Shown here one piece after another: positions 1 to 64,000 of a stretch of 64,000 bases of DNA. Position numbers and translations under genes: made by a program. Each line of letters starts with the position of its first letter. The stretch's first letter is position 1. Source of the DNA: Salegentibacter sediminis. GTDB lineage: Bacteria > Bacteroidota > Bacteroidia > Flavobacteriales > Flavobacteriaceae. The stretch covers positions 124,001-188,000 of the forward strand of contig NZ_MSJR01000001.1 of assembly GCF_002078605.1 (NCBI RefSeq), in the 5' to 3' direction. Below the pieces are notes generated by a model. The model was not told where the DNA came from. It was given only the letters and a program-made list of their open reading frames with translations, and did no database searches.

Positions 1-1
1 G

Positions 2-1222
2 ATAATCATTATTGGTGCATTATTCTTTATTTTCGGGTTTGTTACCTGGTTAAATTCAGTACTTATTCCCTTTTTAAAAACTGCCAGCCAGTTAAACAAT
101 TTTGAATCTTATCTGGTTGCTTTTGCATCTTACATTTCTTATTTTGTAATGGCTATTCCTTCTGCCTGGGTATTGAAAAAAACAGGTTTTAAAAACGGAA
201 TGTCTCTTGGTCTCGTGGTAATGGCAATTGGGGCTTTAATTTTTATACCCGCAGCTATGTCAAGAACCTATGCGCTGTTTCTTTTTGGTCTGTTCATTCA
301 GGGTACGGGACTTGCTTTGCTACAGTCTGCAGCAAATCCATATATCACCATTCTTGGACCTATTGAGAGTGCGGCGAAGCGAATTAGTATAATGGGTATT
401 TGTAATAAGGTGGCCGGGGCTTTAGCACCAATTATTTTTGGTGCAATTCTGCTGAAGAATATGGATGCAGTAGAAGCGAGACTGGAAGGTATGGGTGCAG
501 CAGCCAAAGCGGCCGAGTTAGATGAGCTCGCTTCCCTGGTGATTACACCTTATTTGGTAATGGCGGCTATTTTGGTGGGACTTTCGGTTCTTATTTATTA
601 TTCAGCATTGCCTGAAATTGAAACCGATAGCGAGGATGAAACGGTAGCTGCAGCCAATAAAAATAAAACCAGCGTACTTCAGTTTCCTAATCTATTATTG
701 GGAACCCTGGCGATGTTTCTATACGTTGGGGTGGAAGTAATTGCTGGTGATACCGTAATTAGTTACGCCCGCGATGGGCAGGGTATTTCTACAGATATCG
801 CTAAATATTTCACCACTTATACCCTAATCGCAATGATTGTGGGTTACTTAATTGGTACGGTAACCATTCCGAAATATATCAGTCAGCAAAAAGCGCTGCA
901 AATTTCAGGTATTCTTGGGATTATCCTTGGGCTTAGTGCAATTTTTACTGATGGGTATATTTCAGTGCTTTTTATATCGCTATTAGGTTTGGCAAACGCC
1001 TTGGTTTTTCCGGCTATATGGCCTTTGGCTCTTAACGGATTAGGAAGATTTACTAAAATAGGCTCTTCATTTTTGATTATGGCGCTGGCCGGAGGAGCTA
1101 TTCTGCCCCTTGTTTATGGTTATTTAGCCGATACTTTTGATACGCAATCGGCCTACTGGATCGTTATACCTAGTTACTTATATATTTGGTTCTTTGCAGC
1201 CAAAGGACATAAAATTAAATAA
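2..1222 (+). CDS. Sugar MFS transporter, FucP/GluP type (5' partial)
   Basis: The reading frame is open from the left edge, so the N-terminus lies outside the window; the first internal ATG at 149 is not the true start. The visible part is a run of hydrophobic helices beginning FFIFGFVTWLN, which is characteristic of the fucose/glucose-galactose branch of the major facilitator superfamily. It would sit in the inner membrane and import a monosaccharide by proton or sodium symport. The GH20 gene starts 11 bp after its stop and MurQ follows, so GlcNAc, MurNAc or anhydroMurNAc is the likely substrate. That assignment is inferred from context; the family itself is clear. Confidence 0.85.
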   Translation: MIIIGALFFIFGFVTWLNSVLIPFLKTASQLNNFESYLVAFASYISYFVMAIPSAWVLKKTGFKNGMSLGLVVMAIGALIFIPAAMSRTYALFLFGLFIQGTGLALLQSAANPYITILGPIESAAKRISIMGICNKVAGALAPIIFGAILLKNMDAVEARLEGMGAAAKAAELDELASLVITPYLVMAAILVGLSVLIYYSALPEIETDSEDETVAAANKNKTSVLQFPNLLLGTLAMFLYVGVEVIAGDTVISYARDGQGISTDIAKYFTTYTLIAMIVGYLIGTVTIPKYISQQKALQISGILGIILGLSAIFTDGYISVLFISLLGLANALVFPAIWPLALNGLGRFTKIGSSFLIMALAGGAILPLVYGYLADTFDTQSAYWIVIPSYLYIWFFAAKGHKIK

Positions 1223-1232
1223 AGCTTTTATT

Positions 1233-2804
1233 ATGAAAAAAACTATAATTTACTTCTTGTTTACACTGATGTTAGCGCTTCCATTTGGTAGCATAGCTCA
1301 GGAAGTTACTGCAGAAAATCCGGCAATTATTCCGCAGCCGGCAGAAATTGAATGGAAAGAGGGTGTTTTTACTCTTCCGGAAAGAACAGTGGTTTGTTAC
1401 AATTCCGAAGCGAAAGCTTCGGCTGCCTGGCTGCAACAATTGCTCAAAAATACCAATAGTCAAAGTTTCCCGATGCAGGGAGAGGATTGTCTTGGATTTT
1501 CACTTAAAATAAAGGAAAACCTGAAGGATAACCTGGGAGACGAAGGTTACAAACTTGATATCACCCATAATAAGGTAAGTCTTTTGGCGGCGACCGAAGC
1601 CGGGTTGTTTTATGCGATCCAGACCCTTAGGCAAATGTTTCCTGCCGAAATAGAAACCGGAAAGATTTCCGAAGAGATTAAATTAAAACAGGTAAGCATT
1701 ACCGATGTTCCAAAGTATGAATGGCGTGGTACTATGATCGATATTTCCAGGAGTTTCTTCGGCCCCGAATACATCAAAAAACACATAGACCGAATGGCTT
1801 TTTATAAGCTTAATCGCCTTCACCTTCATCTTACCGACGATCAGGGGTGGAGAATAGAGATCAAACAACTTCCTAAGCTTACTGAAGTAGGTAGTAAAGG
1901 AGCCGTAAAAGGTGGAAGATCCGGATTTTTAACTCAGGAAGAATATAAAGAGATCCAGGAATATGCTGCTGCCAGAAATATTATAATAATTCCCGAAATA
2001 GACATGCCGGGGCATAATTACTCTGCCCTTATGGCTTATCCTGAACTCAATTGCGACGAATTCGCCAATCTAACTCCGGCCCGGGCTACACCTCCTGCAT
2101 TATATCACGAATACAATGTTGGCTGGAGCAAGTTTTGTCTTGAGAATCCTGAAACCTACGATTTTGTAGCTACCGTAATGGGAGAAATGGCCGAAATAAC
2201 CAAAGGTCCCTGGCTCCATATTGGCGGAGATGAAATTGAAGATCCCCTTTATGAAGAATTTATGGTAAAGGCCGATTCCATCGTGAGAGGCCTGGGCAAA
2301 ACCACTATAGGATGGGAGGAAGCTACCAAGGCCGAAATAGATTCAAGTTTTATTAGTCAGCGTTGGCATGGGGAGGTAGAAAGCGTAGTAGACGTGAAGA
2401 TCATTGAGTCTATTTGCTCTAGTTTTTATTTGGACCACGCCAATGTTGAAGGCCAGGAATCAACCAATAACTGGTGTAAAGAAGATGGCGTTTCTTTAAA
2501 GAATGTATATGATTTTAAAACCAATAACCCGAATGTACTTGGAGTGGAAGCCCCTGTTTGGACAGAAATGGTGTTAAGCGATTCAGCGCTTGACGATAGA
2601 TTCTGGCCAAGAAGTATTGCTATGGCAGAAGTGGGTTGGAGTAAAACTGAAAGCCGGGAGTATCAAGATTTTATAGACCGACTTGGAAAACACGGGGAAA
2701 GACTGGATAGAATGAAGGTTAATTACTACCGAACCCCTGAAGTGAAATGGAATTCGGAAAGAAGTGACGGAGTTTTCTCTGGTTTTCTACCCTCTTCTAA
2801 ATAA
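1233..2804 (+). CDS. Beta-N-acetylhexosaminidase, GH20
   Basis: Secreted exo-hexosaminidase releasing terminal GlcNAc (or GalNAc) from glycans. The start at 1233 gives a signal peptide ending near FGSIAQ; an in-frame start further upstream would overlap the permease gene. The GH20b-like N-terminal domain spans roughly residues 30-160. The TIM barrel follows, with HLHLTDDQGWR and the catalytic Asp-Glu pair in HIGGDE (about residues 333-334), as needed for substrate-assisted catalysis. The length of 523 aa fits the family. It lies between a sugar permease and murQ, with 14 bp to the latter. In murein breakdown it could trim GlcNAc from disaccharides, but chitin- or glycan-derived substrates are also possible. 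Confidence 0.93.
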   Translation: MKKTIIYFLFTLMLALPFGSIAQEVTAENPAIIPQPAEIEWKEGVFTLPERTVVCYNSEAKASAAWLQQLLKNTNSQSFPMQGEDCLGFSLKIKENLKDNLGDEGYKLDITHNKVSLLAATEAGLFYAIQTLRQMFPAEIETGKISEEIKLKQVSITDVPKYEWRGTMIDISRSFFGPEYIKKHIDRMAFYKLNRLHLHLTDDQGWRIEIKQLPKLTEVGSKGAVKGGRSGFLTQEEYKEIQEYAAARNIIIIPEIDMPGHNYSALMAYPELNCDEFANLTPARATPPALYHEYNVGWSKFCLENPETYDFVATVMGEMAEITKGPWLHIGGDEIEDPLYEEFMVKADSIVRGLGKTTIGWEEATKAEIDSSFISQRWHGEVESVVDVKIIESICSSFYLDHANVEGQESTNNWCKEDGVSLKNVYDFKTNNPNVLGVEAPVWTEMVLSDSALDDRFWPRSIAMAEVGWSKTESREYQDFIDRLGKHGERLDRMKVNYYRTPEVKWNSERSDGVFSGFLPSSK

Positions 2805-2818
2805 ATAATGCTGTAAAA

Positions 2819-3640
2819 ATGAATAAAAATCCCGATACGGAAAGATCTTCCAACTATAACGATTTAGAAAAAATGAGCACTTCAGAATTGCTCACCAATA
2901 TTAATAAGGAGGATAAAAGTGTTCCTGATAGTGTCGGGAAGGAAATTCCCGCCATCCAAAGCCTTGTTGATGTAATCGTGTCCAAAATGGAAGACGGAGG
3001 GCGACTTTTTTATATCGGCGCAGGGACCAGTGGAAGACTCGGGGTGCTAGATGCCTCAGAATGTCCGCCAACCTTTGGCGTAACCGATGATATGGTGATT
3101 GGCCTCATTGCCGGGGGTGATACCGCCCTTAGAAATGCGGTGGAAAATGCCGAAGATGATACCGCGCAGGCCTGGAAAGATCTTCAGAAGTATAAAATTT
3201 CTTCGGCAGACGTGCTAGTGGGAATTGCCGCATCAGGTACTACGCCTTATGTTATAGGTGGAATAAAGGATGCCCGTGAGAAAGGGATAGTTACCGGTTG
3301 TATAACCTGTAGTTCCGGAAGCCCACTCGCTGAATCTTCAGAATATCCAATCGAAGTTATCACAGGTCCTGAGTTCGTTACAGGAAGTACCAGGATGAAA
3401 GCAGGCACCGCCCAAAAGTTGGTGTTGAATATGATTTCCACTTCGATTATGATCAAATTAGGTAGGGTACAAGGCAACAAAATGGTAGATATGCAGCTCT
3501 CTAATAAGAAGCTTGTTGGCCGGGGAACCAGGATGATCATGGAAGAACTTGATGTTGATGAGGCCAAAGCGGCAGAACTTTTGAAAAAGTACGGCAGTGT
3601 GCGTAAGGCAGTTAGCAATTCCAAAAATGAACTTAAATAA
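2819..3640 (+). CDS. murQ: N-acetylmuramic acid 6-phosphate etherase
   Basis: Cytoplasmic lyase-type etherase that splits MurNAc-6-P into GlcNAc-6-P and D-lactate, the committed step of MurNAc catabolism. The SIS fold is evident from FYIGAGTSGRLGVLDASE, which includes the conserved glutamate of the active site (ASE), and from the later GPEFVTGSTRMKAGTAQK segment. At 273 aa it is slightly shorter than the E. coli enzyme of about 298 aa. It is the most diagnostic gene in the region, because GlcNAc or chitin use alone does not need it. Its substrate requires a MurNAc kinase or anhMurNAc kinase, and none is visible here; one may lie left of the window. Confidence 0.96.
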   Translation: MNKNPDTERSSNYNDLEKMSTSELLTNINKEDKSVPDSVGKEIPAIQSLVDVIVSKMEDGGRLFYIGAGTSGRLGVLDASECPPTFGVTDDMVIGLIAGGDTALRNAVENAEDDTAQAWKDLQKYKISSADVLVGIAASGTTPYVIGGIKDAREKGIVTGCITCSSGSPLAESSEYPIEVITGPEFVTGSTRMKAGTAQKLVLNMISTSIMIKLGRVQGNKMVDMQLSNKKLVGRGTRMIMEELDVDEAKAAELLKKYGSVRKAVSNSKNELK

Positions 3641-3798
3641 AAATTTCATAAAAGTTAAAAAATACTAAAAAAAAATAGGATTCAAATCAAATCTTTTTAA
3701 TTAATCCAATATCTTTATAAGGAAGTTTCCACATAAATTTCAGTACTTGAATTAAATACAACTTACCACTAACAGATTTATTCACACAAATTTTAATT
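3641..3798 (+). promoter_or_regulatory. Leader region of the SusC/SusD operon
   Basis: AT-rich gap between murQ and susC. TATCTTTA at 3710-3717 matches the Bacteroidetes -7 box TAnnTTTG with one mismatch, but no TTG is correctly spaced upstream. AAATCTTTTTAA at 3689-3700 also occurs in front of the ROK regulator gene at 22668-22679. Promoter assignment is tentative. Confidence 0.3.
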
Positions 3799-6700
3799 AT
3801 GGAAAAACGATTACGAAGGCCTATTTTAATCTTACTGTGCTTTTTCTCGCTTCAGATGTGGGCGCAACAGAAAGAAGTTTCTGGCGTAGTGCAGGATGAA
3901 GAAGGAATGCCATTGCCAGGCGTTAACATTTACGTTAAAAATACTAATCGAGGCACCGTTACAGACTTTGACGGTAAATTCAGTTTATCTGTGCCCGAAA
4001 GAGAGGATACTATTCTTGTATTCTCTATGATTGGATTTACTACCCAGGAGGTACGTATTGGAGATGAAAGTACCTTTAATATTACCTTAGGAATAGATAC
4101 GCAAGGTCTTGACGAGGTAGTGGTTACCGCCCTTGGAATAAGACAGGAGAAAAAAGCCCTGGGATATAGTGTAACCGAAGTCGAAGGAGTTACCATTGCT
4201 GAAACTCAACGGGAGAATTTTGTGAATTCACTTGCAGGACGTGTCGCCGGGGTTGAGGTTAATGCAACTTCCGGACTTCCGGGGTCTTCTTCTTCTATTG
4301 TGATTAGGGGGATTAGTTCCTTAAGTGGGAATAACCAGCCGTTATTTGTGGTGGATGGTTTACCAATTAGTAACAATACTACTTCAACAGGTGTTTTTGC
4401 CTCTTCGGTAGGAGCCGGGGCAATGTCTTTTGAAAACCGTGGTGTTGACTTTACCAACCGTGCGGCCGATATTAACCCTGAAGATATTGAAAGTGTTACC
4501 GTCCTTAAGGGCCCGGAGGCTGCCGCTCTTTATGGAATCGAAGCTGCTTCGGGAGCTATCGTAATTACTACAAAAAGAGGTGCTGAAGGTAAAGGTCGTA
4601 TTGATTACAGCAATAGTTTTAGAGTTGACCGAATTGTAGAGTATCCGGAAATTCAACAAACTTATGGTCGTGGAGCTAACGGAATAACCCAGGATGCCGA
4701 TGAAAGTCTCTATTATTTTGGAGAGCCGTACCCTGAAGGAACTCAGTTCTATGATAATGTTGGAAGCTTCTTCCAGGATGCGATTACCCAACGTCATAAC
4801 CTTTCTTTTTCGGGAGGATCTGAAAAAATTCAATACCGTCTTTCGGGATCTCATACCGATTCTGAAGGTTTCATTCCAACAACCGGGCTTGAGAAATTAA
4901 ATCTTACTTCAGCTATTACGGCCGAGGTATCTGATTGGTTAAAAGCTGATGTTACTTTTGATTACACCAGATCTGATAATGATCAAACTTTTAGAGGTTC
5001 GGGTGGACCACTGCTTCACCTATTGTTGTGGCCTTCTACAGATGATGCCAGCAATTACCTAACCCCATCGGGAAACAGAAGAAATTATGCTGATTTTGCA
5101 ACTGCGGTAGAAAACCCGTTTTTCAATGTAAATAAAAATGTTTTTAATTCACTTACCGACAGATACAAACTCAACACCAGTCTTACAGCAACCGCCACCG
5201 ATTGGCTTAAGTTTGTTGGCCAGGTAGGAGTAGACTATTTTACTGAAAAAAATACCATCGTAAGGCATCCCGAATCAAATTCAGGAAGAAATTATAACGG
5301 TATTTTCGATCAGGCGCTTATTACTACCAGGAACCTAACTTTCCAGGGATACACCCAAATTACCCCTCCTGATCTTCTTGATGGAAAAATAAAAACAGAC
5401 CTTAAACTTGGTTCTGCCATTTACGATTATAATACCTTTAGTGCAGCTGCAAGCGGACAGGATTTTCAAGCGCCCGATCTTTGGTCTATAAATAATACCA
5501 GACTTGATACGCATAGAGCTTTTAATAATTTAGTGCAGCGTAGATTGGTTGGTGTATTTGGTAGCTTTAATGCAAGTTATGATAATCAACTTTTCTTAAC
5601 CTTAACCGGAAGAAATGACTGGAGTTCGACGCTGCCTAAAAAGAATAACTCCTTCTTCTATCCTTCAGCAGGATTAAGCTGGGTTTTTACCGAGTTAGCA
5701 CCATTTAAGGATATAAGCGATGTATTTTCTTACGGAAAATTAAGAGCTTCTGTAGCTCAGGTAGGAAAAGATGCCCGCCCTTATAGTATTCGTCCATTTT
5801 ACGAAAATGCTACTACCACAGGAGGCGGTTTCCGTTATGGGTTTACCGGCCCAAGCTTAAATCTCGTACCAGAGATGACCACTTCTTACGAATACGGTAT
5901 GGAACTTAAGTTCTTTAATAATCGCTTAGGTCTGGACGCTACTTATTTCAATAAAAAATCTGAAGATCAGATTGTTCAAAACCTTCGGCTGAGCTATGCC
6001 ACAGGTTTTGTATTAATGACCTTTAATGCCGGGGAAATTCAAAACGAAGGTGTTGAACTGCAGTTGAATGCAACTCCTGTTCAAACCAAAGACTTCTCCT
6101 GGGATATCCTGGCAAATTATACCAGAAACTGGAGTGAACTGGTTAGCCTGCCCGGTGATGTTGAGGAGTTTTATAATTCTGACACCTGGTTATACGGTAA
6201 CGTTCGGGGGGGAGCGAGAATTGGTGGACCTCTAACAAGTTTTACGGGCTATGACTTCCTGAAAAATGATGAAGGGGAAATGATCATTAATCCCACTAAT
6301 GGCCTTCCATTACTTGATACCAGTGAATGGGTCGTGGTGGGAGACAGGAGCCCCGATTTCACTGTTGGATTAACGAACACATTTTCTTATAAGAACCTTT
6401 CCCTTAATTTCCTTCTGGATTTTCGTGTAGGTGGAGATGTTTACAATGCAACAGAACACTACCTGACAACCCGAGGTTTAAGTAAAAGAACTTTAGATCG
6501 TGAAACCCCAAGAATTGTAGATGGAGTGTTAAGAGATGGATTGGAAAATACTGATAATCCAACTCAGAATAATATACCAATTAATCTCAACACCAACTCC
6601 ACGTACTGGGGATCTATTTATCCATACCAAAGTTTTATAGAGAAAGATGTAAATTGGGTAAGACTTAGAGATGTAACCCTTAATTACTACCTGCCACAAT

Positions 6701-6906
6701 CCTTCCTTGATAGAACCAACGCTGTACAAACTGCAAGCGTTTTCTTAACCGGAACAGATCTCTTCCTGTTTACTAACTATTCAGGACTTGATCCTGTAGC
6801 AAATGGTAACTCCGCAGCGGTAGGAGGTGCCGGTGGTACTGGATTTGACTATGGTAACTTCCCGTTACCACGAGGAATTAACTTTGGAGTTAGAGTAGGA
6901 CTATAA
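3799..6906 (+). CDS. SusC/RagA-family TonB-linked outer membrane transporter
   Basis: Outer membrane channel for energised import of oligomers. It has a signal peptide ending at LQMWAQ and a carboxypeptidase-like regulatory domain at about residues 25-100 with the usual GVVQDEEGMPLPGVNIYVK motif. The SusC signature LDEVVVTALGI, a plug domain at about residues 120-230 and a 22-strand barrel follow. The 1035 aa length is normal. The SusD gene starts 8 bp after its stop. Neighbouring murQ, amidase, NamZ and NlpC/P60 genes suggest that it takes up peptidoglycan fragments. The sequence alone gives no substrate. No ECF sigma or anti-sigma gene is attached, unlike many such pairs. Confidence 0.95.
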   Translation: MEKRLRRPILILLCFFSLQMWAQQKEVSGVVQDEEGMPLPGVNIYVKNTNRGTVTDFDGKFSLSVPEREDTILVFSMIGFTTQEVRIGDESTFNITLGIDTQGLDEVVVTALGIRQEKKALGYSVTEVEGVTIAETQRENFVNSLAGRVAGVEVNATSGLPGSSSSIVIRGISSLSGNNQPLFVVDGLPISNNTTSTGVFASSVGAGAMSFENRGVDFTNRAADINPEDIESVTVLKGPEAAALYGIEAASGAIVITTKRGAEGKGRIDYSNSFRVDRIVEYPEIQQTYGRGANGITQDADESLYYFGEPYPEGTQFYDNVGSFFQDAITQRHNLSFSGGSEKIQYRLSGSHTDSEGFIPTTGLEKLNLTSAITAEVSDWLKADVTFDYTRSDNDQTFRGSGGPLLHLLLWPSTDDASNYLTPSGNRRNYADFATAVENPFFNVNKNVFNSLTDRYKLNTSLTATATDWLKFVGQVGVDYFTEKNTIVRHPESNSGRNYNGIFDQALITTRNLTFQGYTQITPPDLLDGKIKTDLKLGSAIYDYNTFSAAASGQDFQAPDLWSINNTRLDTHRAFNNLVQRRLVGVFGSFNASYDNQLFLTLTGRNDWSSTLPKKNNSFFYPSAGLSWVFTELAPFKDISDVFSYGKLRASVAQVGKDARPYSIRPFYENATTTGGGFRYGFTGPSLNLVPEMTTSYEYGMELKFFNNRLGLDATYFNKKSEDQIVQNLRLSYATGFVLMTFNAGEIQNEGVELQLNATPVQTKDFSWDILANYTRNWSELVSLPGDVEEFYNSDTWLYGNVRGGARIGGPLTSFTGYDFLKNDEGEMIINPTNGLPLLDTSEWVVVGDRSPDFTVGLTNTFSYKNLSLNFLLDFRVGGDVYNATEHYLTTRGLSKRTLDRETPRIVDGVLRDGLENTDNPTQNNIPINLNTNSTYWGSIYPYQSFIEKDVNWVRLRDVTLNYYLPQSFLDRTNAVQTASVFLTGTDLFLFTNYSGLDPVANGNSAAVGGAGGTGFDYGNFPLPRGINFGVRVGL

Positions 6907-6914
6907 AAAAATTA

Positions 6915-8525
6915 ATGATGAAAAGAATATTAAAAATATGTATAGTAATTGCGGGCCTCTTTAGTTTTTCGGGCTGTGAGGACTACCTTGATGTTAATAC
7001 GAACCCAAACGGTCCAGATGCATTATTGCAACCGGAACTTTTCCTGCCTCAAATTCAGTCTGAATTAGCTGTGGCTGTTCAATGGGATGGTAGGTTTACC
7101 GGATTTTATACCCAAAACTGGATATATGCTTCCGGTGAGGCTTATTCTCTAAACCTGCACTCAAACCCTCTTTCAGATTTTTATGCTCAATTATGGAGAG
7201 CAGTTTATTGGAGTATGGGTTATAACCTTTCTGATATGATTGAAAGTGGTGAACTCAATGAAAAATATGATTTCGTGGGAGTTGGTAAGATACTTAGAGC
7301 CTACGGTTGGCAAATGCTTACCGATTATCACGGGCCTATAATTGTTACCGAGGCTTTTGACTCAGAAAAAAGGGTTTTTAATTATGATGAGCAACAAGTG
7401 GCTTATGAGGAAGTAAGAAGATTGCTTTTAGAAGGGATTGAAGCTCTTGAAAGAACCGACGGGCTAGGACCGGATGAATCGGGACTTCGCGAAGCCGATC
7501 TTATTTACCAGGGAGACCGCGATAAGTGGAAGAAATTTGCCTATGGATTATTAGCTATCAATGCTCATCGTCTAACTAACAAGAGCAGCTATGATCCTCA
7601 GGAAGTAATTGATTATGTAGATCAGGCTTTAGGCGGAAATCAGGATGATGCTCTTATCCGGTTTGAAGGAACGGTAAGTTCAAACACGAATTTTTTCGGC
7701 CCACGAAGGGGAAATATAGGTTATTACCGCCAGAGTAAATTTATTACCGGACTTCTTGACGGAACAAATCCAGTTTTCCAGGATAGTGACCTGGATGGCG
7801 CAGATCCTGTTTATGAGGGGCAACACGTGCACGATCCACGAATCACTTCTATGCTAGCGCCTTCTCCCGATGGGGAATATAGAGGAATAGATCCCGAAAC
7901 GGGAATTAACGAATATGAAGCTGAAGAAGTACCAAAGAATTTCTGGAATGAAGAAGGCTACGTTGGAAGTAATCCAAGCCCACAAATTTATTTCTTTAAT
8001 AATGATGCAGATTTCCCGTTAATGACCTTTGCGCAGCTGCAGTTTATTAAAGCTGAAGCCGCTTGGATAGCAGGAAACGAATCTCTTGCTCTGGATGCCT
8101 ATAACACCGGGGTAGAAGCCCATATGGATTTCGCGAGAACTTATGCTCCTGATGCTGATCTTTTTGACCAGCGAAGAGCCTTGTATGAAACCAACAAGGA
8201 GTTATTCCCGGCTACTGCTGATGAACTTAACCTTTCTAAGATTATGCTTCAGAAATTTATTGCAACCTGGGGATGGGGATTCTTTGAATCCTGGTCTGAT
8301 ATGAGAAGATACCACTATGACCTGGATGTTGCTCCTGAAAATAAAGTTTATGTTGGTTTTGAACTACCTGAAACTTTTGCACCGGCTAATAACGAGAATC
8401 CTGCTTATAGAGCTCGCCCCAGGTTTAATTCAGAATATATGTGGAACCAGGAAGCCTTAGAAGCTCTGGATGCCTTTGAAGAAGATTATCATACTTACGA
8501 AACCTGGTTTAGTAAATCTGAATAA
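6915..8525 (+). CDS. SusD/RagB-family surface lipoprotein
   Basis: Surface-exposed glycan-binding lid that pairs with the SusC channel encoded just upstream. The lipoprotein signal ends at LFSFSGCEDYLD, placing the lipidated Cys near residue 21 and keeping the conserved CEDYLDVNTNPN start of the SusD-like group. TPR-like helices follow, and LMTFAQLQFIKAEAA near residue 375 is typical of SusD. The start could be 6915 or the adjacent ATG at 6918. It belongs to the RagB/SusD-like_2 type often seen with non-starch substrates. Ligand specificity cannot be read from the sequence; context suggests amino-sugar polymers. Confidence 0.93.
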   Translation: MMKRILKICIVIAGLFSFSGCEDYLDVNTNPNGPDALLQPELFLPQIQSELAVAVQWDGRFTGFYTQNWIYASGEAYSLNLHSNPLSDFYAQLWRAVYWSMGYNLSDMIESGELNEKYDFVGVGKILRAYGWQMLTDYHGPIIVTEAFDSEKRVFNYDEQQVAYEEVRRLLLEGIEALERTDGLGPDESGLREADLIYQGDRDKWKKFAYGLLAINAHRLTNKSSYDPQEVIDYVDQALGGNQDDALIRFEGTVSSNTNFFGPRRGNIGYYRQSKFITGLLDGTNPVFQDSDLDGADPVYEGQHVHDPRITSMLAPSPDGEYRGIDPETGINEYEAEEVPKNFWNEEGYVGSNPSPQIYFFNNDADFPLMTFAQLQFIKAEAAWIAGNESLALDAYNTGVEAHMDFARTYAPDADLFDQRRALYETNKELFPATADELNLSKIMLQKFIATWGWGFFESWSDMRRYHYDLDVAPENKVYVGFELPETFAPANNENPAYRARPRFNSEYMWNQEALEALDAFEEDYHTYETWFSKSE

Positions 8526-8536
8526 AAATTAAAATT

Positions 8537-9298
8537 ATGAGAACGATATATAATAAGATCTTTTTGGTATTATTAACAGGCCTTCTTTTTGCGGCCTGTG
8601 AAGAAAATGCCATTCCGGAACTTGCCGAACCTCTACCGGATTCGGCCACTGAAGCAAAATTCTTTTTTCATGTAGAAGAAGCTCCTGAAGCTAACTTTTA
8701 TGTTGCAGGGCAAAAAGCCACCTCGGCAGCATCTACCGATGAAACCCTAAAAGGCTTCAATTACGGTTCAATATTTCCATCCAATGCCTATGCAGTGGTT
8801 GAATCTGGAGATGTTGATATAGTAGCTGAGACCCTGGAAGGGGAGGCTCTGGCCACTACCAGTGCGAATTTTGAAGAGGACTCAAATTATTCTGTTTACC
8901 TGGTAGGTACAACCAATGCCTACGAAATATTTGTAATGGAAGACGAGCTGCCAGAGGTTGATACTGAACGAATCTACTGGAGGTTTGTTAACACTATGGC
9001 CGAAATGCCTTTTAGTGTTGATGCCTATGCCGTAAGAGGTGGAGAGGATCCTGCAGTTATTTCTTTAGGAAATAACCTCGATTTTAAACAAGCCGGCGAT
9101 TATGTAGCTCTGGATCCCGGGAATTATACCTTTAAGGTGTTCGAATCTGGAAGCGAATACGATCCTGAAACCTCAGAGCCTTATATTCAACATAGTTTGA
9201 ACCTTTCAAGCATGGGAAGAATTTACAGCACCCAGATTAGAGGGACCTATTCTGAAACTCCTGCATCTTCAAATATAGATTACTGGAGAGAATACTAA
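8537..9298 (+). CDS. DUF4397-like lipoprotein of the SusCD operon
   Basis: Small lipoprotein with signal MRTIYNKIFLVLLTGLLFAAC and acidic residues after the Cys, compatible with export to the cell surface. The body contains repeated beta-rich segments of about 100 aa (VDIVAETLEGE and YTFKVFESGSE) resembling DUF4397 Ig-like folds; this is my recognition of the pattern, not a search. It starts 11 bp after susD and ends just before a strong terminator, so it is the third gene of the uptake operon. It probably acts as an accessory glycan-binding or scaffolding lipoprotein, comparable in position to SusE/SusF proteins. The function is inferred. Confidence 0.7.
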   Translation: MRTIYNKIFLVLLTGLLFAACEENAIPELAEPLPDSATEAKFFFHVEEAPEANFYVAGQKATSAASTDETLKGFNYGSIFPSNAYAVVESGDVDIVAETLEGEALATTSANFEEDSNYSVYLVGTTNAYEIFVMEDELPEVDTERIYWRFVNTMAEMPFSVDAYAVRGGEDPAVISLGNNLDFKQAGDYVALDPGNYTFKVFESGSEYDPETSEPYIQHSLNLSSMGRIYSTQIRGTYSETPASSNIDYWREY

Positions 9299-9317
9299 TG
9301 ATTATCAATCATTCAAT

Positions 9318-9358
9318 AAAAGAGAAAGCGACACACCTTAAGTGTCCTTTCTCTTTTT
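9318..9358 (+). terminator. Rho-independent terminator of the SusCD operon
   Basis: An 11-bp stem (9318-9328 with 9347-9357) encloses a second 5-bp stem GACAC/GTGTC and a 7-nt loop, followed by a T-rich tail. It separates the uptake genes from the GHL10 gene at 9399, which therefore needs its own promoter. Confidence 0.85.
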
Positions 9359-9398
9359 CTTTTTCTGCTGAATAACTATTCAATTTATTCTGAAAATT

Positions 9399-11000
9399 AT
9401 GAAACTCAGATCCATATTTCTCTTTTTGGTTTTAAGTATAATTCTTGTTTCCTGTAAATCTACTCAACCGGTACCGGAAATACCTTCAGAAGAGATCGAG
9501 ACAAAAGACACCTTAGCTGCTTCTAAACCCGAGGTTTCTTCCGAAGTAAAAGAAGAAATGGTCGGGATCACTCCCTGGGATCCAAACACTCCCAAAAACA
9601 TAGAAGAATTCCGTGCTGCCTGGGTAGCCACGGTTGCCAATATCAACTGGCCAAGCACACCGGGACTTCCCACTTCAGAGCAACAAAAGGAAGCCCTTGA
9701 ATTACTTGATTATCTGGAAAACAACAATTTTAATGCAGTGATCTTCCAGGTTAGACCACAAGCCGATGCACTTTACGACAGTAAATTGGAACCCTGGTCC
9801 TACTACCTTACCGGGCAACAGGGAAAAGCTCCCGAGCCTTATTACGACCCGCTTAAATTCTGGATAAATGCAGCGCACGAGCGTGGACTGGAATTACATG
9901 TATGGTTAAATCCATATCGGGCTCATCATACCACCGGAAAAGAAATCAGTGAAAAATCTGTGATTAAAACAAATCCCGACCTCGTTGTAGAGCTTGAAAA
10001 CGGAATGTGGTGGATGGATCCTGCCCAAAAAGGAACCCAGGATCTTTCATCGGCAGTGGTGATGGACCTGGTAAAGAGATATGACATAGATGGGATTCAT
10101 TTTGATGATTATTTCTATCCTTATGATTCTTATAACAATGGAAAGGATTTCCCCGATGATAGAAGCTGGCGGGCATACCAGGCTGCAGGGGGAGAATTAT
10201 CCCGTGGAGACTGGCGCCGGGAAAGCGTGAATACATTCATAAAAAGAGTATACAACGAAATAAAAGCAGAAAAACCTCATGTGAAATTCGGATTAAGTCC
10301 CTTTGGTATTTGGCGTCCCGGTTATCCTGAATCTGTAACCGGTTACGACCAGTATGAAAAACTTTATGCTGATGCCAGGCTCTGGCTGAATGAAGGATGG
10401 ATAGATTATTACACCCCGCAGCTTTATTGGAAAATCAGTCAGCTAGGTCAGAGTTTTCCCGAATTATTGGGGTGGTGGCAAAGTGAAAACACCAAACAAC
10501 GTCACTTATGGCCTGGAATGAATGTTGGCGGCGAAGGTGACCAAATGCATATTACCGAAGTAATCAACCAGATTATGATTACCCGTGGGATGCTGCCAAA
10601 GAGTAAAGGAGCAGTACATTGGAGCATTGGCCCCCTGTTAAAGCATAAAGAACTTTCAAATGCTTTAAGAGAAGGACCTTACCGTAAGAAGAGCCTCGTG
10701 CCGCCAAGTCCCTGGCTGGACAATGAATCTCCAAAAAAACCACAGGTCACCACTCGTGCCGAGAATGACAGACTGGTTATTTCCTGGGAGCATGAACAAG
10801 CAGATGCTGTTTTTCGCTGGGTGGTATATTTTAAATATGAAGAAGGAAACTGGGATTACAAGATTCTTAGTCGTGATGCCCGTTCGCAAAATTTACAAAG
10901 AATTGTAGGCGACCAAAATCGCAAGCTGGAGAAAATTGGCGTAACCGCCGTAGACCGGACCGGAAACCAAAGTAAATTCAAAGAGATTTTAATAAAATAA
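9399..11000 (+). CDS. GHL10-family (DigH-like) glycoside hydrolase lipoprotein
   Basis: Lipoprotein (signal ending IILVSCKST, Cys19) with a glycosyl-hydrolase-like 10 barrel at about residues 65-400. Recognisable motifs are EFRAAWVATVANINWP, FNAVIFQVRPQADALY, HVWLNPYR and DGIHFDDYFYPY. A fibronectin-type III-like domain occupies about residues 430-533. E. coli DigH (YddW) of this family cleaves glycan strands stripped of stem peptides. The same role fits here, where two amidases are encoded nearby to produce denuded glycan. It begins a plus-strand gene series with 9-11 bp gaps through the epimerase. The family is clear; activity on peptidoglycan is inferred. Confidence 0.85.
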   Translation: MKLRSIFLFLVLSIILVSCKSTQPVPEIPSEEIETKDTLAASKPEVSSEVKEEMVGITPWDPNTPKNIEEFRAAWVATVANINWPSTPGLPTSEQQKEALELLDYLENNNFNAVIFQVRPQADALYDSKLEPWSYYLTGQQGKAPEPYYDPLKFWINAAHERGLELHVWLNPYRAHHTTGKEISEKSVIKTNPDLVVELENGMWWMDPAQKGTQDLSSAVVMDLVKRYDIDGIHFDDYFYPYDSYNNGKDFPDDRSWRAYQAAGGELSRGDWRRESVNTFIKRVYNEIKAEKPHVKFGLSPFGIWRPGYPESVTGYDQYEKLYADARLWLNEGWIDYYTPQLYWKISQLGQSFPELLGWWQSENTKQRHLWPGMNVGGEGDQMHITEVINQIMITRGMLPKSKGAVHWSIGPLLKHKELSNALREGPYRKKSLVPPSPWLDNESPKKPQVTTRAENDRLVISWEHEQADAVFRWVVYFKYEEGNWDYKILSRDARSQNLQRIVGDQNRKLEKIGVTAVDRTGNQSKFKEILIK

Positions 11001-11009
11001 GCATCCTGT

Positions 11010-12458
11010 ATGTCCCCCATTTTAGTTTTTAGCATCATCGCCGGATATTTTCTAATGTTGATGGCCATAAGCCATTTCACATCACGGAAAGCCGATAACG
11101 CTACTTACTTCACCGCAAACCGCCAGTCGCCCTGGTTCCTTGTGGCCTATGAAATGGTAGGGGCTTCTTTATCGGGGGTAACTTTTATCTCTGTTCCCGG
11201 GGAGGTTGGAAATTCCAACTGGACCTATTTGCAATTTGTGATGGGGAACCTGGTAGGGTATGCAGTAATTGCATTGGTGTTAATTCCATTATTCTATAAA
11301 CTTCGGCTGATTTCCATTTATGAATACTTAAAAGATCGTTTCGGGCAGAGATCATACTATGCGGGAGCTTCATTTTTTCTTATTTCACAAACCATTGGCG
11401 CCTCTTTCAGGCTTTTTCTTGCCGCCTTAGTGTTGCAGATCGCTTTTTTCGATGCTTTTGGAATTCCCTTTTGGGCAACAGTTTTAATTACTATCGGTTT
11501 GATCTGGCTGTATACTTTCCGCGGAGGAATAAAAACAATTGTGTGGACCGATACCCTGCAAACAACATTCTTATTACTGGCCGTTCTCATCAGCATATTT
11601 GTAATCGTAGATCATATGGAGCTCGAGGCTACCCAGGTGTTCTCTGTAGTTTCTGAAAGCAGCATGTCTGATGTTTTCGATTGGGACTGGCGTTCCAATA
11701 GCAATTTTTTTAAGAGTTTTCTGGCCGGTATCTTTATTACCATTGCCATGAATGGACTGGACCAGAATGTGATGCAGAAAAATCTTACCTGTAAAAATCA
11801 AAAAGATGCCCAAAAGAATATCTTTTGGTTTTCAATCACTTTCTTTATTTCTACGGTGTTATTCCTGGCTTTGGGGGTTTTGCTTTATAAATATGCGATG
11901 GACCAGGGAATTGCAATCCCCGAACGCTCAGATGATCTTTATCCGCTCCTGGCGCTTAATCATTTTGGGATTCTTGCCGGTATCGTATTCCTGCTGGGAA
12001 TAATCGCCGCGGCATTCTCCAGCGCCGATTCAGCTTTAACAGCTTTAACTACCTCATTTTGTGTAGATATCCTGGATATCGAAAAACGCAAAGGCAATCA
12101 GAAAAAAACCCGTATGCTGGTTCATATAGGCTTTACGATTTTAATGTTTTTCGTGATCGTGATCTTTAATGCGGTTAACGATAGCAGTGTAGTTAGCGCG
12201 GTGTTTAAAGTTGCAGGCTTTACCTATGGCCCTTTATTGGGGCTGTTTGTCTATGGTTTGCTTACTAGTAATCCGGTAAAAGACAAATGGGTACCTCTGG
12301 TATGCCTTATCTCTCCAATTATTTCGGTAATTTTAGACTGGAACTCTGCAGAGTGGTTTAATGGATATCAGTTTGGTTTCGAAATACTTCTGGTAAACGC
12401 TGCCATTACGATAATTGGGCTTTTTGCTCTTTATAGAGCAAGGTCAATAAATATTTAA
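11010..12458 (+). CDS. Sodium:solute symporter (SSS family)
   Basis: Inner-membrane Na+-coupled symporter with about 13 hydrophobic helices. It carries the SSS core GASLSGVTFISVPGEV and the later AAAFSSADSALTALTTSF segment, whose Ser/Thr residues normally contribute to the second sodium site. The 482 aa length is ordinary. SSS members of amino-sugar loci move sialic acid, sugars or related acids. Here it lies between two glycosidase genes with 9-bp gaps, so a murein sugar or disaccharide, or a cello- or glucosamine-type product of the GH9 enzyme, is a reasonable but unproven substrate. It is the second permease of the locus besides the MFS protein at the left edge. Confidence 0.9.
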   Translation: MSPILVFSIIAGYFLMLMAISHFTSRKADNATYFTANRQSPWFLVAYEMVGASLSGVTFISVPGEVGNSNWTYLQFVMGNLVGYAVIALVLIPLFYKLRLISIYEYLKDRFGQRSYYAGASFFLISQTIGASFRLFLAALVLQIAFFDAFGIPFWATVLITIGLIWLYTFRGGIKTIVWTDTLQTTFLLLAVLISIFVIVDHMELEATQVFSVVSESSMSDVFDWDWRSNSNFFKSFLAGIFITIAMNGLDQNVMQKNLTCKNQKDAQKNIFWFSITFFISTVLFLALGVLLYKYAMDQGIAIPERSDDLYPLLALNHFGILAGIVFLLGIIAAAFSSADSALTALTTSFCVDILDIEKRKGNQKKTRMLVHIGFTILMFFVIVIFNAVNDSSVVSAVFKVAGFTYGPLLGLFVYGLLTSNPVKDKWVPLVCLISPIISVILDWNSAEWFNGYQFGFEILLVNAAITIIGLFALYRARSINI

Positions 12459-12467
12459 TTTAAACAA

Positions 12468-14279
12468 ATGAAAGCATTTTCGAACTTCATAATCTTAATG
12501 CTATTTCTTGCTATCCCTATTTCAGTATGGGGGCAAGATGGGGAGGATGTTTTTATCAGGTTAAACCAGGCAGGTTATTTAGAGGAAGACACTAAAGTGG
12601 CCGTGGTTTTTTCAGCTAAAAGGCCTGATGGAAGATTCATTATAATTAATGCGGAAACAGCAGAAGAAATATATAATGGAAAACTTCAACCCCAAAATAG
12701 GGGAGATTGGGGTAATTTTAAACATTATTTTAAAGCTGATTTTTCTGAGGTTGCTACGCCGGGCAACTATTATCTCTTAATAGAAAATCCAGTTGTAAAA
12801 TCGGCTGAATTTGGTATAGGCCGGGACTTTTCCTATAAAAATCACCACGAAGATTTGATAGGATTTATGCGCCAGCAGCGATGCGGGTATAATCCTTTTT
12901 TGGATATGGTTTGCCACCAGCGCGATGGGCGCAGCATGTTTGGACCTATGCCCGATTCTACTTTCGTAGACTTTAGTGGGGGCTGGCATGATGCGGGAGA
13001 TCAATTGAAATATTTAATCACTTCCAGTAACGCGACCGCAAAAATGTTGAAAGCCTACGAACTTATTCCCGAAAAGTTCGCAGACAAGGTAAATGCATTA
13101 GGGCAGGAGGGAAGCAATGGCATTCCAGATGTTTTAGACGAGGCCAAATGGGGTTTAGACTGGATCCATAAAATGCACAGTGGGCCAGGCGAACTTTTTC
13201 ACCAGGTAGCCGATGACAGGGATCATTTAGGAATGAAATGGCCCGACAAAGATTCATCAGATTATGGATGGGGACCAAATTCCTATCGTGTTGCTTATTT
13301 TGCCACCGGAGAACCTCAGGGACTCAGGGAATATAAAAGTAAAGCAACCGGAATTGCAAACCTCGCCGGAAGATCTGCTGCTGCAATGGCCCTGGGTGCA
13401 CGAATCTGGGAAGATTTCGATCCGGTTTTTGCTGAAAAATGCCGGGTTGCAGCTATAGACCTGTATGAATTGGGAAAAAGACAGGAAGGATTTCAGCAGG
13501 GAAATTCTTACGGTGCTCCCTATCGTTACAATGAAGATACCTGGGCGGATGATATGGAATGGGCAGCGGCCGAATTATTCATAAATACAAGGGAAGATAT
13601 CTTCCTAAACGATGCTAAACGCTATGCCCAAATGGCCAATTCGGTTTCCTGGATGGATAAGGAAGATGCCGATCATTATCGGTTTTATCCGTTTTTTAAT
13701 ATCGGGCATTTTGTGCTTTACGAACATGTTGATAAAGATTTTCAACAGAAACTGGCGCAGTATTATCGCCATGGGATTGATGCTACCCTTAAGCGGGGTC
13801 AGGGAAACCCCTTTCAAATAGGCGTGCCCTTTATCTGGTGCTCCAATAATTTAGCTACTAATCTTATCACCCAGATAATTCTTTATGAAGAGATGACCGG
13901 CGAAAATCAATATCACGATTTCATGCTTGCTCAACGGGATTGGCTTTTGGGAAATAATCCCTGGGGAACTTCAATGTTTATGAATATTCCGGAAAAGGGA
14001 GAATATCCGGAAGAGGTACATACCAGTATCTGGTATCTTACCGGAAAGGAAGTTCCGGGTGGATTGGTGGATGGCCCGGTTTACAAAAGCGTTTATGAAA
14101 ATTTGAAAGGCCTAAGCCTGAAAGAGGATGATGAATTTGCTCAATTTCAGACTGATTTTGTAGTTTACCACGATGATTTTGGAGATTATTCCACCAACGA
14201 ACCAACTATGGATGGTACCGCCGATGCGATCTTCTTTATGGCTTGGTTTGCTAAGGATGCAGAAAATAAAATTGACTAA
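12468..14279 (+). CDS. Glycoside hydrolase family 9 enzyme, secreted
   Basis: The signal peptide ends at ISVWGQ. An N-terminal Ig-like (CelD_N type) domain with FIRLNQAGYL spans about residues 27-115, followed by the (alpha/alpha)6 GH9 barrel. The catalytic aspartates lie in GGWHDAGD (about residues 171-178) and the acid glutamate in TNEPTMDGTADA (Glu near residue 578); DWLLGNNPWGTSMF is another GH9 hallmark. Most GH9 enzymes are endoglucanases, but the family also contains exo-beta-D-glucosaminidases acting on chitooligosaccharide derivatives. Because it sits among murein and amino-sugar genes, a glucosamine-type or murein-derived substrate is at least as likely as cellulose. It is 603 aa long with no carbohydrate-binding module. 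Confidence 0.9.
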   Translation: MKAFSNFIILMLFLAIPISVWGQDGEDVFIRLNQAGYLEEDTKVAVVFSAKRPDGRFIIINAETAEEIYNGKLQPQNRGDWGNFKHYFKADFSEVATPGNYYLLIENPVVKSAEFGIGRDFSYKNHHEDLIGFMRQQRCGYNPFLDMVCHQRDGRSMFGPMPDSTFVDFSGGWHDAGDQLKYLITSSNATAKMLKAYELIPEKFADKVNALGQEGSNGIPDVLDEAKWGLDWIHKMHSGPGELFHQVADDRDHLGMKWPDKDSSDYGWGPNSYRVAYFATGEPQGLREYKSKATGIANLAGRSAAAMALGARIWEDFDPVFAEKCRVAAIDLYELGKRQEGFQQGNSYGAPYRYNEDTWADDMEWAAAELFINTREDIFLNDAKRYAQMANSVSWMDKEDADHYRFYPFFNIGHFVLYEHVDKDFQQKLAQYYRHGIDATLKRGQGNPFQIGVPFIWCSNNLATNLITQIILYEEMTGENQYHDFMLAQRDWLLGNNPWGTSMFMNIPEKGEYPEEVHTSIWYLTGKEVPGGLVDGPVYKSVYENLKGLSLKEDDEFAQFQTDFVVYHDDFGDYSTNEPTMDGTADAIFFMAWFAKDAENKID

Positions 14280-14289
14280 AACCTGAATT

Positions 14290-15318
14290 ATGAAGCTCGA
14301 ATTCCATCCGTATAATTTAGAATTAAAAAATACCTTCACCATTAGCCATGGCTCCCGGGATTTTCAACCCACCTTGATCGTTGCTGTGAGTGACGGCGGG
14401 CATACAGGTTACGGGGAAGCGACAGCCACTTCCTATTATGGGGTTAGCATAGAAAAGATGCAGCAGGATATTAGGGAACTGGAACCTTTGTTAGCCGAAA
14501 ATATTCATAAAACTCCTGAAGAGATCTGGGAACTTACCTGGCCAATGCTAAAGCAGAATCCCTTCGCGCAGTGTGCTCTTGATATAGCCCTGCATGATCT
14601 TCACGGAAAAAGAAACGGGCAGCCGCTTTATAAAATGTGGGGACTCGATGTCAGCAATATACCGCTTACTAATTATACGATTGGGATTGATACTGTTGAA
14701 AAAATGGTGCAAAAGATCAAAGATTTCCCCTGGCCCCTTTATAAGATCAAACTCGGCACTCAAGACGACGTGGCTATTGTTCGTGAACTTAGAAAACACA
14801 CCAAATCAGTTTTTCGGGTGGATGCTAACGCGGCCTGGACGGCAGACCAAGCCATAGAAAATGCAAATGCCTTGAAGGAACTAAATGTTGAGTTCCTGGA
14901 ACAACCCTTAAAAGCCGATGATTGGGAGGGAATGAAAAAACTCTATAAAGAATCGGTGCTGCCACTAATTGCGGATGAAAGTTGTATCGTGGAAAGCGAT
15001 GTGGAAAAATGTGCCGGACATTTTCATGGGATTAATATCAAACTCACCAAATGTGGTGGTCTCACTCCCGGGAAAAGAATGATCGAAAAAGCTAAAAAAC
15101 TCGGCCTGAAAGTTATGGTGGGATGTATGACCGAATCTACCGTTGGAATTTCTGCAATTGCACAATTACTACCACTGCTGGATTATGTAGATATGGACGG
15201 AGGGCTTCTGATTAAAAATGATATCGCCGATGGGGTAAAGGTCTATGATGAAAAAGTCCATTTCCCCGAGAGGAACGGTACCGGCGCTGAATTATATGAA
15301 AAACAAAAAAAAAGCTGA
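14290..15318 (+). CDS. L-Ala-D/L-Glu (dipeptide) epimerase, enolase superfamily
   Basis: Cytoplasmic Mg2+-dependent racemase that converts the murein dipeptide L-Ala-D-Glu to L-Ala-L-Glu so that ordinary peptidases can use it (YcjG/YkfB role). The muconate-lactonising subgroup pattern is complete: KIK at residues 152-154, metal ligands Asp178, Glu204 and Asp229, then the general-base lysine in NIKLTK (about 251-254) and the C-terminal VGCMTEST motif. The gene lies 10 bp downstream of GH9 and directly before an NlpC/P60 endopeptidase, mirroring Bacillus ykfB-ykfC. Related dipeptide epimerases have other specificities, but the neighbourhood strongly favours the murein dipeptide. Confidence 0.9.
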   Translation: MKLEFHPYNLELKNTFTISHGSRDFQPTLIVAVSDGGHTGYGEATATSYYGVSIEKMQQDIRELEPLLAENIHKTPEEIWELTWPMLKQNPFAQCALDIALHDLHGKRNGQPLYKMWGLDVSNIPLTNYTIGIDTVEKMVQKIKDFPWPLYKIKLGTQDDVAIVRELRKHTKSVFRVDANAAWTADQAIENANALKELNVEFLEQPLKADDWEGMKKLYKESVLPLIADESCIVESDVEKCAGHFHGINIKLTKCGGLTPGKRMIEKAKKLGLKVMVGCMTESTVGISAIAQLLPLLDYVDMDGGLLIKNDIADGVKVYDEKVHFPERNGTGAELYEKQKKS

Positions 15319-15327
15319 AATTAGCTG

Positions 15328-15352
15328 TTATTCTGAATTTGCTTCAGAATAA
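15328..15352 (+). repeat. Perfect inverted repeat with A-tail between epimerase and NlpC/P60 genes
   Basis: 10-bp arms TTATTCTGAA and TTCAGAATAA enclose the loop TTTGC. A run of A, not T, follows on the plus strand, so it is not a standard plus-strand terminator. It may act as an mRNA processing or stability hairpin inside the operon. Confidence 0.5.
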
Positions 15353-15390
15353 AAAAAAAATAGGAATATTAGATTTTAAATAAAAAAATA

Positions 15391-16623
15391 ATGAAGCTAC
15401 TTAGAAAAATTTACCTCCCATTTGCTCTTTTAATCTTACTTGCTGCTTCTTCTTGCGAAGAAAAAAGTCAGAAGGAGGAGAAAAACCCTACCGATGAGTA
15501 TATAGCCGAAGTAAAAAAAGAATACGCACCCGATGGAAGAGTAGCCCTTTTTGATGTGAAAACCGAAAAACAGGGAGACTCTTATATTCTCAAAGGAGAA
15601 TCAAACGATCCCGAAGCGGTTGAAAGCCTCAGGCAGAAACTGGAAGCAGAAAACATAAAATTTACCGACAGGATACGTTTGCTGCCAGATGCCGAAGAAC
15701 TGGAAAACAAAACCAGGGGAGTGGTGAAGATCTCGGTGGCTAATATACGGGATGAACCCAAACATTCGGCCCAGCTGGTAACCCAGGCTACCTTAGGGAT
15801 GCCGTTAAAGGTATTAAAGAAACAGGGGGGCTGGTATTATGTTCAAACTCCGGAAGCTTACCTTGGATGGGTAGATTACGGTGGGATTCATAATATGAAT
15901 GAGGAAGAACTCAGGTCCTGGAAACAAAAAGATAAACTCATTTACCTTGAAACTGTCGGGTTTTCTTATGAAGAACCCAACTCCGACTCTCAAAGAGTAT
16001 CCGATCTTGTTTCAGGAAATATTTTAGAGCTCGTAGAGCGCCGTGGGAAGTTTTATGAGGTGAAGTATCCTAATGGGAAGAGAGCCTTCGTAGAAACCGC
16101 TTATGCGCAACCTTATCAGGACTGGTTGGCAAATCTCGAAGCCACCGAAGAAGATCTGGTAGCTACAGGAAAAGACCTAATGGGCGCTCCTTATCTTTGG
16201 GGTGGGACCTCACCAAAAGGGATGGATTGCAGTGGCTTTACCAAAACTGTATTTTTCATGAATGGGGTAGTGCTTCCCAGGGATGCCTCCCAGCAAATTC
16301 ACACCGGAGAAGAAGTTGATACCGAAAGGAATTTTGAGAACCTTGAAAAAGGGGATCTGCTTTTCTTCGGAAAACCCGCCACCGATTCTACTGCTGAAAG
16401 AGTAATTCATGTGGGAATGTGGATAGGCGATAATAAATTCATCCATTCTATGGGAAATGTACACATCAGTAATTTCGATAAGGATGCTGAAGATTTCGAC
16501 GAATACAATTATAATCGCTATTTACGAACAAAAAGAGTTTTAAACAAGGAAGATAAAGGCTTGATATACCTAAGGCAATCAGACCTTTTTACTTTGCCTG
16601 AAGCCGAAGAAGTGAAGATGTAA
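15391..16623 (+). CDS. NlpC/P60 gamma-D-glutamyl endopeptidase with SH3 domains, lipoprotein
   Basis: Lipoprotein (LLAASSCEEK, Cys near residue 22). Two SH3b domains lie at about residues 108-170 and 185-240. The C-terminal NlpC/P60 domain has Cys280 in GMDCSGFT, His341 in VIHVGMW and a third polar residue near His352. This layout matches YkfC-type enzymes that cleave between D-Glu and the diamino acid of free or MurNAc-lacking stem peptides, releasing L-Ala-D-Glu. It follows the epimerase that would use that dipeptide; the 72-bp gap holds a hairpin. A bidirectional terminator closes the transcript 22 bp downstream. Confidence 0.9.
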   Translation: MKLLRKIYLPFALLILLAASSCEEKSQKEEKNPTDEYIAEVKKEYAPDGRVALFDVKTEKQGDSYILKGESNDPEAVESLRQKLEAENIKFTDRIRLLPDAEELENKTRGVVKISVANIRDEPKHSAQLVTQATLGMPLKVLKKQGGWYYVQTPEAYLGWVDYGGIHNMNEEELRSWKQKDKLIYLETVGFSYEEPNSDSQRVSDLVSGNILELVERRGKFYEVKYPNGKRAFVETAYAQPYQDWLANLEATEEDLVATGKDLMGAPYLWGGTSPKGMDCSGFTKTVFFMNGVVLPRDASQQIHTGEEVDTERNFENLEKGDLLFFGKPATDSTAERVIHVGMWIGDNKFIHSMGNVHISNFDKDAEDFDEYNYNRYLRTKRVLNKEDKGLIYLRQSDLFTLPEAEEVKM

Positions 16624-16645
16624 AAAATAAATGCTCCATAAATTA

Positions 16646-16673
16646 AAAAGCCTCCCAATTAAGGGAGGCTTTT
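16646..16673. terminator. Bidirectional terminator between converging operons
   Basis: AAAAGCCTCCC and GGGAGGCTTTT form an 11-bp stem around the loop AATTAA. A and T runs on either side let it serve both the NlpC/P60 gene (plus) and the amidase-NamZ gene (minus). Confidence 0.9.
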
Positions 16674-16678
16674 GAATT

Positions 16679-18442
16679 TTAATATAGTAAATATTGAGAC
16701 CTCAGCTTTTTAAAAAATTCCAGATCATCCTGCCAGGTCTGAATAATTTCCCGAGGCTTTTTCCCGGCATCAAGAGCTTCACGCACTAAAGATGTTTTTA
16801 AAAGTCCGTCCAGCCTTTCTTTGCGCCACTCCAATTGTTCGGGATAAAGTTTTTTAAGGGCATGAAGCATATAGATACCCGCTTCTACAGATTTAAAGTT
16901 ATCCCTGTTAGTTAAGGTCAATTCTACTGCGGGAATCTCTTCCCCCATAAATTTTGGCGGATAGATTTCGATGCCGTCTACCATTTGCTGTGCGGTGATT
17001 TGGGTGGTTTTGTACGAAATCCCCTTCAAGTTATAAGACTCGAGCTGGGTTATTAGATCTTCTGGATGGACCCAGGGAGCTGCGATAAGCTCGAAAGGCT
17101 TTAGAGTTCCGCGGCCTTCTGAAACATTGGTGCCTTCCAGTAAACAGGTTGCCGGATAAAAGGTAGCGGTAGTTAGATTAAGCATATTTGGAGAAGGCTT
17201 AATCCAGGGCAGGCCGGTTTGATCATACCAAAGTTCACGCTTATAATTTTCCATTGGAATAACCTTTAAATCTGCTGAGAGCAATCCGGAATTTTCTCTT
17301 TCCTTATTGAACATTGTTGCGAGTTCCCCAACGGTCATTCCGTGAGTGATAGGTAACATATCGATATCTGTAACAGGCTCTCCTGGTTTTCCAACGGGAC
17401 CATCTACGTATCTACCTCCAATTGCATTGGGGCGATCCAGCACTATAAAGGGAACATTGTTCTCTGCAGCAGCTTCCTGTACCAGAAGCATGGTTTTTAT
17501 GTAGGTATAGAATCGGGCACCAATATCCTGAATGTCGAACACCAGTACCTCTACATCCTTTAGCATTTCAGCTGTGGGTTTTCGGGTCTTTCCGTACAGG
17601 GAGACCACTGGAAGACCTGTTTTTTCATCTTTTGAATCGCTTACGTGAGTATCCTCTTCACCGCGAATTCCATGTTCCGGACCGAAAAGCATGGTGAGCT
17701 CTGTTTCAGGGTTTTGATAAAGAAGATCAACCAGATGGTCTCCATTAGGCAGTAGCCCAGTGTGGTTGGTAACCAGGCCGATTTTCTTGTCTTTGATCAA
17801 ATTAAAATATTCGGCCTCAAAAAGTCTTTCAGCACCAATTTTTACCGGGTTTTTGACTTTCAGTAAAGCTAATTTCGAATATAAGTCGCCCCCCGGGCAG
17901 GTTGTTTCTGCCTGATCTTTATGTCCGCTGATGGTCTCCCGTGAAATATCATATTTCGAAGAAAGGAAGCTTACCAGTTTATTAAGGCTCTCCCATTGTT
18001 GAGGTAATAGCTTCTCTTTGTTGAAATCGCCTTCCACAACGATCAGGACGTGGCCATTTAAATCATAATCGGTATTAGAATCCCCCTGAAAGTTAATATC
18101 CCGGCCTTCTGCGATCTTCCCGCTGGTGCCTATATAAAAATGATAAGGCACATCGGGCCAGGCTTTTTTAACACTGCCATCGGCCATTGGGGAGTCATTT
18201 TGGGAAAAATTCTGCAGCGCCTGAAGTTTCTCTTCAATAGAGCGTTGAGGTTTTTGGGGCATTCCCGTGTGATGTATGGTAATAAACTGCGGCTTATGAG
18301 GGATCATTTGCATCACCGGCTCTTTTGCTTTCCAGTTTTCCCTTGTAATAACAGCTAATTCACTTTCTTCAATAATTTGTGCTGAAGAGGACAAAACGCA
18401 AAAAAACACTAAGATGAAATTGATAAACCCGATTCTAAACAT
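16679..18442 (-). CDS. PGRP-type amidase fused to NamZ (DUF1343) exo-beta-N-acetylmuramidase
   Basis: Secreted two-domain murein hydrolase (signal ending LSSSAQ). Residues about 30-195 form a peptidoglycan-recognition/amidase_2 domain with zinc ligands in HHTG (57-60) and in GHKDQAETTCPGG (His173, Cys182), which cuts MurNAc-L-Ala bonds. Residues about 205-587 form a DUF1343 domain with LVTNHTG, FGPEHGIRG, SLYGKTRKP and IQDIGARFYTY, as in NamZ, which releases MurNAc from non-reducing ends. One polypeptide could thus remove the peptide and then the sugar. It is the last gene of the ROK-nagB-amidase-namZ operon, 10 bp after the other amidase. Most NamZ proteins lack the N-terminal amidase. Confidence 0.92.
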   Translation of the reverse strand: MFRIGFINFILVFFCVLSSSAQIIEESELAVITRENWKAKEPVMQMIPHKPQFITIHHTGMPQKPQRSIEEKLQALQNFSQNDSPMADGSVKKAWPDVPYHFYIGTSGKIAEGRDINFQGDSNTDYDLNGHVLIVVEGDFNKEKLLPQQWESLNKLVSFLSSKYDISRETISGHKDQAETTCPGGDLYSKLALLKVKNPVKIGAERLFEAEYFNLIKDKKIGLVTNHTGLLPNGDHLVDLLYQNPETELTMLFGPEHGIRGEEDTHVSDSKDEKTGLPVVSLYGKTRKPTAEMLKDVEVLVFDIQDIGARFYTYIKTMLLVQEAAAENNVPFIVLDRPNAIGGRYVDGPVGKPGEPVTDIDMLPITHGMTVGELATMFNKERENSGLLSADLKVIPMENYKRELWYDQTGLPWIKPSPNMLNLTTATFYPATCLLEGTNVSEGRGTLKPFELIAAPWVHPEDLITQLESYNLKGISYKTTQITAQQMVDGIEIYPPKFMGEEIPAVELTLTNRDNFKSVEAGIYMLHALKKLYPEQLEWRKERLDGLLKTSLVREALDAGKKPREIIQTWQDDLEFFKKLRSQYLLY

Positions 18443-18452
18443 AAAGCCGCAG

Positions 18453-19391
18453 TTATAAATATTTCTGATACAAATTGTAAAGTATTTTTAAATCGTCTTC
18501 ATTAAGAGGAGATTGGATATCTTCCTGAATAAAATGAAGTTTAAATGATTGTAGGGCTGCTGCCATATTACTGGTGTCAAAACCAATTATTCTCAAGGCC
18601 ATTTCCACATCGAAAGTTGCAGGAATCACTTCAGGGAAAAGTATTTTATCCAGGAAAGAAATTCGTTGGGTTAAAATAGAATTTCTCCCTATTGCCAGGG
18701 GGTTTGGCCGAAAGAATTCAGCTTCTGTTTTAAGGCTTTTCACTTCCTCTTCGTTATACCAGAGGCCGTAGCCTTCTTCAGCGAGCCTTTCCCAGGGGAA
18801 AGTGGCATTAGGATCTACCTTGCGTCCCGGAGCGATATCTGAATGGCCCACGAAATTTTCAGCGGGGATCTTATAATCTTCTTTGAGACTTTCTAAAACC
18901 GCCAGCAGGCTCTGGATCTGGGCTTCAGAGAATTCCTCAGAGCCGTTGTTATCCAGTTCAATCCCAATGGAGGAGGAGTTGAGGTCGGAGTTATTTCCCC
19001 ATTTTCCTACTCCGGCATGCCATCCGCGGAAGTAATCATTCAGCATATGATACACCTCGCCCTCACGACCAATAACATAATGCGAACTCACCTGCGTTCG
19101 CGACAGCGTAAAAGTTTTTAGGGTTTGCTGAACCGAATCCTGCGCGGTGTGATGAATTACCACATAATTGGGTTTACGCAGGTTAAAATTAGTAGTTCCC
19201 ACCCGGTACTCACCATAATCGAGTGCGGATCCATCAGACTTTTCCGGGAGTGGGAACTTGCTTAATTGCTTTGTGTAGGCTTTTGCCTGTTTTTTATAGA
19301 CCCGGTTGGTTTTGGAATATGGATTGGAGGCACAGCTTGCCAAAACCAATAAAAGAAGGACTATATTAAGTAGGGCAAATCCTCTTCTCAT
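18453..19391 (-). CDS. N-acetylmuramoyl-L-alanine amidase, AmpD/AmiD type, lipoprotein
   Basis: Lipoprotein (LLLVLASCASNPY) with an amidase_2 domain at about residues 65-215. Zinc ligands are visible in VVIHHTAQD, in GWHAGVGKWGN and in GHSDIAPGRKVDP, where the third ligand is Asp as in AmpD/AmiD; the neighbouring fusion protein instead has Cys. A C-terminal helical extension of about 80 aa may bind peptidoglycan. It is anchored in an envelope membrane and should split stem peptides from MurNAc or anhydroMurNAc, as E. coli AmiD does. It lies 17 bp after the nagB gene and 10 bp before namZ in the same minus-strand operon. Confidence 0.92.
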   Translation of the reverse strand: MRRGFALLNIVLLLLVLASCASNPYSKTNRVYKKQAKAYTKQLSKFPLPEKSDGSALDYGEYRVGTTNFNLRKPNYVVIHHTAQDSVQQTLKTFTLSRTQVSSHYVIGREGEVYHMLNDYFRGWHAGVGKWGNNSDLNSSSIGIELDNNGSEEFSEAQIQSLLAVLESLKEDYKIPAENFVGHSDIAPGRKVDPNATFPWERLAEEGYGLWYNEEEVKSLKTEAEFFRPNPLAIGRNSILTQRISFLDKILFPEVIPATFDVEMALRIIGFDTSNMAAALQSFKLHFIQEDIQSPLNEDDLKILYNLYQKYL

Positions 19392-19408
19392 AGCAATAAG
19401 GCTTAATG

Positions 19409-21328
19409 TTATAATTTCCAGCGTACAAAAGCTTCCATAGCCTCATAATTTGCGAGGCCAAGTTTATCGTAGGCTTCCGCAGTTTCACGGTTTCGCTCTT
19501 CTGCACGTACCCAGAACTCTCTTTCATCATCGCCGGGAAATACAGGACGATCTTTTTGAGATTGATGCTGAAATATGGCTTTTCTTTTTCGTTGTACTTC
19601 CTGTGGAGAAAGCGGCACAGCCATTTCGATCTCGTGGATCTCGAATTCCTGCCATGCGCCACGATACATCCATAACCAGCAGTCTTTGGTCCATTCTTCG
19701 GTCTTGCGGAGCCTGGTAAGTGCCTCGAGGATTATTCGGAAACAAACGATATGGGTTCCGTGGGGATCGGCGAAATCACCTGCGGCAAAAACCTGATGTG
19801 GTTTTATTTGCTGAAGCAATTCCATAGTAAGTTTCACATCTTTTTCGGTAACGGGATTTTTCACCCTTTTTCCGGTTTCATAAAATGGCAGGGCCATAAA
19901 ATGAATGTTTTTGTCTTTCAAGCCGGCAAATCGCGCTCCTGCAATCGCCTCAGATTTCCTGATGAAGGCTTTTACATCCTGGATTTCCTGAAGATCAATA
20001 TCGTTTGGTTGTTTGTCTTCAAGAGAACGGCGCATTTTCTCATAGGTAGCTTCTAATTTTTCAACATTTTCGCCACGGCTTCGGTTAAAGTCTATAGCGA
20101 ATTCTACGTATCGAAGCACATCCGTATCCCAAACAGCCGTGTTTCCTGAGGTTTGATAGGCTACATGCACCTCATGCCCCTGATCTACCAGGCGTATAAA
20201 AGTACCTCCCATAGAGATCACATCATCATCTGGGTGCGGCGAGAAAATAAGCGAACGTTTTTGGGCCGGTTCTTTTCTTTCAGGCCTTTGGGTATCATCG
20301 GCATTTGGTTTTCCCCCGGGCCATCCTGTAATGCTATGCTGTAGCTGATTGAATACATCAATATTGATGTTGTAAGCAGGTCCAAAATCGGTGGCGAGCT
20401 GGGCCATCCCGTTATTGTTGTAATCTTCGTCGGTAAGTTTAAGGATGGGCTTTTTAACTTCTGAAGAAAGCCAAATAACTGCCTTTTTGATAAGTTGTTT
20501 ATCCCATACGCAGTCTTTTACCAACCATGGGGTATTGAAACGGGTGAGTTCAGAAGCGGCATCTTCATCTAAAATAAACTCTACATTTTCTGAAAGTTGA
20601 AGGTAAGTGGCAGGAACATTCCCAGAAATTTCTCCTTCAACGGCTTTCCTGATAATCGGTGCTTTTTTGCGACTCCAGGCCATCAGGATGATTTCGCGGG
20701 CCTTAAAGATTGTTCCAATACCCATAGTAATTGCCTTGGTGGGTACATTTTCTTTTCCTCCAAAATCACGGGAGGCATCGCGACGGGTAAGATCGTCTAA
20801 AGTGACCAGGCGGGTTCCTGAGTTTGGGGCCGATCCCGGTTCGTTGAAACCGATGTGCCCGGTTCTACCAATCCCTAATACCTGAAGGTCTAGACCACCA
20901 AGTTCTCCAATCTTATTTTCATAGGCTATACAGTAATCGGCAATATCTTCTTTTGCCAGAGTACCATCCGGAATGTGAATATTCTCTCGTTTTATATCGA
21001 TGTGCCCAAAGAGATTTTCATCCATAAAACGAACATAACTTTGTTTAGCATCGGGTTGCATCGGGTAATACTCGTCCAGGTTGAAGGTAATCACATTCTG
21101 AAAACTCAGCCCTTCTTCTTTGTGTAGGCGCACCAGTTCTTCATACACCTCAATTGGGGTAGCACCTGTTGCAAGTCCCAACACGGCATTTTCACCTTTT
21201 TCCTGCTTTTTTTTAATAAGTGTTGCTATTCTTGCTGCTACAGTTTTTGAAGCTATGTGCTCATCTGGATAAACGCTAACCGGTAGCTTTTCGAAACGTG
21301 TTTCTTCTAAGAGGTTTAATCTGGCCAT
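19409..21328 (-). CDS. nagB: Glucosamine-6-phosphate deaminase fused to PIG-L/LmbE deacetylase domain
   Basis: Bifunctional-looking cytoplasmic protein of 639 aa. Residues about 15-270 are NagB-like, with GLATGATPIEVY, TFNLDEYYP and GHIGFNEPGS; they would convert GlcN-6-P to fructose-6-P and ammonia. Residues about 355-600 are PIG-L/LmbE-like with the metal motif SPHPDDDVISMGG (365-369) and DPHGTH, a fold that removes acetyl groups from GlcNAc derivatives. In the NagB part the E. coli catalytic Asp141 position is Thr (GIGRTGH). This long form occurs in other Bacteroidetes. No separate nagA deacetylase is visible, so the tail may replace it, but neither activity is proven here. Confidence 0.85.
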   Translation of the reverse strand: MARLNLLEETRFEKLPVSVYPDEHIASKTVAARIATLIKKKQEKGENAVLGLATGATPIEVYEELVRLHKEEGLSFQNVITFNLDEYYPMQPDAKQSYVRFMDENLFGHIDIKRENIHIPDGTLAKEDIADYCIAYENKIGELGGLDLQVLGIGRTGHIGFNEPGSAPNSGTRLVTLDDLTRRDASRDFGGKENVPTKAITMGIGTIFKAREIILMAWSRKKAPIIRKAVEGEISGNVPATYLQLSENVEFILDEDAASELTRFNTPWLVKDCVWDKQLIKKAVIWLSSEVKKPILKLTDEDYNNNGMAQLATDFGPAYNINIDVFNQLQHSITGWPGGKPNADDTQRPERKEPAQKRSLIFSPHPDDDVISMGGTFIRLVDQGHEVHVAYQTSGNTAVWDTDVLRYVEFAIDFNRSRGENVEKLEATYEKMRRSLEDKQPNDIDLQEIQDVKAFIRKSEAIAGARFAGLKDKNIHFMALPFYETGKRVKNPVTEKDVKLTMELLQQIKPHQVFAAGDFADPHGTHIVCFRIILEALTRLRKTEEWTKDCWLWMYRGAWQEFEIHEIEMAVPLSPQEVQRKRKAIFQHQSQKDRPVFPGDDEREFWVRAEERNRETAEAYDKLGLANYEAMEAFVRWKL

Positions 21329-21351
21329 AATTTAGTGCTAATTCGGAATTT

Positions 21352-22623
21352 TTAATTGATGTAAGATTTAACCAGGGCCACCTGGTCTTTAAATATATCG
21401 TCCATGACTGCGATGGTACCCCCAAACAAACTTGAATTAGACCCTAATTCTGATAGTTCGATCTTAGTTCGTTCTTTGAGCTGCATCATGCAGTAGGTGT
21501 TCATTGATTGGTGGATTGGGGTAGTGATAAACTGTTTGGCTTCGGCGATCTTACCCTCCAGGATAACCAGTTCTGGATTAAATATTTGAATAAGAATGGC
21601 AATTCCTTTTCCAAGCTTGATTCCAATCTCCGAAAGTACATTAATAGCAAACTGATCCCCTTTGTTGGCAGCTTCTATAATCACTTCGGGTTCTAATTTG
21701 TCCATCTCTTTCTGGCTCAAATTATTTAATACTGAAGTCTGTCCCGCTTTAAGTCCTTCTTTGGCTTTTCTAACCAGAGCGAGCCCCGAGGCTTCTGTTT
21801 CCAGGCAACCTCTTTTTCCGCAGTGGCAAAGCAAGCCATCTTCGGTCATTGGGATATGACCGAATTCCCCGGCGAAGCCAGATTCCCCCGAATGCATTTT
21901 ACCACCCATAATAATTCCCAATCCAATGCCCCAGTCCATAGAAATTACAAGCACGTTGCTTTTATCGCGAGCCAACCCAAAACGGAATTCGGCTAAACAG
22001 GCACTTTTTGCATCATTAAGGATCACCACAGATTTTTTGAATTTCTTTTCAAATCTACCTTTTAACGATTCGGGTTCCTGTTCGCTTAAATAATAGGTGA
22101 AGTTCTTACCTGCCTCGGCAGAAACAAGCCCAGGCATACTAATAGCCACACCCATTAAATCACTCATTTTTATTTTGGCCGATTTAAGCAGCTTCTGGGA
22201 CTGCTCAAAAAGTAAATCTACAATATTGGAATCGGGAGAAATTTCCCTGGTTAAAACACTTTCTTTAACAATGCTGTGATTATTGTCTATGACTGCCAGT
22301 TTTATTCTGAAACGTTCAATGTGGATGCTTAGCACAAAAAAAGAATGTTCCTGCATCCCATAAAGGTCGGGTTTGCGTCCGCCTTCAGATTTTCCCCTCC
22401 CGGTTTTAGACACAATTCCATCCTCTATCATCTGGTTTAAAAGAGACATGGAGGTAGGTAAACTCACATTAAACCTGCTGCATATCTCGGCGTTGGAAGT
22501 GTTTCCGTTTAAAAACAGATGTTTTACGATTTTTAGCTTTTGCAAATATTTCTTGCGTTCTACATTGCTGATATGAGCAAGTTTTTCTTCATCTAAGAGA
22601 AAATCCTGTAGTTTTTTTGGCAT
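21352..22623 (-). CDS. ROK-family transcriptional regulator (NagC/Mlc-like)
   Basis: 423 aa, longer than ROK kinases because of an N-terminal winged helix-turn-helix (about residues 28-85, with NTSNAEICSRFNVSLPTSMS). The ROK domain includes the zinc motif CHCGKRGCLE (Cys266, 268, 273) and a degenerate ATP loop SMDWGIGLG. Such proteins repress amino-sugar genes and release DNA on binding GlcNAc-6-P or a free sugar. It heads the nagB-amidase-namZ operon (23 bp to nagB) and lies divergent from nagX-GH3 across a 214-bp gap, the likely site of autoregulation. A kinase function is unlikely given the HTH, although ROK proteins include sugar kinases. Confidence 0.9.
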   Translation of the reverse strand: MPKKLQDFLLDEEKLAHISNVERKKYLQKLKIVKHLFLNGNTSNAEICSRFNVSLPTSMSLLNQMIEDGIVSKTGRGKSEGGRKPDLYGMQEHSFFVLSIHIERFRIKLAVIDNNHSIVKESVLTREISPDSNIVDLLFEQSQKLLKSAKIKMSDLMGVAISMPGLVSAEAGKNFTYYLSEQEPESLKGRFEKKFKKSVVILNDAKSACLAEFRFGLARDKSNVLVISMDWGIGLGIIMGGKMHSGESGFAGEFGHIPMTEDGLLCHCGKRGCLETEASGLALVRKAKEGLKAGQTSVLNNLSQKEMDKLEPEVIIEAANKGDQFAINVLSEIGIKLGKGIAILIQIFNPELVILEGKIAEAKQFITTPIHQSMNTYCMMQLKERTKIELSELGSNSSLFGGTIAVMDDIFKDQVALVKSYIN

Positions 22624-22837
22624 GTGTGGTTTTTTTGGTTTGAATTAAAGAACTATCGCTAAATTTAAAATCTTTTTAAAATTAAGCCTCTAATTCAGAA
22701 TTAAAAATAGATAAAAAAAATATTCTGAGAAATACTTTTTCAATTTTTTTATAAAAGATCATTTATTTAAATGAAATTTATATTTTTAAGTATTCAAATT
22801 TTAATGACGTCTTAAGTCTTTTAAAAAAAATAGATCT
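22624..22837. promoter_or_regulatory. Divergent promoter region between ROK regulator and nagX-like gene
   Basis: 214 bp of very AT-rich DNA. An imperfect palindrome lies around 22662-22684 (TTTAAAA-TCT-TTTTAAA core) and shares AAATCTTTTTAA with the susC leader. No consensus TAnnTTTG box is obvious for nagX. It is a reasonable place for the ROK operator, but the motif is low-complexity. Confidence 0.3.
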
Positions 22838-23983
22838 ATGTCCCCGAAATCTGTCGTAACTCTCCCAAAATCCCAGCGCTATTTCGCACTGGATATTCTT
22901 CGCGGAATGACCATCGCCCTAATGATCCTGGTAAACACCCCGGGCAGCTGGTCTCATATTTATGCACCATTCAGGCACGCCGCCTGGCACGGGTTTACCC
23001 CAACCGATCTGGTTTTTCCGGCTTTCCTTTTTGTAGTAGGAAATGCGATGAGTTTTAGCCTTAAAAAGTATGAAGCAAAATCGGAACAGGATTTCCTCAA
23101 AAAAGTATTTAAACGCAGTCTGCTAATTTTTGTGATAGGCCTGTTTTTAAGCGCATTTCCCTTTGTATATCGGGCAGGAGGGGAACTTGTTTTAAAAGAC
23201 CTTAGCAATATGCGAATTATGGGAGTGCTGCAACGAATTGCTCTTTGTTATTTATTCGCATCGCTTATAATTCATTATTTTAAGCTTAAAAAATCCCTGA
23301 TCATTGCCGCGATAATCCTTTTGGCTTATTGGGCGATAATGTGGTTTTTTGGCGATGCTCCCGATCCTTATGGCCTTAAGACTAATGCGGCCCTTAAATT
23401 TGACAGGATAATCTTCCCGGAAGAAAATCTCTGGAAAGGTTTTGGCTTCCCCTTTGATCCCGAAGGGCTTTTAAGCACCCTGCCGGCGATAGTAAACGTG
23501 ATTTTTGGGTATGCCGCCGGGGTATTTATTCAGAAGTCGGGAAATATTATGAAGACCGTTTGGAAACTGGCAATTGCCGCGTTAGTCTTTATAGGAATTG
23601 CATTGACCTGGGATATTTATTTCCCAATTAATAAGGGAATCTGGACCAGTAGTTTTGTAATGTACAGCACGGGTTGGACGCTGCTCCTGCTTTCGATATT
23701 TATCGCGATTATTGAGGTTGCCGGATTTAAAAAATGGACCTATTTCTTTGAAGCCTTCGGAAAAAACCCCCTTTTTATATATGTAATGTCTGGGGTGGTG
23801 GTAATGCTAATGAGTGTAATTTACGTTAACGGCCGAGCCCTGAAGCCTTTGTTATACGAAAAATTTTACCTTAGCTGGCTTAACGATTATAATGCATCCT
23901 TGTTATTTGCCATTAGTTATATGGTGCTTATGTGGTTGCTTGGATACTGGCTGGATAAGCGAAAAATATATATTAAGGTGTAA
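22838..23983 (+). CDS. NagX/HGSNAT-like membrane acetyltransferase (DUF5009)
   Basis: Polytopic inner-membrane protein with about 10 hydrophobic segments. The N-terminal motif RYFALDILRGMTIALMILVN and the HAAWHGFTPTDLVFPAFLF segment are typical of the heparan-alpha-glucosaminide N-acetyltransferase/NagX group, where a conserved histidine carries acetyl across the membrane. In this setting it could acetylate glucosamine residues on the outer side, making de-N-acetylated murein or chitin sugars acceptable to NagZ or GH20, or it could transport. It begins the divergent pair with the GH3 gene 49 bp downstream. The family is sure; the substrate is inferred. Confidence 0.8.
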   Translation: MSPKSVVTLPKSQRYFALDILRGMTIALMILVNTPGSWSHIYAPFRHAAWHGFTPTDLVFPAFLFVVGNAMSFSLKKYEAKSEQDFLKKVFKRSLLIFVIGLFLSAFPFVYRAGGELVLKDLSNMRIMGVLQRIALCYLFASLIIHYFKLKKSLIIAAIILLAYWAIMWFFGDAPDPYGLKTNAALKFDRIIFPEENLWKGFGFPFDPEGLLSTLPAIVNVIFGYAAGVFIQKSGNIMKTVWKLAIAALVFIGIALTWDIYFPINKGIWTSSFVMYSTGWTLLLLSIFIAIIEVAGFKKWTYFFEAFGKNPLFIYVMSGVVVMLMSVIYVNGRALKPLLYEKFYLSWLNDYNASLLFAISYMVLMWLLGYWLDKRKIYIKV

Positions 23984-24032
23984 ACCTGGATCTGTAATTT
24001 AAAATTGAACTTTCAAAAAACATACTGCTTAG

Positions 24033-26972
24033 ATGAAAATTAAAATCTCTCTCCTAATAATTGCAGCCTTCCTCCTGGGATCAAATATCCGGGCGCAGGA
24101 GGAAAAACCGCCATTTCTTAAATATCAGAACAGCAAGTGGGTTGATTCCATTATGGAAAACCTCACTCCTAATGAACGCATCGCCCAACTCATTATGGTT
24201 GCCGCTTATTCCAACCGTGGGCCTGAACATAAACAGGAGATTCTCAAACTAATAAGGGAACAAAAAATAGGTGGACTCATTTTTTTCCAGGGAGATGCAA
24301 GAACCCAGGTCAATCTTATGAATGATTACCAGTTGGTTTCTGAAGTTCCTCTGCTGGGAGCCATAGATGCTGAATGGGGCCTGGGAATGAGACTTGATAA
24401 TACCATAAGTTATCCTTTCCAGATGGCACTTGGTGCTATTCAAAACGATAGTTTGATTTACGAGCTTGGGCAGGAAGTGGCCCGGCAGATTAAGCGAAGC
24501 GGACTGCACCTCAATTTTGCTCCCGTGGTAGATGTGAATAATAATCCTGATAACCCTGTGATCAATTTTAGATCTTTTGGGGAAAATAAGGAAAATGTTT
24601 CCCGTAAAGGGATCGCTTATATGCAGGGAATGCAGGATGCTAATTTGCTCACTACAGCAAAACACTTTCCCGGCCACGGAGATACCGATACCGATTCTCA
24701 TTATGCACTTCCGCAGATAAATCACGCTTTTAATAGGCTGGATTCCCTGGAAATGCATCCCTTTAAAAAACTTATAGACGCCGGAATTGGCGGGGTTATG
24801 GTTGCACACCTCGATATACCAGCCCTAGACTCAACAGGGGTGCCTTCAACTTTATCTAAACCCATAATCACCGGAATTCTCAAGGAACGATTAGGCTTTG
24901 AAGGCCTGATCGTTACCGACGCGATGAACATGAAAGGAGTTACCGAAGGTAATGAGCCCGGGGTGGTAGATAAGGATGCTATTCTGGCTGGAAATGATCT
25001 GCTGGAATTTACCGAAGATGTGCCCAAAGCCATTGCCGAAATAAGAAAAGCCATAAATCAGGGGCTGATCACCCAGGCTGAAATCGATAAGCGGGTAAGA
25101 AAATTGCTTGCCGTAAAACAGTGGGTAGGCCTGGATCAATACAAAGCAATCCCGCTCAAGAATATAGATGAAGAGATCACCACCCTTGAAGCCGAATGGT
25201 TAAACCGAAAACTGGTTGAAGCCTCGCTGACCGTTCTTAGGAATGAAAATGATATTTTGCCGGTAAAAGAACTTGAGAAGGTGAAGATCGCTTCGGTTTC
25301 CTTTGGTGCTAAAAAAGAAAGCGTTTTCCAGGAAAGTCTGAGCCTTTATACCGATGTGAAACATTTCCAGGTGGGAATGGGTGCTAAAACTTCAGAAGTA
25401 AAGAAGATCTTTGAAGAGCTAAAGACCTTTGATCTAATAATTGCCGGGATTCACGACGATAGCCGTTTTCCCCGTAATACGATAAAATTTTCAAATGCGG
25501 TTCAAAATTTAATGGGGGAGATTTTTGAAGAACAGAACAGCATCGTCGCATACTTTAAAAACCCCTATTCTCTGGATAAACTTAAAGGGGTTGAAAATGC
25601 TTCAGGATTAATTCTTACTTACCAGGATAATGATATTAGCCAGGAACTTGCGGCGCAGCTTATTTTTGGCGGCGTGGGAGCCAATGGTCAATTACCGGTA
25701 AGTGTGGGTAAAAAGTTCAAATCGGGGGAAGGCCTCGAGGTAGAAGGGGGATTACGCCTTAAATACACCAGGCCTGAAGATGCCGGGATGAATTCTGAAA
25801 CCCTGTATAATGGGATAGATTCCTTAATGCAGCAGGCTATGGATATGAAAGCCATACCAGGCGGCCAGATCCTGGTGGCCAGAAAGGGGAAAGTGGTTTT
25901 TCATAAAGCCTACGGCTTGCACGATTACAGTGACACTGTAAAGGTTAAAAAAACCGATTTGTACGATCTTGCCTCGGTGACGAAGGTATCTTCAGCATTA
26001 CCTGCACTTATGAAACTTGCTGATGAAGGGAAATTTAATCTCGATGCGGGGATAGATACCTATCTGCCCTATTTCAGAAATTCGAATAAGGCGGGAGTAC
26101 CTTTCAGGGAAATCCTGGCTCACCAGGCTCGTTTTAAGCCCTGGATTCCTTACTGGAAAAATACCCTGCGCAAGAACGGGAGCTATAGATGGAATACTTT
26201 TAAAAAGGATTCTTCAGCCAGGTACCCGGTGAAAGTGAGTGAAAACTTATGGTTGCACCGCAAATATCAAAAGAAGATGTTCAGGGCGATAAAAAAATCA
26301 GAGCTCGAAAAGGAAGCAAAATATAAATACTCAGGCCTGGCCTTTTATCTCCTGCCAGATATAGTAGAAAACATTACCGGAGAGGATTTCAGAAGTTATA
26401 TAAATGAAAATTTTTATGATAAACTGGGGGCCACCACTTTAACCTATAAGCCTTTAGAAGAATTTAATTCAGATAGAATCGTGCCCACTGAGCACGATTA
26501 TTTTTTCAGGCATAAACCTATACACGGAATGGTTCACGATGAGGGGGCGGTGATGATGGGTGGAATTTCGGCCAATGCCGGACTTTTTTCTACGGCTAAT
26601 GATCTTGCCAAACTCATGCAGATGTATTTGAATATGGGGGAATATGCCGGAGTGCGTTATATTGAGGAAGACACCTTTAAAGAATGGACCAAAGCGCAGT
26701 TTCCTGAAAATGATAATCACCGGGGCCTGGGCTTCGATAAACCCTATCTCGAATATAAAGGAGAAAGTAGCAATACTGCAAAAGATGCCAGTAAGGCGAG
26801 CTTTGGCCACACCGGTTTTACAGGGATAATGGCCTGGATGGATCCGGAAGAAGACCTGCTTTATCTTTTTCTTTCTAACCGTGTTTTGCCTTCAAGAAGC
26901 AATACCAGATTGTACGCTTTAAATACCAGAACCAATATTCAACAGGTACTTTATGATGCAATAGAGAAATAA
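24033..26972 (+). CDS. NagZ-like GH3 beta-N-acetylglucosaminidase fused to a serine beta-lactamase-type domain
   Basis: Secreted (signal ending SNIRAQ), 979 aa. The GH3 barrel covers about residues 35-370 with the NagZ loop KHFPGHGDTDTDSH (210-223, His/Asp acid-base dyad) and nucleophile Asp296 in TDAMNMKG. A GH3 C-terminal domain follows to about 580. Residues about 590-979 form a class C beta-lactamase/PBP-like domain with SVTK (Ser648, Lys651), a YSG motif and HTGFTG. GH3 removes GlcNAc from GlcNAc-MurNAc units. The serine domain may be a D-Ala carboxypeptidase, esterase or amidohydrolase. This fusion is seen in Bacteroidetes, where it is often split or annotated only as GH3. Confidence 0.92.
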   Translation: MKIKISLLIIAAFLLGSNIRAQEEKPPFLKYQNSKWVDSIMENLTPNERIAQLIMVAAYSNRGPEHKQEILKLIREQKIGGLIFFQGDARTQVNLMNDYQLVSEVPLLGAIDAEWGLGMRLDNTISYPFQMALGAIQNDSLIYELGQEVARQIKRSGLHLNFAPVVDVNNNPDNPVINFRSFGENKENVSRKGIAYMQGMQDANLLTTAKHFPGHGDTDTDSHYALPQINHAFNRLDSLEMHPFKKLIDAGIGGVMVAHLDIPALDSTGVPSTLSKPIITGILKERLGFEGLIVTDAMNMKGVTEGNEPGVVDKDAILAGNDLLEFTEDVPKAIAEIRKAINQGLITQAEIDKRVRKLLAVKQWVGLDQYKAIPLKNIDEEITTLEAEWLNRKLVEASLTVLRNENDILPVKELEKVKIASVSFGAKKESVFQESLSLYTDVKHFQVGMGAKTSEVKKIFEELKTFDLIIAGIHDDSRFPRNTIKFSNAVQNLMGEIFEEQNSIVAYFKNPYSLDKLKGVENASGLILTYQDNDISQELAAQLIFGGVGANGQLPVSVGKKFKSGEGLEVEGGLRLKYTRPEDAGMNSETLYNGIDSLMQQAMDMKAIPGGQILVARKGKVVFHKAYGLHDYSDTVKVKKTDLYDLASVTKVSSALPALMKLADEGKFNLDAGIDTYLPYFRNSNKAGVPFREILAHQARFKPWIPYWKNTLRKNGSYRWNTFKKDSSARYPVKVSENLWLHRKYQKKMFRAIKKSELEKEAKYKYSGLAFYLLPDIVENITGEDFRSYINENFYDKLGATTLTYKPLEEFNSDRIVPTEHDYFFRHKPIHGMVHDEGAVMMGGISANAGLFSTANDLAKLMQMYLNMGEYAGVRYIEEDTFKEWTKAQFPENDNHRGLGFDKPYLEYKGESSNTAKDASKASFGHTGFTGIMAWMDPEEDLLYLFLSNRVLPSRSNTRLYALNTRTNIQQVLYDAIEK

Positions 26973-27042
26973 AAAGTATTTACGGTTTTACGGTAAAAAG
27001 TTAGTTTTTTTGGAATAGAAATACCAAAATAGAAGATAGGTA

Positions 27043-27078
27043 TTAAGGAAATATTATATTTGAAAGAATTTTCCTTAA
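27043..27078. repeat. Inverted repeat flanking the promoter of the TonB receptor gene
   Basis: Perfect 9-bp arms TTAAGGAAA (27043-27051) and TTTCCTTAA (27070-27078), separated by 18 bp that contain the -7 box TATATTTG (27055-27062). The geometry suits a dimeric regulator covering the promoter. It lies 15 bp before the ATG at 27094. Confidence 0.5.
27055..27062 (+). promoter_or_regulatory. Promoter -7 box for TonB-linked receptor gene
   Basis: TATATTTG matches TAnnTTTG exactly. No TTG sits 19 bp upstream, so an activator may be needed. The leader would be about 25 nt. Confidence 0.5.
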
Positions 27079-27093
27079 GTCCTCTTGACCTAT

Positions 27094-29511
27094 ATGAAAA
27101 AAAACCACACTTATTTTCTGCTTACCCTACTTTTTATTATTTCCACTCAGGCTTTTTCACAGCATTCAGTTCGCGGAAAGCTGATCGATGAAAACCTTCA
27201 GCCAGTGGCTTTCGCCAATGTTATTTTACTCAGCGCTCAGGATTCGGTTAGTGTTTATAAAGGAACCATTTCGGAAGAAAACGGGGTCTTTAAATTCCTG
27301 GATGTCGAAGAGGATGAATACCTGCTGAAAACCAGTTTTATAGGTTTTGAAGATCATCATGAAATAATCGAGGTTTCCAAAGATCTTGATCTTAACCGGA
27401 TCGAAATTAAAGTTTCCTCTTCTGAACTCGATGAAGTAACCATACAAGCCCGGAAACCTACAATTAATCGCAGTATAGACCGTATTACTTTTGACGTGGA
27501 AAACTCTACGCTTTCCAGCGGAAATTCCTGGGATGTTCTTCGGCAAACTCCGGGAGTGATTCTAAATCAGGGTCAGCTTCAGGTTAGAAACGGCGCAGTT
27601 ACAGTTTATATAAACGACCGAAAGGTGCAACTCAGCGCCGATGAACTCACAACTTTGCTTCAAACCTATTCCGCAGAGAATCTTAAATCGGTTGAGGTGA
27701 TTACCAATCCTCCAGCGAGATATGATGCCGAAGGTGGCGCGGTTATCAATATTAACACTACCAAAGCTTTAAATCCGGGATATAAAGGAAGTCTGGAAGG
27801 GAATTACACCCAGGGAATTGTTCCAAAATATCAAATAGGGACCAGTCACTACTGGAAAGGAGAGAAGCTTAATTTTTTCGCTAATTACAGTTTTAGTCCA
27901 CGAAAAGAGATCAAAAGGGATGAAAGCTATATTAATTTTATAAGTGCACAAAACGCCGGAAATTCCCGTTGGGAAACCGATTTTGAACGTATAACACGCT
28001 CCCAGGCACATAATGCCAATGTAATGTTGGATTATGATTTTGATGCGAAAAATAAACTGAGCTTTTCTTCTTCGATAATGGTTTCTCCTAACAAGACCTT
28101 TAACAACCAGGTTGAGACAGAAATAAGAAATGCCCAGCCGGAACAGCAGGTTAATTCCATGTTTCTATATACCGATAGCAACCTGGAGAATGATGAAAGT
28201 AACATAGCTTTAAACCTTGGTTACACTCACAGCATGGATAATGGCGGAAGTCTTTCTTCCAACTTGCATTATACCCGCTTTGATCAGGACCGAATGCAAA
28301 TGGTGGAAACCGATTATTTTGATGCTGCCGGAGATCCTCTTCAGACCGTCTCGTTTAATACAGATGCCAAGCAGGAGATCGATATTGTAACAGCTCAACT
28401 GGATTTTACAAGTCCTCTCGGTAGTTCAAACTTTGAAGCCGGGGCAAAATTCTCAAATATAAACTCCGGCAGCGGAATTGTTTTTTCTAATGCTGAAAGC
28501 CTGGAAGACCTTTATGATGATCTTTCAGACGATTTTGAATATGACGAGATGGTTTATGCAGCTTATGCCAATATCTCTAAAGATTGGGAAAACTGGAGCA
28601 TGCAGGCCGGTTTGCGAGGAGAATACACCGATCTTGAAGGGAATTCATTATCTATGGAGCAGGTGAATTCACAGGAATATTTCGAATTGTTTCCCACCGC
28701 TTACCTCCAGTACCGCGCTTCAGATGATCATAGTTTTACCCTTGATTACAGCCGCAGGATAGAGCGCCCAAAGTATGAAAGCCTGAATCCCTTCAGGTAT
28801 TTCCTCAATGAAAACGATTATAACGCCGGAAACCCAAATTTAAGAGCGGCCATAAGCAATAACTTCAACTTTAATTATACGCTTAAGGGCTCGTATTTCT
28901 TTGATGTGTATTATCGCGATTATGGTAATTCACCCGCCACGCTGGCTTTTCAGAATAACGACAGGCAATTTATTAGAAGGGTGAGTATGAATTTGCTGGA
29001 GAATAAAACCTACGGGCTGGATATCACCCACGTGAGAATGTTAACCGGTTGGTGGTACTCTCAGTTGTATGCTTCCATTTTTCACGAAGAAAACCGTTTT
29101 GCCGCGCTCGAAAGTGAAATAGAGGCACATACCAATGAAGTTGACGGAGTTCTGGCGCAGCTGTATAATAGTTTTACCCTTTCTAAAGACGGCACCTTAA
29201 CCGGTACGCTCACTTATTTGTATGTGTCAGATTATATGTCTGGCTCATATAATTTTGAACCTTTTTCCACTTTAAGCATCGGACTTCGGAAAACCCTTTG
29301 GAACAATCGTGCGGAGCTTAGCCTTAATGTGAACGATATTTTCGATCAAACCAACACCAGGTTAACTTCCCTATATGCCAATCAGGATAATTCGTTCTTT
29401 GCCCGAGAAGAAACCAGGTATGTAAGAATTGGTTTCAAATACAACTTCGGAAACTTCAGGTTAGAGGATAATAAGCGCAGTATCGATGCCGAGGAGCGGG
29501 ATAGGCTGTAA
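27094..29511 (+). CDS. TonB-dependent receptor, outer membrane beta-barrel family
   Basis: Signal peptide to QAFSQ, then a carboxypeptidase-like regulatory domain at about residues 20-105 (SVRGKLIDENLQPVAFANV). A small plug with VYINDRKVQLSADEL and NPPARYDAEGGAVININT and a long barrel of the OMP_b-brl_3 type follow. The ATG at 27094 is preferred to a TTG at 27085. At 805 aa it is not SusC-like and has no SusD partner. Such receptors take up peptides, siderophores or unknown small compounds. It follows the murein locus but has its own promoter with an inverted repeat, so membership in the murein system is uncertain. Confidence 0.85.
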   Translation: MKKNHTYFLLTLLFIISTQAFSQHSVRGKLIDENLQPVAFANVILLSAQDSVSVYKGTISEENGVFKFLDVEEDEYLLKTSFIGFEDHHEIIEVSKDLDLNRIEIKVSSSELDEVTIQARKPTINRSIDRITFDVENSTLSSGNSWDVLRQTPGVILNQGQLQVRNGAVTVYINDRKVQLSADELTTLLQTYSAENLKSVEVITNPPARYDAEGGAVININTTKALNPGYKGSLEGNYTQGIVPKYQIGTSHYWKGEKLNFFANYSFSPRKEIKRDESYINFISAQNAGNSRWETDFERITRSQAHNANVMLDYDFDAKNKLSFSSSIMVSPNKTFNNQVETEIRNAQPEQQVNSMFLYTDSNLENDESNIALNLGYTHSMDNGGSLSSNLHYTRFDQDRMQMVETDYFDAAGDPLQTVSFNTDAKQEIDIVTAQLDFTSPLGSSNFEAGAKFSNINSGSGIVFSNAESLEDLYDDLSDDFEYDEMVYAAYANISKDWENWSMQAGLRGEYTDLEGNSLSMEQVNSQEYFELFPTAYLQYRASDDHSFTLDYSRRIERPKYESLNPFRYFLNENDYNAGNPNLRAAISNNFNFNYTLKGSYFFDVYYRDYGNSPATLAFQNNDRQFIRRVSMNLLENKTYGLDITHVRMLTGWWYSQLYASIFHEENRFAALESEIEAHTNEVDGVLAQLYNSFTLSKDGTLTGTLTYLYVSDYMSGSYNFEPFSTLSIGLRKTLWNNRAELSLNVNDIFDQTNTRLTSLYANQDNSFFAREETRYVRIGFKYNFGNFRLEDNKRSIDAEERDRL

Positions 29512-29582
29512 TTTAAATTATCATTTAAAAGAACTAATTATCTGAAAATTAGTGAAAAAAACTTCAAGCTATCCTTGGAAGT

Positions 29583-29612
29583 TTGGGGGCGTTCTTTTAT
29601 TTCTTAATTTTG
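29583..29612 (+). promoter_or_regulatory. Consensus Bacteroidetes promoter of dusB
   Basis: TTG at 29583-29585, a 19-bp spacer and TAATTTTG at 29605-29612 match the primary sigma consensus exactly. The start codon GTG lies 19 bp downstream, giving a very short leader. Confidence 0.8.
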
Positions 29613-29631
29613 CAGCCCAAAATAAACCAAC

Positions 29632-30624
29632 GTGGCTAAAATAGGAAACATAGATGTAGGAGACTTCCCGTTGCTGCTGGCACCGATGGAAGATGTGAGC
29701 GACCCGCCATTCAGGGCACTTTGTAAAGAACAGGGTGCCGATGTGGTTTACACTGAATTTATCTCTTCTGAAGGGCTTATTCGCGATGCTGCCAAAAGCA
29801 CGATGAAGCTGGATATCTACGAGAAAGAGCGTCCTGTGGGCATACAGATCTTTGGGGCTAACCTGGAATCTATGCTACAATCGGTAGAGATCGTAGAGAA
29901 ATCTAATCCCGATATAATTGATATTAACTTTGGTTGCCCCGTAAAAAAGGTGGTTTCAAAAGGCGCCGGCGCCGGTATTTTAAAGGATATAGACCTTATG
30001 GTTTCCTTAACCGAAGCTATGGTGAAACATACTCATTTACCCGTTACTGTAAAAACCCGCCTGGGTTGGGATAACGATTCTATCAAGATCGTTGAGGTTG
30101 CAGAAAGACTTCAGGATGTGGGCTGCCAGGCTATCTCTATTCACGGGCGTACCCGCGTGCAGATGTATAAAGGAGAAGCCAACTGGAAACCTATCGCCGA
30201 GGTTAAAAATAATTCCAGAATGCATATCCCGGTTTTTGGAAACGGCGATGTCGATTCTCCAGAGAAAGCGATGGAAATGCGCGATAAGTTTGGACTTGAT
30301 GGCGCTATGATTGGCCGTGCAAGTATTGGTTACCCGTGGTTTTTTAGGGAAGTAAAACATTTCTTTGAAACCGGAGAACATATGGCTCCTCCTACTTTGG
30401 AAGAGCGTGTACAAGCGGCAAGACGCCACCTGCAAATGGCAATTGACTGGAAAGGAGAAAAACTTGGGGTTTTTGAAACCCGTCGTCATTATACCAATTA
30501 TTTTAAAGGAATTCCGCACTTTAAGGAATACCGCATGAAAATGGTGACCAGCGATGATGCCGCCGATGTGTTTGCGGCTTTTGATGAGGTGGAAAAAGAA
30601 TTTGCCGGCTACCAGTTCGTTTAA
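29632..30624 (+). CDS. dusB: tRNA-dihydrouridine synthase, DusB type
   Basis: FMN- and NADPH-dependent enzyme that reduces uridines in the tRNA D-loop. The GTG start is supported by the promoter directly upstream and by the sequence MAKIGNIDVGDFPLLLAPMEDVSD, with the conserved LAPMEDVSD. The catalytic cysteine is in NFGCPVKKVV near residue 103, followed by KTRLGW, ISIHGRTR and FGNGDV, the flavin-binding barrel motifs. At 330 aa it fits DusB. It converges on the LolC/E-type gene; the 73-bp gap has no clear terminator. Confidence 0.95.
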   Translation: MAKIGNIDVGDFPLLLAPMEDVSDPPFRALCKEQGADVVYTEFISSEGLIRDAAKSTMKLDIYEKERPVGIQIFGANLESMLQSVEIVEKSNPDIIDINFGCPVKKVVSKGAGAGILKDIDLMVSLTEAMVKHTHLPVTVKTRLGWDNDSIKIVEVAERLQDVGCQAISIHGRTRVQMYKGEANWKPIAEVKNNSRMHIPVFGNGDVDSPEKAMEMRDKFGLDGAMIGRASIGYPWFFREVKHFFETGEHMAPPTLEERVQAARRHLQMAIDWKGEKLGVFETRRHYTNYFKGIPHFKEYRMKMVTSDDAADVFAAFDEVEKEFAGYQFV

Positions 30625-30697
30625 AATTTCAACTAAAATATTTAATGAGTCCTTTAATTTATTTCAGGGAGATGGCCGATAAGGCCTGAGGCTGAAT

Positions 30698-31906
30698 CTA
30701 TTTAGCCTGCAAAGCTTTTTTGCTTCTACCGGCAGCAATATAGGAGGCTCCAAAGCCTAAAATCCCAATGGTAAAGAACACTATAAGAATATTTTCAAGC
30801 TTTATAGCTACCGGATAAGGCAGGCTGGGAGTGATCATTACCAATTCGAACTGCATTTGCAGATAAATAAGGATTATAGCGAAAATCAATCCTAAAACCC
30901 CACCAAGTAAGGTCATTAGCATTCCCTGGGTAAAAAAGATCTGTTTTATTTGAGAAGTACTGGCGCCAAGGCTATAAAGGGTTTTAATGTTTTCCCGCTT
31001 GTCCAGAATCACCATAATAATTGAACCTACTACATTAAAAAGGGCAATAATCAGCACCAGGGTAAAGATGAGATAAACCGCGAGGTTTTCGGTATTCAGC
31101 ATCTTATAGAGGGTTTCGTTTAGCTGCGCCCTGTTTTTCAGGATTACCCCGTCTTCAAAAACCGGGGTGATCTCCTTGCTGATATCTGATGGAATTATCC
31201 CGGGTTTTAATTTTATTTCCACCGCCGAATAAGTGTCCTCATCAAGATCTAACAGGTTTCTCGCAAGGCCTAGATTGGCAAAAACATATTTGCCGTCCAA
31301 TTCTTCGTTGATGCTGTAAATCCCGCTGGTAATTACCTGTTGGGTATTAAAAGCGGCATCTGGATTGGCAAGACTTACCTGGCCTTTTCCGGGTTTTGGA
31401 ACCCATAGTTTCAACAGCCTTTGATAGTTAAAAACGCTAAGCCCGAGTTTCCTGGAAATCGTATTCCCCACAACCACCTGTGCTTCACTATCGGTTAGCC
31501 AGCTACCGTTTACGATGGCGCTGTCTATTTGGTTGACCAGGCGGTAATTTTTATCTACGCCTTTGATATAAGCCCAGTCGTTCTTCTCGCGGTAATCCAG
31601 GAAAACCCGCTCCTCAATCACTTTAGTGAAAGTGGCTATGCCTTCAATTGCTGAAAGCTTTTCGGCCTGGGCTTCATCAAAATGAAATGTTTTTCCGCTT
31701 TGGGGCAGTACTTTAAGATCGGGGTCGAATTCATTGGAAAACTGAAGGCTGAAATCCTTCAATCCCGCAAATCCCGAAAGGACTATAAATAGAGAAAAGG
31801 CCCCCGCAAACACCCCAATGGCCGCAATAATCGTGATAATATTAATCGCGTTATTGCTGCTTTTGGTAAAAAGATAGCGCCTGGCGATGTACAGCGGAAA
31901 CTTCAA
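30698..31906 (-). CDS. LolC/LolE-type ABC transporter permease (FtsX family)
   Basis: Inner-membrane protein with one N-terminal helix (about residues 25-48), a large periplasmic MacB-like domain and three C-terminal helices, the FtsX/LolC layout. The N-terminal FPLYIARRYLFTKSS and the YLIFTLVLIIALFNVVGSI helix are typical of the lipoprotein-releasing branch. In Bacteroidetes it would help to extract lipoproteins from the inner membrane with a LolD ATPase encoded elsewhere. It starts 1 bp after the rbfA stop on the minus strand, so the two are co-transcribed. Whether it moves lipoproteins is a family inference. Confidence 0.88.
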   Translation of the reverse strand: MKFPLYIARRYLFTKSSNNAINIITIIAAIGVFAGAFSLFIVLSGFAGLKDFSLQFSNEFDPDLKVLPQSGKTFHFDEAQAEKLSAIEGIATFTKVIEERVFLDYREKNDWAYIKGVDKNYRLVNQIDSAIVNGSWLTDSEAQVVVGNTISRKLGLSVFNYQRLLKLWVPKPGKGQVSLANPDAAFNTQQVITSGIYSINEELDGKYVFANLGLARNLLDLDEDTYSAVEIKLKPGIIPSDISKEITPVFEDGVILKNRAQLNETLYKMLNTENLAVYLIFTLVLIIALFNVVGSIIMVILDKRENIKTLYSLGASTSQIKQIFFTQGMLMTLLGGVLGLIFAIILIYLQMQFELVMITPSLPYPVAIKLENILIVFFTIGILGFGASYIAAGRSKKALQAK

Positions 31907-31907
31907 A

Positions 31908-32300
31908 TTAAGATTTTTTCCTTTTATCCAGTAAATCAGGATTGGAGATAGGATTTTCGTCTCCTTTAATAGATTTTTCTATGTTTTCTATATACTCCAG
32001 CGAATCGTCTATAAAATAAGAGATCTCCGGCATCTTGCGCAGCTGATTTCTGGTGCGTTGTGCCAGTTCGTGTTTTATCTTTGGCTTAGCCGTATTTATC
32101 TCCTCCAGGATCTCCTGGGCGAATTTCGTTGGAAAGATGCTGAGGTAAGCCTTGGCGATAGATAGGTCTGTAGTGACCTTTACCTTGGAAACCGAAATCA
32201 GAATTCCCGTTCTTCCCGCTTCCCTAAGGTTATTCTGAAGGATATCTGCTAAATCCTTTTGTAAAACCCCGCCTATTTTCTTTTGTCTGTTTGTTTCCAT
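31908..32300 (-). CDS. rbfA: Ribosome-binding factor A
   Basis: Small KH-like protein (130 aa from METNRQKKIG) that binds the 30S subunit and helps mature 16S rRNA. Conserved features are QKDLADILQNN, ISVSKVKVTTDLSIAKAYLSIFP and RKMPEISYFIDDSLEY. The start at 32300 is chosen because the upstream in-frame stretch has no family similarity and a perfect -7 box, TATTTTTG on the minus strand (32305-32312), ends only 4 bp before the ATG. This suggests a leaderless or nearly leaderless message. The LolC/E-type gene follows immediately. Confidence 0.93.
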   Translation of the reverse strand: METNRQKKIGGVLQKDLADILQNNLREAGRTGILISVSKVKVTTDLSIAKAYLSIFPTKFAQEILEEINTAKPKIKHELAQRTRNQLRKMPEISYFIDDSLEYIENIEKSIKGDENPISNPDLLDKRKKS

Positions 32301-32304
32301 ACTG

Positions 32305-32312
32305 CAAAAATA
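32305..32312 (-). promoter_or_regulatory. Promoter -7 box of rbfA
   Basis: The minus strand reads TATTTTTG, an exact TAnnTTTG, 4 bp before the rbfA ATG. No TTG is correctly placed upstream. Confidence 0.5.
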
Positions 32313-32454
32313 GCTAATTAAAAATTCCCGAACTTTGGTTTTATGAAAATACCCATTTCCTTTGCTGAAAACAAAAAGAATGGCCATCTCTTCCCGATAA
32401 TCACCGGGATGATATAAACAAAACTAAAGCATTGAATTATAATTTTTTGTGCAG

Positions 32455-32883
32455 ATGAAAAAAATTGAACATATAGGCATTGCCGTAAAAGACCTTGAGG
32501 CAGCCAATGCCACCTATAAAGCCTTGCTAAAAAGCGAGCCTTACAAAACCGAAACCGTGGAAAGTGAAGGCGTAAGCACCTCATTTTTTAAAACCGGCGA
32601 AAGCAAGATAGAGCTGCTGGCCGCCACGAAGCCCGACAGCCCCGTTGCCAAATTCATAGAAAAACGAGGGGAAGGCATTCACCACATCGCCTTTGCCGTA
32701 GACGATATTGAAGCCGAGATTAAGCGGTTGGAAGCCGAAGGTTTTCAACTGCTGAATAAAAGTCCTAAACCCGGTGCCGACAATAAGCTGGTGGCTTTTC
32801 TACACCCTAAAAGTTCACATGGGGTATTAGTAGAACTTTGTATGGAAAAAAATCAGCGCGGAGAGAAGGAAAAAAGCAAGTAA
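32455..32883 (+). CDS. mce: Methylmalonyl-CoA epimerase
   Basis: VOC-fold metalloenzyme that interconverts (R)- and (S)-methylmalonyl-CoA in propionate metabolism. It starts MKKIEHIGIAVKDLEAA; the ATG at 32455 is preferred to a GTG at 32449. Metal ligands are visible as His in EHIGIAV, His in IHHIAFAV and Glu in VLVELCME, with the inter-domain repeat expected of the family. The 142 aa length is normal. It is divergent from rbfA and followed by a tRNA gene. Glyoxalase relatives share the fold, but the whole-length pattern fits the epimerase. Confidence 0.92.
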   Translation: MKKIEHIGIAVKDLEAANATYKALLKSEPYKTETVESEGVSTSFFKTGESKIELLAATKPDSPVAKFIEKRGEGIHHIAFAVDDIEAEIKRLEAEGFQLLNKSPKPGADNKLVAFLHPKSSHGVLVELCMEKNQRGEKEKSK

Positions 32884-32900
32884 GGAAATTGCGTTAAGTC

Positions 32901-32931
32901 TTGCAGAGATTGAAAATATGTGCTAATATTG
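32901..32931 (+). promoter_or_regulatory. Probable promoter of the tRNA gene
   Basis: TTG at 32901-32903, a 20-bp spacer and TAATATTG at 32924-32931 (one mismatch to TAnnTTTG) lie 38 bp before the mature tRNA 5' end. Confidence 0.5.
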
Positions 32932-32969
32932 CACTCCTAAAATTCGGGTATTTTAATAATATCGGGATT

Positions 32970-33043
32970 GGTCCTATAGCTCAGCTGGTTAGAGCACTTG
33001 ACTCATAATCAAGGGGTCCCTGGTTCGAGCCCAGGTGGGACCA
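32970..33043 (+). tRNA. tRNA with CAU anticodon (Met elongator, or Ile2)
   Basis: A 74-nt cloverleaf: acceptor GGTCCTA/TGGGACC with discriminator A, D-arm with AGCTCAGCTGGTTAGAGC, anticodon stem CTTGA/TCAAG with loop CTCATAA (anticodon CAT), and T-arm CCTGG-TTCGAGC-CCAGG. CCA is not encoded. It is not the initiator, because the first pair G-C is matched and the three G-C pairs of the anticodon stem are absent. Elongator Met and the lysidine-modified Ile2 share this anticodon and cannot be separated by eye. Confidence 0.95.
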
Positions 33044-33050
33044 CAGAAAA

Positions 33051-33074
33051 CCTCGCTTTTTGCGGGGTTTTTTT
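33051..33074 (+). terminator. Terminator after tRNA
   Basis: CCTCGC-TTTTT-GCGGGG hairpin (one T-G pair) followed by seven T, 8 bp after the tRNA. Confidence 0.85.
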
Positions 33075-33084
33075 ATGGCTTGTT

Positions 33085-33113
33085 TTGAGCGAATTTTTGT
33101 CTAATTATTTTTG
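33085..33113 (+). promoter_or_regulatory. Near-consensus promoter inside a gene-free stretch
   Basis: TTG at 33085-33087, an 18-bp spacer and a perfect TATTTTTG box at 33106-33113. No open reading frame of convincing quality follows before 33540, so it should drive a non-coding RNA or a long leader. Confidence 0.55.
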
Positions 33114-33265
33114 ATTACTTGTTCGATCCCGGAGCCTGTCCAGATGTAATGGGGATGAAACCACCAACGAATATCTAGCTTTCAGCCAACCAGAGCTATC
33201 GCAGTTTTTTCTCTATGTTATTCCTACTGAAGGATTTAAACCTTCTTCGAGAAAACTTCAAAATC

Positions 33266-33281
33266 TACCACTTTTGTGGTA
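33266..33281. repeat. Perfect palindrome TACCAC-TTTT-GTGGTA
   Basis: 6-bp arms with a 4-bp centre, about 260 bp upstream of the LuxR-type gene. It could be an operator or an RNA hairpin. Confidence 0.4.
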
Positions 33282-33444
33282 TTTCAGGATTTGTTTTTGC
33301 GCTTTACCTTAGCAACTTTAATAATGGGAGATAAGTAGGCAGGGATCCTCCAGGAAGTTTGGGTAGGGCATAGCTTCCGGGAGATATGTTTGGGGCATAA
33401 AAGTAAAATTTGGTCCAGCCTAAATTTGTTTTCCCAATTAAGGA

Positions 33445-33475
33445 AAAAACCTTCAGAGTATTTCTGAAGGTTTTT
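33445..33475 (+). terminator. Strong terminator hairpin with no assigned gene upstream
   Basis: AAAAACCTTCAGA and TCTGAAGGTTTTT form a 13-bp stem around a 5-nt loop, with the T run at the end of the right arm. The nearest upstream gene is the tRNA, which already has its own terminator. Confidence 0.75.
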
Positions 33476-33539
33476 CTATTTAGTAACTTCTGATGGATTT
33501 TCTATATTAGCATCCTTATCCTCTCAAAGCCAGCAAAGA

Positions 33540-34346
33540 ATGCAAAGCGACCTGCAAAAAATTTCTGATCACTGGGCCAGGGCATATTCCTGCAAACTAA
33601 ACGGAACCGAATCTTTTAAGCTTTCCGAAGAATTCAAAAGACTAATTGCGCTTACCACTCCTGGAAATTCCTATTCCTATATCGTAAATCTTCTGGATAT
33701 GAGCCTGGAATATTTATCGGATTCCGCTTCGATTTTTATAGGAAAAGCTCTTGAAAATATTCAATTACAGGATTTGATGCAAAATATACTGCCTTCAGAA
33801 GTGGAGAAGATCAAACTTAAAAGTCAGGTTATTAGTCAGTTTTATACTCAATTTTTGAATAAGCAGGAGGGATTGGATTATAAGAACATCTTTTCCTATC
33901 GTATGCAGGATGCGGCGGGTTGTATTAGAACGATGTTATACCAGGCCATACCTCTTAGCCTTTCAGAAACAGGAACTCCGGCTTATGTTTTATGTATCCA
34001 AACCGATGTGTCTCATCTAAAGATCACTGGCAGTAATGCGGTTAGTTTCCTGCACATAAATGGAGGGCCATCTTATTTTAATGTAGATTCAGCCACGGCC
34101 AGTTTTGATCCTGCCAATTGTGATAGCCAAAATTTTAATGAACTGTTTACAGAAAGGGAAAAGCAAATCATCAATAAATTTACCCAGGGCCTAAATGCAA
34201 GGCAAATTGCAGAGGAAATGCATCTCTCTATCCATACGGTGAAAACCCATAGAAGAAATATTCTTCAAAAAAGCGGGTGCAATAACACCACTGAGCTAGT
34301 TGCTAAATGTCTCTCATCAGGGATTATTTCCCCGGGATTGCAGTAA
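33540..34346 (+). CDS. LuxR-type helix-turn-helix transcriptional regulator
   Basis: 268 aa. The C-terminus (about residues 198-262) is a clear LuxR/NarL HTH, with FTEREKQIINKFTQGLNARQIAEEMHLS and HTVKTHRRNILQKSG. The N-terminal 190 aa have a PAS-like feel (LLDMSLEYLSDS, ALENIQLQDLMQNILPSE, AYVLCIQTDVSHLK) but no receiver domain with a phosphorylated Asp is visible. This architecture, a PAS-like sensor plus LuxR HTH, is frequent in Flavobacteriia. A ligand-sensing single-component regulator is the simplest reading. Targets are unknown; the TACCAC palindrome upstream may be its own site. Confidence 0.8.
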   Translation: MQSDLQKISDHWARAYSCKLNGTESFKLSEEFKRLIALTTPGNSYSYIVNLLDMSLEYLSDSASIFIGKALENIQLQDLMQNILPSEVEKIKLKSQVISQFYTQFLNKQEGLDYKNIFSYRMQDAAGCIRTMLYQAIPLSLSETGTPAYVLCIQTDVSHLKITGSNAVSFLHINGGPSYFNVDSATASFDPANCDSQNFNELFTEREKQIINKFTQGLNARQIAEEMHLSIHTVKTHRRNILQKSGCNNTTELVAKCLSSGIISPGLQ

Positions 34347-34548
34347 ACGCCCTTTTTTTATTTTACCATCGGGCATTTTATTTACTGAATTCCATTTTTT
34401 GTAAAGAATGCGATAACTGATATGTCTAAATAATTTTTCAGCAGTTTAGCCTATTAACGCTTTGTTTTTATCATCCAACCTTTTATAGAGAGGTAAGGTT
34501 TTTCTATTCAAATCCATCATTTTCATCTTCAGAAAGATAATGAGCCTT

Positions 34549-35685
34549 TTAATAAGCCACCTGAAATTGTACTAACATCTTACTGGAATCGTATTGTGAT
34601 GTTCCGGGTAAATTGTGTTTATAATCATTGATTACGCCTACAAGCGATAATTTAGCATCATAACTTCCGGCAAATACCAGGCTTAACATAGGGACATAAG
34701 TATTAATCTCATCATCTTCAACAGCAGTATTTTTGTCCAGATATTCCTGTCTGAAACTTAATTCCAGGGCCCGGAGCCGGGGAGCCTGAAGTCGATATTG
34801 CAAACTGTAGAGGAAATAAAAACCTTCCATCGTGTAATTGTCAAGGTTGGGGAGAGGGTCTTCAGAGAGGCGGAAAGCCTCAAAATTAGTCCCTTTTTTA
34901 TATTCGGCATTGATATCAAGGTCGAACCTGTTTCCCAGGGCTTGCTGGAGCTGCCCGTCGATACCATAAGCCCTGGCTTTTTGCCCATGATAACTGGCTT
35001 TGCCGCCATTCAGTCCAATTTTCAATACAGGAAGAGGCATGTATTCCAGGCGCAATGTTAAATTTTTGGAGCTGTCATTATCGCTGATTATGTTTTTATT
35101 ATTACCATTATAAACCGTAAGGTAGTAGGAAAAAATATTTGATTTTAGGGATCCAAAAGCAGCAGCTCCTATTTGAAAACTTTGCCAGCCGTTGCGGCCA
35201 AAAAGGGAATACTGCCTGGACCAGGCATAGGAATTATCAAGCTGGAAAGGATGCAGATCTTCCAGCCCAAAAAATGGCCTGAACTGGCCAAACCTTAATT
35301 TGAGAAAAGAATTATGATAGTAAGTTATAAAGGCATTTTCCAGTACTTTTCCGCTTACTTGCTCCTTTTTGAAATCAGCCAGATTCACCATAAGGGAAGT
35401 CGAAATCCTGTCATTAATAAAGAAAGTGGTAGATAAACGCGCGTATTGCATTTCAAAGGAGTTGCTTACAACATCCTCATCGGTGTAGTGCTGCCCCAGG
35501 TAATCTATATTTTTGTTTAATGAGGTTGTATATCTGCCTACGACCAGGGCATTCAATTTAAATTTTCTTTTATAAAAGGAGTAGTCTTCAATCAGGCTAT
35601 CATTTTGTGCAAATCCATTTAAATTACTCAGAAGCACAAAAATTATGGTAAATATTGAAATACTGTAGTTTGAACAGCTTTTCAT
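34549..35685 (-). CDS. Porin of the OprP/OprO (phosphate-selective porin) type
   Basis: Outer-membrane beta-barrel of 378 aa with a signal peptide ending LNGFAQ. Repeated amphipathic strands, FEMQYARLSTTFFINDRIS and LKLRFGQFRPFFGLED, resemble Pfam porin O/P. The C-terminal residues MLVQFQVAY end in an aromatic residue, as barrel proteins do. It is divergent from the usp-SLC13-pckA operon across 400 bp. It may let anions or dicarboxylates through the outer membrane for the SLC13 permease; that link is inferred from position only. Confidence 0.75.
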   Translation of the reverse strand: MKSCSNYSISIFTIIFVLLSNLNGFAQNDSLIEDYSFYKRKFKLNALVVGRYTTSLNKNIDYLGQHYTDEDVVSNSFEMQYARLSTTFFINDRISTSLMVNLADFKKEQVSGKVLENAFITYYHNSFLKLRFGQFRPFFGLEDLHPFQLDNSYAWSRQYSLFGRNGWQSFQIGAAAFGSLKSNIFSYYLTVYNGNNKNIISDNDSSKNLTLRLEYMPLPVLKIGLNGGKASYHGQKARAYGIDGQLQQALGNRFDLDINAEYKKGTNFEAFRLSEDPLPNLDNYTMEGFYFLYSLQYRLQAPRLRALELSFRQEYLDKNTAVEDDEINTYVPMLSLVFAGSYDAKLSLVGVINDYKHNLPGTSQYDSSKMLVQFQVAY

Positions 35686-35757
35686 AGCGGTAAAATTCAG
35701 ATTAGTAGAAAGGGGATATTTTTTTGTAAAGATAGGTATATGCCGGAGCCAAAAAAT

Positions 35758-35781
35758 TGATCCTAATCAGGTTCAGGATCA
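35758..35781. repeat. Inverted repeat upstream of porin gene
   Basis: 7-bp arms TGATCCT (35758-35764) and AGGATCA (35775-35781) with a 10-bp spacer, about 73 bp before the porin start codon. Possible operator. Confidence 0.4.
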
Positions 35782-35954
35782 TTTTAATTTTTAGAATTGT
35801 CATTAATTTAGTCTGGAATTTTGGTAGGGATCCGGGGCTAAAATTCTGTATAATTTACTCCCTCAAAAGACTTTTTCAAAAAGCCTCCTCAACTACAACG
35901 TTTTCGCTGATAGCAAGGGTTTCCAGCGCATTCTCGCTCTTATGTAAGCAAGTG

Positions 35955-35976
35955 AAATATGACCGTCGTCATATTT
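35955..35976. promoter_or_regulatory. Crp/Fnr-like palindrome upstream of usp-SLC13-pckA
   Basis: Perfect 9-bp arms AAATATGAC and GTCATATTT around the centre CGTC. The TGAC-N4-GTCA core has the spacing of Crp/Fnr-family sites (compare TTGAT-N4-ATCAA). It lies about 110 bp before the usp start codon. Confidence 0.5.
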
Positions 35977-36085
35977 TTAGGCTAGGAGTAAGGGTACCTT
36001 TAGTTACTTTCTGAAACCAATTTTTTTTGTATGAAGATTATAAGGAAAGTAGAGTACTCTTTTATAACCTCTTAAAGCAACAACC

Positions 36086-36874
36086 ATGAAAAATTTATTG
36101 ATTCCCTTCGACTTTTCTGATGTTTCCATGAATGCCCTGGAGTATGCCATTAAATTTGGAGCCAGGTGTGAGAAAGCTACCATCAATCTGCTCTACATTT
36201 CTAAATCAAAACTGGAAAAGGATAAAGAAAATGAGTTAAAAAACAAATTTGAAGAATTGCTGAAAAAGCATCAGGGAGCAGGTAAACCCGCTTTAGGCTA
36301 CCATTTTCGCATCGGAAATTTTACGGATGCTGTAGTTGATATTCATAAATCTCTGAAGATTGATCTTGTAATAATGGGTACCAGTGGTGCCGAGGAAGGA
36401 GCAGAGTCTCCGGTGACCAGAACCTCCAGGTTTGTGTTGGAAGCCGATTTGCCTGTATTAGTAATACCTGTAAGCCATAGGTACTTTAAACTGGACAAGA
36501 TTTTGCTGGCCCTGGGAGAAGATGTGATGCATGATACGTCTACACTAAACTTGTTGCTGGATGTTTCCAGTAGATCTAATGCAGAGGTGGATGTGCTTAC
36601 GGTAAGCCGTACTCCGGAAAGCACAGGATATTCTGAGGCCGATGAAAAGAATGAGAACACCCTGCAGTACTATCTTGAAATGTTCTATTCACACCATAGC
36701 TTTGCAGAAAATGAAGATATTCTGCAAGGAATTGACGAGTATATTAAAAAACATGACGTCGATCTCCTGGCTATAATGCCTAAAACCCATTCCAAAACCA
36801 GTTCTCCTTCAAAAGGGAAATTAACCAGGGAAGTGACCTTAAAAAGTGAAATCCCTGTCCTGGTGTTGGATTAA
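36086..36874 (+). CDS. Universal stress protein, two tandem UspA domains
   Basis: 262 aa, about twice the single-domain length. Domain 1 starts KNLLIPFDFSDVSMNALEYA and contains LVIMGTSGAEEGAESPVTRTS, close to the ATP-binding GxxG-9x-G(S/T) motif. Domain 2 (about residues 135-262) starts YFKLDKILLALGED and has a weaker motif (LLAIMPKTHSKTSS), so it may not bind nucleotide. Cytosolic; UspA proteins modulate survival under starvation or low oxygen. It is 12 bp upstream of the SLC13 permease gene and seems to head a three-gene operon with pckA. The palindrome at 35955 may control it. Confidence 0.92.
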   Translation: MKNLLIPFDFSDVSMNALEYAIKFGARCEKATINLLYISKSKLEKDKENELKNKFEELLKKHQGAGKPALGYHFRIGNFTDAVVDIHKSLKIDLVIMGTSGAEEGAESPVTRTSRFVLEADLPVLVIPVSHRYFKLDKILLALGEDVMHDTSTLNLLLDVSSRSNAEVDVLTVSRTPESTGYSEADEKNENTLQYYLEMFYSHHSFAENEDILQGIDEYIKKHDVDLLAIMPKTHSKTSSPSKGKLTREVTLKSEIPVLVLD

Positions 36875-36886
36875 TCCTGTAAAAAG

Positions 36887-38716
36887 ATGTACCTGCTTTT
36901 AGCTATCCTCGCGATTACCATAGTGTTATTTGTCTGGGATAAATACCCTCCAGATGTAGTAGCCCTAATGTCTATGCTGGCCCTTTTCCTTTTTGGGATT
37001 CTGGACCTTTCTGAGACTTTAAGTGGGTTTAGTAATCCTACGGTAATAATGATTGCAGCTTTGTTCATTATTGGAGAAGGGCTTTCCAGAACCGGGTGGA
37101 CTGCCCTCGCCGGTCGTAAGTTTGTTAAACTTGCAAAAAAAAGCAACAATAAATTACTTGTCCTTATTACACTCGGCTCCGGATTGCTTTCAGGGGTAGT
37201 GAGCAACACCGGAGCCGTAGCCGCCCTTATGCCTATGACGGTCTCGGCGGCCTGGACGGCCGGAACCCTGCCTTCAAAATTACTTATCCCATTGGCTTAC
37301 GGCTCCAATACCGGTGGCCTACTTACCTTAACAGGTACGCCCCCAAATATCATTGTGAGTGATACCCTCATTCAAAATGGTATGGATGGGTTTTCCTTCT
37401 TTGAATTCAGCCTCATAGGTGTGCCTTTGCTTATTGTTACCTTATTGTACTTTAGGTACATAGGGCAAAAACTTTTGCCTGCCAGGGAAAGTAAAGACAG
37501 GCCTATAAACATCGATTCTGAAATGCATAAATGGATTGAAGAGTACAGTATAGGACATAATTTATACCGTTTGAGGATTAGGTCCATGTCCCCCCTCCTC
37601 AATACCAGGATTGTAGACTGGAACCTCGAAGAGAAATATGGGGTATCTATTGTAAGGCTTAGACGAAGACATCCAAAACCTTTTAAAAGACATTCCAGGT
37701 TTGTAGAGATCCCGGTGCAGAAAACGAAACTGCTGTATCACGATGTTATTACTGTAAAAGGAAGCACAGAAGCTGTAGATAAGCTAATCCTGGACTTTAA
37801 TCTTGTTATCATTCCCAATGATAAAGAGCTTAAGGAGGAGTTAATAAATCTGGAAGTGGGAATGGCTCAAATGGTGGTTACCCCCAGTTCACGTCTTGTG
37901 GGGCAAACCGTGGCCTTGGGGACTTACCTGGAACAAACCGGTATTCAATTACTTGGAGTCTCCCGCGCCAATAAACCCTACAAGGAAAACAAAATAAAGA
38001 TACAGTCGGGTGATAGTTTTGTGGTACGGGGTTCCTGGAAGAATATAGATAACCTGAAAGCCATTCATGAAAATTTGGTAATTGTTGGTAGCCCCGAGGC
38101 TATGAGCAAAGATGTGGATATGCTTGGTTATAGATCTTTTATCGCCATGGGGGCCCTTTTGTTGCTTATATTGCTGCTGGTCTTTGATGTGATGCCGGGA
38201 TCTGTAGCGGCTTTAATATGTGCAGGAATCGTGATGCTTACTGGTTGTGTTCCTATATCCAAGGCTTACAGCGGTATAAGCTGGACCAGTGTGGTGATGA
38301 TTGCCGCAATGATCCCGATGGGGCTGGCTTTACAAAAAACCGGTCTGGCACAAATAGCTGCCAATGGGTTGGTGAACTCCCTGGGGGCCATTCACCCTAC
38401 GGCTCTTCTTGCCGGGATATTTCTGGTGACTTCCCTTTTTAGTCAGGCTATCAGTAATTCGGCAACGGCAATTCTTATGGCTCCAATTACCTTATATGCT
38501 TCTAACAAGCTGGGATTATCAGTAGAGCCTTTTTTGATGGTGGTTGCCGTAAGCGCCTCTACCGCCTGCTTAACCCCTGTTGCGACCCCAACTAATGCCA
38601 TGGTGATGACAGCCGGGAATTACAAATTTGCAGATTACTTTAAAGTTGGAGCTCCCCTTCTTTTATTGCTTTTCATTACTAGCATTATCCTGGTGCCATT
38701 AATATGGCCCTATTAA
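36887..38716 (+). CDS. SLC13/DASS-family permease with two TrkA-C (RCK_C) domains
   Basis: 609 aa inner-membrane sodium-coupled anion transporter. An N-terminal half of hydrophobic helices contains SNTGAVAALMPMT and NTGGLLTLTGTPPNIIVSD; two cytoplasmic TrkA-C domains lie at about residues 205-300 and 320-405; a second helical half has FSQAISNSATAILMAPI and TACLTPVATPTNAMV, the paired SNT/SNS-like hairpins that bind sodium and substrate. Such proteins carry dicarboxylates, citrate or sulfate. The stop lies 19 bp before the pckA start, which makes C4-dicarboxylates plausible, since PEP carboxykinase uses oxaloacetate. Sulfate cannot be excluded. Confidence 0.9.
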   Translation: MYLLLAILAITIVLFVWDKYPPDVVALMSMLALFLFGILDLSETLSGFSNPTVIMIAALFIIGEGLSRTGWTALAGRKFVKLAKKSNNKLLVLITLGSGLLSGVVSNTGAVAALMPMTVSAAWTAGTLPSKLLIPLAYGSNTGGLLTLTGTPPNIIVSDTLIQNGMDGFSFFEFSLIGVPLLIVTLLYFRYIGQKLLPARESKDRPINIDSEMHKWIEEYSIGHNLYRLRIRSMSPLLNTRIVDWNLEEKYGVSIVRLRRRHPKPFKRHSRFVEIPVQKTKLLYHDVITVKGSTEAVDKLILDFNLVIIPNDKELKEELINLEVGMAQMVVTPSSRLVGQTVALGTYLEQTGIQLLGVSRANKPYKENKIKIQSGDSFVVRGSWKNIDNLKAIHENLVIVGSPEAMSKDVDMLGYRSFIAMGALLLLILLLVFDVMPGSVAALICAGIVMLTGCVPISKAYSGISWTSVVMIAAMIPMGLALQKTGLAQIAANGLVNSLGAIHPTALLAGIFLVTSLFSQAISNSATAILMAPITLYASNKLGLSVEPFLMVVAVSASTACLTPVATPTNAMVMTAGNYKFADYFKVGAPLLLLLFITSIILVPLIWPY

Positions 38717-38735
38717 TATGACTAAATCTAAAATT

Positions 38736-40370
38736 ATGGAAACACAAGTCAAAAATTTCGATGCCAAGCTTTTAAAAAATTACGGATTAAAAGACACTGT
38801 AGCCCACCGCAACCTTTCCGGAGAAGAGTTACAGAGGATCACCGTAGAAAGTAATTGGGGTGTAGAAACAGAAAACGGCACCTTAGCTGTTAATACAGGG
38901 AAATTCACAGGGCGATCCCCACAAGATCGTTTTATAGTAAAAGATGATTACACAAACGACAAAGTATGGTGGGGCAAAGTTAATAAGCCTATTTCTCCTG
39001 AGAACTTTGATCATCTTTATGATAGAGTGACTGCTTACCTTAGCGGAAAAGAGGTCTACGTCCATGATGGTTATGTTGGTGCTTACCCCGAATACCGGCT
39101 CAATGTACGTACTATTGCGGAGTATTCCTGGTCTGCCTTCTTTGTAAAAAACATGTTTCTTCGTCTCGAGGAGGAGGAGCTTGAAGATTTCAGGGAAGAT
39201 TGGTTGGTAATTTGCGCTCCCGGTTATGTGGAGCAGGATCCTGAGAGCTATGGTTTAAGGCAGGGAAATTTCAGCATACTTAACTTCAGCAGAAAAATTG
39301 CCCTAATAGGGGGATCGGCTTATACAGGTGAAATGAAAAAAGGCATTTTCTCTGCGCTTAACCTCATTTTGCCGGTCGAAAAAGATGTATTGCCCATGCA
39401 TTGTTCGGCTAATGTTGGAAAAGATGGAGATACTGCAATATTCTTCGGACTTTCGGGCACCGGAAAAACCACCCTTTCTGCAGATCCTGCACGTAGGCTT
39501 ATTGGGGATGATGAACATGGCTGGACTGCTCAAAACATCATCTTTAATTTTGAAGGCGGGTGCTATGCCAAAGTTATAGACCTTAATGAAGAAAAAGAAC
39601 CGGATATTTACAGGGCGATTAAACCCGGGGCTATGCTGGAAAACATAATCTTTAAGAATAACAGCAGGGAGGTAGATTTTGAGGACAGCAGTATTACCCA
39701 GAATACCCGGGTGAGCTATCCCATAGATCATATTGAAAACATTCAGCAAGCTTCCTTTGCAGAAAATCCTACCAATATCTTTTTCCTTACCTGTGATGCT
39801 TTTGGGGTGCTTCCCCCGGTTTCCAGACTTACTCCCGGGCAGGCTGCCTATCATTTTATTTCGGGATATACTGCAAAGGTAGCCGGAACAGAAGCTGGCA
39901 TCCATGAGCCCGTGCCCTCTTTCTCTGCCTGTTTTGGAGAACCTTTTATGCCGTTGCACCCAACTGTTTATGGAGAAATGCTAAGTAAAAAAATGACAGA
40001 AGCAAATGTAAAGGTTTGGCTTATAAATACCGGCTGGAGCGGCGGCCCTTATGGAATAGGCTCCAGGATTAAACTCAAATTTACCCGTGCAATGATCTCG
40101 GCGATTCTCGAGGGGAAACTCGATGATATGGATTTTAAAGTTCATCCCATATTTGGTCTTCATATGCCTGTTTCGTGCCCCGGGGTTCCTTCAGAGACGC
40201 TTGATCCTATAAATACCTGGGAAAACAAGGGAGCTTATATTCAAAAGGCAATACAGCTGGCCCACTCATTTCATTTGAATTTCGAAAAATTTGCAGGGGA
40301 GGCTTCCCAGCAGATCCTCGCAGGAGGCCCGCTCATTGATGAGCACCACCACCTGGAAGAACATTTTTAA
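38736..40370 (+). CDS. pckA: Phosphoenolpyruvate carboxykinase (ATP)
   Basis: Decarboxylates and phosphorylates oxaloacetate to PEP with ATP, the entry to gluconeogenesis. METQVKNFDAKLLKNYGL is the likely start; an ATG at 38718 only 1 bp after the permease stop would add six residues. Family motifs are all present: TGKFTGRSPQDRF, GSAYTGEMKKG, the kinase-1a loop GLSGTGKTTLSADP, IGDDEHGW, and NTGWSGGPYGIGSRI. The length is normal at about 544 aa. It closes the usp-SLC13-pckA operon and is followed by a strong terminator. The enzyme fits growth on amino acids, organic acids or peptides. Confidence 0.97.
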   Translation: METQVKNFDAKLLKNYGLKDTVAHRNLSGEELQRITVESNWGVETENGTLAVNTGKFTGRSPQDRFIVKDDYTNDKVWWGKVNKPISPENFDHLYDRVTAYLSGKEVYVHDGYVGAYPEYRLNVRTIAEYSWSAFFVKNMFLRLEEEELEDFREDWLVICAPGYVEQDPESYGLRQGNFSILNFSRKIALIGGSAYTGEMKKGIFSALNLILPVEKDVLPMHCSANVGKDGDTAIFFGLSGTGKTTLSADPARRLIGDDEHGWTAQNIIFNFEGGCYAKVIDLNEEKEPDIYRAIKPGAMLENIIFKNNSREVDFEDSSITQNTRVSYPIDHIENIQQASFAENPTNIFFLTCDAFGVLPPVSRLTPGQAAYHFISGYTAKVAGTEAGIHEPVPSFSACFGEPFMPLHPTVYGEMLSKKMTEANVKVWLINTGWSGGPYGIGSRIKLKFTRAMISAILEGKLDDMDFKVHPIFGLHMPVSCPGVPSETLDPINTWENKGAYIQKAIQLAHSFHLNFEKFAGEASQQILAGGPLIDEHHHLEEHF

Positions 40371-40407
40371 ATCAGGGAGAAAAATGCCTATTTAAACAGC
40401 AATTTTT

Positions 40408-40447
40408 AAAAGCTTTGGATATCCATTTAGAGATATCCGAAGCTTTT
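40408..40447 (+). terminator. Terminator of the usp-SLC13-pckA operon
   Basis: A 16-bp stem (40408-40423 with 40432-40447, one T-G pair) around an 8-nt loop, with AAAA/TTTT at its base. It starts 38 bp after the pckA stop. Confidence 0.85.
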
Positions 40448-40503
40448 CTCCCTATGGAGAGGAAAACGCAATGAAGATAGAAATGATTTTGATATTACCT
40501 TTC

Positions 40504-40532
40504 ACCGACTTAAATAAAAATTTTACCGACTT
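40504..40532 (+). promoter_or_regulatory. Two direct repeats ACCGACTT, LytTR-type site
   Basis: ACCGACTT at 40504-40511 and again at 40525-40532, each preceded by TT(C/T). The 21-bp period (two helical turns) is the layout of LytTR response-regulator sites. They lie about 225 bp upstream of the PID-CTERM protein start at 40756. Confidence 0.5.
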
Positions 40533-40755
40533 TTTTTGAAAATCAGCAGCTTAAGCTGTAAGTTTACTCTTGTTGAGTTTGAGCTTAATCGCGGAGGAAA
40601 AACTTTAAGGTTTGTATTTTAAGATGAGCCGGTTTACCCAGGTACTTTTTACTTTAGGTTTGTTGACGGGATCCCCAAGTTCCTGTTTTTTTAAAAGCAT
40701 TACCCCATTAACTTTTTTTTGTGATTCCAGGGAATGTATTACATTACGCACGTCT

Positions 40756-41043
40756 ATGAGGGTAAATTATAAATACGGTATAATATTTTCAGCCTTCCTG
40801 CTGTTCTTTTCCCTTGAGGTGTTCACACAAACCAGTCCTCCTCAGCCTCAAATGAGCCAGAATAAGGGCCACGGTCCTCCATGTGCGCCAAAAGGTGATG
40901 GAAGTGACGGGTTCCCTAATCCGCCACCACCCGGGCTTTGTCTTCCTATAGACGATTATATTCCCTATCTGCTAGTAGGAGGAATGCTTATTGGCCTTAT
41001 TTATACCAGCCAAAAAGTAGCTAAGCCTGGCGGAGTTCATTAA
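40756..41043 (+). CDS. Small secreted protein with PID-CTERM sorting domain
   Basis: 95 aa from MRVNYKYGI. A signal peptide ends near LEVFTQT, then a Gln/Pro/Gly-rich linker (QPQMSQNKGHG, NPPPPG) and the C-terminal LCLPIDDYIPYLLVGGMLIGL followed by a short polar tail. The PID motif plus one transmembrane segment is the signature of Bacteroidetes PID-CTERM proteins, which are thought to be sorted at the envelope. Frame-compatible upstream ATGs give no signal peptide, so this start is chosen. Its last 23 bp overlap the 3' end of ribE on the opposite strand. Function unknown; the LytTR-like repeats suggest two-component control. Confidence 0.75.
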   Translation: MRVNYKYGIIFSAFLLFFSLEVFTQTSPPQPQMSQNKGHGPPCAPKGDGSDGFPNPPPPGLCLPIDDYIPYLLVGGMLIGLIYTSQKVAKPGGVH

Positions 41044-41614
41044 GACGTTTCACGTATTTCCCAATAACATCAAATTCCAGGTTCACCCTGTCACCTTCTT
41101 TAAGGTTTTTAAAGGTAGTTTGCTCAAAGGTATAAGGGATAATAGCTACGCTGAATTCATTCATTTTTGAATTCACCACCGTTAGACTTACTCCGTTAAC
41201 GGTAATAGAGCCTTTTTCTATGGTGACATTTTGCAGGGTGGGGTCATACTCAAAAGTGAATTCCCAGCTGCCTTCTTTTTCGAGTACCTGTTTACAAACA
41301 GCTGTTTGGTCTACATGGCCCTGCACGATATGTCCGTCCAGGCGGGCACCGAGTTTCATGCCTCGTTCCAGGTTAACAGGCGCACCTACTTTAAGATCAC
41401 CCAGATTGGATTTTTCCTGGGTTTCCTGGATAGCGGTTACTGTGTATTCGTCACCTTCTATATTTACTACCGTTAAGCAAACCCCGTTATGGGCTACACT
41501 TTGGTCTACTTTTAATTCTGAAGTCATTTGAGCCTTCACTTTTATATGCAGGTTGCCATTCTCGCGGTTTAGTGCGGTGACCTTACCTGTTTCTTCAATG
41601 ATTCCGGTAAACAT
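41021..41614 (-). CDS. ribE: Riboflavin synthase alpha subunit
   Basis: Dismutates two 6,7-dimethyl-8-ribityllumazines into riboflavin. It starts MFTGIIEETGKV, the invariant N-terminus, and shows the internal duplication of two lumazine-binding barrels: SVAHNGVCLTV near residue 40 and SITVNGVSLTV near residue 137, with GHIVQGHVDQ between them. The 197 aa length is typical. It is divergent from pdxA (59 bp) and convergent with the PID-CTERM gene, overlapping its end by 23 bp. No FMN riboswitch is seen upstream. Confidence 0.96.
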   Translation of the reverse strand: MFTGIIEETGKVTALNRENGNLHIKVKAQMTSELKVDQSVAHNGVCLTVVNIEGDEYTVTAIQETQEKSNLGDLKVGAPVNLERGMKLGARLDGHIVQGHVDQTAVCKQVLEKEGSWEFTFEYDPTLQNVTIEKGSITVNGVSLTVVNSKMNEFSVAIIPYTFEQTTFKNLKEGDRVNLEFDVIGKYVKRLNELRQA

Positions 41615-41630
41615 GTTGTATAATATTGGT

Positions 41631-41638
41631 TACATTTG
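41631..41638 (+). promoter_or_regulatory. Promoter -7 box of pdxA
   Basis: TACATTTG matches TAnnTTTG, 35 bp before the pdxA ATG. The -33 element is weak. Confidence 0.45.
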
Positions 41639-41673
41639 TGTTGTAAAAATAGAAATAAAAAGCCGGGAAGGAT

Positions 41674-42720
41674 ATGAAACACGCTGAAAAGGTAAAATTA
41701 GGAATTAGCATAGGAGACCTCAATGGAATTGGTGGCGAGATAGTCCTTAAAACCTTTGATGACTCCCGGATGCTTGATTTTTGTACGCCGGTTATTTTTG
41801 CGAATACCAAAACCCTGAATTTTATAAAGAAACATTTCAGGCTCTCCCTTAAATTCCAGGGTATTGATGAACCCTCTAAAGCCATAGACGGAAAGATTAA
41901 CGTTTTAAATGTTTGGAAGGAAAACGTAAATATAAATTTTGGCCAGGAAGATCCTAAAGTTGGAGAGTATGCATTTAAGTCTCTGGAAGCAGCCACGGCT
42001 GCACTAAAGGCAAACGATATAGATGTATTGGTTACAGCGCCTATCAACAAGCATTCTATACAGAGCGATAAATTTAATTTCCCCGGTCATACCGATTATC
42101 TGGCGCAGGAGCTCCAGGGCGAAAGTCTTATGTTTATGATAAGCGATGAGCTTCGGGTAGGACTTTTTACCGATCACGTAGCCCTTAAGGATATTGCCAA
42201 TGTCATCACACCTGAACTTATTGAGAAAAAAATAAGTTTAATCCAGAATAGTTTGAAACAGGATTTCAGAATATCAAAACCAAAGCTTGCGGTGCTGGGA
42301 ATAAATCCCCATAGTGGGGACCAGGGAGTTATAGGTAAGGAAGATGAAGAAATAATGAAGCCTACCCTGGAGAAATTGCGGGATAAAGGGGAGCTGGTTT
42401 ACGGCCCATATTCTGCCGATAGCTTTTTCGGGTCTAAAAATTACAAGAATTTTGATGCGGTAATCGCCTCTTATCATGACCAGGGACTTATCCCTTTTAA
42501 AACCCTTTCCTTCGGAAACGGGGTGAATTATACCGCTGGATTAAGCAAGGTGCGTACCTCCCCCGATCACGGTACCGCTTTTGAAATTGCAGGGAAAGGA
42601 GAGGCAGATATCAATTCGTTTAAAGAGGCTGTCTTTAAGGGAATAGAGATCTTTAATTGTCGTGAAGAATACGCCGAACTCACCCGGAATCCGCTTAAAA
42701 AACAACGCAAAAAGATATAA
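41674..42720 (+). CDS. pdxA: 4-hydroxythreonine-4-phosphate dehydrogenase
   Basis: NAD-dependent, metal-using enzyme of the DXP-dependent vitamin B6 pathway. The start MKHAEKVKLGISIGDLNGIGGEI carries the conserved GDxxGIGxE motif. FPGHTDYLAQ, GINPHSGDQGVIG, ASYHDQGLIPFK and TSPDHGTAFEIAGKG supply the three metal-binding His and substrate residues. The 348 aa length is normal. The yceD-rpmF-fabH cluster follows after 97 bp with a promoter of its own. Confidence 0.96.
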   Translation: MKHAEKVKLGISIGDLNGIGGEIVLKTFDDSRMLDFCTPVIFANTKTLNFIKKHFRLSLKFQGIDEPSKAIDGKINVLNVWKENVNINFGQEDPKVGEYAFKSLEAATAALKANDIDVLVTAPINKHSIQSDKFNFPGHTDYLAQELQGESLMFMISDELRVGLFTDHVALKDIANVITPELIEKKISLIQNSLKQDFRISKPKLAVLGINPHSGDQGVIGKEDEEIMKPTLEKLRDKGELVYGPYSADSFFGSKNYKNFDAVIASYHDQGLIPFKTLSFGNGVNYTAGLSKVRTSPDHGTAFEIAGKGEADINSFKEAVFKGIEIFNCREEYAELTRNPLKKQRKKI

Positions 42721-42763
42721 ACAAAAAATTGTTTATAAATCATCGTTAATTTATTAATTTTTA

Positions 42764-42771
42764 TATCTTTG
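42764..42771 (+). promoter_or_regulatory. Promoter -7 box of yceD-rpmF
   Basis: TATCTTTG matches TAnnTTTG exactly, 46 bp before the yceD start codon. No TTG at -33 is correctly spaced. Confidence 0.6.
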
Positions 42772-42817
42772 CACCCGCCTTATCCTGAGGGAGTAGGCGC
42801 TCGAAACTGATGATGAA

Positions 42818-43351
42818 ATGAGGAAACTAGCTGAGTATACAATCCCTTATGTGGGGTTAAAGCTGGGGAAACACCGGTTTGAGTACGAGATAGATAACAC
42901 GTTCTTTGAACATTTTGGGTACGAAGAATTTAATGATGCCAGGCTTAAGGTAGATTTGTTGTTTGAGAAAAAAACAACAATGATGGAGCTAAGCTTTAGC
43001 GTGAGTGGAACCGTGAATGTAAATTGCGACCTCACCAACGAGCCCTACGACCAACCTATAGAAGGGGAGTTGTTTCTGGTAATTAAATTCGGCGATGAGT
43101 ATAACGATGATAATGAAGACCTGCTTATTTTGCCTCACGGAGAATATGAGGTGAATGTACAGCAGTATATTTATGAACTTGTCGTGCTCTCTGTACCTTT
43201 AAAGAAAGTTCATCCGGGCGTGGAAGACGGTACGTTGAAATCTGAAGTACTTGATAAACTGGACGAGTTCAGCTTAAAAGAAAAGAAGAAAGAAGAGGAA
43301 CAAACAGATCCTCGATGGGATAAATTAAAAAACTTATTAAACGATAAATAA
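42818..43351 (+). CDS. YceD/DUF177 family protein
   Basis: 177 aa, acidic, cytosolic. The central VSGTVNVNCDLTNEPYDQPIEG matches the DUF177 core with one conserved Cys, and the C-terminus DPRWDKLKNLL is typical of the Bacteroidetes version. The family is almost always encoded next to rpmF and is linked to 23S rRNA or ribosome maturation and fatty-acid synthesis; the molecular role is not settled. rpmF starts 9 bp downstream. The family assignment is firm because of both motif and position. Confidence 0.9.
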   Translation: MRKLAEYTIPYVGLKLGKHRFEYEIDNTFFEHFGYEEFNDARLKVDLLFEKKTTMMELSFSVSGTVNVNCDLTNEPYDQPIEGELFLVIKFGDEYNDDNEDLLILPHGEYEVNVQQYIYELVVLSVPLKKVHPGVEDGTLKSEVLDKLDEFSLKEKKKEEEQTDPRWDKLKNLLNDK

Positions 43352-43360
43352 TAGCAAGCC

Positions 43361-43558
43361 ATGGCACATCCAAAGAGAAAAATCTCTAAAACAAGAAGAG
43401 ATAAAAGAAGGACACATTATAAAGCTTCGGTACCTAAAATTGCTACCGATCCTACTACAGGCGAAGCGCATTTGTACCACAGAGCACACTGGCACGAAGG
43501 TAAACTGTACTACCGCGGTCAGGTTTTGATTGACAACACCGAAGAAGTTGAAGCTTAA
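43361..43558 (+). CDS. rpmF: 50S ribosomal protein L32
   Basis: 65-residue basic protein. [21 protein letters not shown] is the invariant L32 N-terminus, and the body ends in the usual short acidic tail. The zinc cysteines found in some L32 proteins are absent, as in many Bacteroidetes. It follows yceD with a 9-bp gap and is closed by a terminator 26 bp downstream, so fabH is transcribed separately. Confidence 0.97.
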
Positions 43559-43583
43559 TATATTAGAGCTTCCTTGATTTTAG

Positions 43584-43609
43584 AAACTCTCACCTTGTGG
43601 GAGTTTTTT
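43584..43609 (+). terminator. Terminator after rpmF
   Basis: 10-bp stem AAACTCTCAC/GTGGGAGTTT with a 3-nt loop (one T-G pair), then more T. Confidence 0.85.
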
Positions 43610-43617
43610 GTTTTAAG

Positions 43618-43647
43618 TTGAATAAGTCCTAAAAAGACCTTAATTTG
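43618..43647 (+). promoter_or_regulatory. Promoter of fabH-accB-accC
   Basis: TTG at 43618-43620, a 19-bp spacer and TTAATTTG at 43640-43647 (one mismatch to TAnnTTTG). The predicted leader is about 78 nt to the ATG at 43732. Confidence 0.65.
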
Positions 43648-43731
43648 CACCCCCGTTAAAGTAATTTTTAGTACATTTCTTTAGCGGCTTCTGCCAAAAA
43701 TGGTGAGGAAAGGTGTTTAATTTTGATGTGT

Positions 43732-44727
43732 ATGAATAAGATCACAGCTGCTATTACCGCTGTGGGTGCCTACGTGCCCGAAGACGTTTTGACCAACAAA
43801 ATGCTGGAAGAAATGGTCGATACCAATGATGAATGGATAACTTCCAGAACCGGCATCAAAGAGCGCCGAATCCTTAAAGATCCTGATAAAGGAACTTCTT
43901 ACCTTGGCATCCAGGCCGCAAAAAATTTAATTGAAAAATCGAATTTGGATCCTGCTGAAATTGATGTAGTGATACTCGCTACAGCAACTCCAGATATGCC
44001 GGTGGCGGCATCTGCGGTGCACGTCGCAACACAGATTGGGGCAGTGAACGCCTTTGGATACGACCTCCAGGCAGCCTGTTCAGGATTTTTATATGCTATG
44101 TCTACGGCATCAGCTTATATCGAAGCTGGCCGATACAAAAAAGTACTGGTTATAGGAGCCGATAAAATGTCTTCTATAATCGATTATACCGACAGGACTA
44201 CCTGTATTATCTTTGGGGATGGAGCCGGAGCGGTTCTTATGGAACCTAATGACGAAGGATTCGGACTTCAGGATGAGATCCTAAGAAGTGATTCCATAGG
44301 ACGTGCATCTCTAAATATAGAAGCCGGTGGTTCTTTAATGCCACCTACCGAGCAAACCGTTGCCAAAAAACTACATTTTGTAAGGCAGGATGGAAAAACC
44401 GTTTTTAAATTTGCGGTTTCCAATATGGCTGGCGTTAGTGAGCAAATCATGAAACGCAACCACTTAACCAACGACGATGTTGACTGGCTGGTAGCTCACC
44501 AGGCCAATAAGCGTATTGTGGGGGCAACAGCAAATCGCATGAATCTTGAAGATGAAAAGGTTCTTATGAATATTGAACGCTATGGAAATACTACATCGGC
44601 TACTTTGCCTTTGTTACTTAGCGACTACGAGAAAAATTTTAAAAAAGGAGATAATATTATTTTCGCTTCATTTGGAGGAGGTTTCACCTGGGGAGCCACT
44701 TTCCTGAAATGGGCTTATAATTCTTAA
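43732..44727 (+). CDS. fabH: 3-oxoacyl-[ACP] synthase III
   Basis: Starts fatty-acid synthesis by condensing an acyl-CoA with malonyl-ACP. The thiolase-fold catalytic triad is visible: Cys116 in LQAACSGFLYAM, His in VAHQANKRI and Asn in YGNTTSAT. MNKITAAITAVGAYVPED is the natural start; a TTG and an ATG lie up to 9 bp upstream in frame. In Flavobacteriia FabH often prefers branched primers. It is 21 bp upstream of accB and shares the fabH-accB-accC transcript that supplies malonyl-CoA. Confidence 0.96.
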   Translation: MNKITAAITAVGAYVPEDVLTNKMLEEMVDTNDEWITSRTGIKERRILKDPDKGTSYLGIQAAKNLIEKSNLDPAEIDVVILATATPDMPVAASAVHVATQIGAVNAFGYDLQAACSGFLYAMSTASAYIEAGRYKKVLVIGADKMSSIIDYTDRTTCIIFGDGAGAVLMEPNDEGFGLQDEILRSDSIGRASLNIEAGGSLMPPTEQTVAKKLHFVRQDGKTVFKFAVSNMAGVSEQIMKRNHLTNDDVDWLVAHQANKRIVGATANRMNLEDEKVLMNIERYGNTTSATLPLLLSDYEKNFKKGDNIIFASFGGGFTWGATFLKWAYNS

Positions 44728-44748
44728 AAAAACCAACACCCTATCATT

Positions 44749-45252
44749 ATGGATTTAAAAGAAATTCAGAATTTAATCAAGTTTGTAGCCAAGTCTGGCG
44801 CCAGCGAGGTGAAACTGGAAACGGGCGATGTGAAGATCACCATCAAAACAGGCTCAGACGAAAAAGAAACCACCATTGTTCAGCAAGTGCCAATGGGCAA
44901 TCAAATGCCGCAACAAATGCCGGTGCAGCAACAAGCTCCCGCTCCAGCACAGGAGAACGCTCCTGCACCTGCAACCGAAGAGAAAAAGCCTTCAGAAGAA
45001 GACAACTCAAAGTATGTTACTATTAAGTCACCTATTATTGGAACTTTCTACCGCAAACCTTCGCCCGATAAACCAACTTTTGTAGAAGTTGGAGACTCTA
45101 TTAAAGAAGGAGATGTACTGTGCGTTATTGAAGCGATGAAACTCTTTAACGAAATTGAGAGCGAAGTTTCAGGAAAAATAGTGAAGGTCCTTGTTGACGA
45201 TGCTTCTCCCGTAGAGTTCGATCAGCCGTTATTTTTAGTAGATCCATCATAA
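44749..45252 (+). CDS. accB: Biotin carboxyl carrier protein of acetyl-CoA carboxylase
   Basis: 167 aa. An N-terminal helix (MDLKEIQNLIKFV) is followed by a flexible Gln/Pro/Ala-rich linker at about residues 45-85 and a biotinyl domain with Lys131 in the EAMKLFNE motif, which carries biotin between the AccC and AccAD reactions. The thumb segment PTFVEVGDSIKEGD is also present, as in E. coli AccB. It is co-transcribed with fabH upstream and accC 54 bp downstream. Confidence 0.97.
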   Translation: MDLKEIQNLIKFVAKSGASEVKLETGDVKITIKTGSDEKETTIVQQVPMGNQMPQQMPVQQQAPAPAQENAPAPATEEKKPSEEDNSKYVTIKSPIIGTFYRKPSPDKPTFVEVGDSIKEGDVLCVIEAMKLFNEIESEVSGKIVKVLVDDASPVEFDQPLFLVDPS

Positions 45253-45306
45253 ATTACTACCCATTTAGCCTAAGGGAGTTTTCCCAGGGTCAAAAAAACA
45301 ATAGGT

Positions 45307-46656
45307 ATGTTTAAAAAAATATTAATTGCCAACAGGGGCGAAATTGCACTGCGCATCCTTCGTACCTGTAAAGAAATGGGAATTAGCACCGTTGCGGTTT
45401 ATTCTACTGCAGATGCTGAAAGCCTTCACGTAAGGTTTGCCGACGAGGCCGTATGTATTGGCCCTCCGCCGAGTAACCTTTCCTATCTTAAGATATCTAA
45501 TATTATTGCTGCTGCCGAGATCACCAATGCAGATGCTATTCATCCAGGTTATGGATTTTTATCTGAAAATGCTAAGTTCTCCAAGATCTGTGAAGAACAC
45601 GACATTAAATTCATCGGCGCCTCAGCCGATATGATTAGCAAAATGGGAGATAAGGCCACGGCCAAAGCCACTATGAAAGCTGCGGGTGTACCCTGTGTGC
45701 CTGGGTCTGAAGGTATTCTTGAAGACTATGAAGACTGTCTTAAAACAGCAAAAGAAATTGGTTTTCCCGTTATGCTGAAAGCTACTGCCGGTGGTGGTGG
45801 TAAAGGGATGCGTGCCGTTTGGAAAGAAGAAGATTTACAAAACGCCTGGGATTCTGCTCGTCAGGAATCAAGCGCTGCTTTTGGAAACGATGGGATGTAT
45901 ATGGAAAAACTCATTGAAGAGCCACGCCATATCGAGATCCAGATCGTAGGCGACAGCAGTGGAAAAGCCTGTCACCTATCTGAAAGAGATTGTTCGGTAC
46001 AACGCCGTCATCAGAAATTAACCGAAGAAACCCCTTCCCCGTTTATGACCGATAGCCTTCGGAAGAAAATGGGAGAAGCTGCAGTTAAAGCGGCAGAATA
46101 TATAAAATACGAAGGAGCGGGAACTATAGAGTTTTTGGTGGATAAACACCGTAATTTCTACTTTATGGAAATGAACACCCGTATCCAGGTGGAGCACCCT
46201 ATTACAGAACAGGTGATAGATTACGATCTTATCAGGGAGCAAATTCTGGTGGCGTCGGGAGTGCCTATTTCAGGGAAAAATTATTTCCCGCAGCTACATT
46301 CTATTGAATGCCGTATCAATGCTGAAGACCCGTATAACGGCTTCAGGCCTTCCCCAGGGAAGATCACCAATCTCCATGCCCCGGGTGGCCACGGAGTACG
46401 AATCGATACTCACGTTTACAGCGGATATATAATTCCGCCAAATTACGATTCTATGATCGCCAAGCTTATCACCACGGCCCAAACCAGGGAAGAAGCGATA
46501 AGTAAGATGAAAAGAGCTCTTGATGAGTTTGTGATTGAAGGTGTTAAAACCACCATCCCTTTTCACAGGCAGCTAATGGATCATCCCGATTATATTGAAG
46601 GAAATTATACCACCAAGTTCATGGAAGATTTCAAAATGAAACCTATGGAGGAATAA
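45307..46656 (+). CDS. accC: Biotin carboxylase subunit of acetyl-CoA carboxylase
   Basis: 449-aa ATP-grasp enzyme that carboxylates AccB-biotin. [20 protein letters not shown] starts the preATP-grasp domain; GGGGKGMR is the glycine loop, HIEIQIVGD and [12 protein letters not shown] follow, and [11 protein letters not shown] contains the metal- and bicarbonate-binding residues. The C-terminal domain ends in a normal position. It is the last gene of the fabH-accB-accC transcript with a terminator 28 bp later. Confidence 0.97.
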
Positions 46657-46684
46657 GCGGGAATCTTTTCTGCTTAAAGATACG

Positions 46685-46715
46685 ACCCCACAGTTTTTGA
46701 GCTGTGGGGTTTTTT
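46685..46715 (+). terminator. Terminator of fabH-accBC
   Basis: 9-bp stem ACCCCACAG/CTGTGGGGT around an 8-nt loop, then a T run. The same 9-bp stem is used at the mscL terminator. Confidence 0.9.
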
Positions 46716-46811
46716 ATGCTTTATAATGCACTAATCAAGAAGCCGAATTATTTTAAGGCAGCAAGCCTTTATCCAAAACTTTCTGTATTTTCAAAGAAAA
46801 TTAACTGCCTG

Positions 46812-47927
46812 ATGAATTTTTCTTACTGGGAAATCCAAACCTGGTTTTCAGATATTGATTATTGCATAATTGGAAGCGGAATAACCGGCCTCAACTGTGC
46901 CCTCGATCTCAAAAAACGCTTTCCAAAATCCAGGGTTCTCATTCTGGAACGCGGTCTCCTTCCAAATGGGGCAAGTACCAAGAACGCGGGTTTTGCTTGT
47001 TTTGGGAGCCTCTCCGAGATCCTGGACGATCTAAATACCCACTCTGAAAAAGAGGTGGTAGACCTGGTAAAAAAACGGATAAAAGGACTTAAACTTCTAA
47101 GACAAAATCTTGGAGATGCTAAGATAGGTTACAAAGAATATGGAAGCTACGAGCTTTTTGCAAAAAAAGACGAAGCTTTGTTTGAAGAGTGTGTTTCAGA
47201 AATGTCCCGTATTAATTCAATGCTGAAGCCCGTTTTTGGAGAAAAGGTCTTTAGCCAGGAAAAGGATATTTTTAGCTTCAGAAATATTCAGAAAAAACTT
47301 ATTTATAACCAGTTTGAAGGACAGCTGGATACCGGCAAAATGATGGAAGCTCTTTTGCATAAGGTACAATCGGCCGGAATCAAAATCCTTAATAATATTA
47401 GTGTTGAGGATTTTTCAGAAGCAGGGAATTCAGTGAAGATAAAAACAGACCGTCTGGAATTGTCTGCGAAAAAACTTTTAATCGTAACGAATGGTTTTGC
47501 ATCAAGGCTCGGGATTGAGGGGGTGAAACCTGCCCGGGCACAAGTGCTCATCACAAAACCCATTAAAGACCTGGAGATCAAAGGGACTTTTCATTTGGAT
47601 AGAGGTTTTTATTACTTCAGAAATATAAACAACAGGATTTTACTGGGCGGCGGCAGAAACCTTGATCTTAAGGGCGAAGAAACTACCGAAATCGCCCAGA
47701 CCAAACTAATTCAGGATCGCCTGGAGGAACTTCTGAAAACAAGCATTTTGCCGGAAACCAGTTTTGAGATCGACAAACGCTGGAGCGGAATAATGGGAGT
47801 TGGAAGCCAGAAAAAACCAATTCTCAAACAGCTTTCAGAAAACGTTTATTGTGGGGTTCGTTTAGGGGGAATGGGTGTTGCTATTGGCAGTCTTGTAGGA
47901 AAAGAACTTTCAGAACTTATAAAATGA
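46812..47927 (+). CDS. FAD-dependent oxidoreductase, DAO (glycine/D-amino-acid oxidase) family
   Basis: 372 aa. The Rossmann motif DYCIIGSGITGLNCALDL (glycines 21-26) binds FAD; NGASTKNAGFACFGS and FHLDRGFYYFRNINNRILLGGGR belong to the DAO fold. The C-terminal VYCGVRLGGMGVAIGSLVG closes the flavin site. The start at 46812 is preferred because upstream in-frame ATGs would fall in or next to the accC terminator. The substrate is unknown; proline/glycine-type amines are possible. Its stop overlaps the mtgA start (ATGATGA), so the two are translationally coupled. Confidence 0.85.
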   Translation: MNFSYWEIQTWFSDIDYCIIGSGITGLNCALDLKKRFPKSRVLILERGLLPNGASTKNAGFACFGSLSEILDDLNTHSEKEVVDLVKKRIKGLKLLRQNLGDAKIGYKEYGSYELFAKKDEALFEECVSEMSRINSMLKPVFGEKVFSQEKDIFSFRNIQKKLIYNQFEGQLDTGKMMEALLHKVQSAGIKILNNISVEDFSEAGNSVKIKTDRLELSAKKLLIVTNGFASRLGIEGVKPARAQVLITKPIKDLEIKGTFHLDRGFYYFRNINNRILLGGGRNLDLKGEETTEIAQTKLIQDRLEELLKTSILPETSFEIDKRWSGIMGVGSQKKPILKQLSENVYCGVRLGGMGVAIGSLVGKELSELIK

Positions 47928-48607
47928 TGAAAAAAATCTTCAGGTTGATCTGGAAATTTATCGCGGGAATTATTTTGTTTTCAATTCTTACGGTTATACT
48001 TCTTAACTGGCTGCCCGTCAAATTTACACCGCTTATGGGAATTCGCTACCTGGAAAATCCAGAGGAGGAAATACACCATACCTGGGTTCCCCGCGAAGAA
48101 ATATCCTTGCATCTACAGCTTGGGGTGATTGCCAGCGAAGATCAGAATTTTATTAGTCACAACGGCTTCGATTTTGAAGCTATAGAAAAGGCTATAGAGG
48201 AAAACCAGGAAGGGAAACGTGTGAGAGGAGCCAGTACCATATCTCAGCAAACCGCCAAAAACGTATTTCTGTGGCCGGGTAGAAACTGGATTCGGAAGGG
48301 CTTAGAGGTTTATTTTACTTTTTTAATAGAGACTTTTTGGAGTAAGGAACGTATTTTAGAAGTATATCTCAATAGCATTGAAATGGGTCCCGGTATATAT
48401 GGGGCCAATGCGGCCGCACAATACTGGTTTAATAAGCCCGCCTCAGAATTAACACCTTCTGAAGCTGCTGCTATTGCGGCAATTTTACCTAACCCGCGGG
48501 AGTATAAGGCCAATCCTGCCAGCAACTATATTGAAGGTCGAAAGAGCTGGATAGTTAAACAAATGAAGAATTACGGCAAATTCAGTTTTGAAAAAAGAGA
48601 AGAATGA
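47924..48607 (+). CDS. mtgA: Monofunctional peptidoglycan glycosyltransferase
   Basis: GT51 enzyme that polymerises lipid II glycan strands without a transpeptidase domain. There is one N-terminal transmembrane helix (about residues 8-28), then the GT51 motifs ASEDQNFISHNGFDFEAI with the catalytic Glu, RGASTISQQTAKNVFLW, and ERILEVYLNSIEMGPGIYG. Length is about 227 aa; the start may be the ATG at 47924 or the next one at 47927. It is coupled to the FAD oxidoreductase gene upstream and to the GreA/B-like gene downstream (ATGA overlap). It is biosynthetic, unlike the murein-degrading locus earlier in the window. Confidence 0.94.
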   Translation: MMKKIFRLIWKFIAGIILFSILTVILLNWLPVKFTPLMGIRYLENPEEEIHHTWVPREEISLHLQLGVIASEDQNFISHNGFDFEAIEKAIEENQEGKRVRGASTISQQTAKNVFLWPGRNWIRKGLEVYFTFLIETFWSKERILEVYLNSIEMGPGIYGANAAAQYWFNKPASELTPSEAAAIAAILPNPREYKANPASNYIEGRKSWIVKQMKNYGKFSFEKREE

Positions 48608-49053
48608 GCGAATTGAAAAAGGAATTGATACAAGAGGCTGGTTCTTATGTAGAAGAACGCTTACAGCGAATTCATGCGGCCATTGATGACCTGAAGGCTG
48701 CGCTTAAACTGGAGACCAAATGCTCTATGGGCGATAAATATGAAACCGGCCGGGCAATGCTACATCTTGAATTTGAAAAATTGTCGGGGCAGTTGGAACA
48801 ATATGGAAAACTTAAAAAAACTCTGAATTCTATTCCGGCCAAAGCCCAGGAAAAAGTTGGTTTTGGAAGCCTGGTGAAAACCAGTGGAGCCAATTATTTT
48901 ATCGCTATTCCGGCTGGGGAGTTAAAGACGAATTCGGGAAAATTTTATGCCGTGGGTGCCAATTCTCCGGTGGCGATTGCCCTGAAAGATAAAAGAGCCG
49001 GGGAAGATTTCACCCTTAATGGACAAACTCACACAATTCTAAGCGTAGAATAG
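48604..49053 (+). CDS. GreA/GreB C-terminal-domain-like protein
   Basis: 149 aa. An N-terminal helical hairpin (about residues 1-75, with LRRI-type leucine spacing) is followed by a domain resembling the FKBP-like C-terminus of Gre factors (GFGSLVKTSGANYFIAIPAG, then GANSPVAIALKDKRAGEDF). Gre proteins bind RNA polymerase and stimulate transcript cleavage. The acidic coiled-coil tip of true GreA/B is not clear, so RNA cleavage activity is doubtful. Homologues in Flavobacteriia are often mislabelled 3-oxoacyl-ACP synthase. It overlaps the mtgA stop by 4 bp and ends flush with the converging ABC ATPase gene. Confidence 0.7.
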   Translation: MSELKKELIQEAGSYVEERLQRIHAAIDDLKAALKLETKCSMGDKYETGRAMLHLEFEKLSGQLEQYGKLKKTLNSIPAKAQEKVGFGSLVKTSGANYFIAIPAGELKTNSGKFYAVGANSPVAIALKDKRAGEDFTLNGQTHTILSVE

Positions 49054-50019
49054 TTATTTGCGGGCATCAATGAGCCTGGAAGAAACATTTATTCCCGTTA
49101 TAGTACCTAATTTTAAGGCCGACGGATTTTCTATAAAGATTTCCTGTCCTTTTAGCCTGGCCTTTATCAAATAATGCTGCCCACGGAAAAAATTTTCTTT
49201 TACCTCTACCTTTATATCTGATTTTTTTGAAAAACTAATTTCGTGTGGATACACCAGAATTTTTTTTCGGCTCTTTTCTTCCGGGATTAGGTTTTTAAGC
49301 ATGATCTCGTTTATTTCTCCAAAAAGTGATGCCACATACTTATTAGGTGGATTCTGGTAGAGTTCTTCTGGTGTGCCTTCAGCGTGAATTTTGGCGTTTT
49401 TCAACACTATTGTCTTATCGGCAAAGGAAAGTGCATCAGTGCTATCGTGGGTGGCTACAATACAGGTAATGTTTTTTTCTGCCAGATAGGAAAACAGTTG
49501 GCGCCTCAGGTTATTTTTTCTGAAATGATCGATATGGCTAAAAGGTTCATCAAGCAAAAGTAATTCGGGTTCATTTGCCAGTGCTCTGGCCAGGGCAACC
49601 CGTTGTTGCTGACCCCCGCTTAGGTGTTTTGCTTTTTCATTGGCAAGCTCGGTCATTTCCACCACTTCCATTAATTCCCTAACCCGCTGTTTCTTCTTTC
49701 GCGGATACATATTGCTGAGGTGTTTTCCTATATTTTCAGCAACAGTCAAGGGAGGCATCAGGTCAAAATCCTGGGCTAGATATTTTATAAAAGCTTCTCC
49801 CGGCACGATATTAAATTGAGGCCCAAGTAATTCCTTATTATCCCACAAAATTTTTCCATCGGTATGCAGCAGGCCATAGATAAGTTTTAGCAGAGTGCTT
49901 TTCCCGCAACCGCTTTCTCCAATTACCGAGAGGTTTTTACCCTTTTCCAGACTGAAGTTGACATTCTTCAATATTGGCTTTTCAAGGTAAGCGAATGAAA
50001 CGTTCTTTAATTTCAGCAT
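49054..50019 (-). CDS. ABC transporter ATP-binding protein
   Basis: 321 aa cytosolic ATPase. Walker A GESGCGKST is near residue 34, the Q-loop is at YLAQDFDLMPP, the signature is HLSGGQQQRVALARAL, Walker B is LLLLDEPFSHID and the switch His is in VATHDSTD. About 110 C-terminal residues form a small beta-rich domain similar to the TOBE extension of polyamine/iron/sulfate ATPases (PotA/FbpC group). No permease gene is adjacent, so it is an orphan subunit here. It abuts the Gre-like gene without a gap on the opposite strand. Confidence 0.88.
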   Translation of the reverse strand: MLKLKNVSFAYLEKPILKNVNFSLEKGKNLSVIGESGCGKSTLLKLIYGLLHTDGKILWDNKELLGPQFNIVPGEAFIKYLAQDFDLMPPLTVAENIGKHLSNMYPRKKKQRVRELMEVVEMTELANEKAKHLSGGQQQRVALARALANEPELLLLDEPFSHIDHFRKNNLRRQLFSYLAEKNITCIVATHDSTDALSFADKTIVLKNAKIHAEGTPEELYQNPPNKYVASLFGEINEIMLKNLIPEEKSRKKILVYPHEISFSKKSDIKVEVKENFFRGQHYLIKARLKGQEIFIENPSALKLGTITGINVSSRLIDARK

Positions 50020-50201
50020 AACATCTTAAATTCTTGTTTAGAAAATGATAATTAGAAATGCGCTGGAATTACATTCATTATCTTTTCTGAAGGTAAAACT
50101 AATTAAGCTTATAGAGTTTTCTGCAGGAAAATATGGAAAAAATTATTGTTTATGAGCTTCATCGAGCTTTTGGTGAAAACTAGTAGAAAATAAAAACCGC
50201 T

Positions 50202-50236
50202 GGCATTATTAGTGCCAGCGGTTTTTATAAAATAAG
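50202..50236 (-). terminator. Terminator of prolyl oligopeptidase gene
   Basis: A perfect 14-bp stem (50202-50215 with 50223-50236) around a 7-nt loop. On the minus strand the U-rich end follows the stem, fitting the gene that stops at 50246. Confidence 0.9.
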
Positions 50237-50245
50237 GCTTTTCGA

Positions 50246-52399
50246 TTAGTCTTTTTCCTTTTCTATTGCATTTGGCAAAGCCTCAAAGCCCATATTATAA
50301 AGGGTAAACCCAAAAACATCGGCATATTCCTCTATGATCATTTGAGTTGGTTTTCCAGCACCGTGACCGGCTTTGGTCTCAATTCTTATTAAAGTTGGAT
50401 TATCCCCGGCTTGTTTCTCCTGTAATTCTGCAGCAAACTTAAAGGAATGTGCAGGCACTACGCGGTCGTCATGATCTCCTGTGGTTACCAGGGTAGCCGG
50501 ATATTCTACTCCTTCTTTTACATTGTGTACGGGAGAATACTCATAAAGATATTTAAACATTTCTTCGCTATCTTCAGAAGTCCCGTAATCATAGGCCCAA
50601 CCTGCACCGGCAGTAAAAGTGTGGTACCGCAGCATATCCATAACCCCTACGGCGGGCAAGGCTACTTTCATAAGCTCAGGTCTTTGGGTCATCGTGGCTC
50701 CCACCAGAAGACCTCCATTTGAAGCCCCCCTTACCGCAAGATAATCGCTGGAAGTATAATTTTCTTCAATAAGGTATTCCGCTGCAGCGATAAAGTCGTC
50801 AAAAACGTTTTGTTTTTTAAGTTTAATGCCGGCATCGTGCCACTCTTTTCCATATTCGCCACCTCCTCTAAGGTTTGGAACAGCATAAATGCCGCCCTGC
50901 TCAAGCCAAACTGCATTTGCCGTACTAAAAGAAGGTGTTAAACTAATATTGAAACCTCCATAACCATAAAGCATTGTTGGGTTCTTACCGTCAAGTTTAA
51001 GACCCTTTTTGTGAGTGATAATCATAGGAACTTTTGTGCCATCTTTAGAAGTATAGAACACCTGCTTGCTTTCAAAATCTTCAGGGTTGAATTTGATCGC
51101 GGGTTTGTTATAAACCTCAGAAGTACCCTGCTCGATATCAAATTTATAAATAGTACCCGGGGTAACGTAATTGGTGAAAGAATAGTAAAGTTCTTTCTCT
51201 TCTTTTTTGGCGCCAAAGCCACCGGCCGAGCCTATTCCGGGAAGTTCGATCTCTCTTACCAGCTCGCCGTTGTAGTCATATTGTTTTACCTGGGAAATAG
51301 CATCAACCATATATTCGGTAAAGATATAGCCACCTCCGGTAGAGGGACTAAGCACATTTTCGGTTTCCGGGATAAGATCTTTCCAGTTTTCAGGAGTTGG
51401 ATTAGCCGCGTCTACAGTAACAATTCGTTTATTAGGAGCATCGAGATTTGTAACTATTAAAAGCTTGCTACCCTCGTTATCCATCACATAGGTATCGGTT
51501 TCTTCGTGGTCTAAAATAGTGACCAGTTCAGGATTATCCTGCTGAAGGTCCATCATATAGAGTTTTCCTCCGGAAGTTGAATTATTTGCTGAAATGAACA
51601 AATAGCGATTATCTTCTGAAACGCTACCTCTTACATACCGATGTTTCTGTTCTTCAGTATCACCAAAGATCACTTTGTCTTCTTCCTGAGAAGTTCCTAA
51701 TTTATGGTAAAATAGTCGGTGCTGATCGGTTTTTGCGGAAAGCTCACTACCCTCGGGTTTTTCATAACTGGAATAATAGAAACCATCGTTTTCTTTCCAG
51801 GAGATCCCGCTGAATTTTACATCTCTCAAGGTGTCTTCTACAACTTCTTTGTTTTCAGTATCTATAATAATAATTTTTCTCCAGTCGCTTCCACCTTCAG
51901 AAATGGCATAGGCGGCTTTTTTACCATTCTCTGAAAAACTTAGCCCAGCAAGCGAAGTTGTGCCATCTTTACTGAATTTATTAGGGTCTAAAAAGATCTC
52001 AGCCTCCCCATCTTCTTTCTTTTTACGGTAAACCACGTATTGATTCTGTAGCCCATCGTTTTTCGAGAAATAAATATAATCGCCTTCTTTTCTAGGGGCG
52101 CTTATTTTCTCATAATTCCAGATTTCTGTAAGTCTTTCTTCGAGGTCTTTCCGAAATGGAATTTTTTTAAGATAACCGAATGTTACTTCATTTTGGGCTT
52201 TCACCCATTCTTCGGTTTCTTCGCTGCGGTCGTCCTCCAGCCAGCGATAAGGATCTTTTACTTCGGTGCCAAAATAATTTGTTACCGTATCTACTTTTTT
52301 AGTTTCAGGATAATTCAAACTGATTTCGTTTTCGGTTTTAGAATCGGTGCAGGAAGCCAGGACGGCGAGTGCAAAAATTCCGGAGAATGTTTTTTTCAT
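50246..52399 (-). CDS. Prolyl oligopeptidase family serine peptidase (S9), lipoprotein
   Basis: 717 aa with a lipoprotein signal ([11 protein letters not shown]), so exported and anchored. The N-terminal seven-bladed propeller is at about residues 90-440. The alpha/beta-hydrolase domain has the nucleophile in RGASNGGLL, Asp in [11 protein letters not shown] and His in KAGHGAGKP. It cleaves short peptides after proline, feeding peptide nutrition. Length and motifs are those of classic PREP. It is transcribed alone: its own terminator follows and the asd terminator precedes it. Confidence 0.95.
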
Positions 52400-52432
52400 A
52401 AATTATGTTTTGATGCATAAAGTTAGTACTAA

Positions 52433-52467
52433 AAAATGCCTGTAAGTTACAATTTTACAGGCATTTT
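52433..52467 (-). terminator. Terminator of asd
   Basis: A perfect 13-bp stem AAAATGCCTGTAA/TTACAGGCATTTT around a 9-nt loop; the A run at 52431 becomes the U tail on the minus strand, after the asd stop at 52490. Confidence 0.9.
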
Positions 52468-52489
52468 ATTGTTGAACGGAAGCTATGGC

Positions 52490-53479
52490 TTAAACCAATT
52501 TATTTGCGATCAAATATTCAGCTATCTGGATGGTATTTGTAGCGGCACCTTTTCTAAGGTTGTCGGCAACCACCCACATATTTAAACTTTTAGGCTGGGA
52601 ATAGTCCCTGCGAATTCTTCCTACAAAAACATCGTCTTTCCCTTCAGCATAAATTGGCATAGGATAGGTGTTGGTAACAGGGTTGTCCTGTACGCTTACG
52701 CCTGGAAACTCACTCAGGATTTTTCTAACTTCAGCCTCATCAAAGTCATTCTCAAATTCAATATTCACAGATTCTGAATGCCCGCCCACTACCGGGATCC
52801 TAATCGCGGTAGCGCTAACCAATACCGAATCGTCTCCCAGGATCTTCTTGGTTTCTTTAGTGAGTTTCATCTCCTCTTTGGTGTATCCGTTTTCCTCAAA
52901 CACGTCGCAATGGGGTAAGGCGTTTTTATGAATAGGATAAGGATAGGCCATTTCGCCTTTTTCATCTCTGTATTCATTTTCCAGTTGCTCTACAGCCTTT
53001 ACGCCTGTTCCGGTGATTGACTGGTAGGTAGAAACAATTACCCGTTTAATTTTGAAAGCATCATGCAGCGGTTTTAAAGCCATAAGTAGCTGGATGGTAG
53101 AGCAGTTAGGATTGGCGATAATCTTGTCTTCTTTCGTTAATTCCGAAGCGTTTATTTCGGGAATTACCAGTTTTTTGGTTTCATCCATTCTCCAGGCCGA
53201 AGAATTGTCTACTACGGTCGTCCCATTTTCGGCAAATTTTGGAGCCCATTCCAGAGAAGTTTCTCCCCCGGCAGAGAACAAAGCGATATCGGGCTTAATA
53301 TCTACCGCCTCCTGTAAGCCAATAACCTCGTAATCTTTCCCCTGAAATTCGATCTTTTTCCCAATAGATCGTTCTGATGCCACCGGATATAATTCGGTTA
53401 CCGGGAAATTTCTTTCTGCTAAAACCTGTAACATTACCTGGCCTACCATTCCGGTAGCGCCTACCACTGCTATTCTCAT
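52490..53479 (-). CDS. asd: Aspartate-semialdehyde dehydrogenase
   Basis: NADPH-dependent enzyme reducing aspartyl phosphate to the semialdehyde for Lys, Thr, Met and diaminopimelate synthesis. MRIAVVGATGMVGQVMLQVL is the start with the nucleotide loop; the longer in-frame extension is not conserved. The catalytic cysteine is in NPNCSTIQLL and His in VVGGHSESVN. The 329 aa length is normal. A -7 box TAAATTTG (minus strand, 53541-53548) lies about 60 bp upstream, and the short leader has two hairpins. Confidence 0.96.
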   Translation of the reverse strand: MRIAVVGATGMVGQVMLQVLAERNFPVTELYPVASERSIGKKIEFQGKDYEVIGLQEAVDIKPDIALFSAGGETSLEWAPKFAENGTTVVDNSSAWRMDETKKLVIPEINASELTKEDKIIANPNCSTIQLLMALKPLHDAFKIKRVIVSTYQSITGTGVKAVEQLENEYRDEKGEMAYPYPIHKNALPHCDVFEENGYTKEEMKLTKETKKILGDDSVLVSATAIRIPVVGGHSESVNIEFENDFDEAEVRKILSEFPGVSVQDNPVTNTYPMPIYAEGKDDVFVGRIRRDYSQPKSLNMWVVADNLRKGAATNTIQIAEYLIANKLV

Positions 53480-53496
53480 AATAAATATTTTAGTCA

Positions 53497-53529
53497 TTTC
53501 CGTGAAGACGGAAAACATTTAAATGTTTT
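53497..53529 (-). promoter_or_regulatory. Structured leader of asd with two hairpins
   Basis: TTTCCGT-GAAG-ACGGAAA at 53497-53514 and the 18-bp perfect palindrome AAAACATTTAAATGTTTT at 53512-53529. They fill most of the predicted 55-nt leader between the -7 box and the ATG at 53479. Could be an operator or an RNA switch; a lysine riboswitch is not recognisable. Confidence 0.4.
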
Positions 53530-53540
53530 TAAACAAGCCG

Positions 53541-53548
53541 CAAATTTA
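53541..53548 (-). promoter_or_regulatory. Promoter -7 box of asd
   Basis: The minus strand reads TAAATTTG, an exact TAnnTTTG, placed about 60 bp before the asd ATG. Confidence 0.5.
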
Positions 53549-53630
53549 TTGTACGAGGTTTAACTTACCCAGTCTCCGGTCTTAAAAATGGTAAGAATTA
53601 TAGTTTTTGAACCAATTCCCCTTTTTGGTT

Positions 53631-53662
53631 AAAAAAAGACCCCACAGTTTCCTGTGGGGTTT
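53631..53662 (-). terminator. Terminator of mscL
   Basis: ACCCCACAG-TTTC-CTGTGGGGT hairpin at 53639-53660; on the minus strand it is followed by seven U (53631-53637). Confidence 0.9.
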
Positions 53663-53720
53663 GGTTAAATTACGATTTATTTAAAAATGAGCAGTATAGC
53701 GGTGCTCGTATTGTATCTCC

Positions 53721-54155
53721 TTATGGAGTATTGTTCTGTTTTTTAAGTTCGTCTCTAATCTCAGTTAGTAACTCTTCCTGACTGGGGCCTTTGGGTTCCA
53801 CCAGTTTTGGTGCTTCTTTTTCCTTTTTTGTTTTTTCATAAGCCCGTAGCACCAAAAATATGAAAAAAGCAACGATTATAAAGTGAATTACAGTATCTAT
53901 TAGATTGCCGTAGGTAATTACTGCCGCTTCCACTTCCTTCGCAGCTTCCAGGCTTTCGTACGAACCTCCATCTAAAGCTATAAATTTTTGGCTAAAATCT
54001 GTGCCTCCGGTTATTAAACCAATGATGGGCATAATCACATCGGCAACAACCGAAGCAACAATTTTGTTAAAGGCTGCACCGATTACTACCGCTGTAGCCA
54101 GGGCTATAATATCGCCTTTCAGCATAAAAGCCTTAAAATCTTTAATGAAACTCAT
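53721..54155 (-). CDS. mscL: Large-conductance mechanosensitive channel
   Basis: 144 aa inner-membrane channel that opens under osmotic downshock. It starts [29 protein letters not shown], the conserved amphipathic helix and first pore helix with [11 protein letters not shown]-like packing; the second helix is [20 protein letters not shown]. The charged C-terminal helix ends [13 protein letters not shown]. The periplasmic loop is of normal size. It is the last gene of a minus-strand series after alr (75-bp gap), with its own terminator. Confidence 0.95.
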
Positions 54156-54230
54156 ATTAAACTTGATTGAATTAGTTATAACTAAAGCAATTTACATAAA
54201 AATTGAAGATGATTTAATGTGAATTTAAAG

Positions 54231-55337
54231 TTACTGAAGAATTACCCGTTTCACCCGTTGGGAAATCCCGGTAATGAGTTCGTAGGAAATGGTCGCTCCA
54301 GCGCTGGCGAATTTGGTTACATGCTGGGGCCCGCCAAAAACAATTACCTCGTCGCCTTCTTTGCAGGCAATGTTAGTTACATCTATCATAATAATATCCA
54401 TACATACGTTTCCCACTATCGGCGCATATTTACCATTTACAAAGACCCCGGCTTTTCCGTGACCGTAAATGCGTTTAATACCATCGGCATGGCCAATGGG
54501 AAGCGTGGCTGTTCTTGAAGATTTTTTAGCTTTAAAAGCACGACTGTAACCCACCGTATCTCCTTCTTCTAAATCCTGAATTTGTGAGATTACTGTTTTA
54601 AGGGTGCCCACTGGTTTCAGTTTTTTATCCAGGTTCGCATCATTCGAAAAACCGTATAATCCCAGGCCACTCCTAACCATATCGAAACCGGCTTCGGGAT
54701 AATTAAAGATCGCAGAGGTGTTACAAATATGAAATACGGGACGATAATCCAGGTGGTCTAAAAGCATTTCGGCTAATTTCTGAAAGCGATTAATCTGATG
54801 TAAAGTAAAGTCCCTTTCCTGCCAGTCTTCACTGGCTGCGAGATGAGAAAAAGCCGAAGCAACTTTGACGGCTCCGGTGATTTTTAACTTTGAAGGAATT
54901 TCTTCAAAATTTTTCTCTGTAAAACCCAGACGGTTCATTCCTGTATTGAATTTAATGTGAACAGGATAGTTTTTCTGATTCTGCTTTTCGGCAAGCTCTA
55001 TAAAAAGCTGAAGAGTCCTTGCACTGTACAAATTAGGTTCCAGGCAATTTTCTATGATTTCAGGGTAATTTACCGGCTGTGGGTGAAGGATTAAAATAGG
55101 TTTGCTAATTCCGGCCTTTCGCAACCTAACTCCTTCCACAGTATAAGCTACCGCAAAATAATCGGTGCCGAGTTCTTCCAGCTTTTTGGCGATCTCTACA
55201 GAGTCATGGCCGTAGGCATAAGCCTTGATCACCGACATAAATTTTACTTCCGGAGAAATTTTAGATCTAATGAACCTGTAGTTATGGGCTAAAGCTTCAA
55301 GATCTATTTCCAGCTGGGTTTCGCGGGCTTCAGGCAT
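54231..55337 (-). CDS. alr: Alanine racemase
   Basis: PLP enzyme that makes D-Ala for peptidoglycan. Lys38 in [11 protein letters not shown] binds PLP (Tyr replaces the common Asn of KANAYGHG). The other catalytic residue is Tyr in [10 protein letters not shown], and [10 protein letters not shown] and [11 protein letters not shown] complete the family pattern. The 368 aa length is normal. Its start overlaps the tdk stop by 8 bp, so the two are coupled. In many Bacteroidetes alr is fused to a MurF-like domain; this one is stand-alone. Confidence 0.95.
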
Positions 55338-55977
55338 TTTTTTCTTTTGGGTTGGGATCCAGTTCCTCTTCGTCTTTTACATCCAGCTTTTTAACTCGCT
55401 CCCTAAGCATGGCCTTGTAATATGCGGCCCGGCTTAAAGGTTCATACTCTTCAGTTTCTCCAAGGAAGACAAGCTCGTCGTTAACCGCTTTTCGGTAACT
55501 AAACTGGGCGAGATTCCCCGTTCGGGTACACACGGCATGTACTTTAGTGACATATTCTGCAGTAGCCATTAAAAATGGCATGGGGCCAAAAGGATTTCCT
55601 TTAAAATCCATATCCAAACCGGCAACAATAACCCGAATTCCACGGTTGGCAAGGTCATTACAAACGCTTACGATCTCATCATCAAAAAATTGGGCTTCAT
55701 CTATGCCAATAACATCACAACCATCGGCAAGGATAGGAATATTGGATGCTGAAGGCACCGGGGTTGAGCGAATTTCATTGGCATCATGAGAGACCACCAT
55801 CTCTTCGTCGTAACGCTTGTCTATGGCAGGTTTAAAGATCTCTACTTTTTGCCGTGCAAACTGTGCCCGCTTGAGTCGGCGGATAAGTTCTTCGGTCTTG
55901 CCCGAGAACATGCTACCGCAAATAACCTCAATCCAGCCAAATTGCTCTTCGTGATTTACTGTATTTTCGAGAAACAT
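55330..55977 (-). CDS. tdk: Thymidine kinase
   Basis: Salvage kinase (type II) making dTMP. The P-loop is [15 protein letters not shown] near residue 22; DEAQFFDD is the Walker B with the catalytic Glu, and [14 protein letters not shown] is the lasso-supporting loop. In the zinc lasso only HAVCTRTGN is seen where a CxxC pair is normal, and the second cysteine pair is missing, so this enzyme probably does not bind zinc. Length is 215 aa. It overlaps alr by 8 bp. A -7 box TAAATTTG lies at 56030-56037 on the minus strand. Confidence 0.95.
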
Positions 55978-56162
55978 TTTGTAATTTTCAAATCGAAACA
56001 GGAACTAGCCCTTTTCGATAAAGGTGGAACAAATTTATTAAAAATACAAGCCATTGCCCGATGCTAATTTCTAAAGTTATTAATGCCGGGATGGGCATCT
56101 TTTTTGAGGGATATAGTTTAAAATCCTTTTAGGCTTAAAAATGTAGGGTTCATAAAAATTGT

Positions 56163-56978
56163 ATGAAAATGAAAAACAGACTTAAGAAAGAGTTGGTAAA
56201 ACTCGCTGAAGAAATAATTTCTGAAAAAGAAAATCTCGATACTAAAGCGCTTAAGCTAAAAGCGGCGACCCTTTATGAACAACTTTCTATACTGAATTTT
56301 ACCGAGCATAATCTCCAGGCATTTGAAGCTCCCGAAGCTACAGAAACCCTGAGTATAGAAAAACCGAAAAATATAAAGGAACCCGCAAAATCTGAACCTG
56401 ATGATTACGCCCCCGACGGAACCGAATACCGTGAGGACGCCGATGCCATAACCGAACCCAATACCGAAAAAATTAAGGATATTGTGGCGCAAATGCCACC
56501 AGAAACAGAAAAGGTAGATGAACTTTTTGGACAGAGAGAAAGACCTCAAAAAACACCTGATACCACACAGCCCGCACCCCCAAAACAACCTGAGCAGAGG
56601 AGTGTGCCGGTTTCTGAGAAGGAGACGCCAGAGCCGAAGAAGGATTTTAGAGATATAGGAGTTGATTATGATAACCTTCCAAATTTTGAACCCCTTAACA
56701 GCAAGCAAAAAGATAACCGACCAAAGTCTGTGAATGACAGGTTGAAAAAGGGAATTAATATCGGTCTTAACGAAAGGCTCTCTTTTATTAAACACCTCTT
56801 TGACGGCAACACTGCCGATTATAATAGGGTGCTCTCCCAGTTAAATACCATTGATGATCCCGGCGAAGCCAGAAAATTTATCGAAAAAATTGTGAAGCCC
56901 GATTATAAGTATTGGGATGGGAAGGAAGTTTATGAGGAAAAGTTCATGGAAAAGATCGAAAATAAATACAGACAGTAG
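56163..56978 (+). CDS. Conserved hypothetical protein with disordered middle
   Basis: 271 aa, no signal peptide or membrane helix, so cytosolic. The N-terminal about 55 residues form a charged helix (MKNRLKKELVKLAEEI). Residues about 60-170 are Pro/Glu/Lys-rich and likely disordered. A C-terminal block of about 90 residues, starting KSVNDRLKKGINIGLNERLSFIKHLFDG and ending KYWDGKEVYEEKFMEKI, looks folded and helical. I have seen this C-terminal pattern in Flavobacteriia but know no function. It is 12 bp upstream of rsmI, so they are probably co-transcribed. Confidence 0.75.
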   Translation: MKMKNRLKKELVKLAEEIISEKENLDTKALKLKAATLYEQLSILNFTEHNLQAFEAPEATETLSIEKPKNIKEPAKSEPDDYAPDGTEYREDADAITEPNTEKIKDIVAQMPPETEKVDELFGQRERPQKTPDTTQPAPPKQPEQRSVPVSEKETPEPKKDFRDIGVDYDNLPNFEPLNSKQKDNRPKSVNDRLKKGINIGLNERLSFIKHLFDGNTADYNRVLSQLNTIDDPGEARKFIEKIVKPDYKYWDGKEVYEEKFMEKIENKYRQ

Positions 56979-56990
56979 CCGGCTTAATTT

Positions 56991-57662
56991 ATGGGAAAAC
57001 TTTATTTGGTGCCTACCCCAATAGGTAATCTGGAGGATATCACCTTCAGGGCGGTGCGTATATTGAAGGAAGTAGACCTCATTCTTGCTGAAGACACCCG
57101 AAACAGTGGGAAACTCCTGAAACATTTTGAGATCAAAACACCTATGCAGAGCCATCATATGCATAATGAACATAAGACGGTAGAGGGAATTGTGCAGCGC
57201 ATAAAAAACGGGGAAACTATAGCACTAATAAGTGATGCAGGTACTCCGGCTATTTCAGATCCTGGTTTTTTATTAACCCGTGCCTGCGTGCAAGCCGGCG
57301 TTGAGGTAGACTGTTTGCCAGGTGCTACGGCATTTGTTCCGGCTTTGGTGAATAGTGGTTTTCCCAACGATAAATTTATTTTTGAAGGTTTTCTTCCGGT
57401 GAAAAAAGGCCGGCAGACAAGGCTAAAATTGCTAGCTGAAGAACCCAGAACGATGATTTTTTATGAATCTCCACATAAACTACTAAAAACCCTTCAACAT
57501 TTTGCTGATTATTTTGGTGCAGAACGGCCGGTCTCCGTTTCCAGGGAGATCACTAAGCTTCACGAAGAGACAATTCGCGGGACTGTTTCCGAAGTGATTC
57601 AATACTATTCACAAAAGCCACCCAAAGGAGAAATAGTGATCGTGGTTGGGGGAAAACCATAA
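56991..57662 (+). CDS. rsmI: 16S rRNA 2'-O-methyltransferase (C1402)
   Basis: SAM-dependent enzyme of the tetrapyrrole-methylase fold that ribose-methylates C1402 in the decoding centre. KLYLVPTPIGNLEDITFRAV begins with the family signature. LILAEDTRNSGKLLKHF, ALISDAGTPAISDPGF and DCLPGATAFVPAL bind SAM and rRNA, and ISREITKLHEE-like VSREITKLHEETIRG follows. The 223 aa length is normal. It is preceded by a hypothetical gene in the same direction and followed by recJ after 120 bp. Confidence 0.95.
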   Translation: MGKLYLVPTPIGNLEDITFRAVRILKEVDLILAEDTRNSGKLLKHFEIKTPMQSHHMHNEHKTVEGIVQRIKNGETIALISDAGTPAISDPGFLLTRACVQAGVEVDCLPGATAFVPALVNSGFPNDKFIFEGFLPVKKGRQTRLKLLAEEPRTMIFYESPHKLLKTLQHFADYFGAERPVSVSREITKLHEETIRGTVSEVIQYYSQKPPKGEIVIVVGGKP

Positions 57663-57782
57663 AGTTTTTTATTCAGAATAGAATTGAGAAAAAATATTTT
57701 ATATTGCTTCCTTCCTGAAGAAATCAGGTTCTTTCCCAAAACTTAGGCTCACAATATCATTTTTGAAAAAATTTTCAAGCAT

Positions 57783-59477
57783 ATGCGCTGGACGCTTAAA
57801 CCTAAACCCGATCCTGAAACCGTTTCTCTTCTTTCCTTGCAACTGGGGGTAGATAAACCAATAGCATCTCTCCTGGTACAACGGGGTATAGACACTTTTG
57901 AGGCAGCGAAAAAGTTTTTCAGGCCCAGCCTGGACGATTTGCACGATCCCTACCTAATGAAAGATATGGAGGTGGCGGTTAACCGAATTCAGCAGGCAAT
58001 CGCTTCCGAAGAAAATATAATGGTTTACGGCGATTATGATGTGGATGGTACAACCAGCGTAGCTTTAATGTCCTCCTACCTTAAAACCCTTACCCCCAAT
58101 ATTGCCAATTATATCCCGGACAGGTATGGCGAAGGCTATGGGATCTCTTATGAGGGTATAGATTTCGCGGCCGATAACGATATTTCACTTATAATCGCCC
58201 TGGATTGCGGAATTAAAGCTAGTGATAAAGTCGCCTATGCAGCGGAAAAAGGCATCGATTTTATCATTTGTGATCATCACCGTCCCGGTGCTGAAATACC
58301 TAAAGCTGTTGCTGTTTTAGACCCGAAAAGGGAAGATTGCGAATATCCCTATAAAGAATTGTGCGGATGTGGCGTGGGTTTCAAGCTTATTCAGGCCCTG
58401 GCTTTGGAAAGAGGAGCTTCTATAGATGTGTTATTGCCATATCTCGATCTGGTTGCCACCGCCATTGGAGCAGATATCGTCCCAATCACCGGTGAAAACC
58501 GGATATTGGCTTTTCACGGGCTAAGGGTGATAAATATAGCACCCCGCATTGGTTTCAAGTCAATTTTAGATCAGGTAAAAAAGAAGAAGATCAGTATAAG
58601 TGATGTGGTTTTTATCCTGGCCCCACGAATTAATGCTGCCGGAAGAATGAAACACGGGTTGCACGCTGTGAATTTGCTTACCGAAGAAGATGAAGCTACC
58701 GCCCTTGAATTCGCAGCAGAAATAGAAAAATTTAATGCCGACAGGAAAGATGCCGACAAAACGATTACCGTAGAAGCTCTTGCCCAGATAGAAGAATTAA
58801 AAGAGCAGGAACGCTATACCACCGTGGTTTATGACGAAAACTGGCATAAAGGAGTGATAGGTATAGTAGCTTCGAGGTTAACTGAAACCTATTATCGTCC
58901 CACCCTGGTTTTTACCAAAAGTGGAGAGAAGCTTGCCGCTTCGGCGCGTTCGGTGAAAGGTTTTGATGTATATAATGCCCTGGAAGCCTGCCAGGATCAT
59001 ATAGAACAGTTTGGAGGGCATAAATATGCAGCCGGGCTAACCCTGGACCATGCAGAATATGATAATTTTAAACGCAAGTTTGAGGAAGTCGTCTCCGATA
59101 GTATAGAAAAACATTTGCTAACCCCCGAAATAAGTATTGATGCTGAATTAAAATTAAGCGATATCACGCCTAAGTTTTACAGGATTCTCAAGCAATTCGC
59201 GCCGTTCGGACCCGGGAATATGAGTCCGGTGTTTATGAGCAGAGAACTTATCGATACCGGTTATGGGAAATGTGTGGGGGCAGAAGACGCCCATTTAAAA
59301 TGCACGGTAACTCAATTGCCGGCAGGACCAACTTTTGATATGATCGGTTTTAACCTGGGTGACAAAGTTGAATTGATTAAAGAGCGAAAGAAATTTAAAG
59401 CGGTTTATAGTCTGGATGAGAATGAATGGAATGGAAATGTTTCGCTTCAATTAAAACTGAAAGATATTTCTGAATAA
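57783..59477 (+). CDS. recJ: Single-stranded-DNA-specific exonuclease RecJ
   Basis: 5'-3' ssDNA exonuclease for recombination and mismatch repair. The DHH phosphoesterase motifs are clear: VYGDYDVDGTTSVALM (motif I), IIALDCGIKA (II) and ICDHHRPGAEIP (III, the DHH). The DHHA1 domain contains FGGHKYAAGLTL, and an OB domain completes the protein (564 aa). The start MRWTLKPKPDPETV is the usual one for Bacteroidetes. The toxin-antitoxin genes follow 125 bp downstream. Confidence 0.96.
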   Translation: MRWTLKPKPDPETVSLLSLQLGVDKPIASLLVQRGIDTFEAAKKFFRPSLDDLHDPYLMKDMEVAVNRIQQAIASEENIMVYGDYDVDGTTSVALMSSYLKTLTPNIANYIPDRYGEGYGISYEGIDFAADNDISLIIALDCGIKASDKVAYAAEKGIDFIICDHHRPGAEIPKAVAVLDPKREDCEYPYKELCGCGVGFKLIQALALERGASIDVLLPYLDLVATAIGADIVPITGENRILAFHGLRVINIAPRIGFKSILDQVKKKKISISDVVFILAPRINAAGRMKHGLHAVNLLTEEDEATALEFAAEIEKFNADRKDADKTITVEALAQIEELKEQERYTTVVYDENWHKGVIGIVASRLTETYYRPTLVFTKSGEKLAASARSVKGFDVYNALEACQDHIEQFGGHKYAAGLTLDHAEYDNFKRKFEEVVSDSIEKHLLTPEISIDAELKLSDITPKFYRILKQFAPFGPGNMSPVFMSRELIDTGYGKCVGAEDAHLKCTVTQLPAGPTFDMIGFNLGDKVELIKERKKFKAVYSLDENEWNGNVSLQLKLKDISE

Positions 59478-59565
59478 AAACCACTTTTATTAAAAGTCAT
59501 TGGTATTAGCTTACTTATTTAAATGCCTCTGGGTAAAATTATTAAGTTGTTAAACTGTAAATAAG

Positions 59566-59585
59566 GAGTACTTTTTTAAGTACTC
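59566..59585. promoter_or_regulatory. Operator-like palindrome of the yefM-yoeB operon
   Basis: Perfect inverted repeat GAGTACTT-TTTT-AAGTACTC ending 5 bp before the -7 box. It covers the -33 region. YefM antitoxins bind palindromes around their own promoter; the AGTACT core is reminiscent of the TGTACA core of E. coli. Confidence 0.65.
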
Positions 59586-59590
59586 TTGTG

Positions 59591-59598
59591 TATTTTTG
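59591..59598 (+). promoter_or_regulatory. Promoter -7 box of yefM-yoeB
   Basis: TATTTTTG, an exact TAnnTTTG, ends 4 bp before the ATG at 59603; the transcript would be leaderless or nearly so. Confidence 0.6.
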
Positions 59599-59602
59599 TA
59601 AA

Positions 59603-59851
59603 ATGGAAACAGTTAATTATAGTAATTTCCGTTCAAATCTTAAGTATTGGTTTGACAAAGTAATTAATGATGTAAGTGATGTTATCATTAAACGCAAAGG
59701 AGGTAAAGATCTTGTTTTGATATCTTTGGATGAATATAATTCATTAAAAGAAACCACTTACTTACTCACAGGAAAGAACAGGGAGGTTTTATTAAAATCT
59801 ATCCAGGAATTAGAAAATGGTTCTGTGGTTCGCAAAGACCTTATTGAGTAA
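59603..59851 (+). CDS. yefM: Antitoxin of the Phd/YefM family
   Basis: 82 aa from METVNYSNFRSNLKYWFDKV. The N-terminal half is the dimeric DNA-binding Phd/YefM fold with VIIKRKGGKDLVLISLDEYNSLKET; the C-terminal half is a charged helix (VLLKSIQELENG) that would wrap round and inhibit the toxin. A GTG five codons upstream (59588) is possible but would start inside the -7 box. Its stop overlaps the toxin ATG (TAATG). It probably represses its own promoter through the palindrome just upstream. Confidence 0.93.
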   Translation: METVNYSNFRSNLKYWFDKVINDVSDVIIKRKGGKDLVLISLDEYNSLKETTYLLTGKNREVLLKSIQELENGSVVRKDLIE

Positions 59852-60111
59852 TGCAGTTGGTTTGGTCTTCCACTGCATGGGAAGATTATTTGTACTGGCA
59901 GAAAGTTGATAAAAAGATTCTTAAACGAATCAATACCTTGGTAAAAAGTTGTCTCCGAACCCCGTATGATGGAATTGGTAAACCAGAAGCTTTAAAAGGA
60001 GATTTACAAGGTTTTTGGTCAAGACGAATTACCTCTGAACACCGCCTGGTATATAAATTTGAGAAAGAAAAGTTATTAATTGCCGCCTGTCGTTATCATT
60101 ATGGCAAATAA
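59851..60111 (+). CDS. yoeB: YoeB/Txe-family mRNA interferase toxin
   Basis: 86-aa RelE-fold endoribonuclease that cuts mRNA on the ribosome. VWSSTAWEDYLYWQKVDKK, KPEALKGDLQGFWSRRIT and EHRLVYKFEKEKLLIAACRYHYGK match YoeB closely. The catalytic Glu (KPEAL), Arg (SRRI) and C-terminal His/Tyr (YHYGK) are intact, so it appears active. It is translationally coupled to yefM. The pair is chromosomal with ordinary flanks (recJ, lpxH) and shows no other sign of a mobile element. Confidence 0.95.
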   Translation: MQLVWSSTAWEDYLYWQKVDKKILKRINTLVKSCLRTPYDGIGKPEALKGDLQGFWSRRITSEHRLVYKFEKEKLLIAACRYHYGK

Positions 60112-60116
60112 AATTT

Positions 60117-60872
60117 CTAATCTAATTTCTTCAAAGAAGTTTTCTCCCCATCAAAAACAGCGTAAGTATAATGCGAGATCCAATCGCCGGTGTTAATATA
60201 CCTGGAGTTTTCATCCAGTTGAATATCAAGAGGCAAATGCCGGTGCCCAAAAATAAAGTAATCGTAGTGTTTTTCTTCAAGCTTTTTGCGGCAGTACTGA
60301 ATAAGCCACTCTCCCTCTTCTCCTAAAAATTTCTGATCTTCTACGCCCGAAATCATCTTGTTTTTTACTGAAAAATACTGGGCCAGGGGAATTCCTAAAT
60401 CGGGGTGGAGCCAGCGATACAACCATTTAGAAAAAGGATTGGTGAACACCTTCTTCATTCGTTTATATCCGTGATCACCGGGCCCAAGTCCGTCTCCGTG
60501 GCCAATAAGAAAGCTTTTATTGTTGAATTTAAATTCCTTTGGTTTATGGTAGACCGGAATATTCAATTCCTCCTCAAAATAATCTCTCATCCACAAATCG
60601 TGGTTTCCCACAAAGAAATACACAGGAATACCACTGTCCTTTATTTCGGCTAATTTTCCTAAAACCCTTACAAATCCTTTTGGAACCGCATGTTTATATT
60701 CAAACCAAAAATCGAAAAGATCGCCTAAAAGAAAGATTGCGGCAGCATCATCTTTAATTTCTTCCAACCATTTTACGAAGCGTACTTCCCGGGGCCTGCT
60801 TTGGGAAGCGGTGGGTGCGCCTAAATGATTGTCGCTTGAAAAATAGATTTTTTTGCCTTCAGGAATGGTCAT
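60117..60872 (-). CDS. lpxH: UDP-2,3-diacylglucosamine diphosphatase (LpxH-like)
   Basis: Metallophosphoesterase of lipid A synthesis that releases UMP to give lipid X. Metal-binding motifs: FSSDNHLGA, LLGDLFDFWFEY, FVGNHDLWM, IGHGDGLG and FGHRHLPLD. The 251 aa length fits LpxH of Bacteroidetes. The peripheral membrane-binding patch is not obvious by eye. It is convergent with yoeB (5-bp gap) and 118 bp downstream of queD on the same strand. Confidence 0.93.
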   Translation of the reverse strand: MTIPEGKKIYFSSDNHLGAPTASQSRPREVRFVKWLEEIKDDAAAIFLLGDLFDFWFEYKHAVPKGFVRVLGKLAEIKDSGIPVYFFVGNHDLWMRDYFEEELNIPVYHKPKEFKFNNKSFLIGHGDGLGPGDHGYKRMKKVFTNPFSKWLYRWLHPDLGIPLAQYFSVKNKMISGVEDQKFLGEEGEWLIQYCRKKLEEKHYDYFIFGHRHLPLDIQLDENSRYINTGDWISHYTYAVFDGEKTSLKKLD

Positions 60873-60990
60873 TTAATCGTTTTCTGAATTGTAAATATAA
60901 ATATTTTGCCAGAAGACCTTACAGGTTTGCAATTCCTGTGAGGTCTGAAATAAAACTTGAAATAATTTAAGTTAGCCTCCCCCTGGGGAA

Positions 60991-61446
60991 CTAACCTATT
61001 TGATCGCTAGCATACCACTCGGCAAAACTTGATTCAGTTTCCTGAAGTTTTAAAGAATGAAGCTGTATATGCCCCGGAAGGTGTTTTTTGATCTTTTTAG
61101 CAAAATCTATTACCATATTTTCGCTAGTGGGTTGGTAATCAACCAGGATTACATGGTGATCACGATTTTTGAGTTCCTGCGCCAGTTCGATATGTGGGGT
61201 GTTTTTATTGAATACAGTGGCGTGATCAAATTTATCGACGATCTCAGATTTTACGATCTTTTTTAGGTCGCCAAAATCTATCACCATTCCAAATTTCACA
61301 TCAGATTGATCAGTGATGGGCTCTCCAATCACGGTTACATTGAGTTTATAGCTATGGCCGTGCACGTTTCGGCATTTCCCGTCGTATCCATAAAGGGCGT
61401 GACCGGTTTCAAAATTAAATTGTTTTGTAATACGTATCTTACTCAT
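60991..61446 (-). CDS. queD: 6-carboxytetrahydropterin synthase (QueD-like)
   Basis: Makes the precursor of queuosine from dihydroneopterin triphosphate. The PTPS fold has zinc His in FETGHALYGYDGKCRNVHGHSYKL, with the catalytic Cys in GKCRNVHGH, and the conserved VIDFGDLKKIV. QPTSENMVIDFAKKI supplies the pterin-binding Glu region. At 151 aa it matches the Bacteroidetes group, in which some members feed pterin or folate synthesis instead. A perfect -7 box (TATCTTTG, minus strand, 61463-61470) lies 16 bp before the ATG. Confidence 0.9.
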   Translation of the reverse strand: MSKIRITKQFNFETGHALYGYDGKCRNVHGHSYKLNVTVIGEPITDQSDVKFGMVIDFGDLKKIVKSEIVDKFDHATVFNKNTPHIELAQELKNRDHHVILVDYQPTSENMVIDFAKKIKKHLPGHIQLHSLKLQETESSFAEWYASDQIG

Positions 61447-61462
61447 AGAAGTAAATTTTGGG

Positions 61463-61470
61463 CAAAGATA
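61463..61470 (-). promoter_or_regulatory. Promoter -7 box of queD
   Basis: The minus strand reads TATCTTTG, an exact TAnnTTTG, 16 bp before the start codon. Confidence 0.5.
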
Positions 61471-61610
61471 CAGGATTTTTGGTGCCTGAATTTTTTCCTC
61501 GATAATCGAGATTTAAAAACTAAAAGGCCTATCCTCACTTTTAAAAATTATTTTTCTCTGTATGCCTTTTTGTTTTGAAAAAGTTTATGCAAATAATTCT
61601 GTTTCCGGAG

Positions 61611-61618
61611 TATATTTG
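61611..61618 (+). promoter_or_regulatory. Promoter -7 box of the 2OG-Fe(II) oxygenase gene
   Basis: TATATTTG matches TAnnTTTG exactly, 15 bp before the ATG at 61634; the leader would be about 9 nt. Confidence 0.55.
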
Positions 61619-61633
61619 CAAAATTTGTGTACT

Positions 61634-62287
61634 ATGGAAAACACCGACATCCAACTTTTTGAACAACTTGAATTTAAGGAAAACCCTTATTACGAGGAAA
61701 TAATAGCAGAACTTGTAGACAAACAATACTGTATTGCCGATAACTTTTTTAATGCTGAAGAGGTTGCCGCTCTGCGTGATTCTCTGAAACAAAAATTTAA
61801 GGAGGACGAATTCAAAAAGGCGGCAATTGGTAGTAAGGTTAACGAAGTGATTGCTAAATCGGTGAGGGGGGATTTTATCCTCTGGCTTAACGAAGCCGAG
61901 GCTGGTTTGGCAGAAAATTATTTTTTCAATAAGATTAATTCGTTTGTAAATTATCTAAATAAGACTTGTTTCCTCGGGATCCTTACCAAAGAATTTCATT
62001 ATGCCCTTTATCCTGAAGGGACATTCTACAAACGCCATCTGGACACTTTTCAAAATGATGGCAGGAGGAAACTTTCTTTGGTTTGTTATTTAAATGATGA
62101 GGATTGGAAACCGGAAAACGGCGGGGAATTGGTTATTTATACAGAAGAAAATGGCAAAGAAGTGGCAAAATCGATTTTTCCGTTGCCGGGTAGAGTGGTC
62201 ATTTTTGAAAGCCAGGTGTTAGAACATGAGGTGAAACCCGTAAATACTACAAGATTGAGTATTACCGGATGGCTGAAGACGCGCTAA
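61634..62287 (+). CDS. 2-oxoglutarate/Fe(II)-dependent oxygenase, prolyl-4-hydroxylase type
   Basis: 217 aa cytosolic. The double-stranded beta-helix core has the iron ligands HLD in FYKRHLDTFQND and the distal His in VLEHEVKPV, with the 2OG-binding Arg in TTRLSITGWL. YPEGTFYKRHLD and LVCYLNDEDWKPENGGEL are typical of the bacterial P4Hc/SM-20 group. The substrate is unknown; relatives hydroxylate prolines, including those of EF-Tu. The ATG at 61634 is favoured by the -7 box 15 bp upstream. Confidence 0.9.
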   Translation: MENTDIQLFEQLEFKENPYYEEIIAELVDKQYCIADNFFNAEEVAALRDSLKQKFKEDEFKKAAIGSKVNEVIAKSVRGDFILWLNEAEAGLAENYFFNKINSFVNYLNKTCFLGILTKEFHYALYPEGTFYKRHLDTFQNDGRRKLSLVCYLNDEDWKPENGGELVIYTEENGKEVAKSIFPLPGRVVIFESQVLEHEVKPVNTTRLSITGWLKTR

Positions 62288-62288
62288 C

Positions 62289-62399
62289 TTATTTTTTATA
62301 CCTGCTGTAAATTACTACAACAATCAAAATTACAGCAAGAATTAGCCAGAAGCCCATTCCGCTTAGAAAACTGAATATTTCCCAGGTGTCTTCGCTCAT
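62289..62399 (-). CDS. Tiny single-span membrane protein (36 aa)
   Basis: The 36-aa frame starts MSEDTWEIFSFLSGMG and contains one hydrophobic helix, FWLILAVILIVVVIYSRY, with a basic tail YKK, so an N-out/C-in or signal-anchor topology is likely. Its start overlaps the stop of the next small gene (TAATG), which argues for coupled translation and a real gene. I do not recognise it. It is too short for routine ORF calling. The stop is adjacent to the convergent oxygenase gene. Confidence 0.55.
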   Translation of the reverse strand: MSEDTWEIFSFLSGMGFWLILAVILIVVVIYSRYKK

Positions 62400-62587
62400 T
62401 AGTTTTGCTTTCTTCTATTCTGGCGTTTTCTCCAGCTTATACGAGCATACAAGAAAATACCAAGGATTAGCAGGATGGCAATCAGATAAAGCCAGTTGTC
62501 GGCGATGAATTCCCAAAGGGTGAATCCCCATTCCTCTTCCCGAGTTGCCGGCCGGTCTTTTGGCAGATGTTCCTGAAATAGGCTCAT
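62399..62587 (-). CDS. Small membrane protein, coupled to the 36-aa protein
   Basis: 62 aa from MSLFQEHLPKDRPATREE (ATG at 62587). An N-terminal soluble part of about 28 aa is followed by a Trp-rich segment WGFTLWEFIADNWLYLIAI and one transmembrane helix (LYLIAILLILGIFLYA), then a strongly basic tail RISWRKRQNRRKQN. The layout resembles the neighbouring 36-aa protein in having W and one helix. A competing start in another frame at 62603 would give an unrelated 62-aa frame without a membrane helix. Unknown function; possibly a two-component membrane factor. Confidence 0.55.
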   Translation of the reverse strand: MSLFQEHLPKDRPATREEEWGFTLWEFIADNWLYLIAILLILGIFLYARISWRKRQNRRKQN

Positions 62588-62632
62588 AATCTTCAATTTT
62601 CATTAATATACTGAATATTCAGGGATATCGGC

Positions 62633-63400
62633 TTATTTTTTGAATTTCGCCAGGGCATTTTTTGTGAACTCAGATAACACCAACTCTCCCGAAATAGCCG
62701 CCCTTTCTGATAATAATTCTTCCCAGTGAGACGTGTCTTTCCATAAGATTTGTTTCATCTCCAATAAAGCTTCAGGATTATAGGAGGCGAGTTTTTCTGT
62801 GAAAAGCTCCATCTCCTTATCGAGGTCTTTTATCGATTCAAAAACCCTGGCGTAGAGGCCTTTTTCCTTTGCCCAGTAAGCGTTTTTCCATTCGTGGGCC
62901 GCGAGACTAAGTTCGGCCAGGGCATCTACCCCCATTTTACGTTCTACCGCCGGAGCGATCACAAAGGGACCAATCCCTATGCTTAATTCAGAAAGTTTAA
63001 TTGCAGCAGCCTCAGTAGCCAGCGCGTAGTCACAAGCAGCCACGAGTCCTACGCCGCCGCCCACAGTCTTGCCCTGAACACGCCCAATAATTAATTTTTT
63101 GCATTTCCGCATCGCATTGATCACATTGGCGAAACCAGAGAAAAATAATTTCCCGGTCTGCATCGTCTCAATTGCCACAAGTTCATCGAAAGAGGCGCCA
63201 GCGCAAAAAGCTTTCTCACCTTCCGATTTTAAAAGAATTACATTTACATTTTCGTCATCAGAGAGCTTCTGAAATTCCTTTTCCAGACGTTCTAAAAGGG
63301 TTGATGGAAAAGAGTTACTTGCAGGGTGCCCGAATTCCAAATGGGCAATTCCGTTTTCGATTTTGGTATATAAACTTCCGTTTTCTGAAGTATTGGTCAT
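62633..63400 (-). CDS. Enoyl-CoA hydratase/isomerase family protein
   Basis: Crotonase-fold enzyme of 255 aa from MTNTSENGSLYTKIENG. Motifs: HLEFGHPASNSFPSTLLERLE, the oxyanion-hole region GEKAFCAGASFDELVAIET, and GRVQGKTVGGGVGLVAACDYALA followed by LSELSIGIGPFVIAPAV. The hydratase catalytic Glu in the second motif (usually PELxLG) appears as SELSIG with Glu kept. Beta-oxidation, phenylacetate or amino-acid degradation are all possible. It is 57 bp downstream of the MATE gene on the same strand. Confidence 0.85.
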   Translation of the reverse strand: MTNTSENGSLYTKIENGIAHLEFGHPASNSFPSTLLERLEKEFQKLSDDENVNVILLKSEGEKAFCAGASFDELVAIETMQTGKLFFSGFANVINAMRKCKKLIIGRVQGKTVGGGVGLVAACDYALATEAAAIKLSELSIGIGPFVIAPAVERKMGVDALAELSLAAHEWKNAYWAKEKGLYARVFESIKDLDKEMELFTEKLASYNPEALLEMKQILWKDTSHWEELLSERAAISGELVLSEFTKNALAKFKK

Positions 63401-63457
63401 AATTTTTCGATTGATTTCCCTCAAATTTAAAATATTAAGCGGGAACAAACGAAATCT

Positions 63458-64000
63458 TCACACTTCTTTATGCAGGTATTTTCTTCGGAATTTGATCACC
63501 AGGGCACTACTTCGAATAAGCATCCATACAAAAAACGCGATCCAAATCCCGTAAAGTTGCAAACCGAAGTAGTCTGAAATTAATAGAGTAGGCGTGAATC
63601 CCAGGAAGGTAGCCACCAGTAATAAATTGCGAAGGTATTTGGCTTCGCCCAGCCCTTTAAAAATTCCGTCAAACATAAAAGCGATGGCATTTATAGGCTG
63701 CATGAGCAATACGATCCAGAATACTGAAGAGAACAGGGCCAATACTGCAGCCTCCTTATTAAAAACGAGACCTATTTCGTTATAAAACAGGGCACAGATG
63801 CCCATCAGGATTAGAGCGATTAGAATGGAGTATTTACTGATCTTTTTGCTGAGTTCCCAAAGATTTTTATAATCGCGGGCACCCAGTAATTTTCCGCCTA
63901 TTGCGTTCCCGGCATTGGCATAGCCATCGATGAAGAAACTAAAGAATAACCAGATATTCATCAGGATACTTTGTGCGGCGATATAATTTTTCCCATAATC
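63458..64000 (-). CDS. MATE-family efflux transporter (5' partial)
   Basis: The frame is open to the right edge, so the N-terminal part lies outside. The visible 180 C-terminal residues hold four to five hydrophobic helices with IDGYANAGNAIGGKLLGARDYKNLW, the MATE/DinF-like segment between helices, and a basic tail KFRRKYLHKEV. It would be an inner-membrane Na+- or H+-coupled drug or metabolite exporter. The DinF-like branch is suggested by FIDGYANAGNAI. The substrate is unknown. The enoyl-CoA hydratase gene follows on the same strand. Confidence 0.85.
   Translation of the reverse strand, partial: DYGKNYIAAQSILMNIWLFFSFFIDGYANAGNAIGGKLLGARDYKNLWELSKKISKYSILIALILMGICALFYNEIGLVFNKEAAVLALFSSVFWIVLLMQPINAIAFMFDGIFKGLGEAKYLRNLLLVATFLGFTPTLLISDYFGLQLYGIWIAFFVWMLIRSSALVIKFRRKYLHKEV

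Follow-up and report, generated by a model that had tools for sequence, protein, structure and literature searches.

A probable locus for the uptake and catabolism of peptidoglycan fragments in Salegentibacter sediminis

Gene content of the locus

We have analyzed a stretch of 64,000 nucleotides of the Salegentibacter sediminis genome (the window), in which Pfam and NCBIfam scans identified the 17 genes of a probable peptidoglycan locus (Table 1). The true start of the first one, a NagP-like transporter gene, corresponds to L003 13957 (C1:123957). The flanking genes are YebC/LepA on one side and, on the other, OMP_b-brl_3, DusB and a LolC/E-type permease. The first-pass annotation of this DNA counted 15 genes and overlooked the GH9, the DUF4397 lipoprotein and the NagX-like membrane protein. 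The families that it did name were recovered by the same scans, i.e., MurQ, Amidase_2::NamZ, the AmpD-like amidase, GH20, GHL10, NlpC/P60, the dipeptide-epimerase-like MR_MLE, NagB::PIG-L, SusC, SusD, HTH-ROK and two permeases (one MFS and one SSF). The GH3 that it described as NagZ-type does have the KHFPGHGD motif, but the protein runs on into a class-C-beta-lactamase/PBP-like domain.

Table 1. Genes of the locus, with positions in the window.
Product	Position	Strand	Evidence
NagP-like MFS transporter	2..1222, true start 44 bases before window	+	NCBIfam gluP above cut-off; NagP_SO3503 E 8e-121, below cut-off
GH20 beta-N-acetylhexosaminidase, Sec-type N-terminus	1233..2804	+	Pfam E 1.3e-80; GGDE motif
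MurQ, MurNAc-6-phosphate etherase, locus-type clade	2819..3640	+	TIGR00274 320 bits, cut-off 302; tree
SusC/RagA TonB-dependent outer-membrane transporter	3799..6906	+	TIGR04056 692 bits
SusD-like lipoprotein	6915..8525	+	PF12771 E 6e-40; lipobox FSGC
DUF4397 lipoprotein, SusCD cassette member, predicted two Ig-like beta sandwiches	8537..9298	+	PF14344 E 1.9e-15; model pLDDT 86; fold matches
GHL10 glycosidase-like lipoprotein, Cwp19/DigH type	9399..11000	+	PF02638 E 8.6e-63; PDB 5oq2 E 2.7e-72
Sodium:solute symporter (SSF)	11010..12458	+	PF00474; adjoins MurQ in many relatives
GH9 glycosidase, Sec-type N-terminus	12468..14279	+	PF00759 E 1e-75 and CelD_N; WHDAGD and TNEPT motifs
L-Ala-D/L-Glu epimerase-like (MR_MLE)	14290..15318	+	Profile scans; best PDB 3iji E 5.6e-63
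SH3-NlpC/P60 lipoprotein, YkfC type	15391..16623	+	PDB 3pvq 'dipeptidyl-peptidase VI' E 2.4e-85; DCSGF/H motifs
Amidase_2 (PGRP-like)::NamZ exo-muramidase fusion, Sec-type N-terminus	16679..18442	-	Pfam
AmpD-like amidase lipoprotein	18453..19391	-	PF01510 E 6.3e-33; lipobox LASC
NagB glucosamine-6-phosphate deaminase::PIG-L-type deacetylase fusion	19409..21328	-	NF002557 1068 bits
HTH-ROK protein, NagC-like, putative regulator	21352..22623	-	PF00480, HTH_24
NagX-family membrane protein: GlcN N-acetyltransferase or MurT-type MurNAc transporter	22838..23983	+	NF046061 E 5e-55, below cut-off; HAAWHGFTPTDL motif
GH3 (NagZ motif)::serine beta-lactamase/PBP-like fusion, Sec-type N-terminus	24033..26972	+	Pfam and NCBIfam scans, motifs

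Ten proteins are predicted to be exported according to a simple heuristic, used in place of SignalP, that looks for a hydrophobic N-terminus or a lipobox. They are SusC, SusD, the DUF4397 lipoprotein and seven enzymes (GH20, GHL10, GH9, NlpC/P60, Amidase_2::NamZ, AmpD-like and GH3::beta-lactamase), where at least eight enzymes had been claimed. The Amidase_2::NamZ fusion was found in 3 of 60 genomes, our own included. The DUF4397 model resembles the tandem Ig-like extracellular domains of PepT1/PepT2 (TM about 0.5–0.6), and these matches to a predicted fold say only that it is Ig-like. Against the PDB, SusD retrieved just weak SusD homologs and no hint of a ligand, and the GH9 model (mean pLDDT 51, from 6 sequences) was set aside. 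The HTH-ROK protein, with no other ROK found in the genome, was considered as a missing kinase and rejected, given that it lacks the DxGGT motif and has an HTH. Searches upstream of nagP and susC and in the ROK-nagX gap, in the window and in congeners, gave no shared operator distinguishable from the AT-rich background. What the window and the congeners do have in common, between ROK and nagX, is a conserved AT-rich stretch.

The adjacent SusC and SusD genes are linked to glycan-active enzymes with predicted export (GH20, GH9, GH3, GHL10 and NamZ), as in Sus-like polysaccharide-utilisation loci (PULs), and the linked regulator would be the HTH-ROK protein, which is of neither the hybrid two-component nor the ECF type. 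A YkfB/YkfC dipeptide branch is represented by the adjacent genes of the YkfC-type SH3-NlpC/P60 protein and the dipeptide epimerase. As the first reading had it, the gene set points to peptidoglycan, with MurQ, two amidases, NamZ, the YkfC-like NlpC/P60, the dipeptide epimerase and the Cwp19-like GHL10. That these genes are instead passengers of a locus for chitin, chitosan or another amino-sugar glycan seems highly improbable to us. Four relatives have GH9 next to, or fused with, a polysaccharide deacetylase and one related locus (L102) has a GH18, both of which would fit such a substrate, but no GH18 chitinase was matched in our own genome (GH19 lay outside that search) and the components just listed form a constant core without a role on chitin.

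Conservation in congeners and the SusC/SusD site

Thirteen of the genes are constant and syntenic in five congeners (G001, G012, G003, G004 and G014). For comparison, 20 control stretches were taken from other family genomes, each at a distance of 60 kb from MurQ, and matches to any one locus gene were confined to at most two of them (SSF 2, SusC 2, epimerase 1). The synteny and the controls together establish that the genes are grouped beyond chance. The exception to this constancy is the site between MurQ and GHL10 occupied by SusC/SusD, which is divergent or empty across the five congeners. G001 lacks the pair in its syntenic locus, and in the other four the SusC identity is only 25–39%. 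In a further genome, G021, the 20 kb seen contain NagP-MurQ-GHL10-epimerase-NlpC-GH3::BLA but no SusCD.

The nearest SusD relatives whose whole neighbourhoods were seen (75% in L097, 56% in L188 and 54% in L191) sit in MurQ loci of three further genomes from two lineages. Among 12 other genomes with more distant SusD relatives (E<=1e-60), MurQ, NamZ or GHL10 was nearby in two, AnmK in one and GH20 in one, and the remaining eight had no linked amino-sugar or peptidoglycan enzyme. Because of this distant set and of the divergence in congeners, the substrate of SusC/SusD can only be inferred. These same data would suit an alternative in which the enzymes serve peptidoglycan and the SusC/SusD/DUF4397 cassette is an interchangeable insertion importing something else. 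With the nearest SusD proteins beside MurQ, and MurQ accompanied by some SusC in 19 of the 23 locus-type loci described below, we regard it as rather unlikely.

Two lineages of MurQ

In a tree of 46 rows, not rooted independently, 23 locus-type MurQ sequences separate from 23 lone ones with support of 100/99. The sampled loci were of several kinds: the 20 with the highest MurQ identity to the window; 20 hand-picked from about 150 places to spread the sample, favouring interior contig positions, several of them cut by contig ends and one (L125) locus-type; and 12 of the 13 MurQ-bearing loci among 80 named ones, themselves retained out of 562 relatives (L148, on a short contig and of the same genus as L147, was omitted). 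Neighbours were counted within 10.5 kb of MurQ in 23 locus-type loci (22 tree rows plus L244, which came from the SusD search) and 23 lone ones. The counts, which are not frequencies since the top 20 were selected by MurQ identity to the window, were, for locus-type versus lone, SusC 19 and 3, SSF 18 and 1, and, with none beside lone MurQ, GH3 12, NamZ 10, SusD 9, GHL10 8, NagX 7 and D-2-hydroxyacid dehydrogenase 7. The last enzyme could use the D-lactate released by MurQ. L091, which carries SusC pieces, falls in the locus clade.

The combination had been called unusual, but the neighbourhood comparison shows similar loci recurring in the family and in Cytophagales. Three Pontibacter loci (L185, L188 and L191) and one of Cesiribacter (L217) have much of the same gene set, and MurQ is paired with some SusC in G444, in Salegentibacter relatives and in many family members. 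Judging from these sequences, other Bacteroidota have comparable clusters in which the import parts are exchangeable. Two simpler markers were discarded. MurQ presence does not indicate feeding, with matches in 243 of 249 family genomes, some of them at E about 1e-4 and not true MurQ. SSF was rejected as a MurNAc-specific marker, since no more than 13 of the 80 named loci had a MurQ match in the stretch and 2 of the 20 controls contained an SSF as well.

Recycling and functions encoded elsewhere

The locus had been described as near-complete and as not serving internal recycling, and neither description is supported. None of its products matches a MurNAc, anhydroMurNAc or free-standing GlcNAc kinase. 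AnmK is present but unlinked (C20), and none of the 19 kinase loci compared had it. The only BadF-type kinase found, also unlinked (C12), adjoins a gapA-like gene; it has His-Ser-Leu at MurK Ser133-Pro134-Leu135, which disfavours MurNAc as its substrate. A D-2-hydroxyacid dehydrogenase (61%) is likewise unlinked. Moreover, the locus MurQ is the sole true MurQ of the genome, so that any recycling must also run on it.

It might then be argued that the cluster chiefly recycles the cell's own wall, with the SusC/SusD pair recapturing fragments lost outside. The retention of the core without SusCD in G001 and the putatively housekeeping-like AnmK are in line with this. In GHL10 and the AmpD-like amidase no acidic residues follow the lipobox Cys, and both may therefore face the periplasm. 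Nevertheless, lone MurQ without such neighbours is the usual situation in the family (the 23 lone loci) and the locus-type MurQ forms a separate clade. NagP, NagX, GH20, GH9 and NagB::PIG-L, together with the D-2-hydroxyacid dehydrogenase of relatives, are catabolic, and SusC/SusD is of the nutrient-import type. We consider recycling as the main function unlikely.

Proposed route

Sequence comparison establishes the protein families and their catalytic motifs, the likely export signals, and both the synteny and the recurrence of the genes. The reading that we prefer, to which we give a probability of about three in four, is that the locus serves the uptake and catabolism of peptidoglycan fragments. 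SusC/SusD/DUF4397 would bring soluble fragments across the outer membrane, and in the envelope the two amidases would free the stem peptides from MurNAc. GHL10 would cleave the denuded glycan, GH3/NagZ-like and GH20 would release GlcNAc, NamZ would release MurNAc and GH9 would remove an end sugar, non-acetylated glucosamine or some other. D-Ala may be trimmed by the beta-lactamase-like domain of the GH3 fusion, and the YkfC-like NlpC/P60 would produce L-Ala-gamma-D-Glu from free stem peptides, which the epimerase would convert to L-Ala-L-Glu. GlcNAc would be transported by NagP, and MurNAc by the SSF and/or the NagX-family protein, unless the latter acetylates glucosamine. Following phosphorylation by the unlinked AnmK and BadF-type kinases, MurQ would split D-lactate from MurNAc-6P and NagB::PIG-L would lead to fructose-6P, under putative regulation by the ROK protein.

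More tentatively, and with the odds somewhat against it as a whole, these would be widespread undescribed peptidoglycan-utilisation loci of Bacteroidota with their own MurQ lineage. In the host genus the enzyme core would keep a conserved position on the chromosome and take in different SusC/SusD cassettes by exchange, so that strains may select different wall fragments. GH9 (with the deacetylase of relatives and NagX) would be a branch for deacetylated wall sugars, i.e., a peptidoglycan role for GH9, and the loci would escape enzyme-family screens for want of GH23/24/25/73. Peptidoglycan is abundant in necromass, and accounts of loci for its utilisation in Bacteroidota are scarce apart from the Tannerella forsythia operon. 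If true, a large bacterial group would feed on walls with enzymes outside the screens for peptidoglycan-directed families (compare the accessible text of PMC6499787), and simple genomic markers of feeding versus recycling would come from the SusC/SusD site, with its exchangeable pair, and from the two lineages of MurQ.

Comparison with known systems

Our literature search turned up no published description of a peptidoglycan locus that includes SusC/SusD. The T. forsythia ampG-ybbC-murTKQ operon (Tanf_08345-08385), going by the accessible parts of PMC5388701, PMC5790795 and PMC7670621, forms one transcript, and growth on muropeptides has been shown. It serves for muropeptides from the environment and, like our locus, is a Bacteroidota cluster with NamZ (YbbC) and MurQ; a MurNAc transporter lies in the operon, and in the locus the SSF and the NagX-family protein are candidates for one. 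The locus lacks a linked MurK kinase and a linked AmpG, its MFS being of the GluP/NagP type. Additions relative to the operon are SusC/SusD, seven enzymes with predicted export, NagB::PIG-L, ROK and the epimerase/YkfC branch. MurT is assigned to the sodium symporter superfamily in the text available of PMC5790795 and to distant relatives of NagX in that of PMC9007349. Two loci (L290 and L291), which carry NagX-family, kinase and MurQ genes beside NamZ, tend to favour the latter.

The Shewanella-type nag regulon (NagP, NagX, NagB and NagR), with GlcNAc/GlcN functions in the portion seen of PMC9007349, shares NagP-like, NagX-like and NagB-type functions with the locus, in which NagK and NagA were not found and peptidoglycan enzymes are added. 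The GH3 architecture is that of Rhodothermus marinus RmNag3, an N-acetylglucosaminidase with a C-terminal beta-lactamase domain, whose neighbours, as far as the accessible text of PMC6987092 describes them, are not a peptidoglycan locus. GH23/24/25/73 are under-represented in PULs, yet present in several (PMC6499787, in part), and screens on them would miss the locus, as family scans of its 17 genes found none. With the Sus-like PULs of Bacteroidota it shares the SusC/SusD pair, glycosidases and a regulator, and differs in its presumed target, peptidoglycan.

In Bacillus subtilis, a Gram positive that imports by PTS and has no SusCD, NagZ-AmiE-NamZ-MurQ are complemented by ykfABCD (YkfB epimerase, YkfC endopeptidase). 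The enzymatic logic of NagZ, amidase, NamZ, MurQ and YkfB/YkfC is the one found in the locus.

Organisation of the locus and its conservation in relatives

In the S. sediminis genome (3.26 Mb, 22 contigs, rated 100% complete) the window occupies C1:124001-188000. Pfam and NCBIfam scans place 17 genes in the cluster, in three strand runs, which we read, with a probability of roughly three in four, as a locus for peptidoglycan-fragment utilisation; the first-pass annotation counted 15 genes, missing the GH9, the DUF4397 lipoprotein and the NagX-like protein. The first gene starts 44 bases outside the window. YebC and LepA precede the locus, and an OMP_b-brl_3 protein, DusB and a LolC/E-type permease follow it.

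Features of the window and of fetched stretches of relatives (L-numbers; :: marks a fusion, BLA a serine beta-lactamase-type domain)
Feature	Position	Strand	Content or context
Run 1	window	plus	NagP-like MFS, GH20, MurQ, SusC, SusD, DUF4397 lipoprotein, GHL10, SSF, GH9, dipeptide epimerase, NlpC/P60
Run 2	window	minus	ROK, NagB::PIG-L, AmpD-like amidase, amidase::NamZ
Run 3	window	plus	NagX-like, GH3::BLA
Amidase::NamZ	window 16679-18442	minus	run 2
Alanine racemase	window 54231-55337		outside the locus
Erythromycin-esterase family	L039:11967-13271		G005, between AmpD and amidase::NamZ
GH9	L101:5125-7638	minus	G027, fused to polysaccharide deacetylase; MurQ-bearing locus
GH18	L102:13269-14732		type IX secretion tail; inside MurQ-SSF-NamZ-SusC locus

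Five congeners (G001, G012, G003, G004 and G014) share 13 genes with the locus in unchanged order, and OMP_b-brl_3 and DusB adjoin them there too. Among congeners, GH9 is common to our locus and G001 only, and the NamZ half to these two and G005 only; four congeners have the amidase alone at that position, and the fusion was found in 3 of 60 genomes, S. sediminis included. G005 keeps the right half of the locus, the left-half genes being unmatched in the 19.9 kb beyond it. What lies between MurQ and GHL10, where our locus has SusC/SusD, is variable: in G001 a second GH20 and a gene resembling a ROK kinase take their place, G004 has a SusC and SusD of 39% and 28% identity, and G012, G003 and G014 have a SusC 25% identical with a DeoR regulator (Pfam-confirmed in the stretch L041) and a neighbour that reads SusD-like by eye. 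In another genus, G021 has NagP-MurQ-GHL10-epimerase-NlpC-GH3::BLA-OMP after genes that on visual inspection look like YebC and LepA; SusC/SusD was unmatched in 20 kb. In two Arenibacter stretches (L210, L215) a relative of SSF lies beside OMP_b-brl_3, DusB and the LolC/E-type gene, the window's site, and the other locus genes are absent there.

The closest named SSF genes are those of S. salinarum (85%), S. tibetensis (84%) and Christiangramia gaetbulicola (82%). From 562 SSF relatives, 80 named loci were kept, and MurQ was matched in 13. The combination had been considered unusual, but much of it occurs together in Pontibacter ruber (L188) and Pontibacter sp. (L191), with SusD (56% and 54%), DUF4397, GHL10, GH9, PGRP-like amidase, MurQ, SSF, NagX, GH3::BLA and AmpD, and in L188 also the visible start of NagB::PIG-L; NamZ, epimerase, NlpC, GH20, NagP and ROK were unmatched in both stretches. 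The NamZ of P. cellulosilyticus and Cesiribacter is 65% and 61% identical to the window's NamZ half, the matches in relatives outside the three fusion genomes being 33-53%. In Echinicola AmpD, a BadF-type kinase, MurQ, GHL10 and SSF stand in a row.

Two MurQ lineages

MurQ is common, with matches, some weak, in 243 of 249 family genomes. In the 20 loci whose MurQ resembles that of the window most closely, counting within the fetched stretch, we found SSF 11 times, SusC 13, GH3 10, NamZ 9, SusD 7, NagX 7 and NagP 5. Twenty hand-spread MurQ loci gave SSF 2, SusC 4, GH3 1 and no NamZ, SusD, NagX or NagP, and 20 control stretches 60 kb away in the genomes of this spread set gave SSF 2, SusC 2, epimerase 1 and no other locus genes. 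A midpoint-rooted tree of 46 MurQs, its bootstrap not fully settled, separates 23 locus-type from 23 lone rows (dividing branches 100/99).

Genes within about 10 kb of MurQ (SSF in named loci is 12/12 by construction, these being drawn from an SSF-based scan)
Gene	Locus-type, L244 included (n=23)	Named (n=12)	Lone (n=23)
SSF	18	12	1
SusC	19	4	3
SusD	9	3	0
GH3	12	5	0
NamZ	10	2	0
GHL10	8	9	0
NagX	7	4	0
NagP	10	1	0
GH20	8	2	0
Epimerase	7	1	0
D-2-hydroxyacid dehydrogenase	7	4	0
AmpD	0	2	0
PGRP-like amidase	0	3	0

The low counts of the two amidases reflect in part their greater distance from MurQ in congeners. The dehydrogenase belongs to the FAD/Fe-S GlcD-YdiJ type, scoring below NCBIfam cut-offs, and has a 61% homolog on C17 of S. 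sediminis; D-lactate would be a plausible substrate.

Enzymes, the kinase gap and uptake

Catalytic patterns characteristic of each family were found in GH20, MurQ, GHL10, GH9, epimerase, NlpC, both amidases, NamZ, both GH3::BLA domains and NagX; NagB::PIG-L gave no pattern match, yet matches its family over the full length (1068 bits). By a simple N-terminus check ten proteins look exported. Seven are enzymes, fewer than the eight or more proposed earlier. That the locus chiefly serves recycling of the bacterium's own cell wall is improbable. The nearest PDB match to GHL10 is Clostridioides difficile Cwp19 (E 2.7e-72), a peptidoglycan-active lytic enzyme. The closest PDB entries to NlpC/P60 are the Bacteroides 'dipeptidyl-peptidase VI' 3pvq/3npf (SH3 and catalytic parts, E 2.4e-85), presumably YkfC-type gamma-D-Glu-diamino-acid endopeptidases requiring free L-Ala. 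Since it adjoins the dipeptide epimerase (best PDB match 3iji), the two form a predicted YkfC/YkfB pair, which would trim stem peptides that are already free and not open cross-links. GH23/24/25/73 had no match among the 17 products.

The route, first described as near-complete, has no kinase among the 17 genes. Elsewhere the genome encodes AnmK (C20) and, on C12 next to gapA, a single BadF-type kinase, whose closest PDB entries include Tannerella forsythia MurNAc kinases. Were GHL10 to produce anhydro ends, AnmK would supply the missing step. MurK Ser133-Pro134-Leu135 reportedly makes room for the lactyl group (PMC10465942); by our own residue mapping the C12 protein has His-Ser-Leu there, and so may be a GlcNAc kinase, which would leave free MurNAc without a clear kinase. 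MurQ adjoins the kinase in 5 of 19 kinase-centred loci fetched across the phylum.

The MurNAc carrier may be either SSF or the NagX-like protein. For the NagX family a role as glucosamine transacetylase was proposed from fitness data, and the same authors call it a distant relative of the T. forsythia MurNAc transporter MurT (PMC9007349), which is assigned elsewhere to the sodium symporter superfamily (PMC5790795). The gene order of two stretches (L290, L291), with a NagX-family gene beside MurQ, NamZ and a BadF kinase bearing the MurK Ser-Pro-Leu motif, favours the NagX reading of MurT's family.

The GH9, with mainly cellulases as PDB relatives, is followed directly by a deacetylase frame in three MurQ-bearing loci (L188, L191, L205), which together with the fusion in G027 and NagX nearby suggests deacetylation, glucosamine release and re-acetylation. 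Apart from the cytosolic-looking PIG-L domain, a deacetylase of this family is missing from our locus. Such a branch fits N-deacetylated peptidoglycan and would also suit chitin; that the locus as a whole is a chitin locus seems highly improbable.

A separate, fairly small doubt concerns the substrate of SusC/SusD, which from its setting would be peptidoglycan fragments. The nearest SusD relatives seen (G147, 75%; Pontibacter, 56% and 54%) each have MurQ with them. Among 395 genomes, 12 others had a SusD match at E<=1e-60; MurQ, NamZ or GHL10 lay within 20 kb only in L244 and L251, AnmK lay at the edge of L240 and GH20 in L242, and the tested peptidoglycan enzymes were absent nearby in the remaining eight. 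Several of L240-L250 show a self-standing DeoR-SusC-SusD-small-lipoprotein module without glycosidases (DeoR and DUF4397 Pfam-confirmed in the stretches scanned). A peptidoglycan role is thus supported for close relatives only.

Comparison with known systems

Parts list, enzymes and logic are each already known singly. MurNAc use was predicted earlier from MurQ plus a GlcNAc pathway in other bacteria (PMC5507952), peptidoglycan-type enzymes are depleted in PULs, yet several contain them (PMC6499787), and RmNag3 has the same GH3 architecture as our GH3::BLA (PMC6987092). The open-licence literature, as far as its accessible text goes, yielded no description of a SusC/SusD peptidoglycan locus. 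The closest described system is the T. forsythia ampG-ybbC-murTKQ operon (PMC5388701, PMC7670621).
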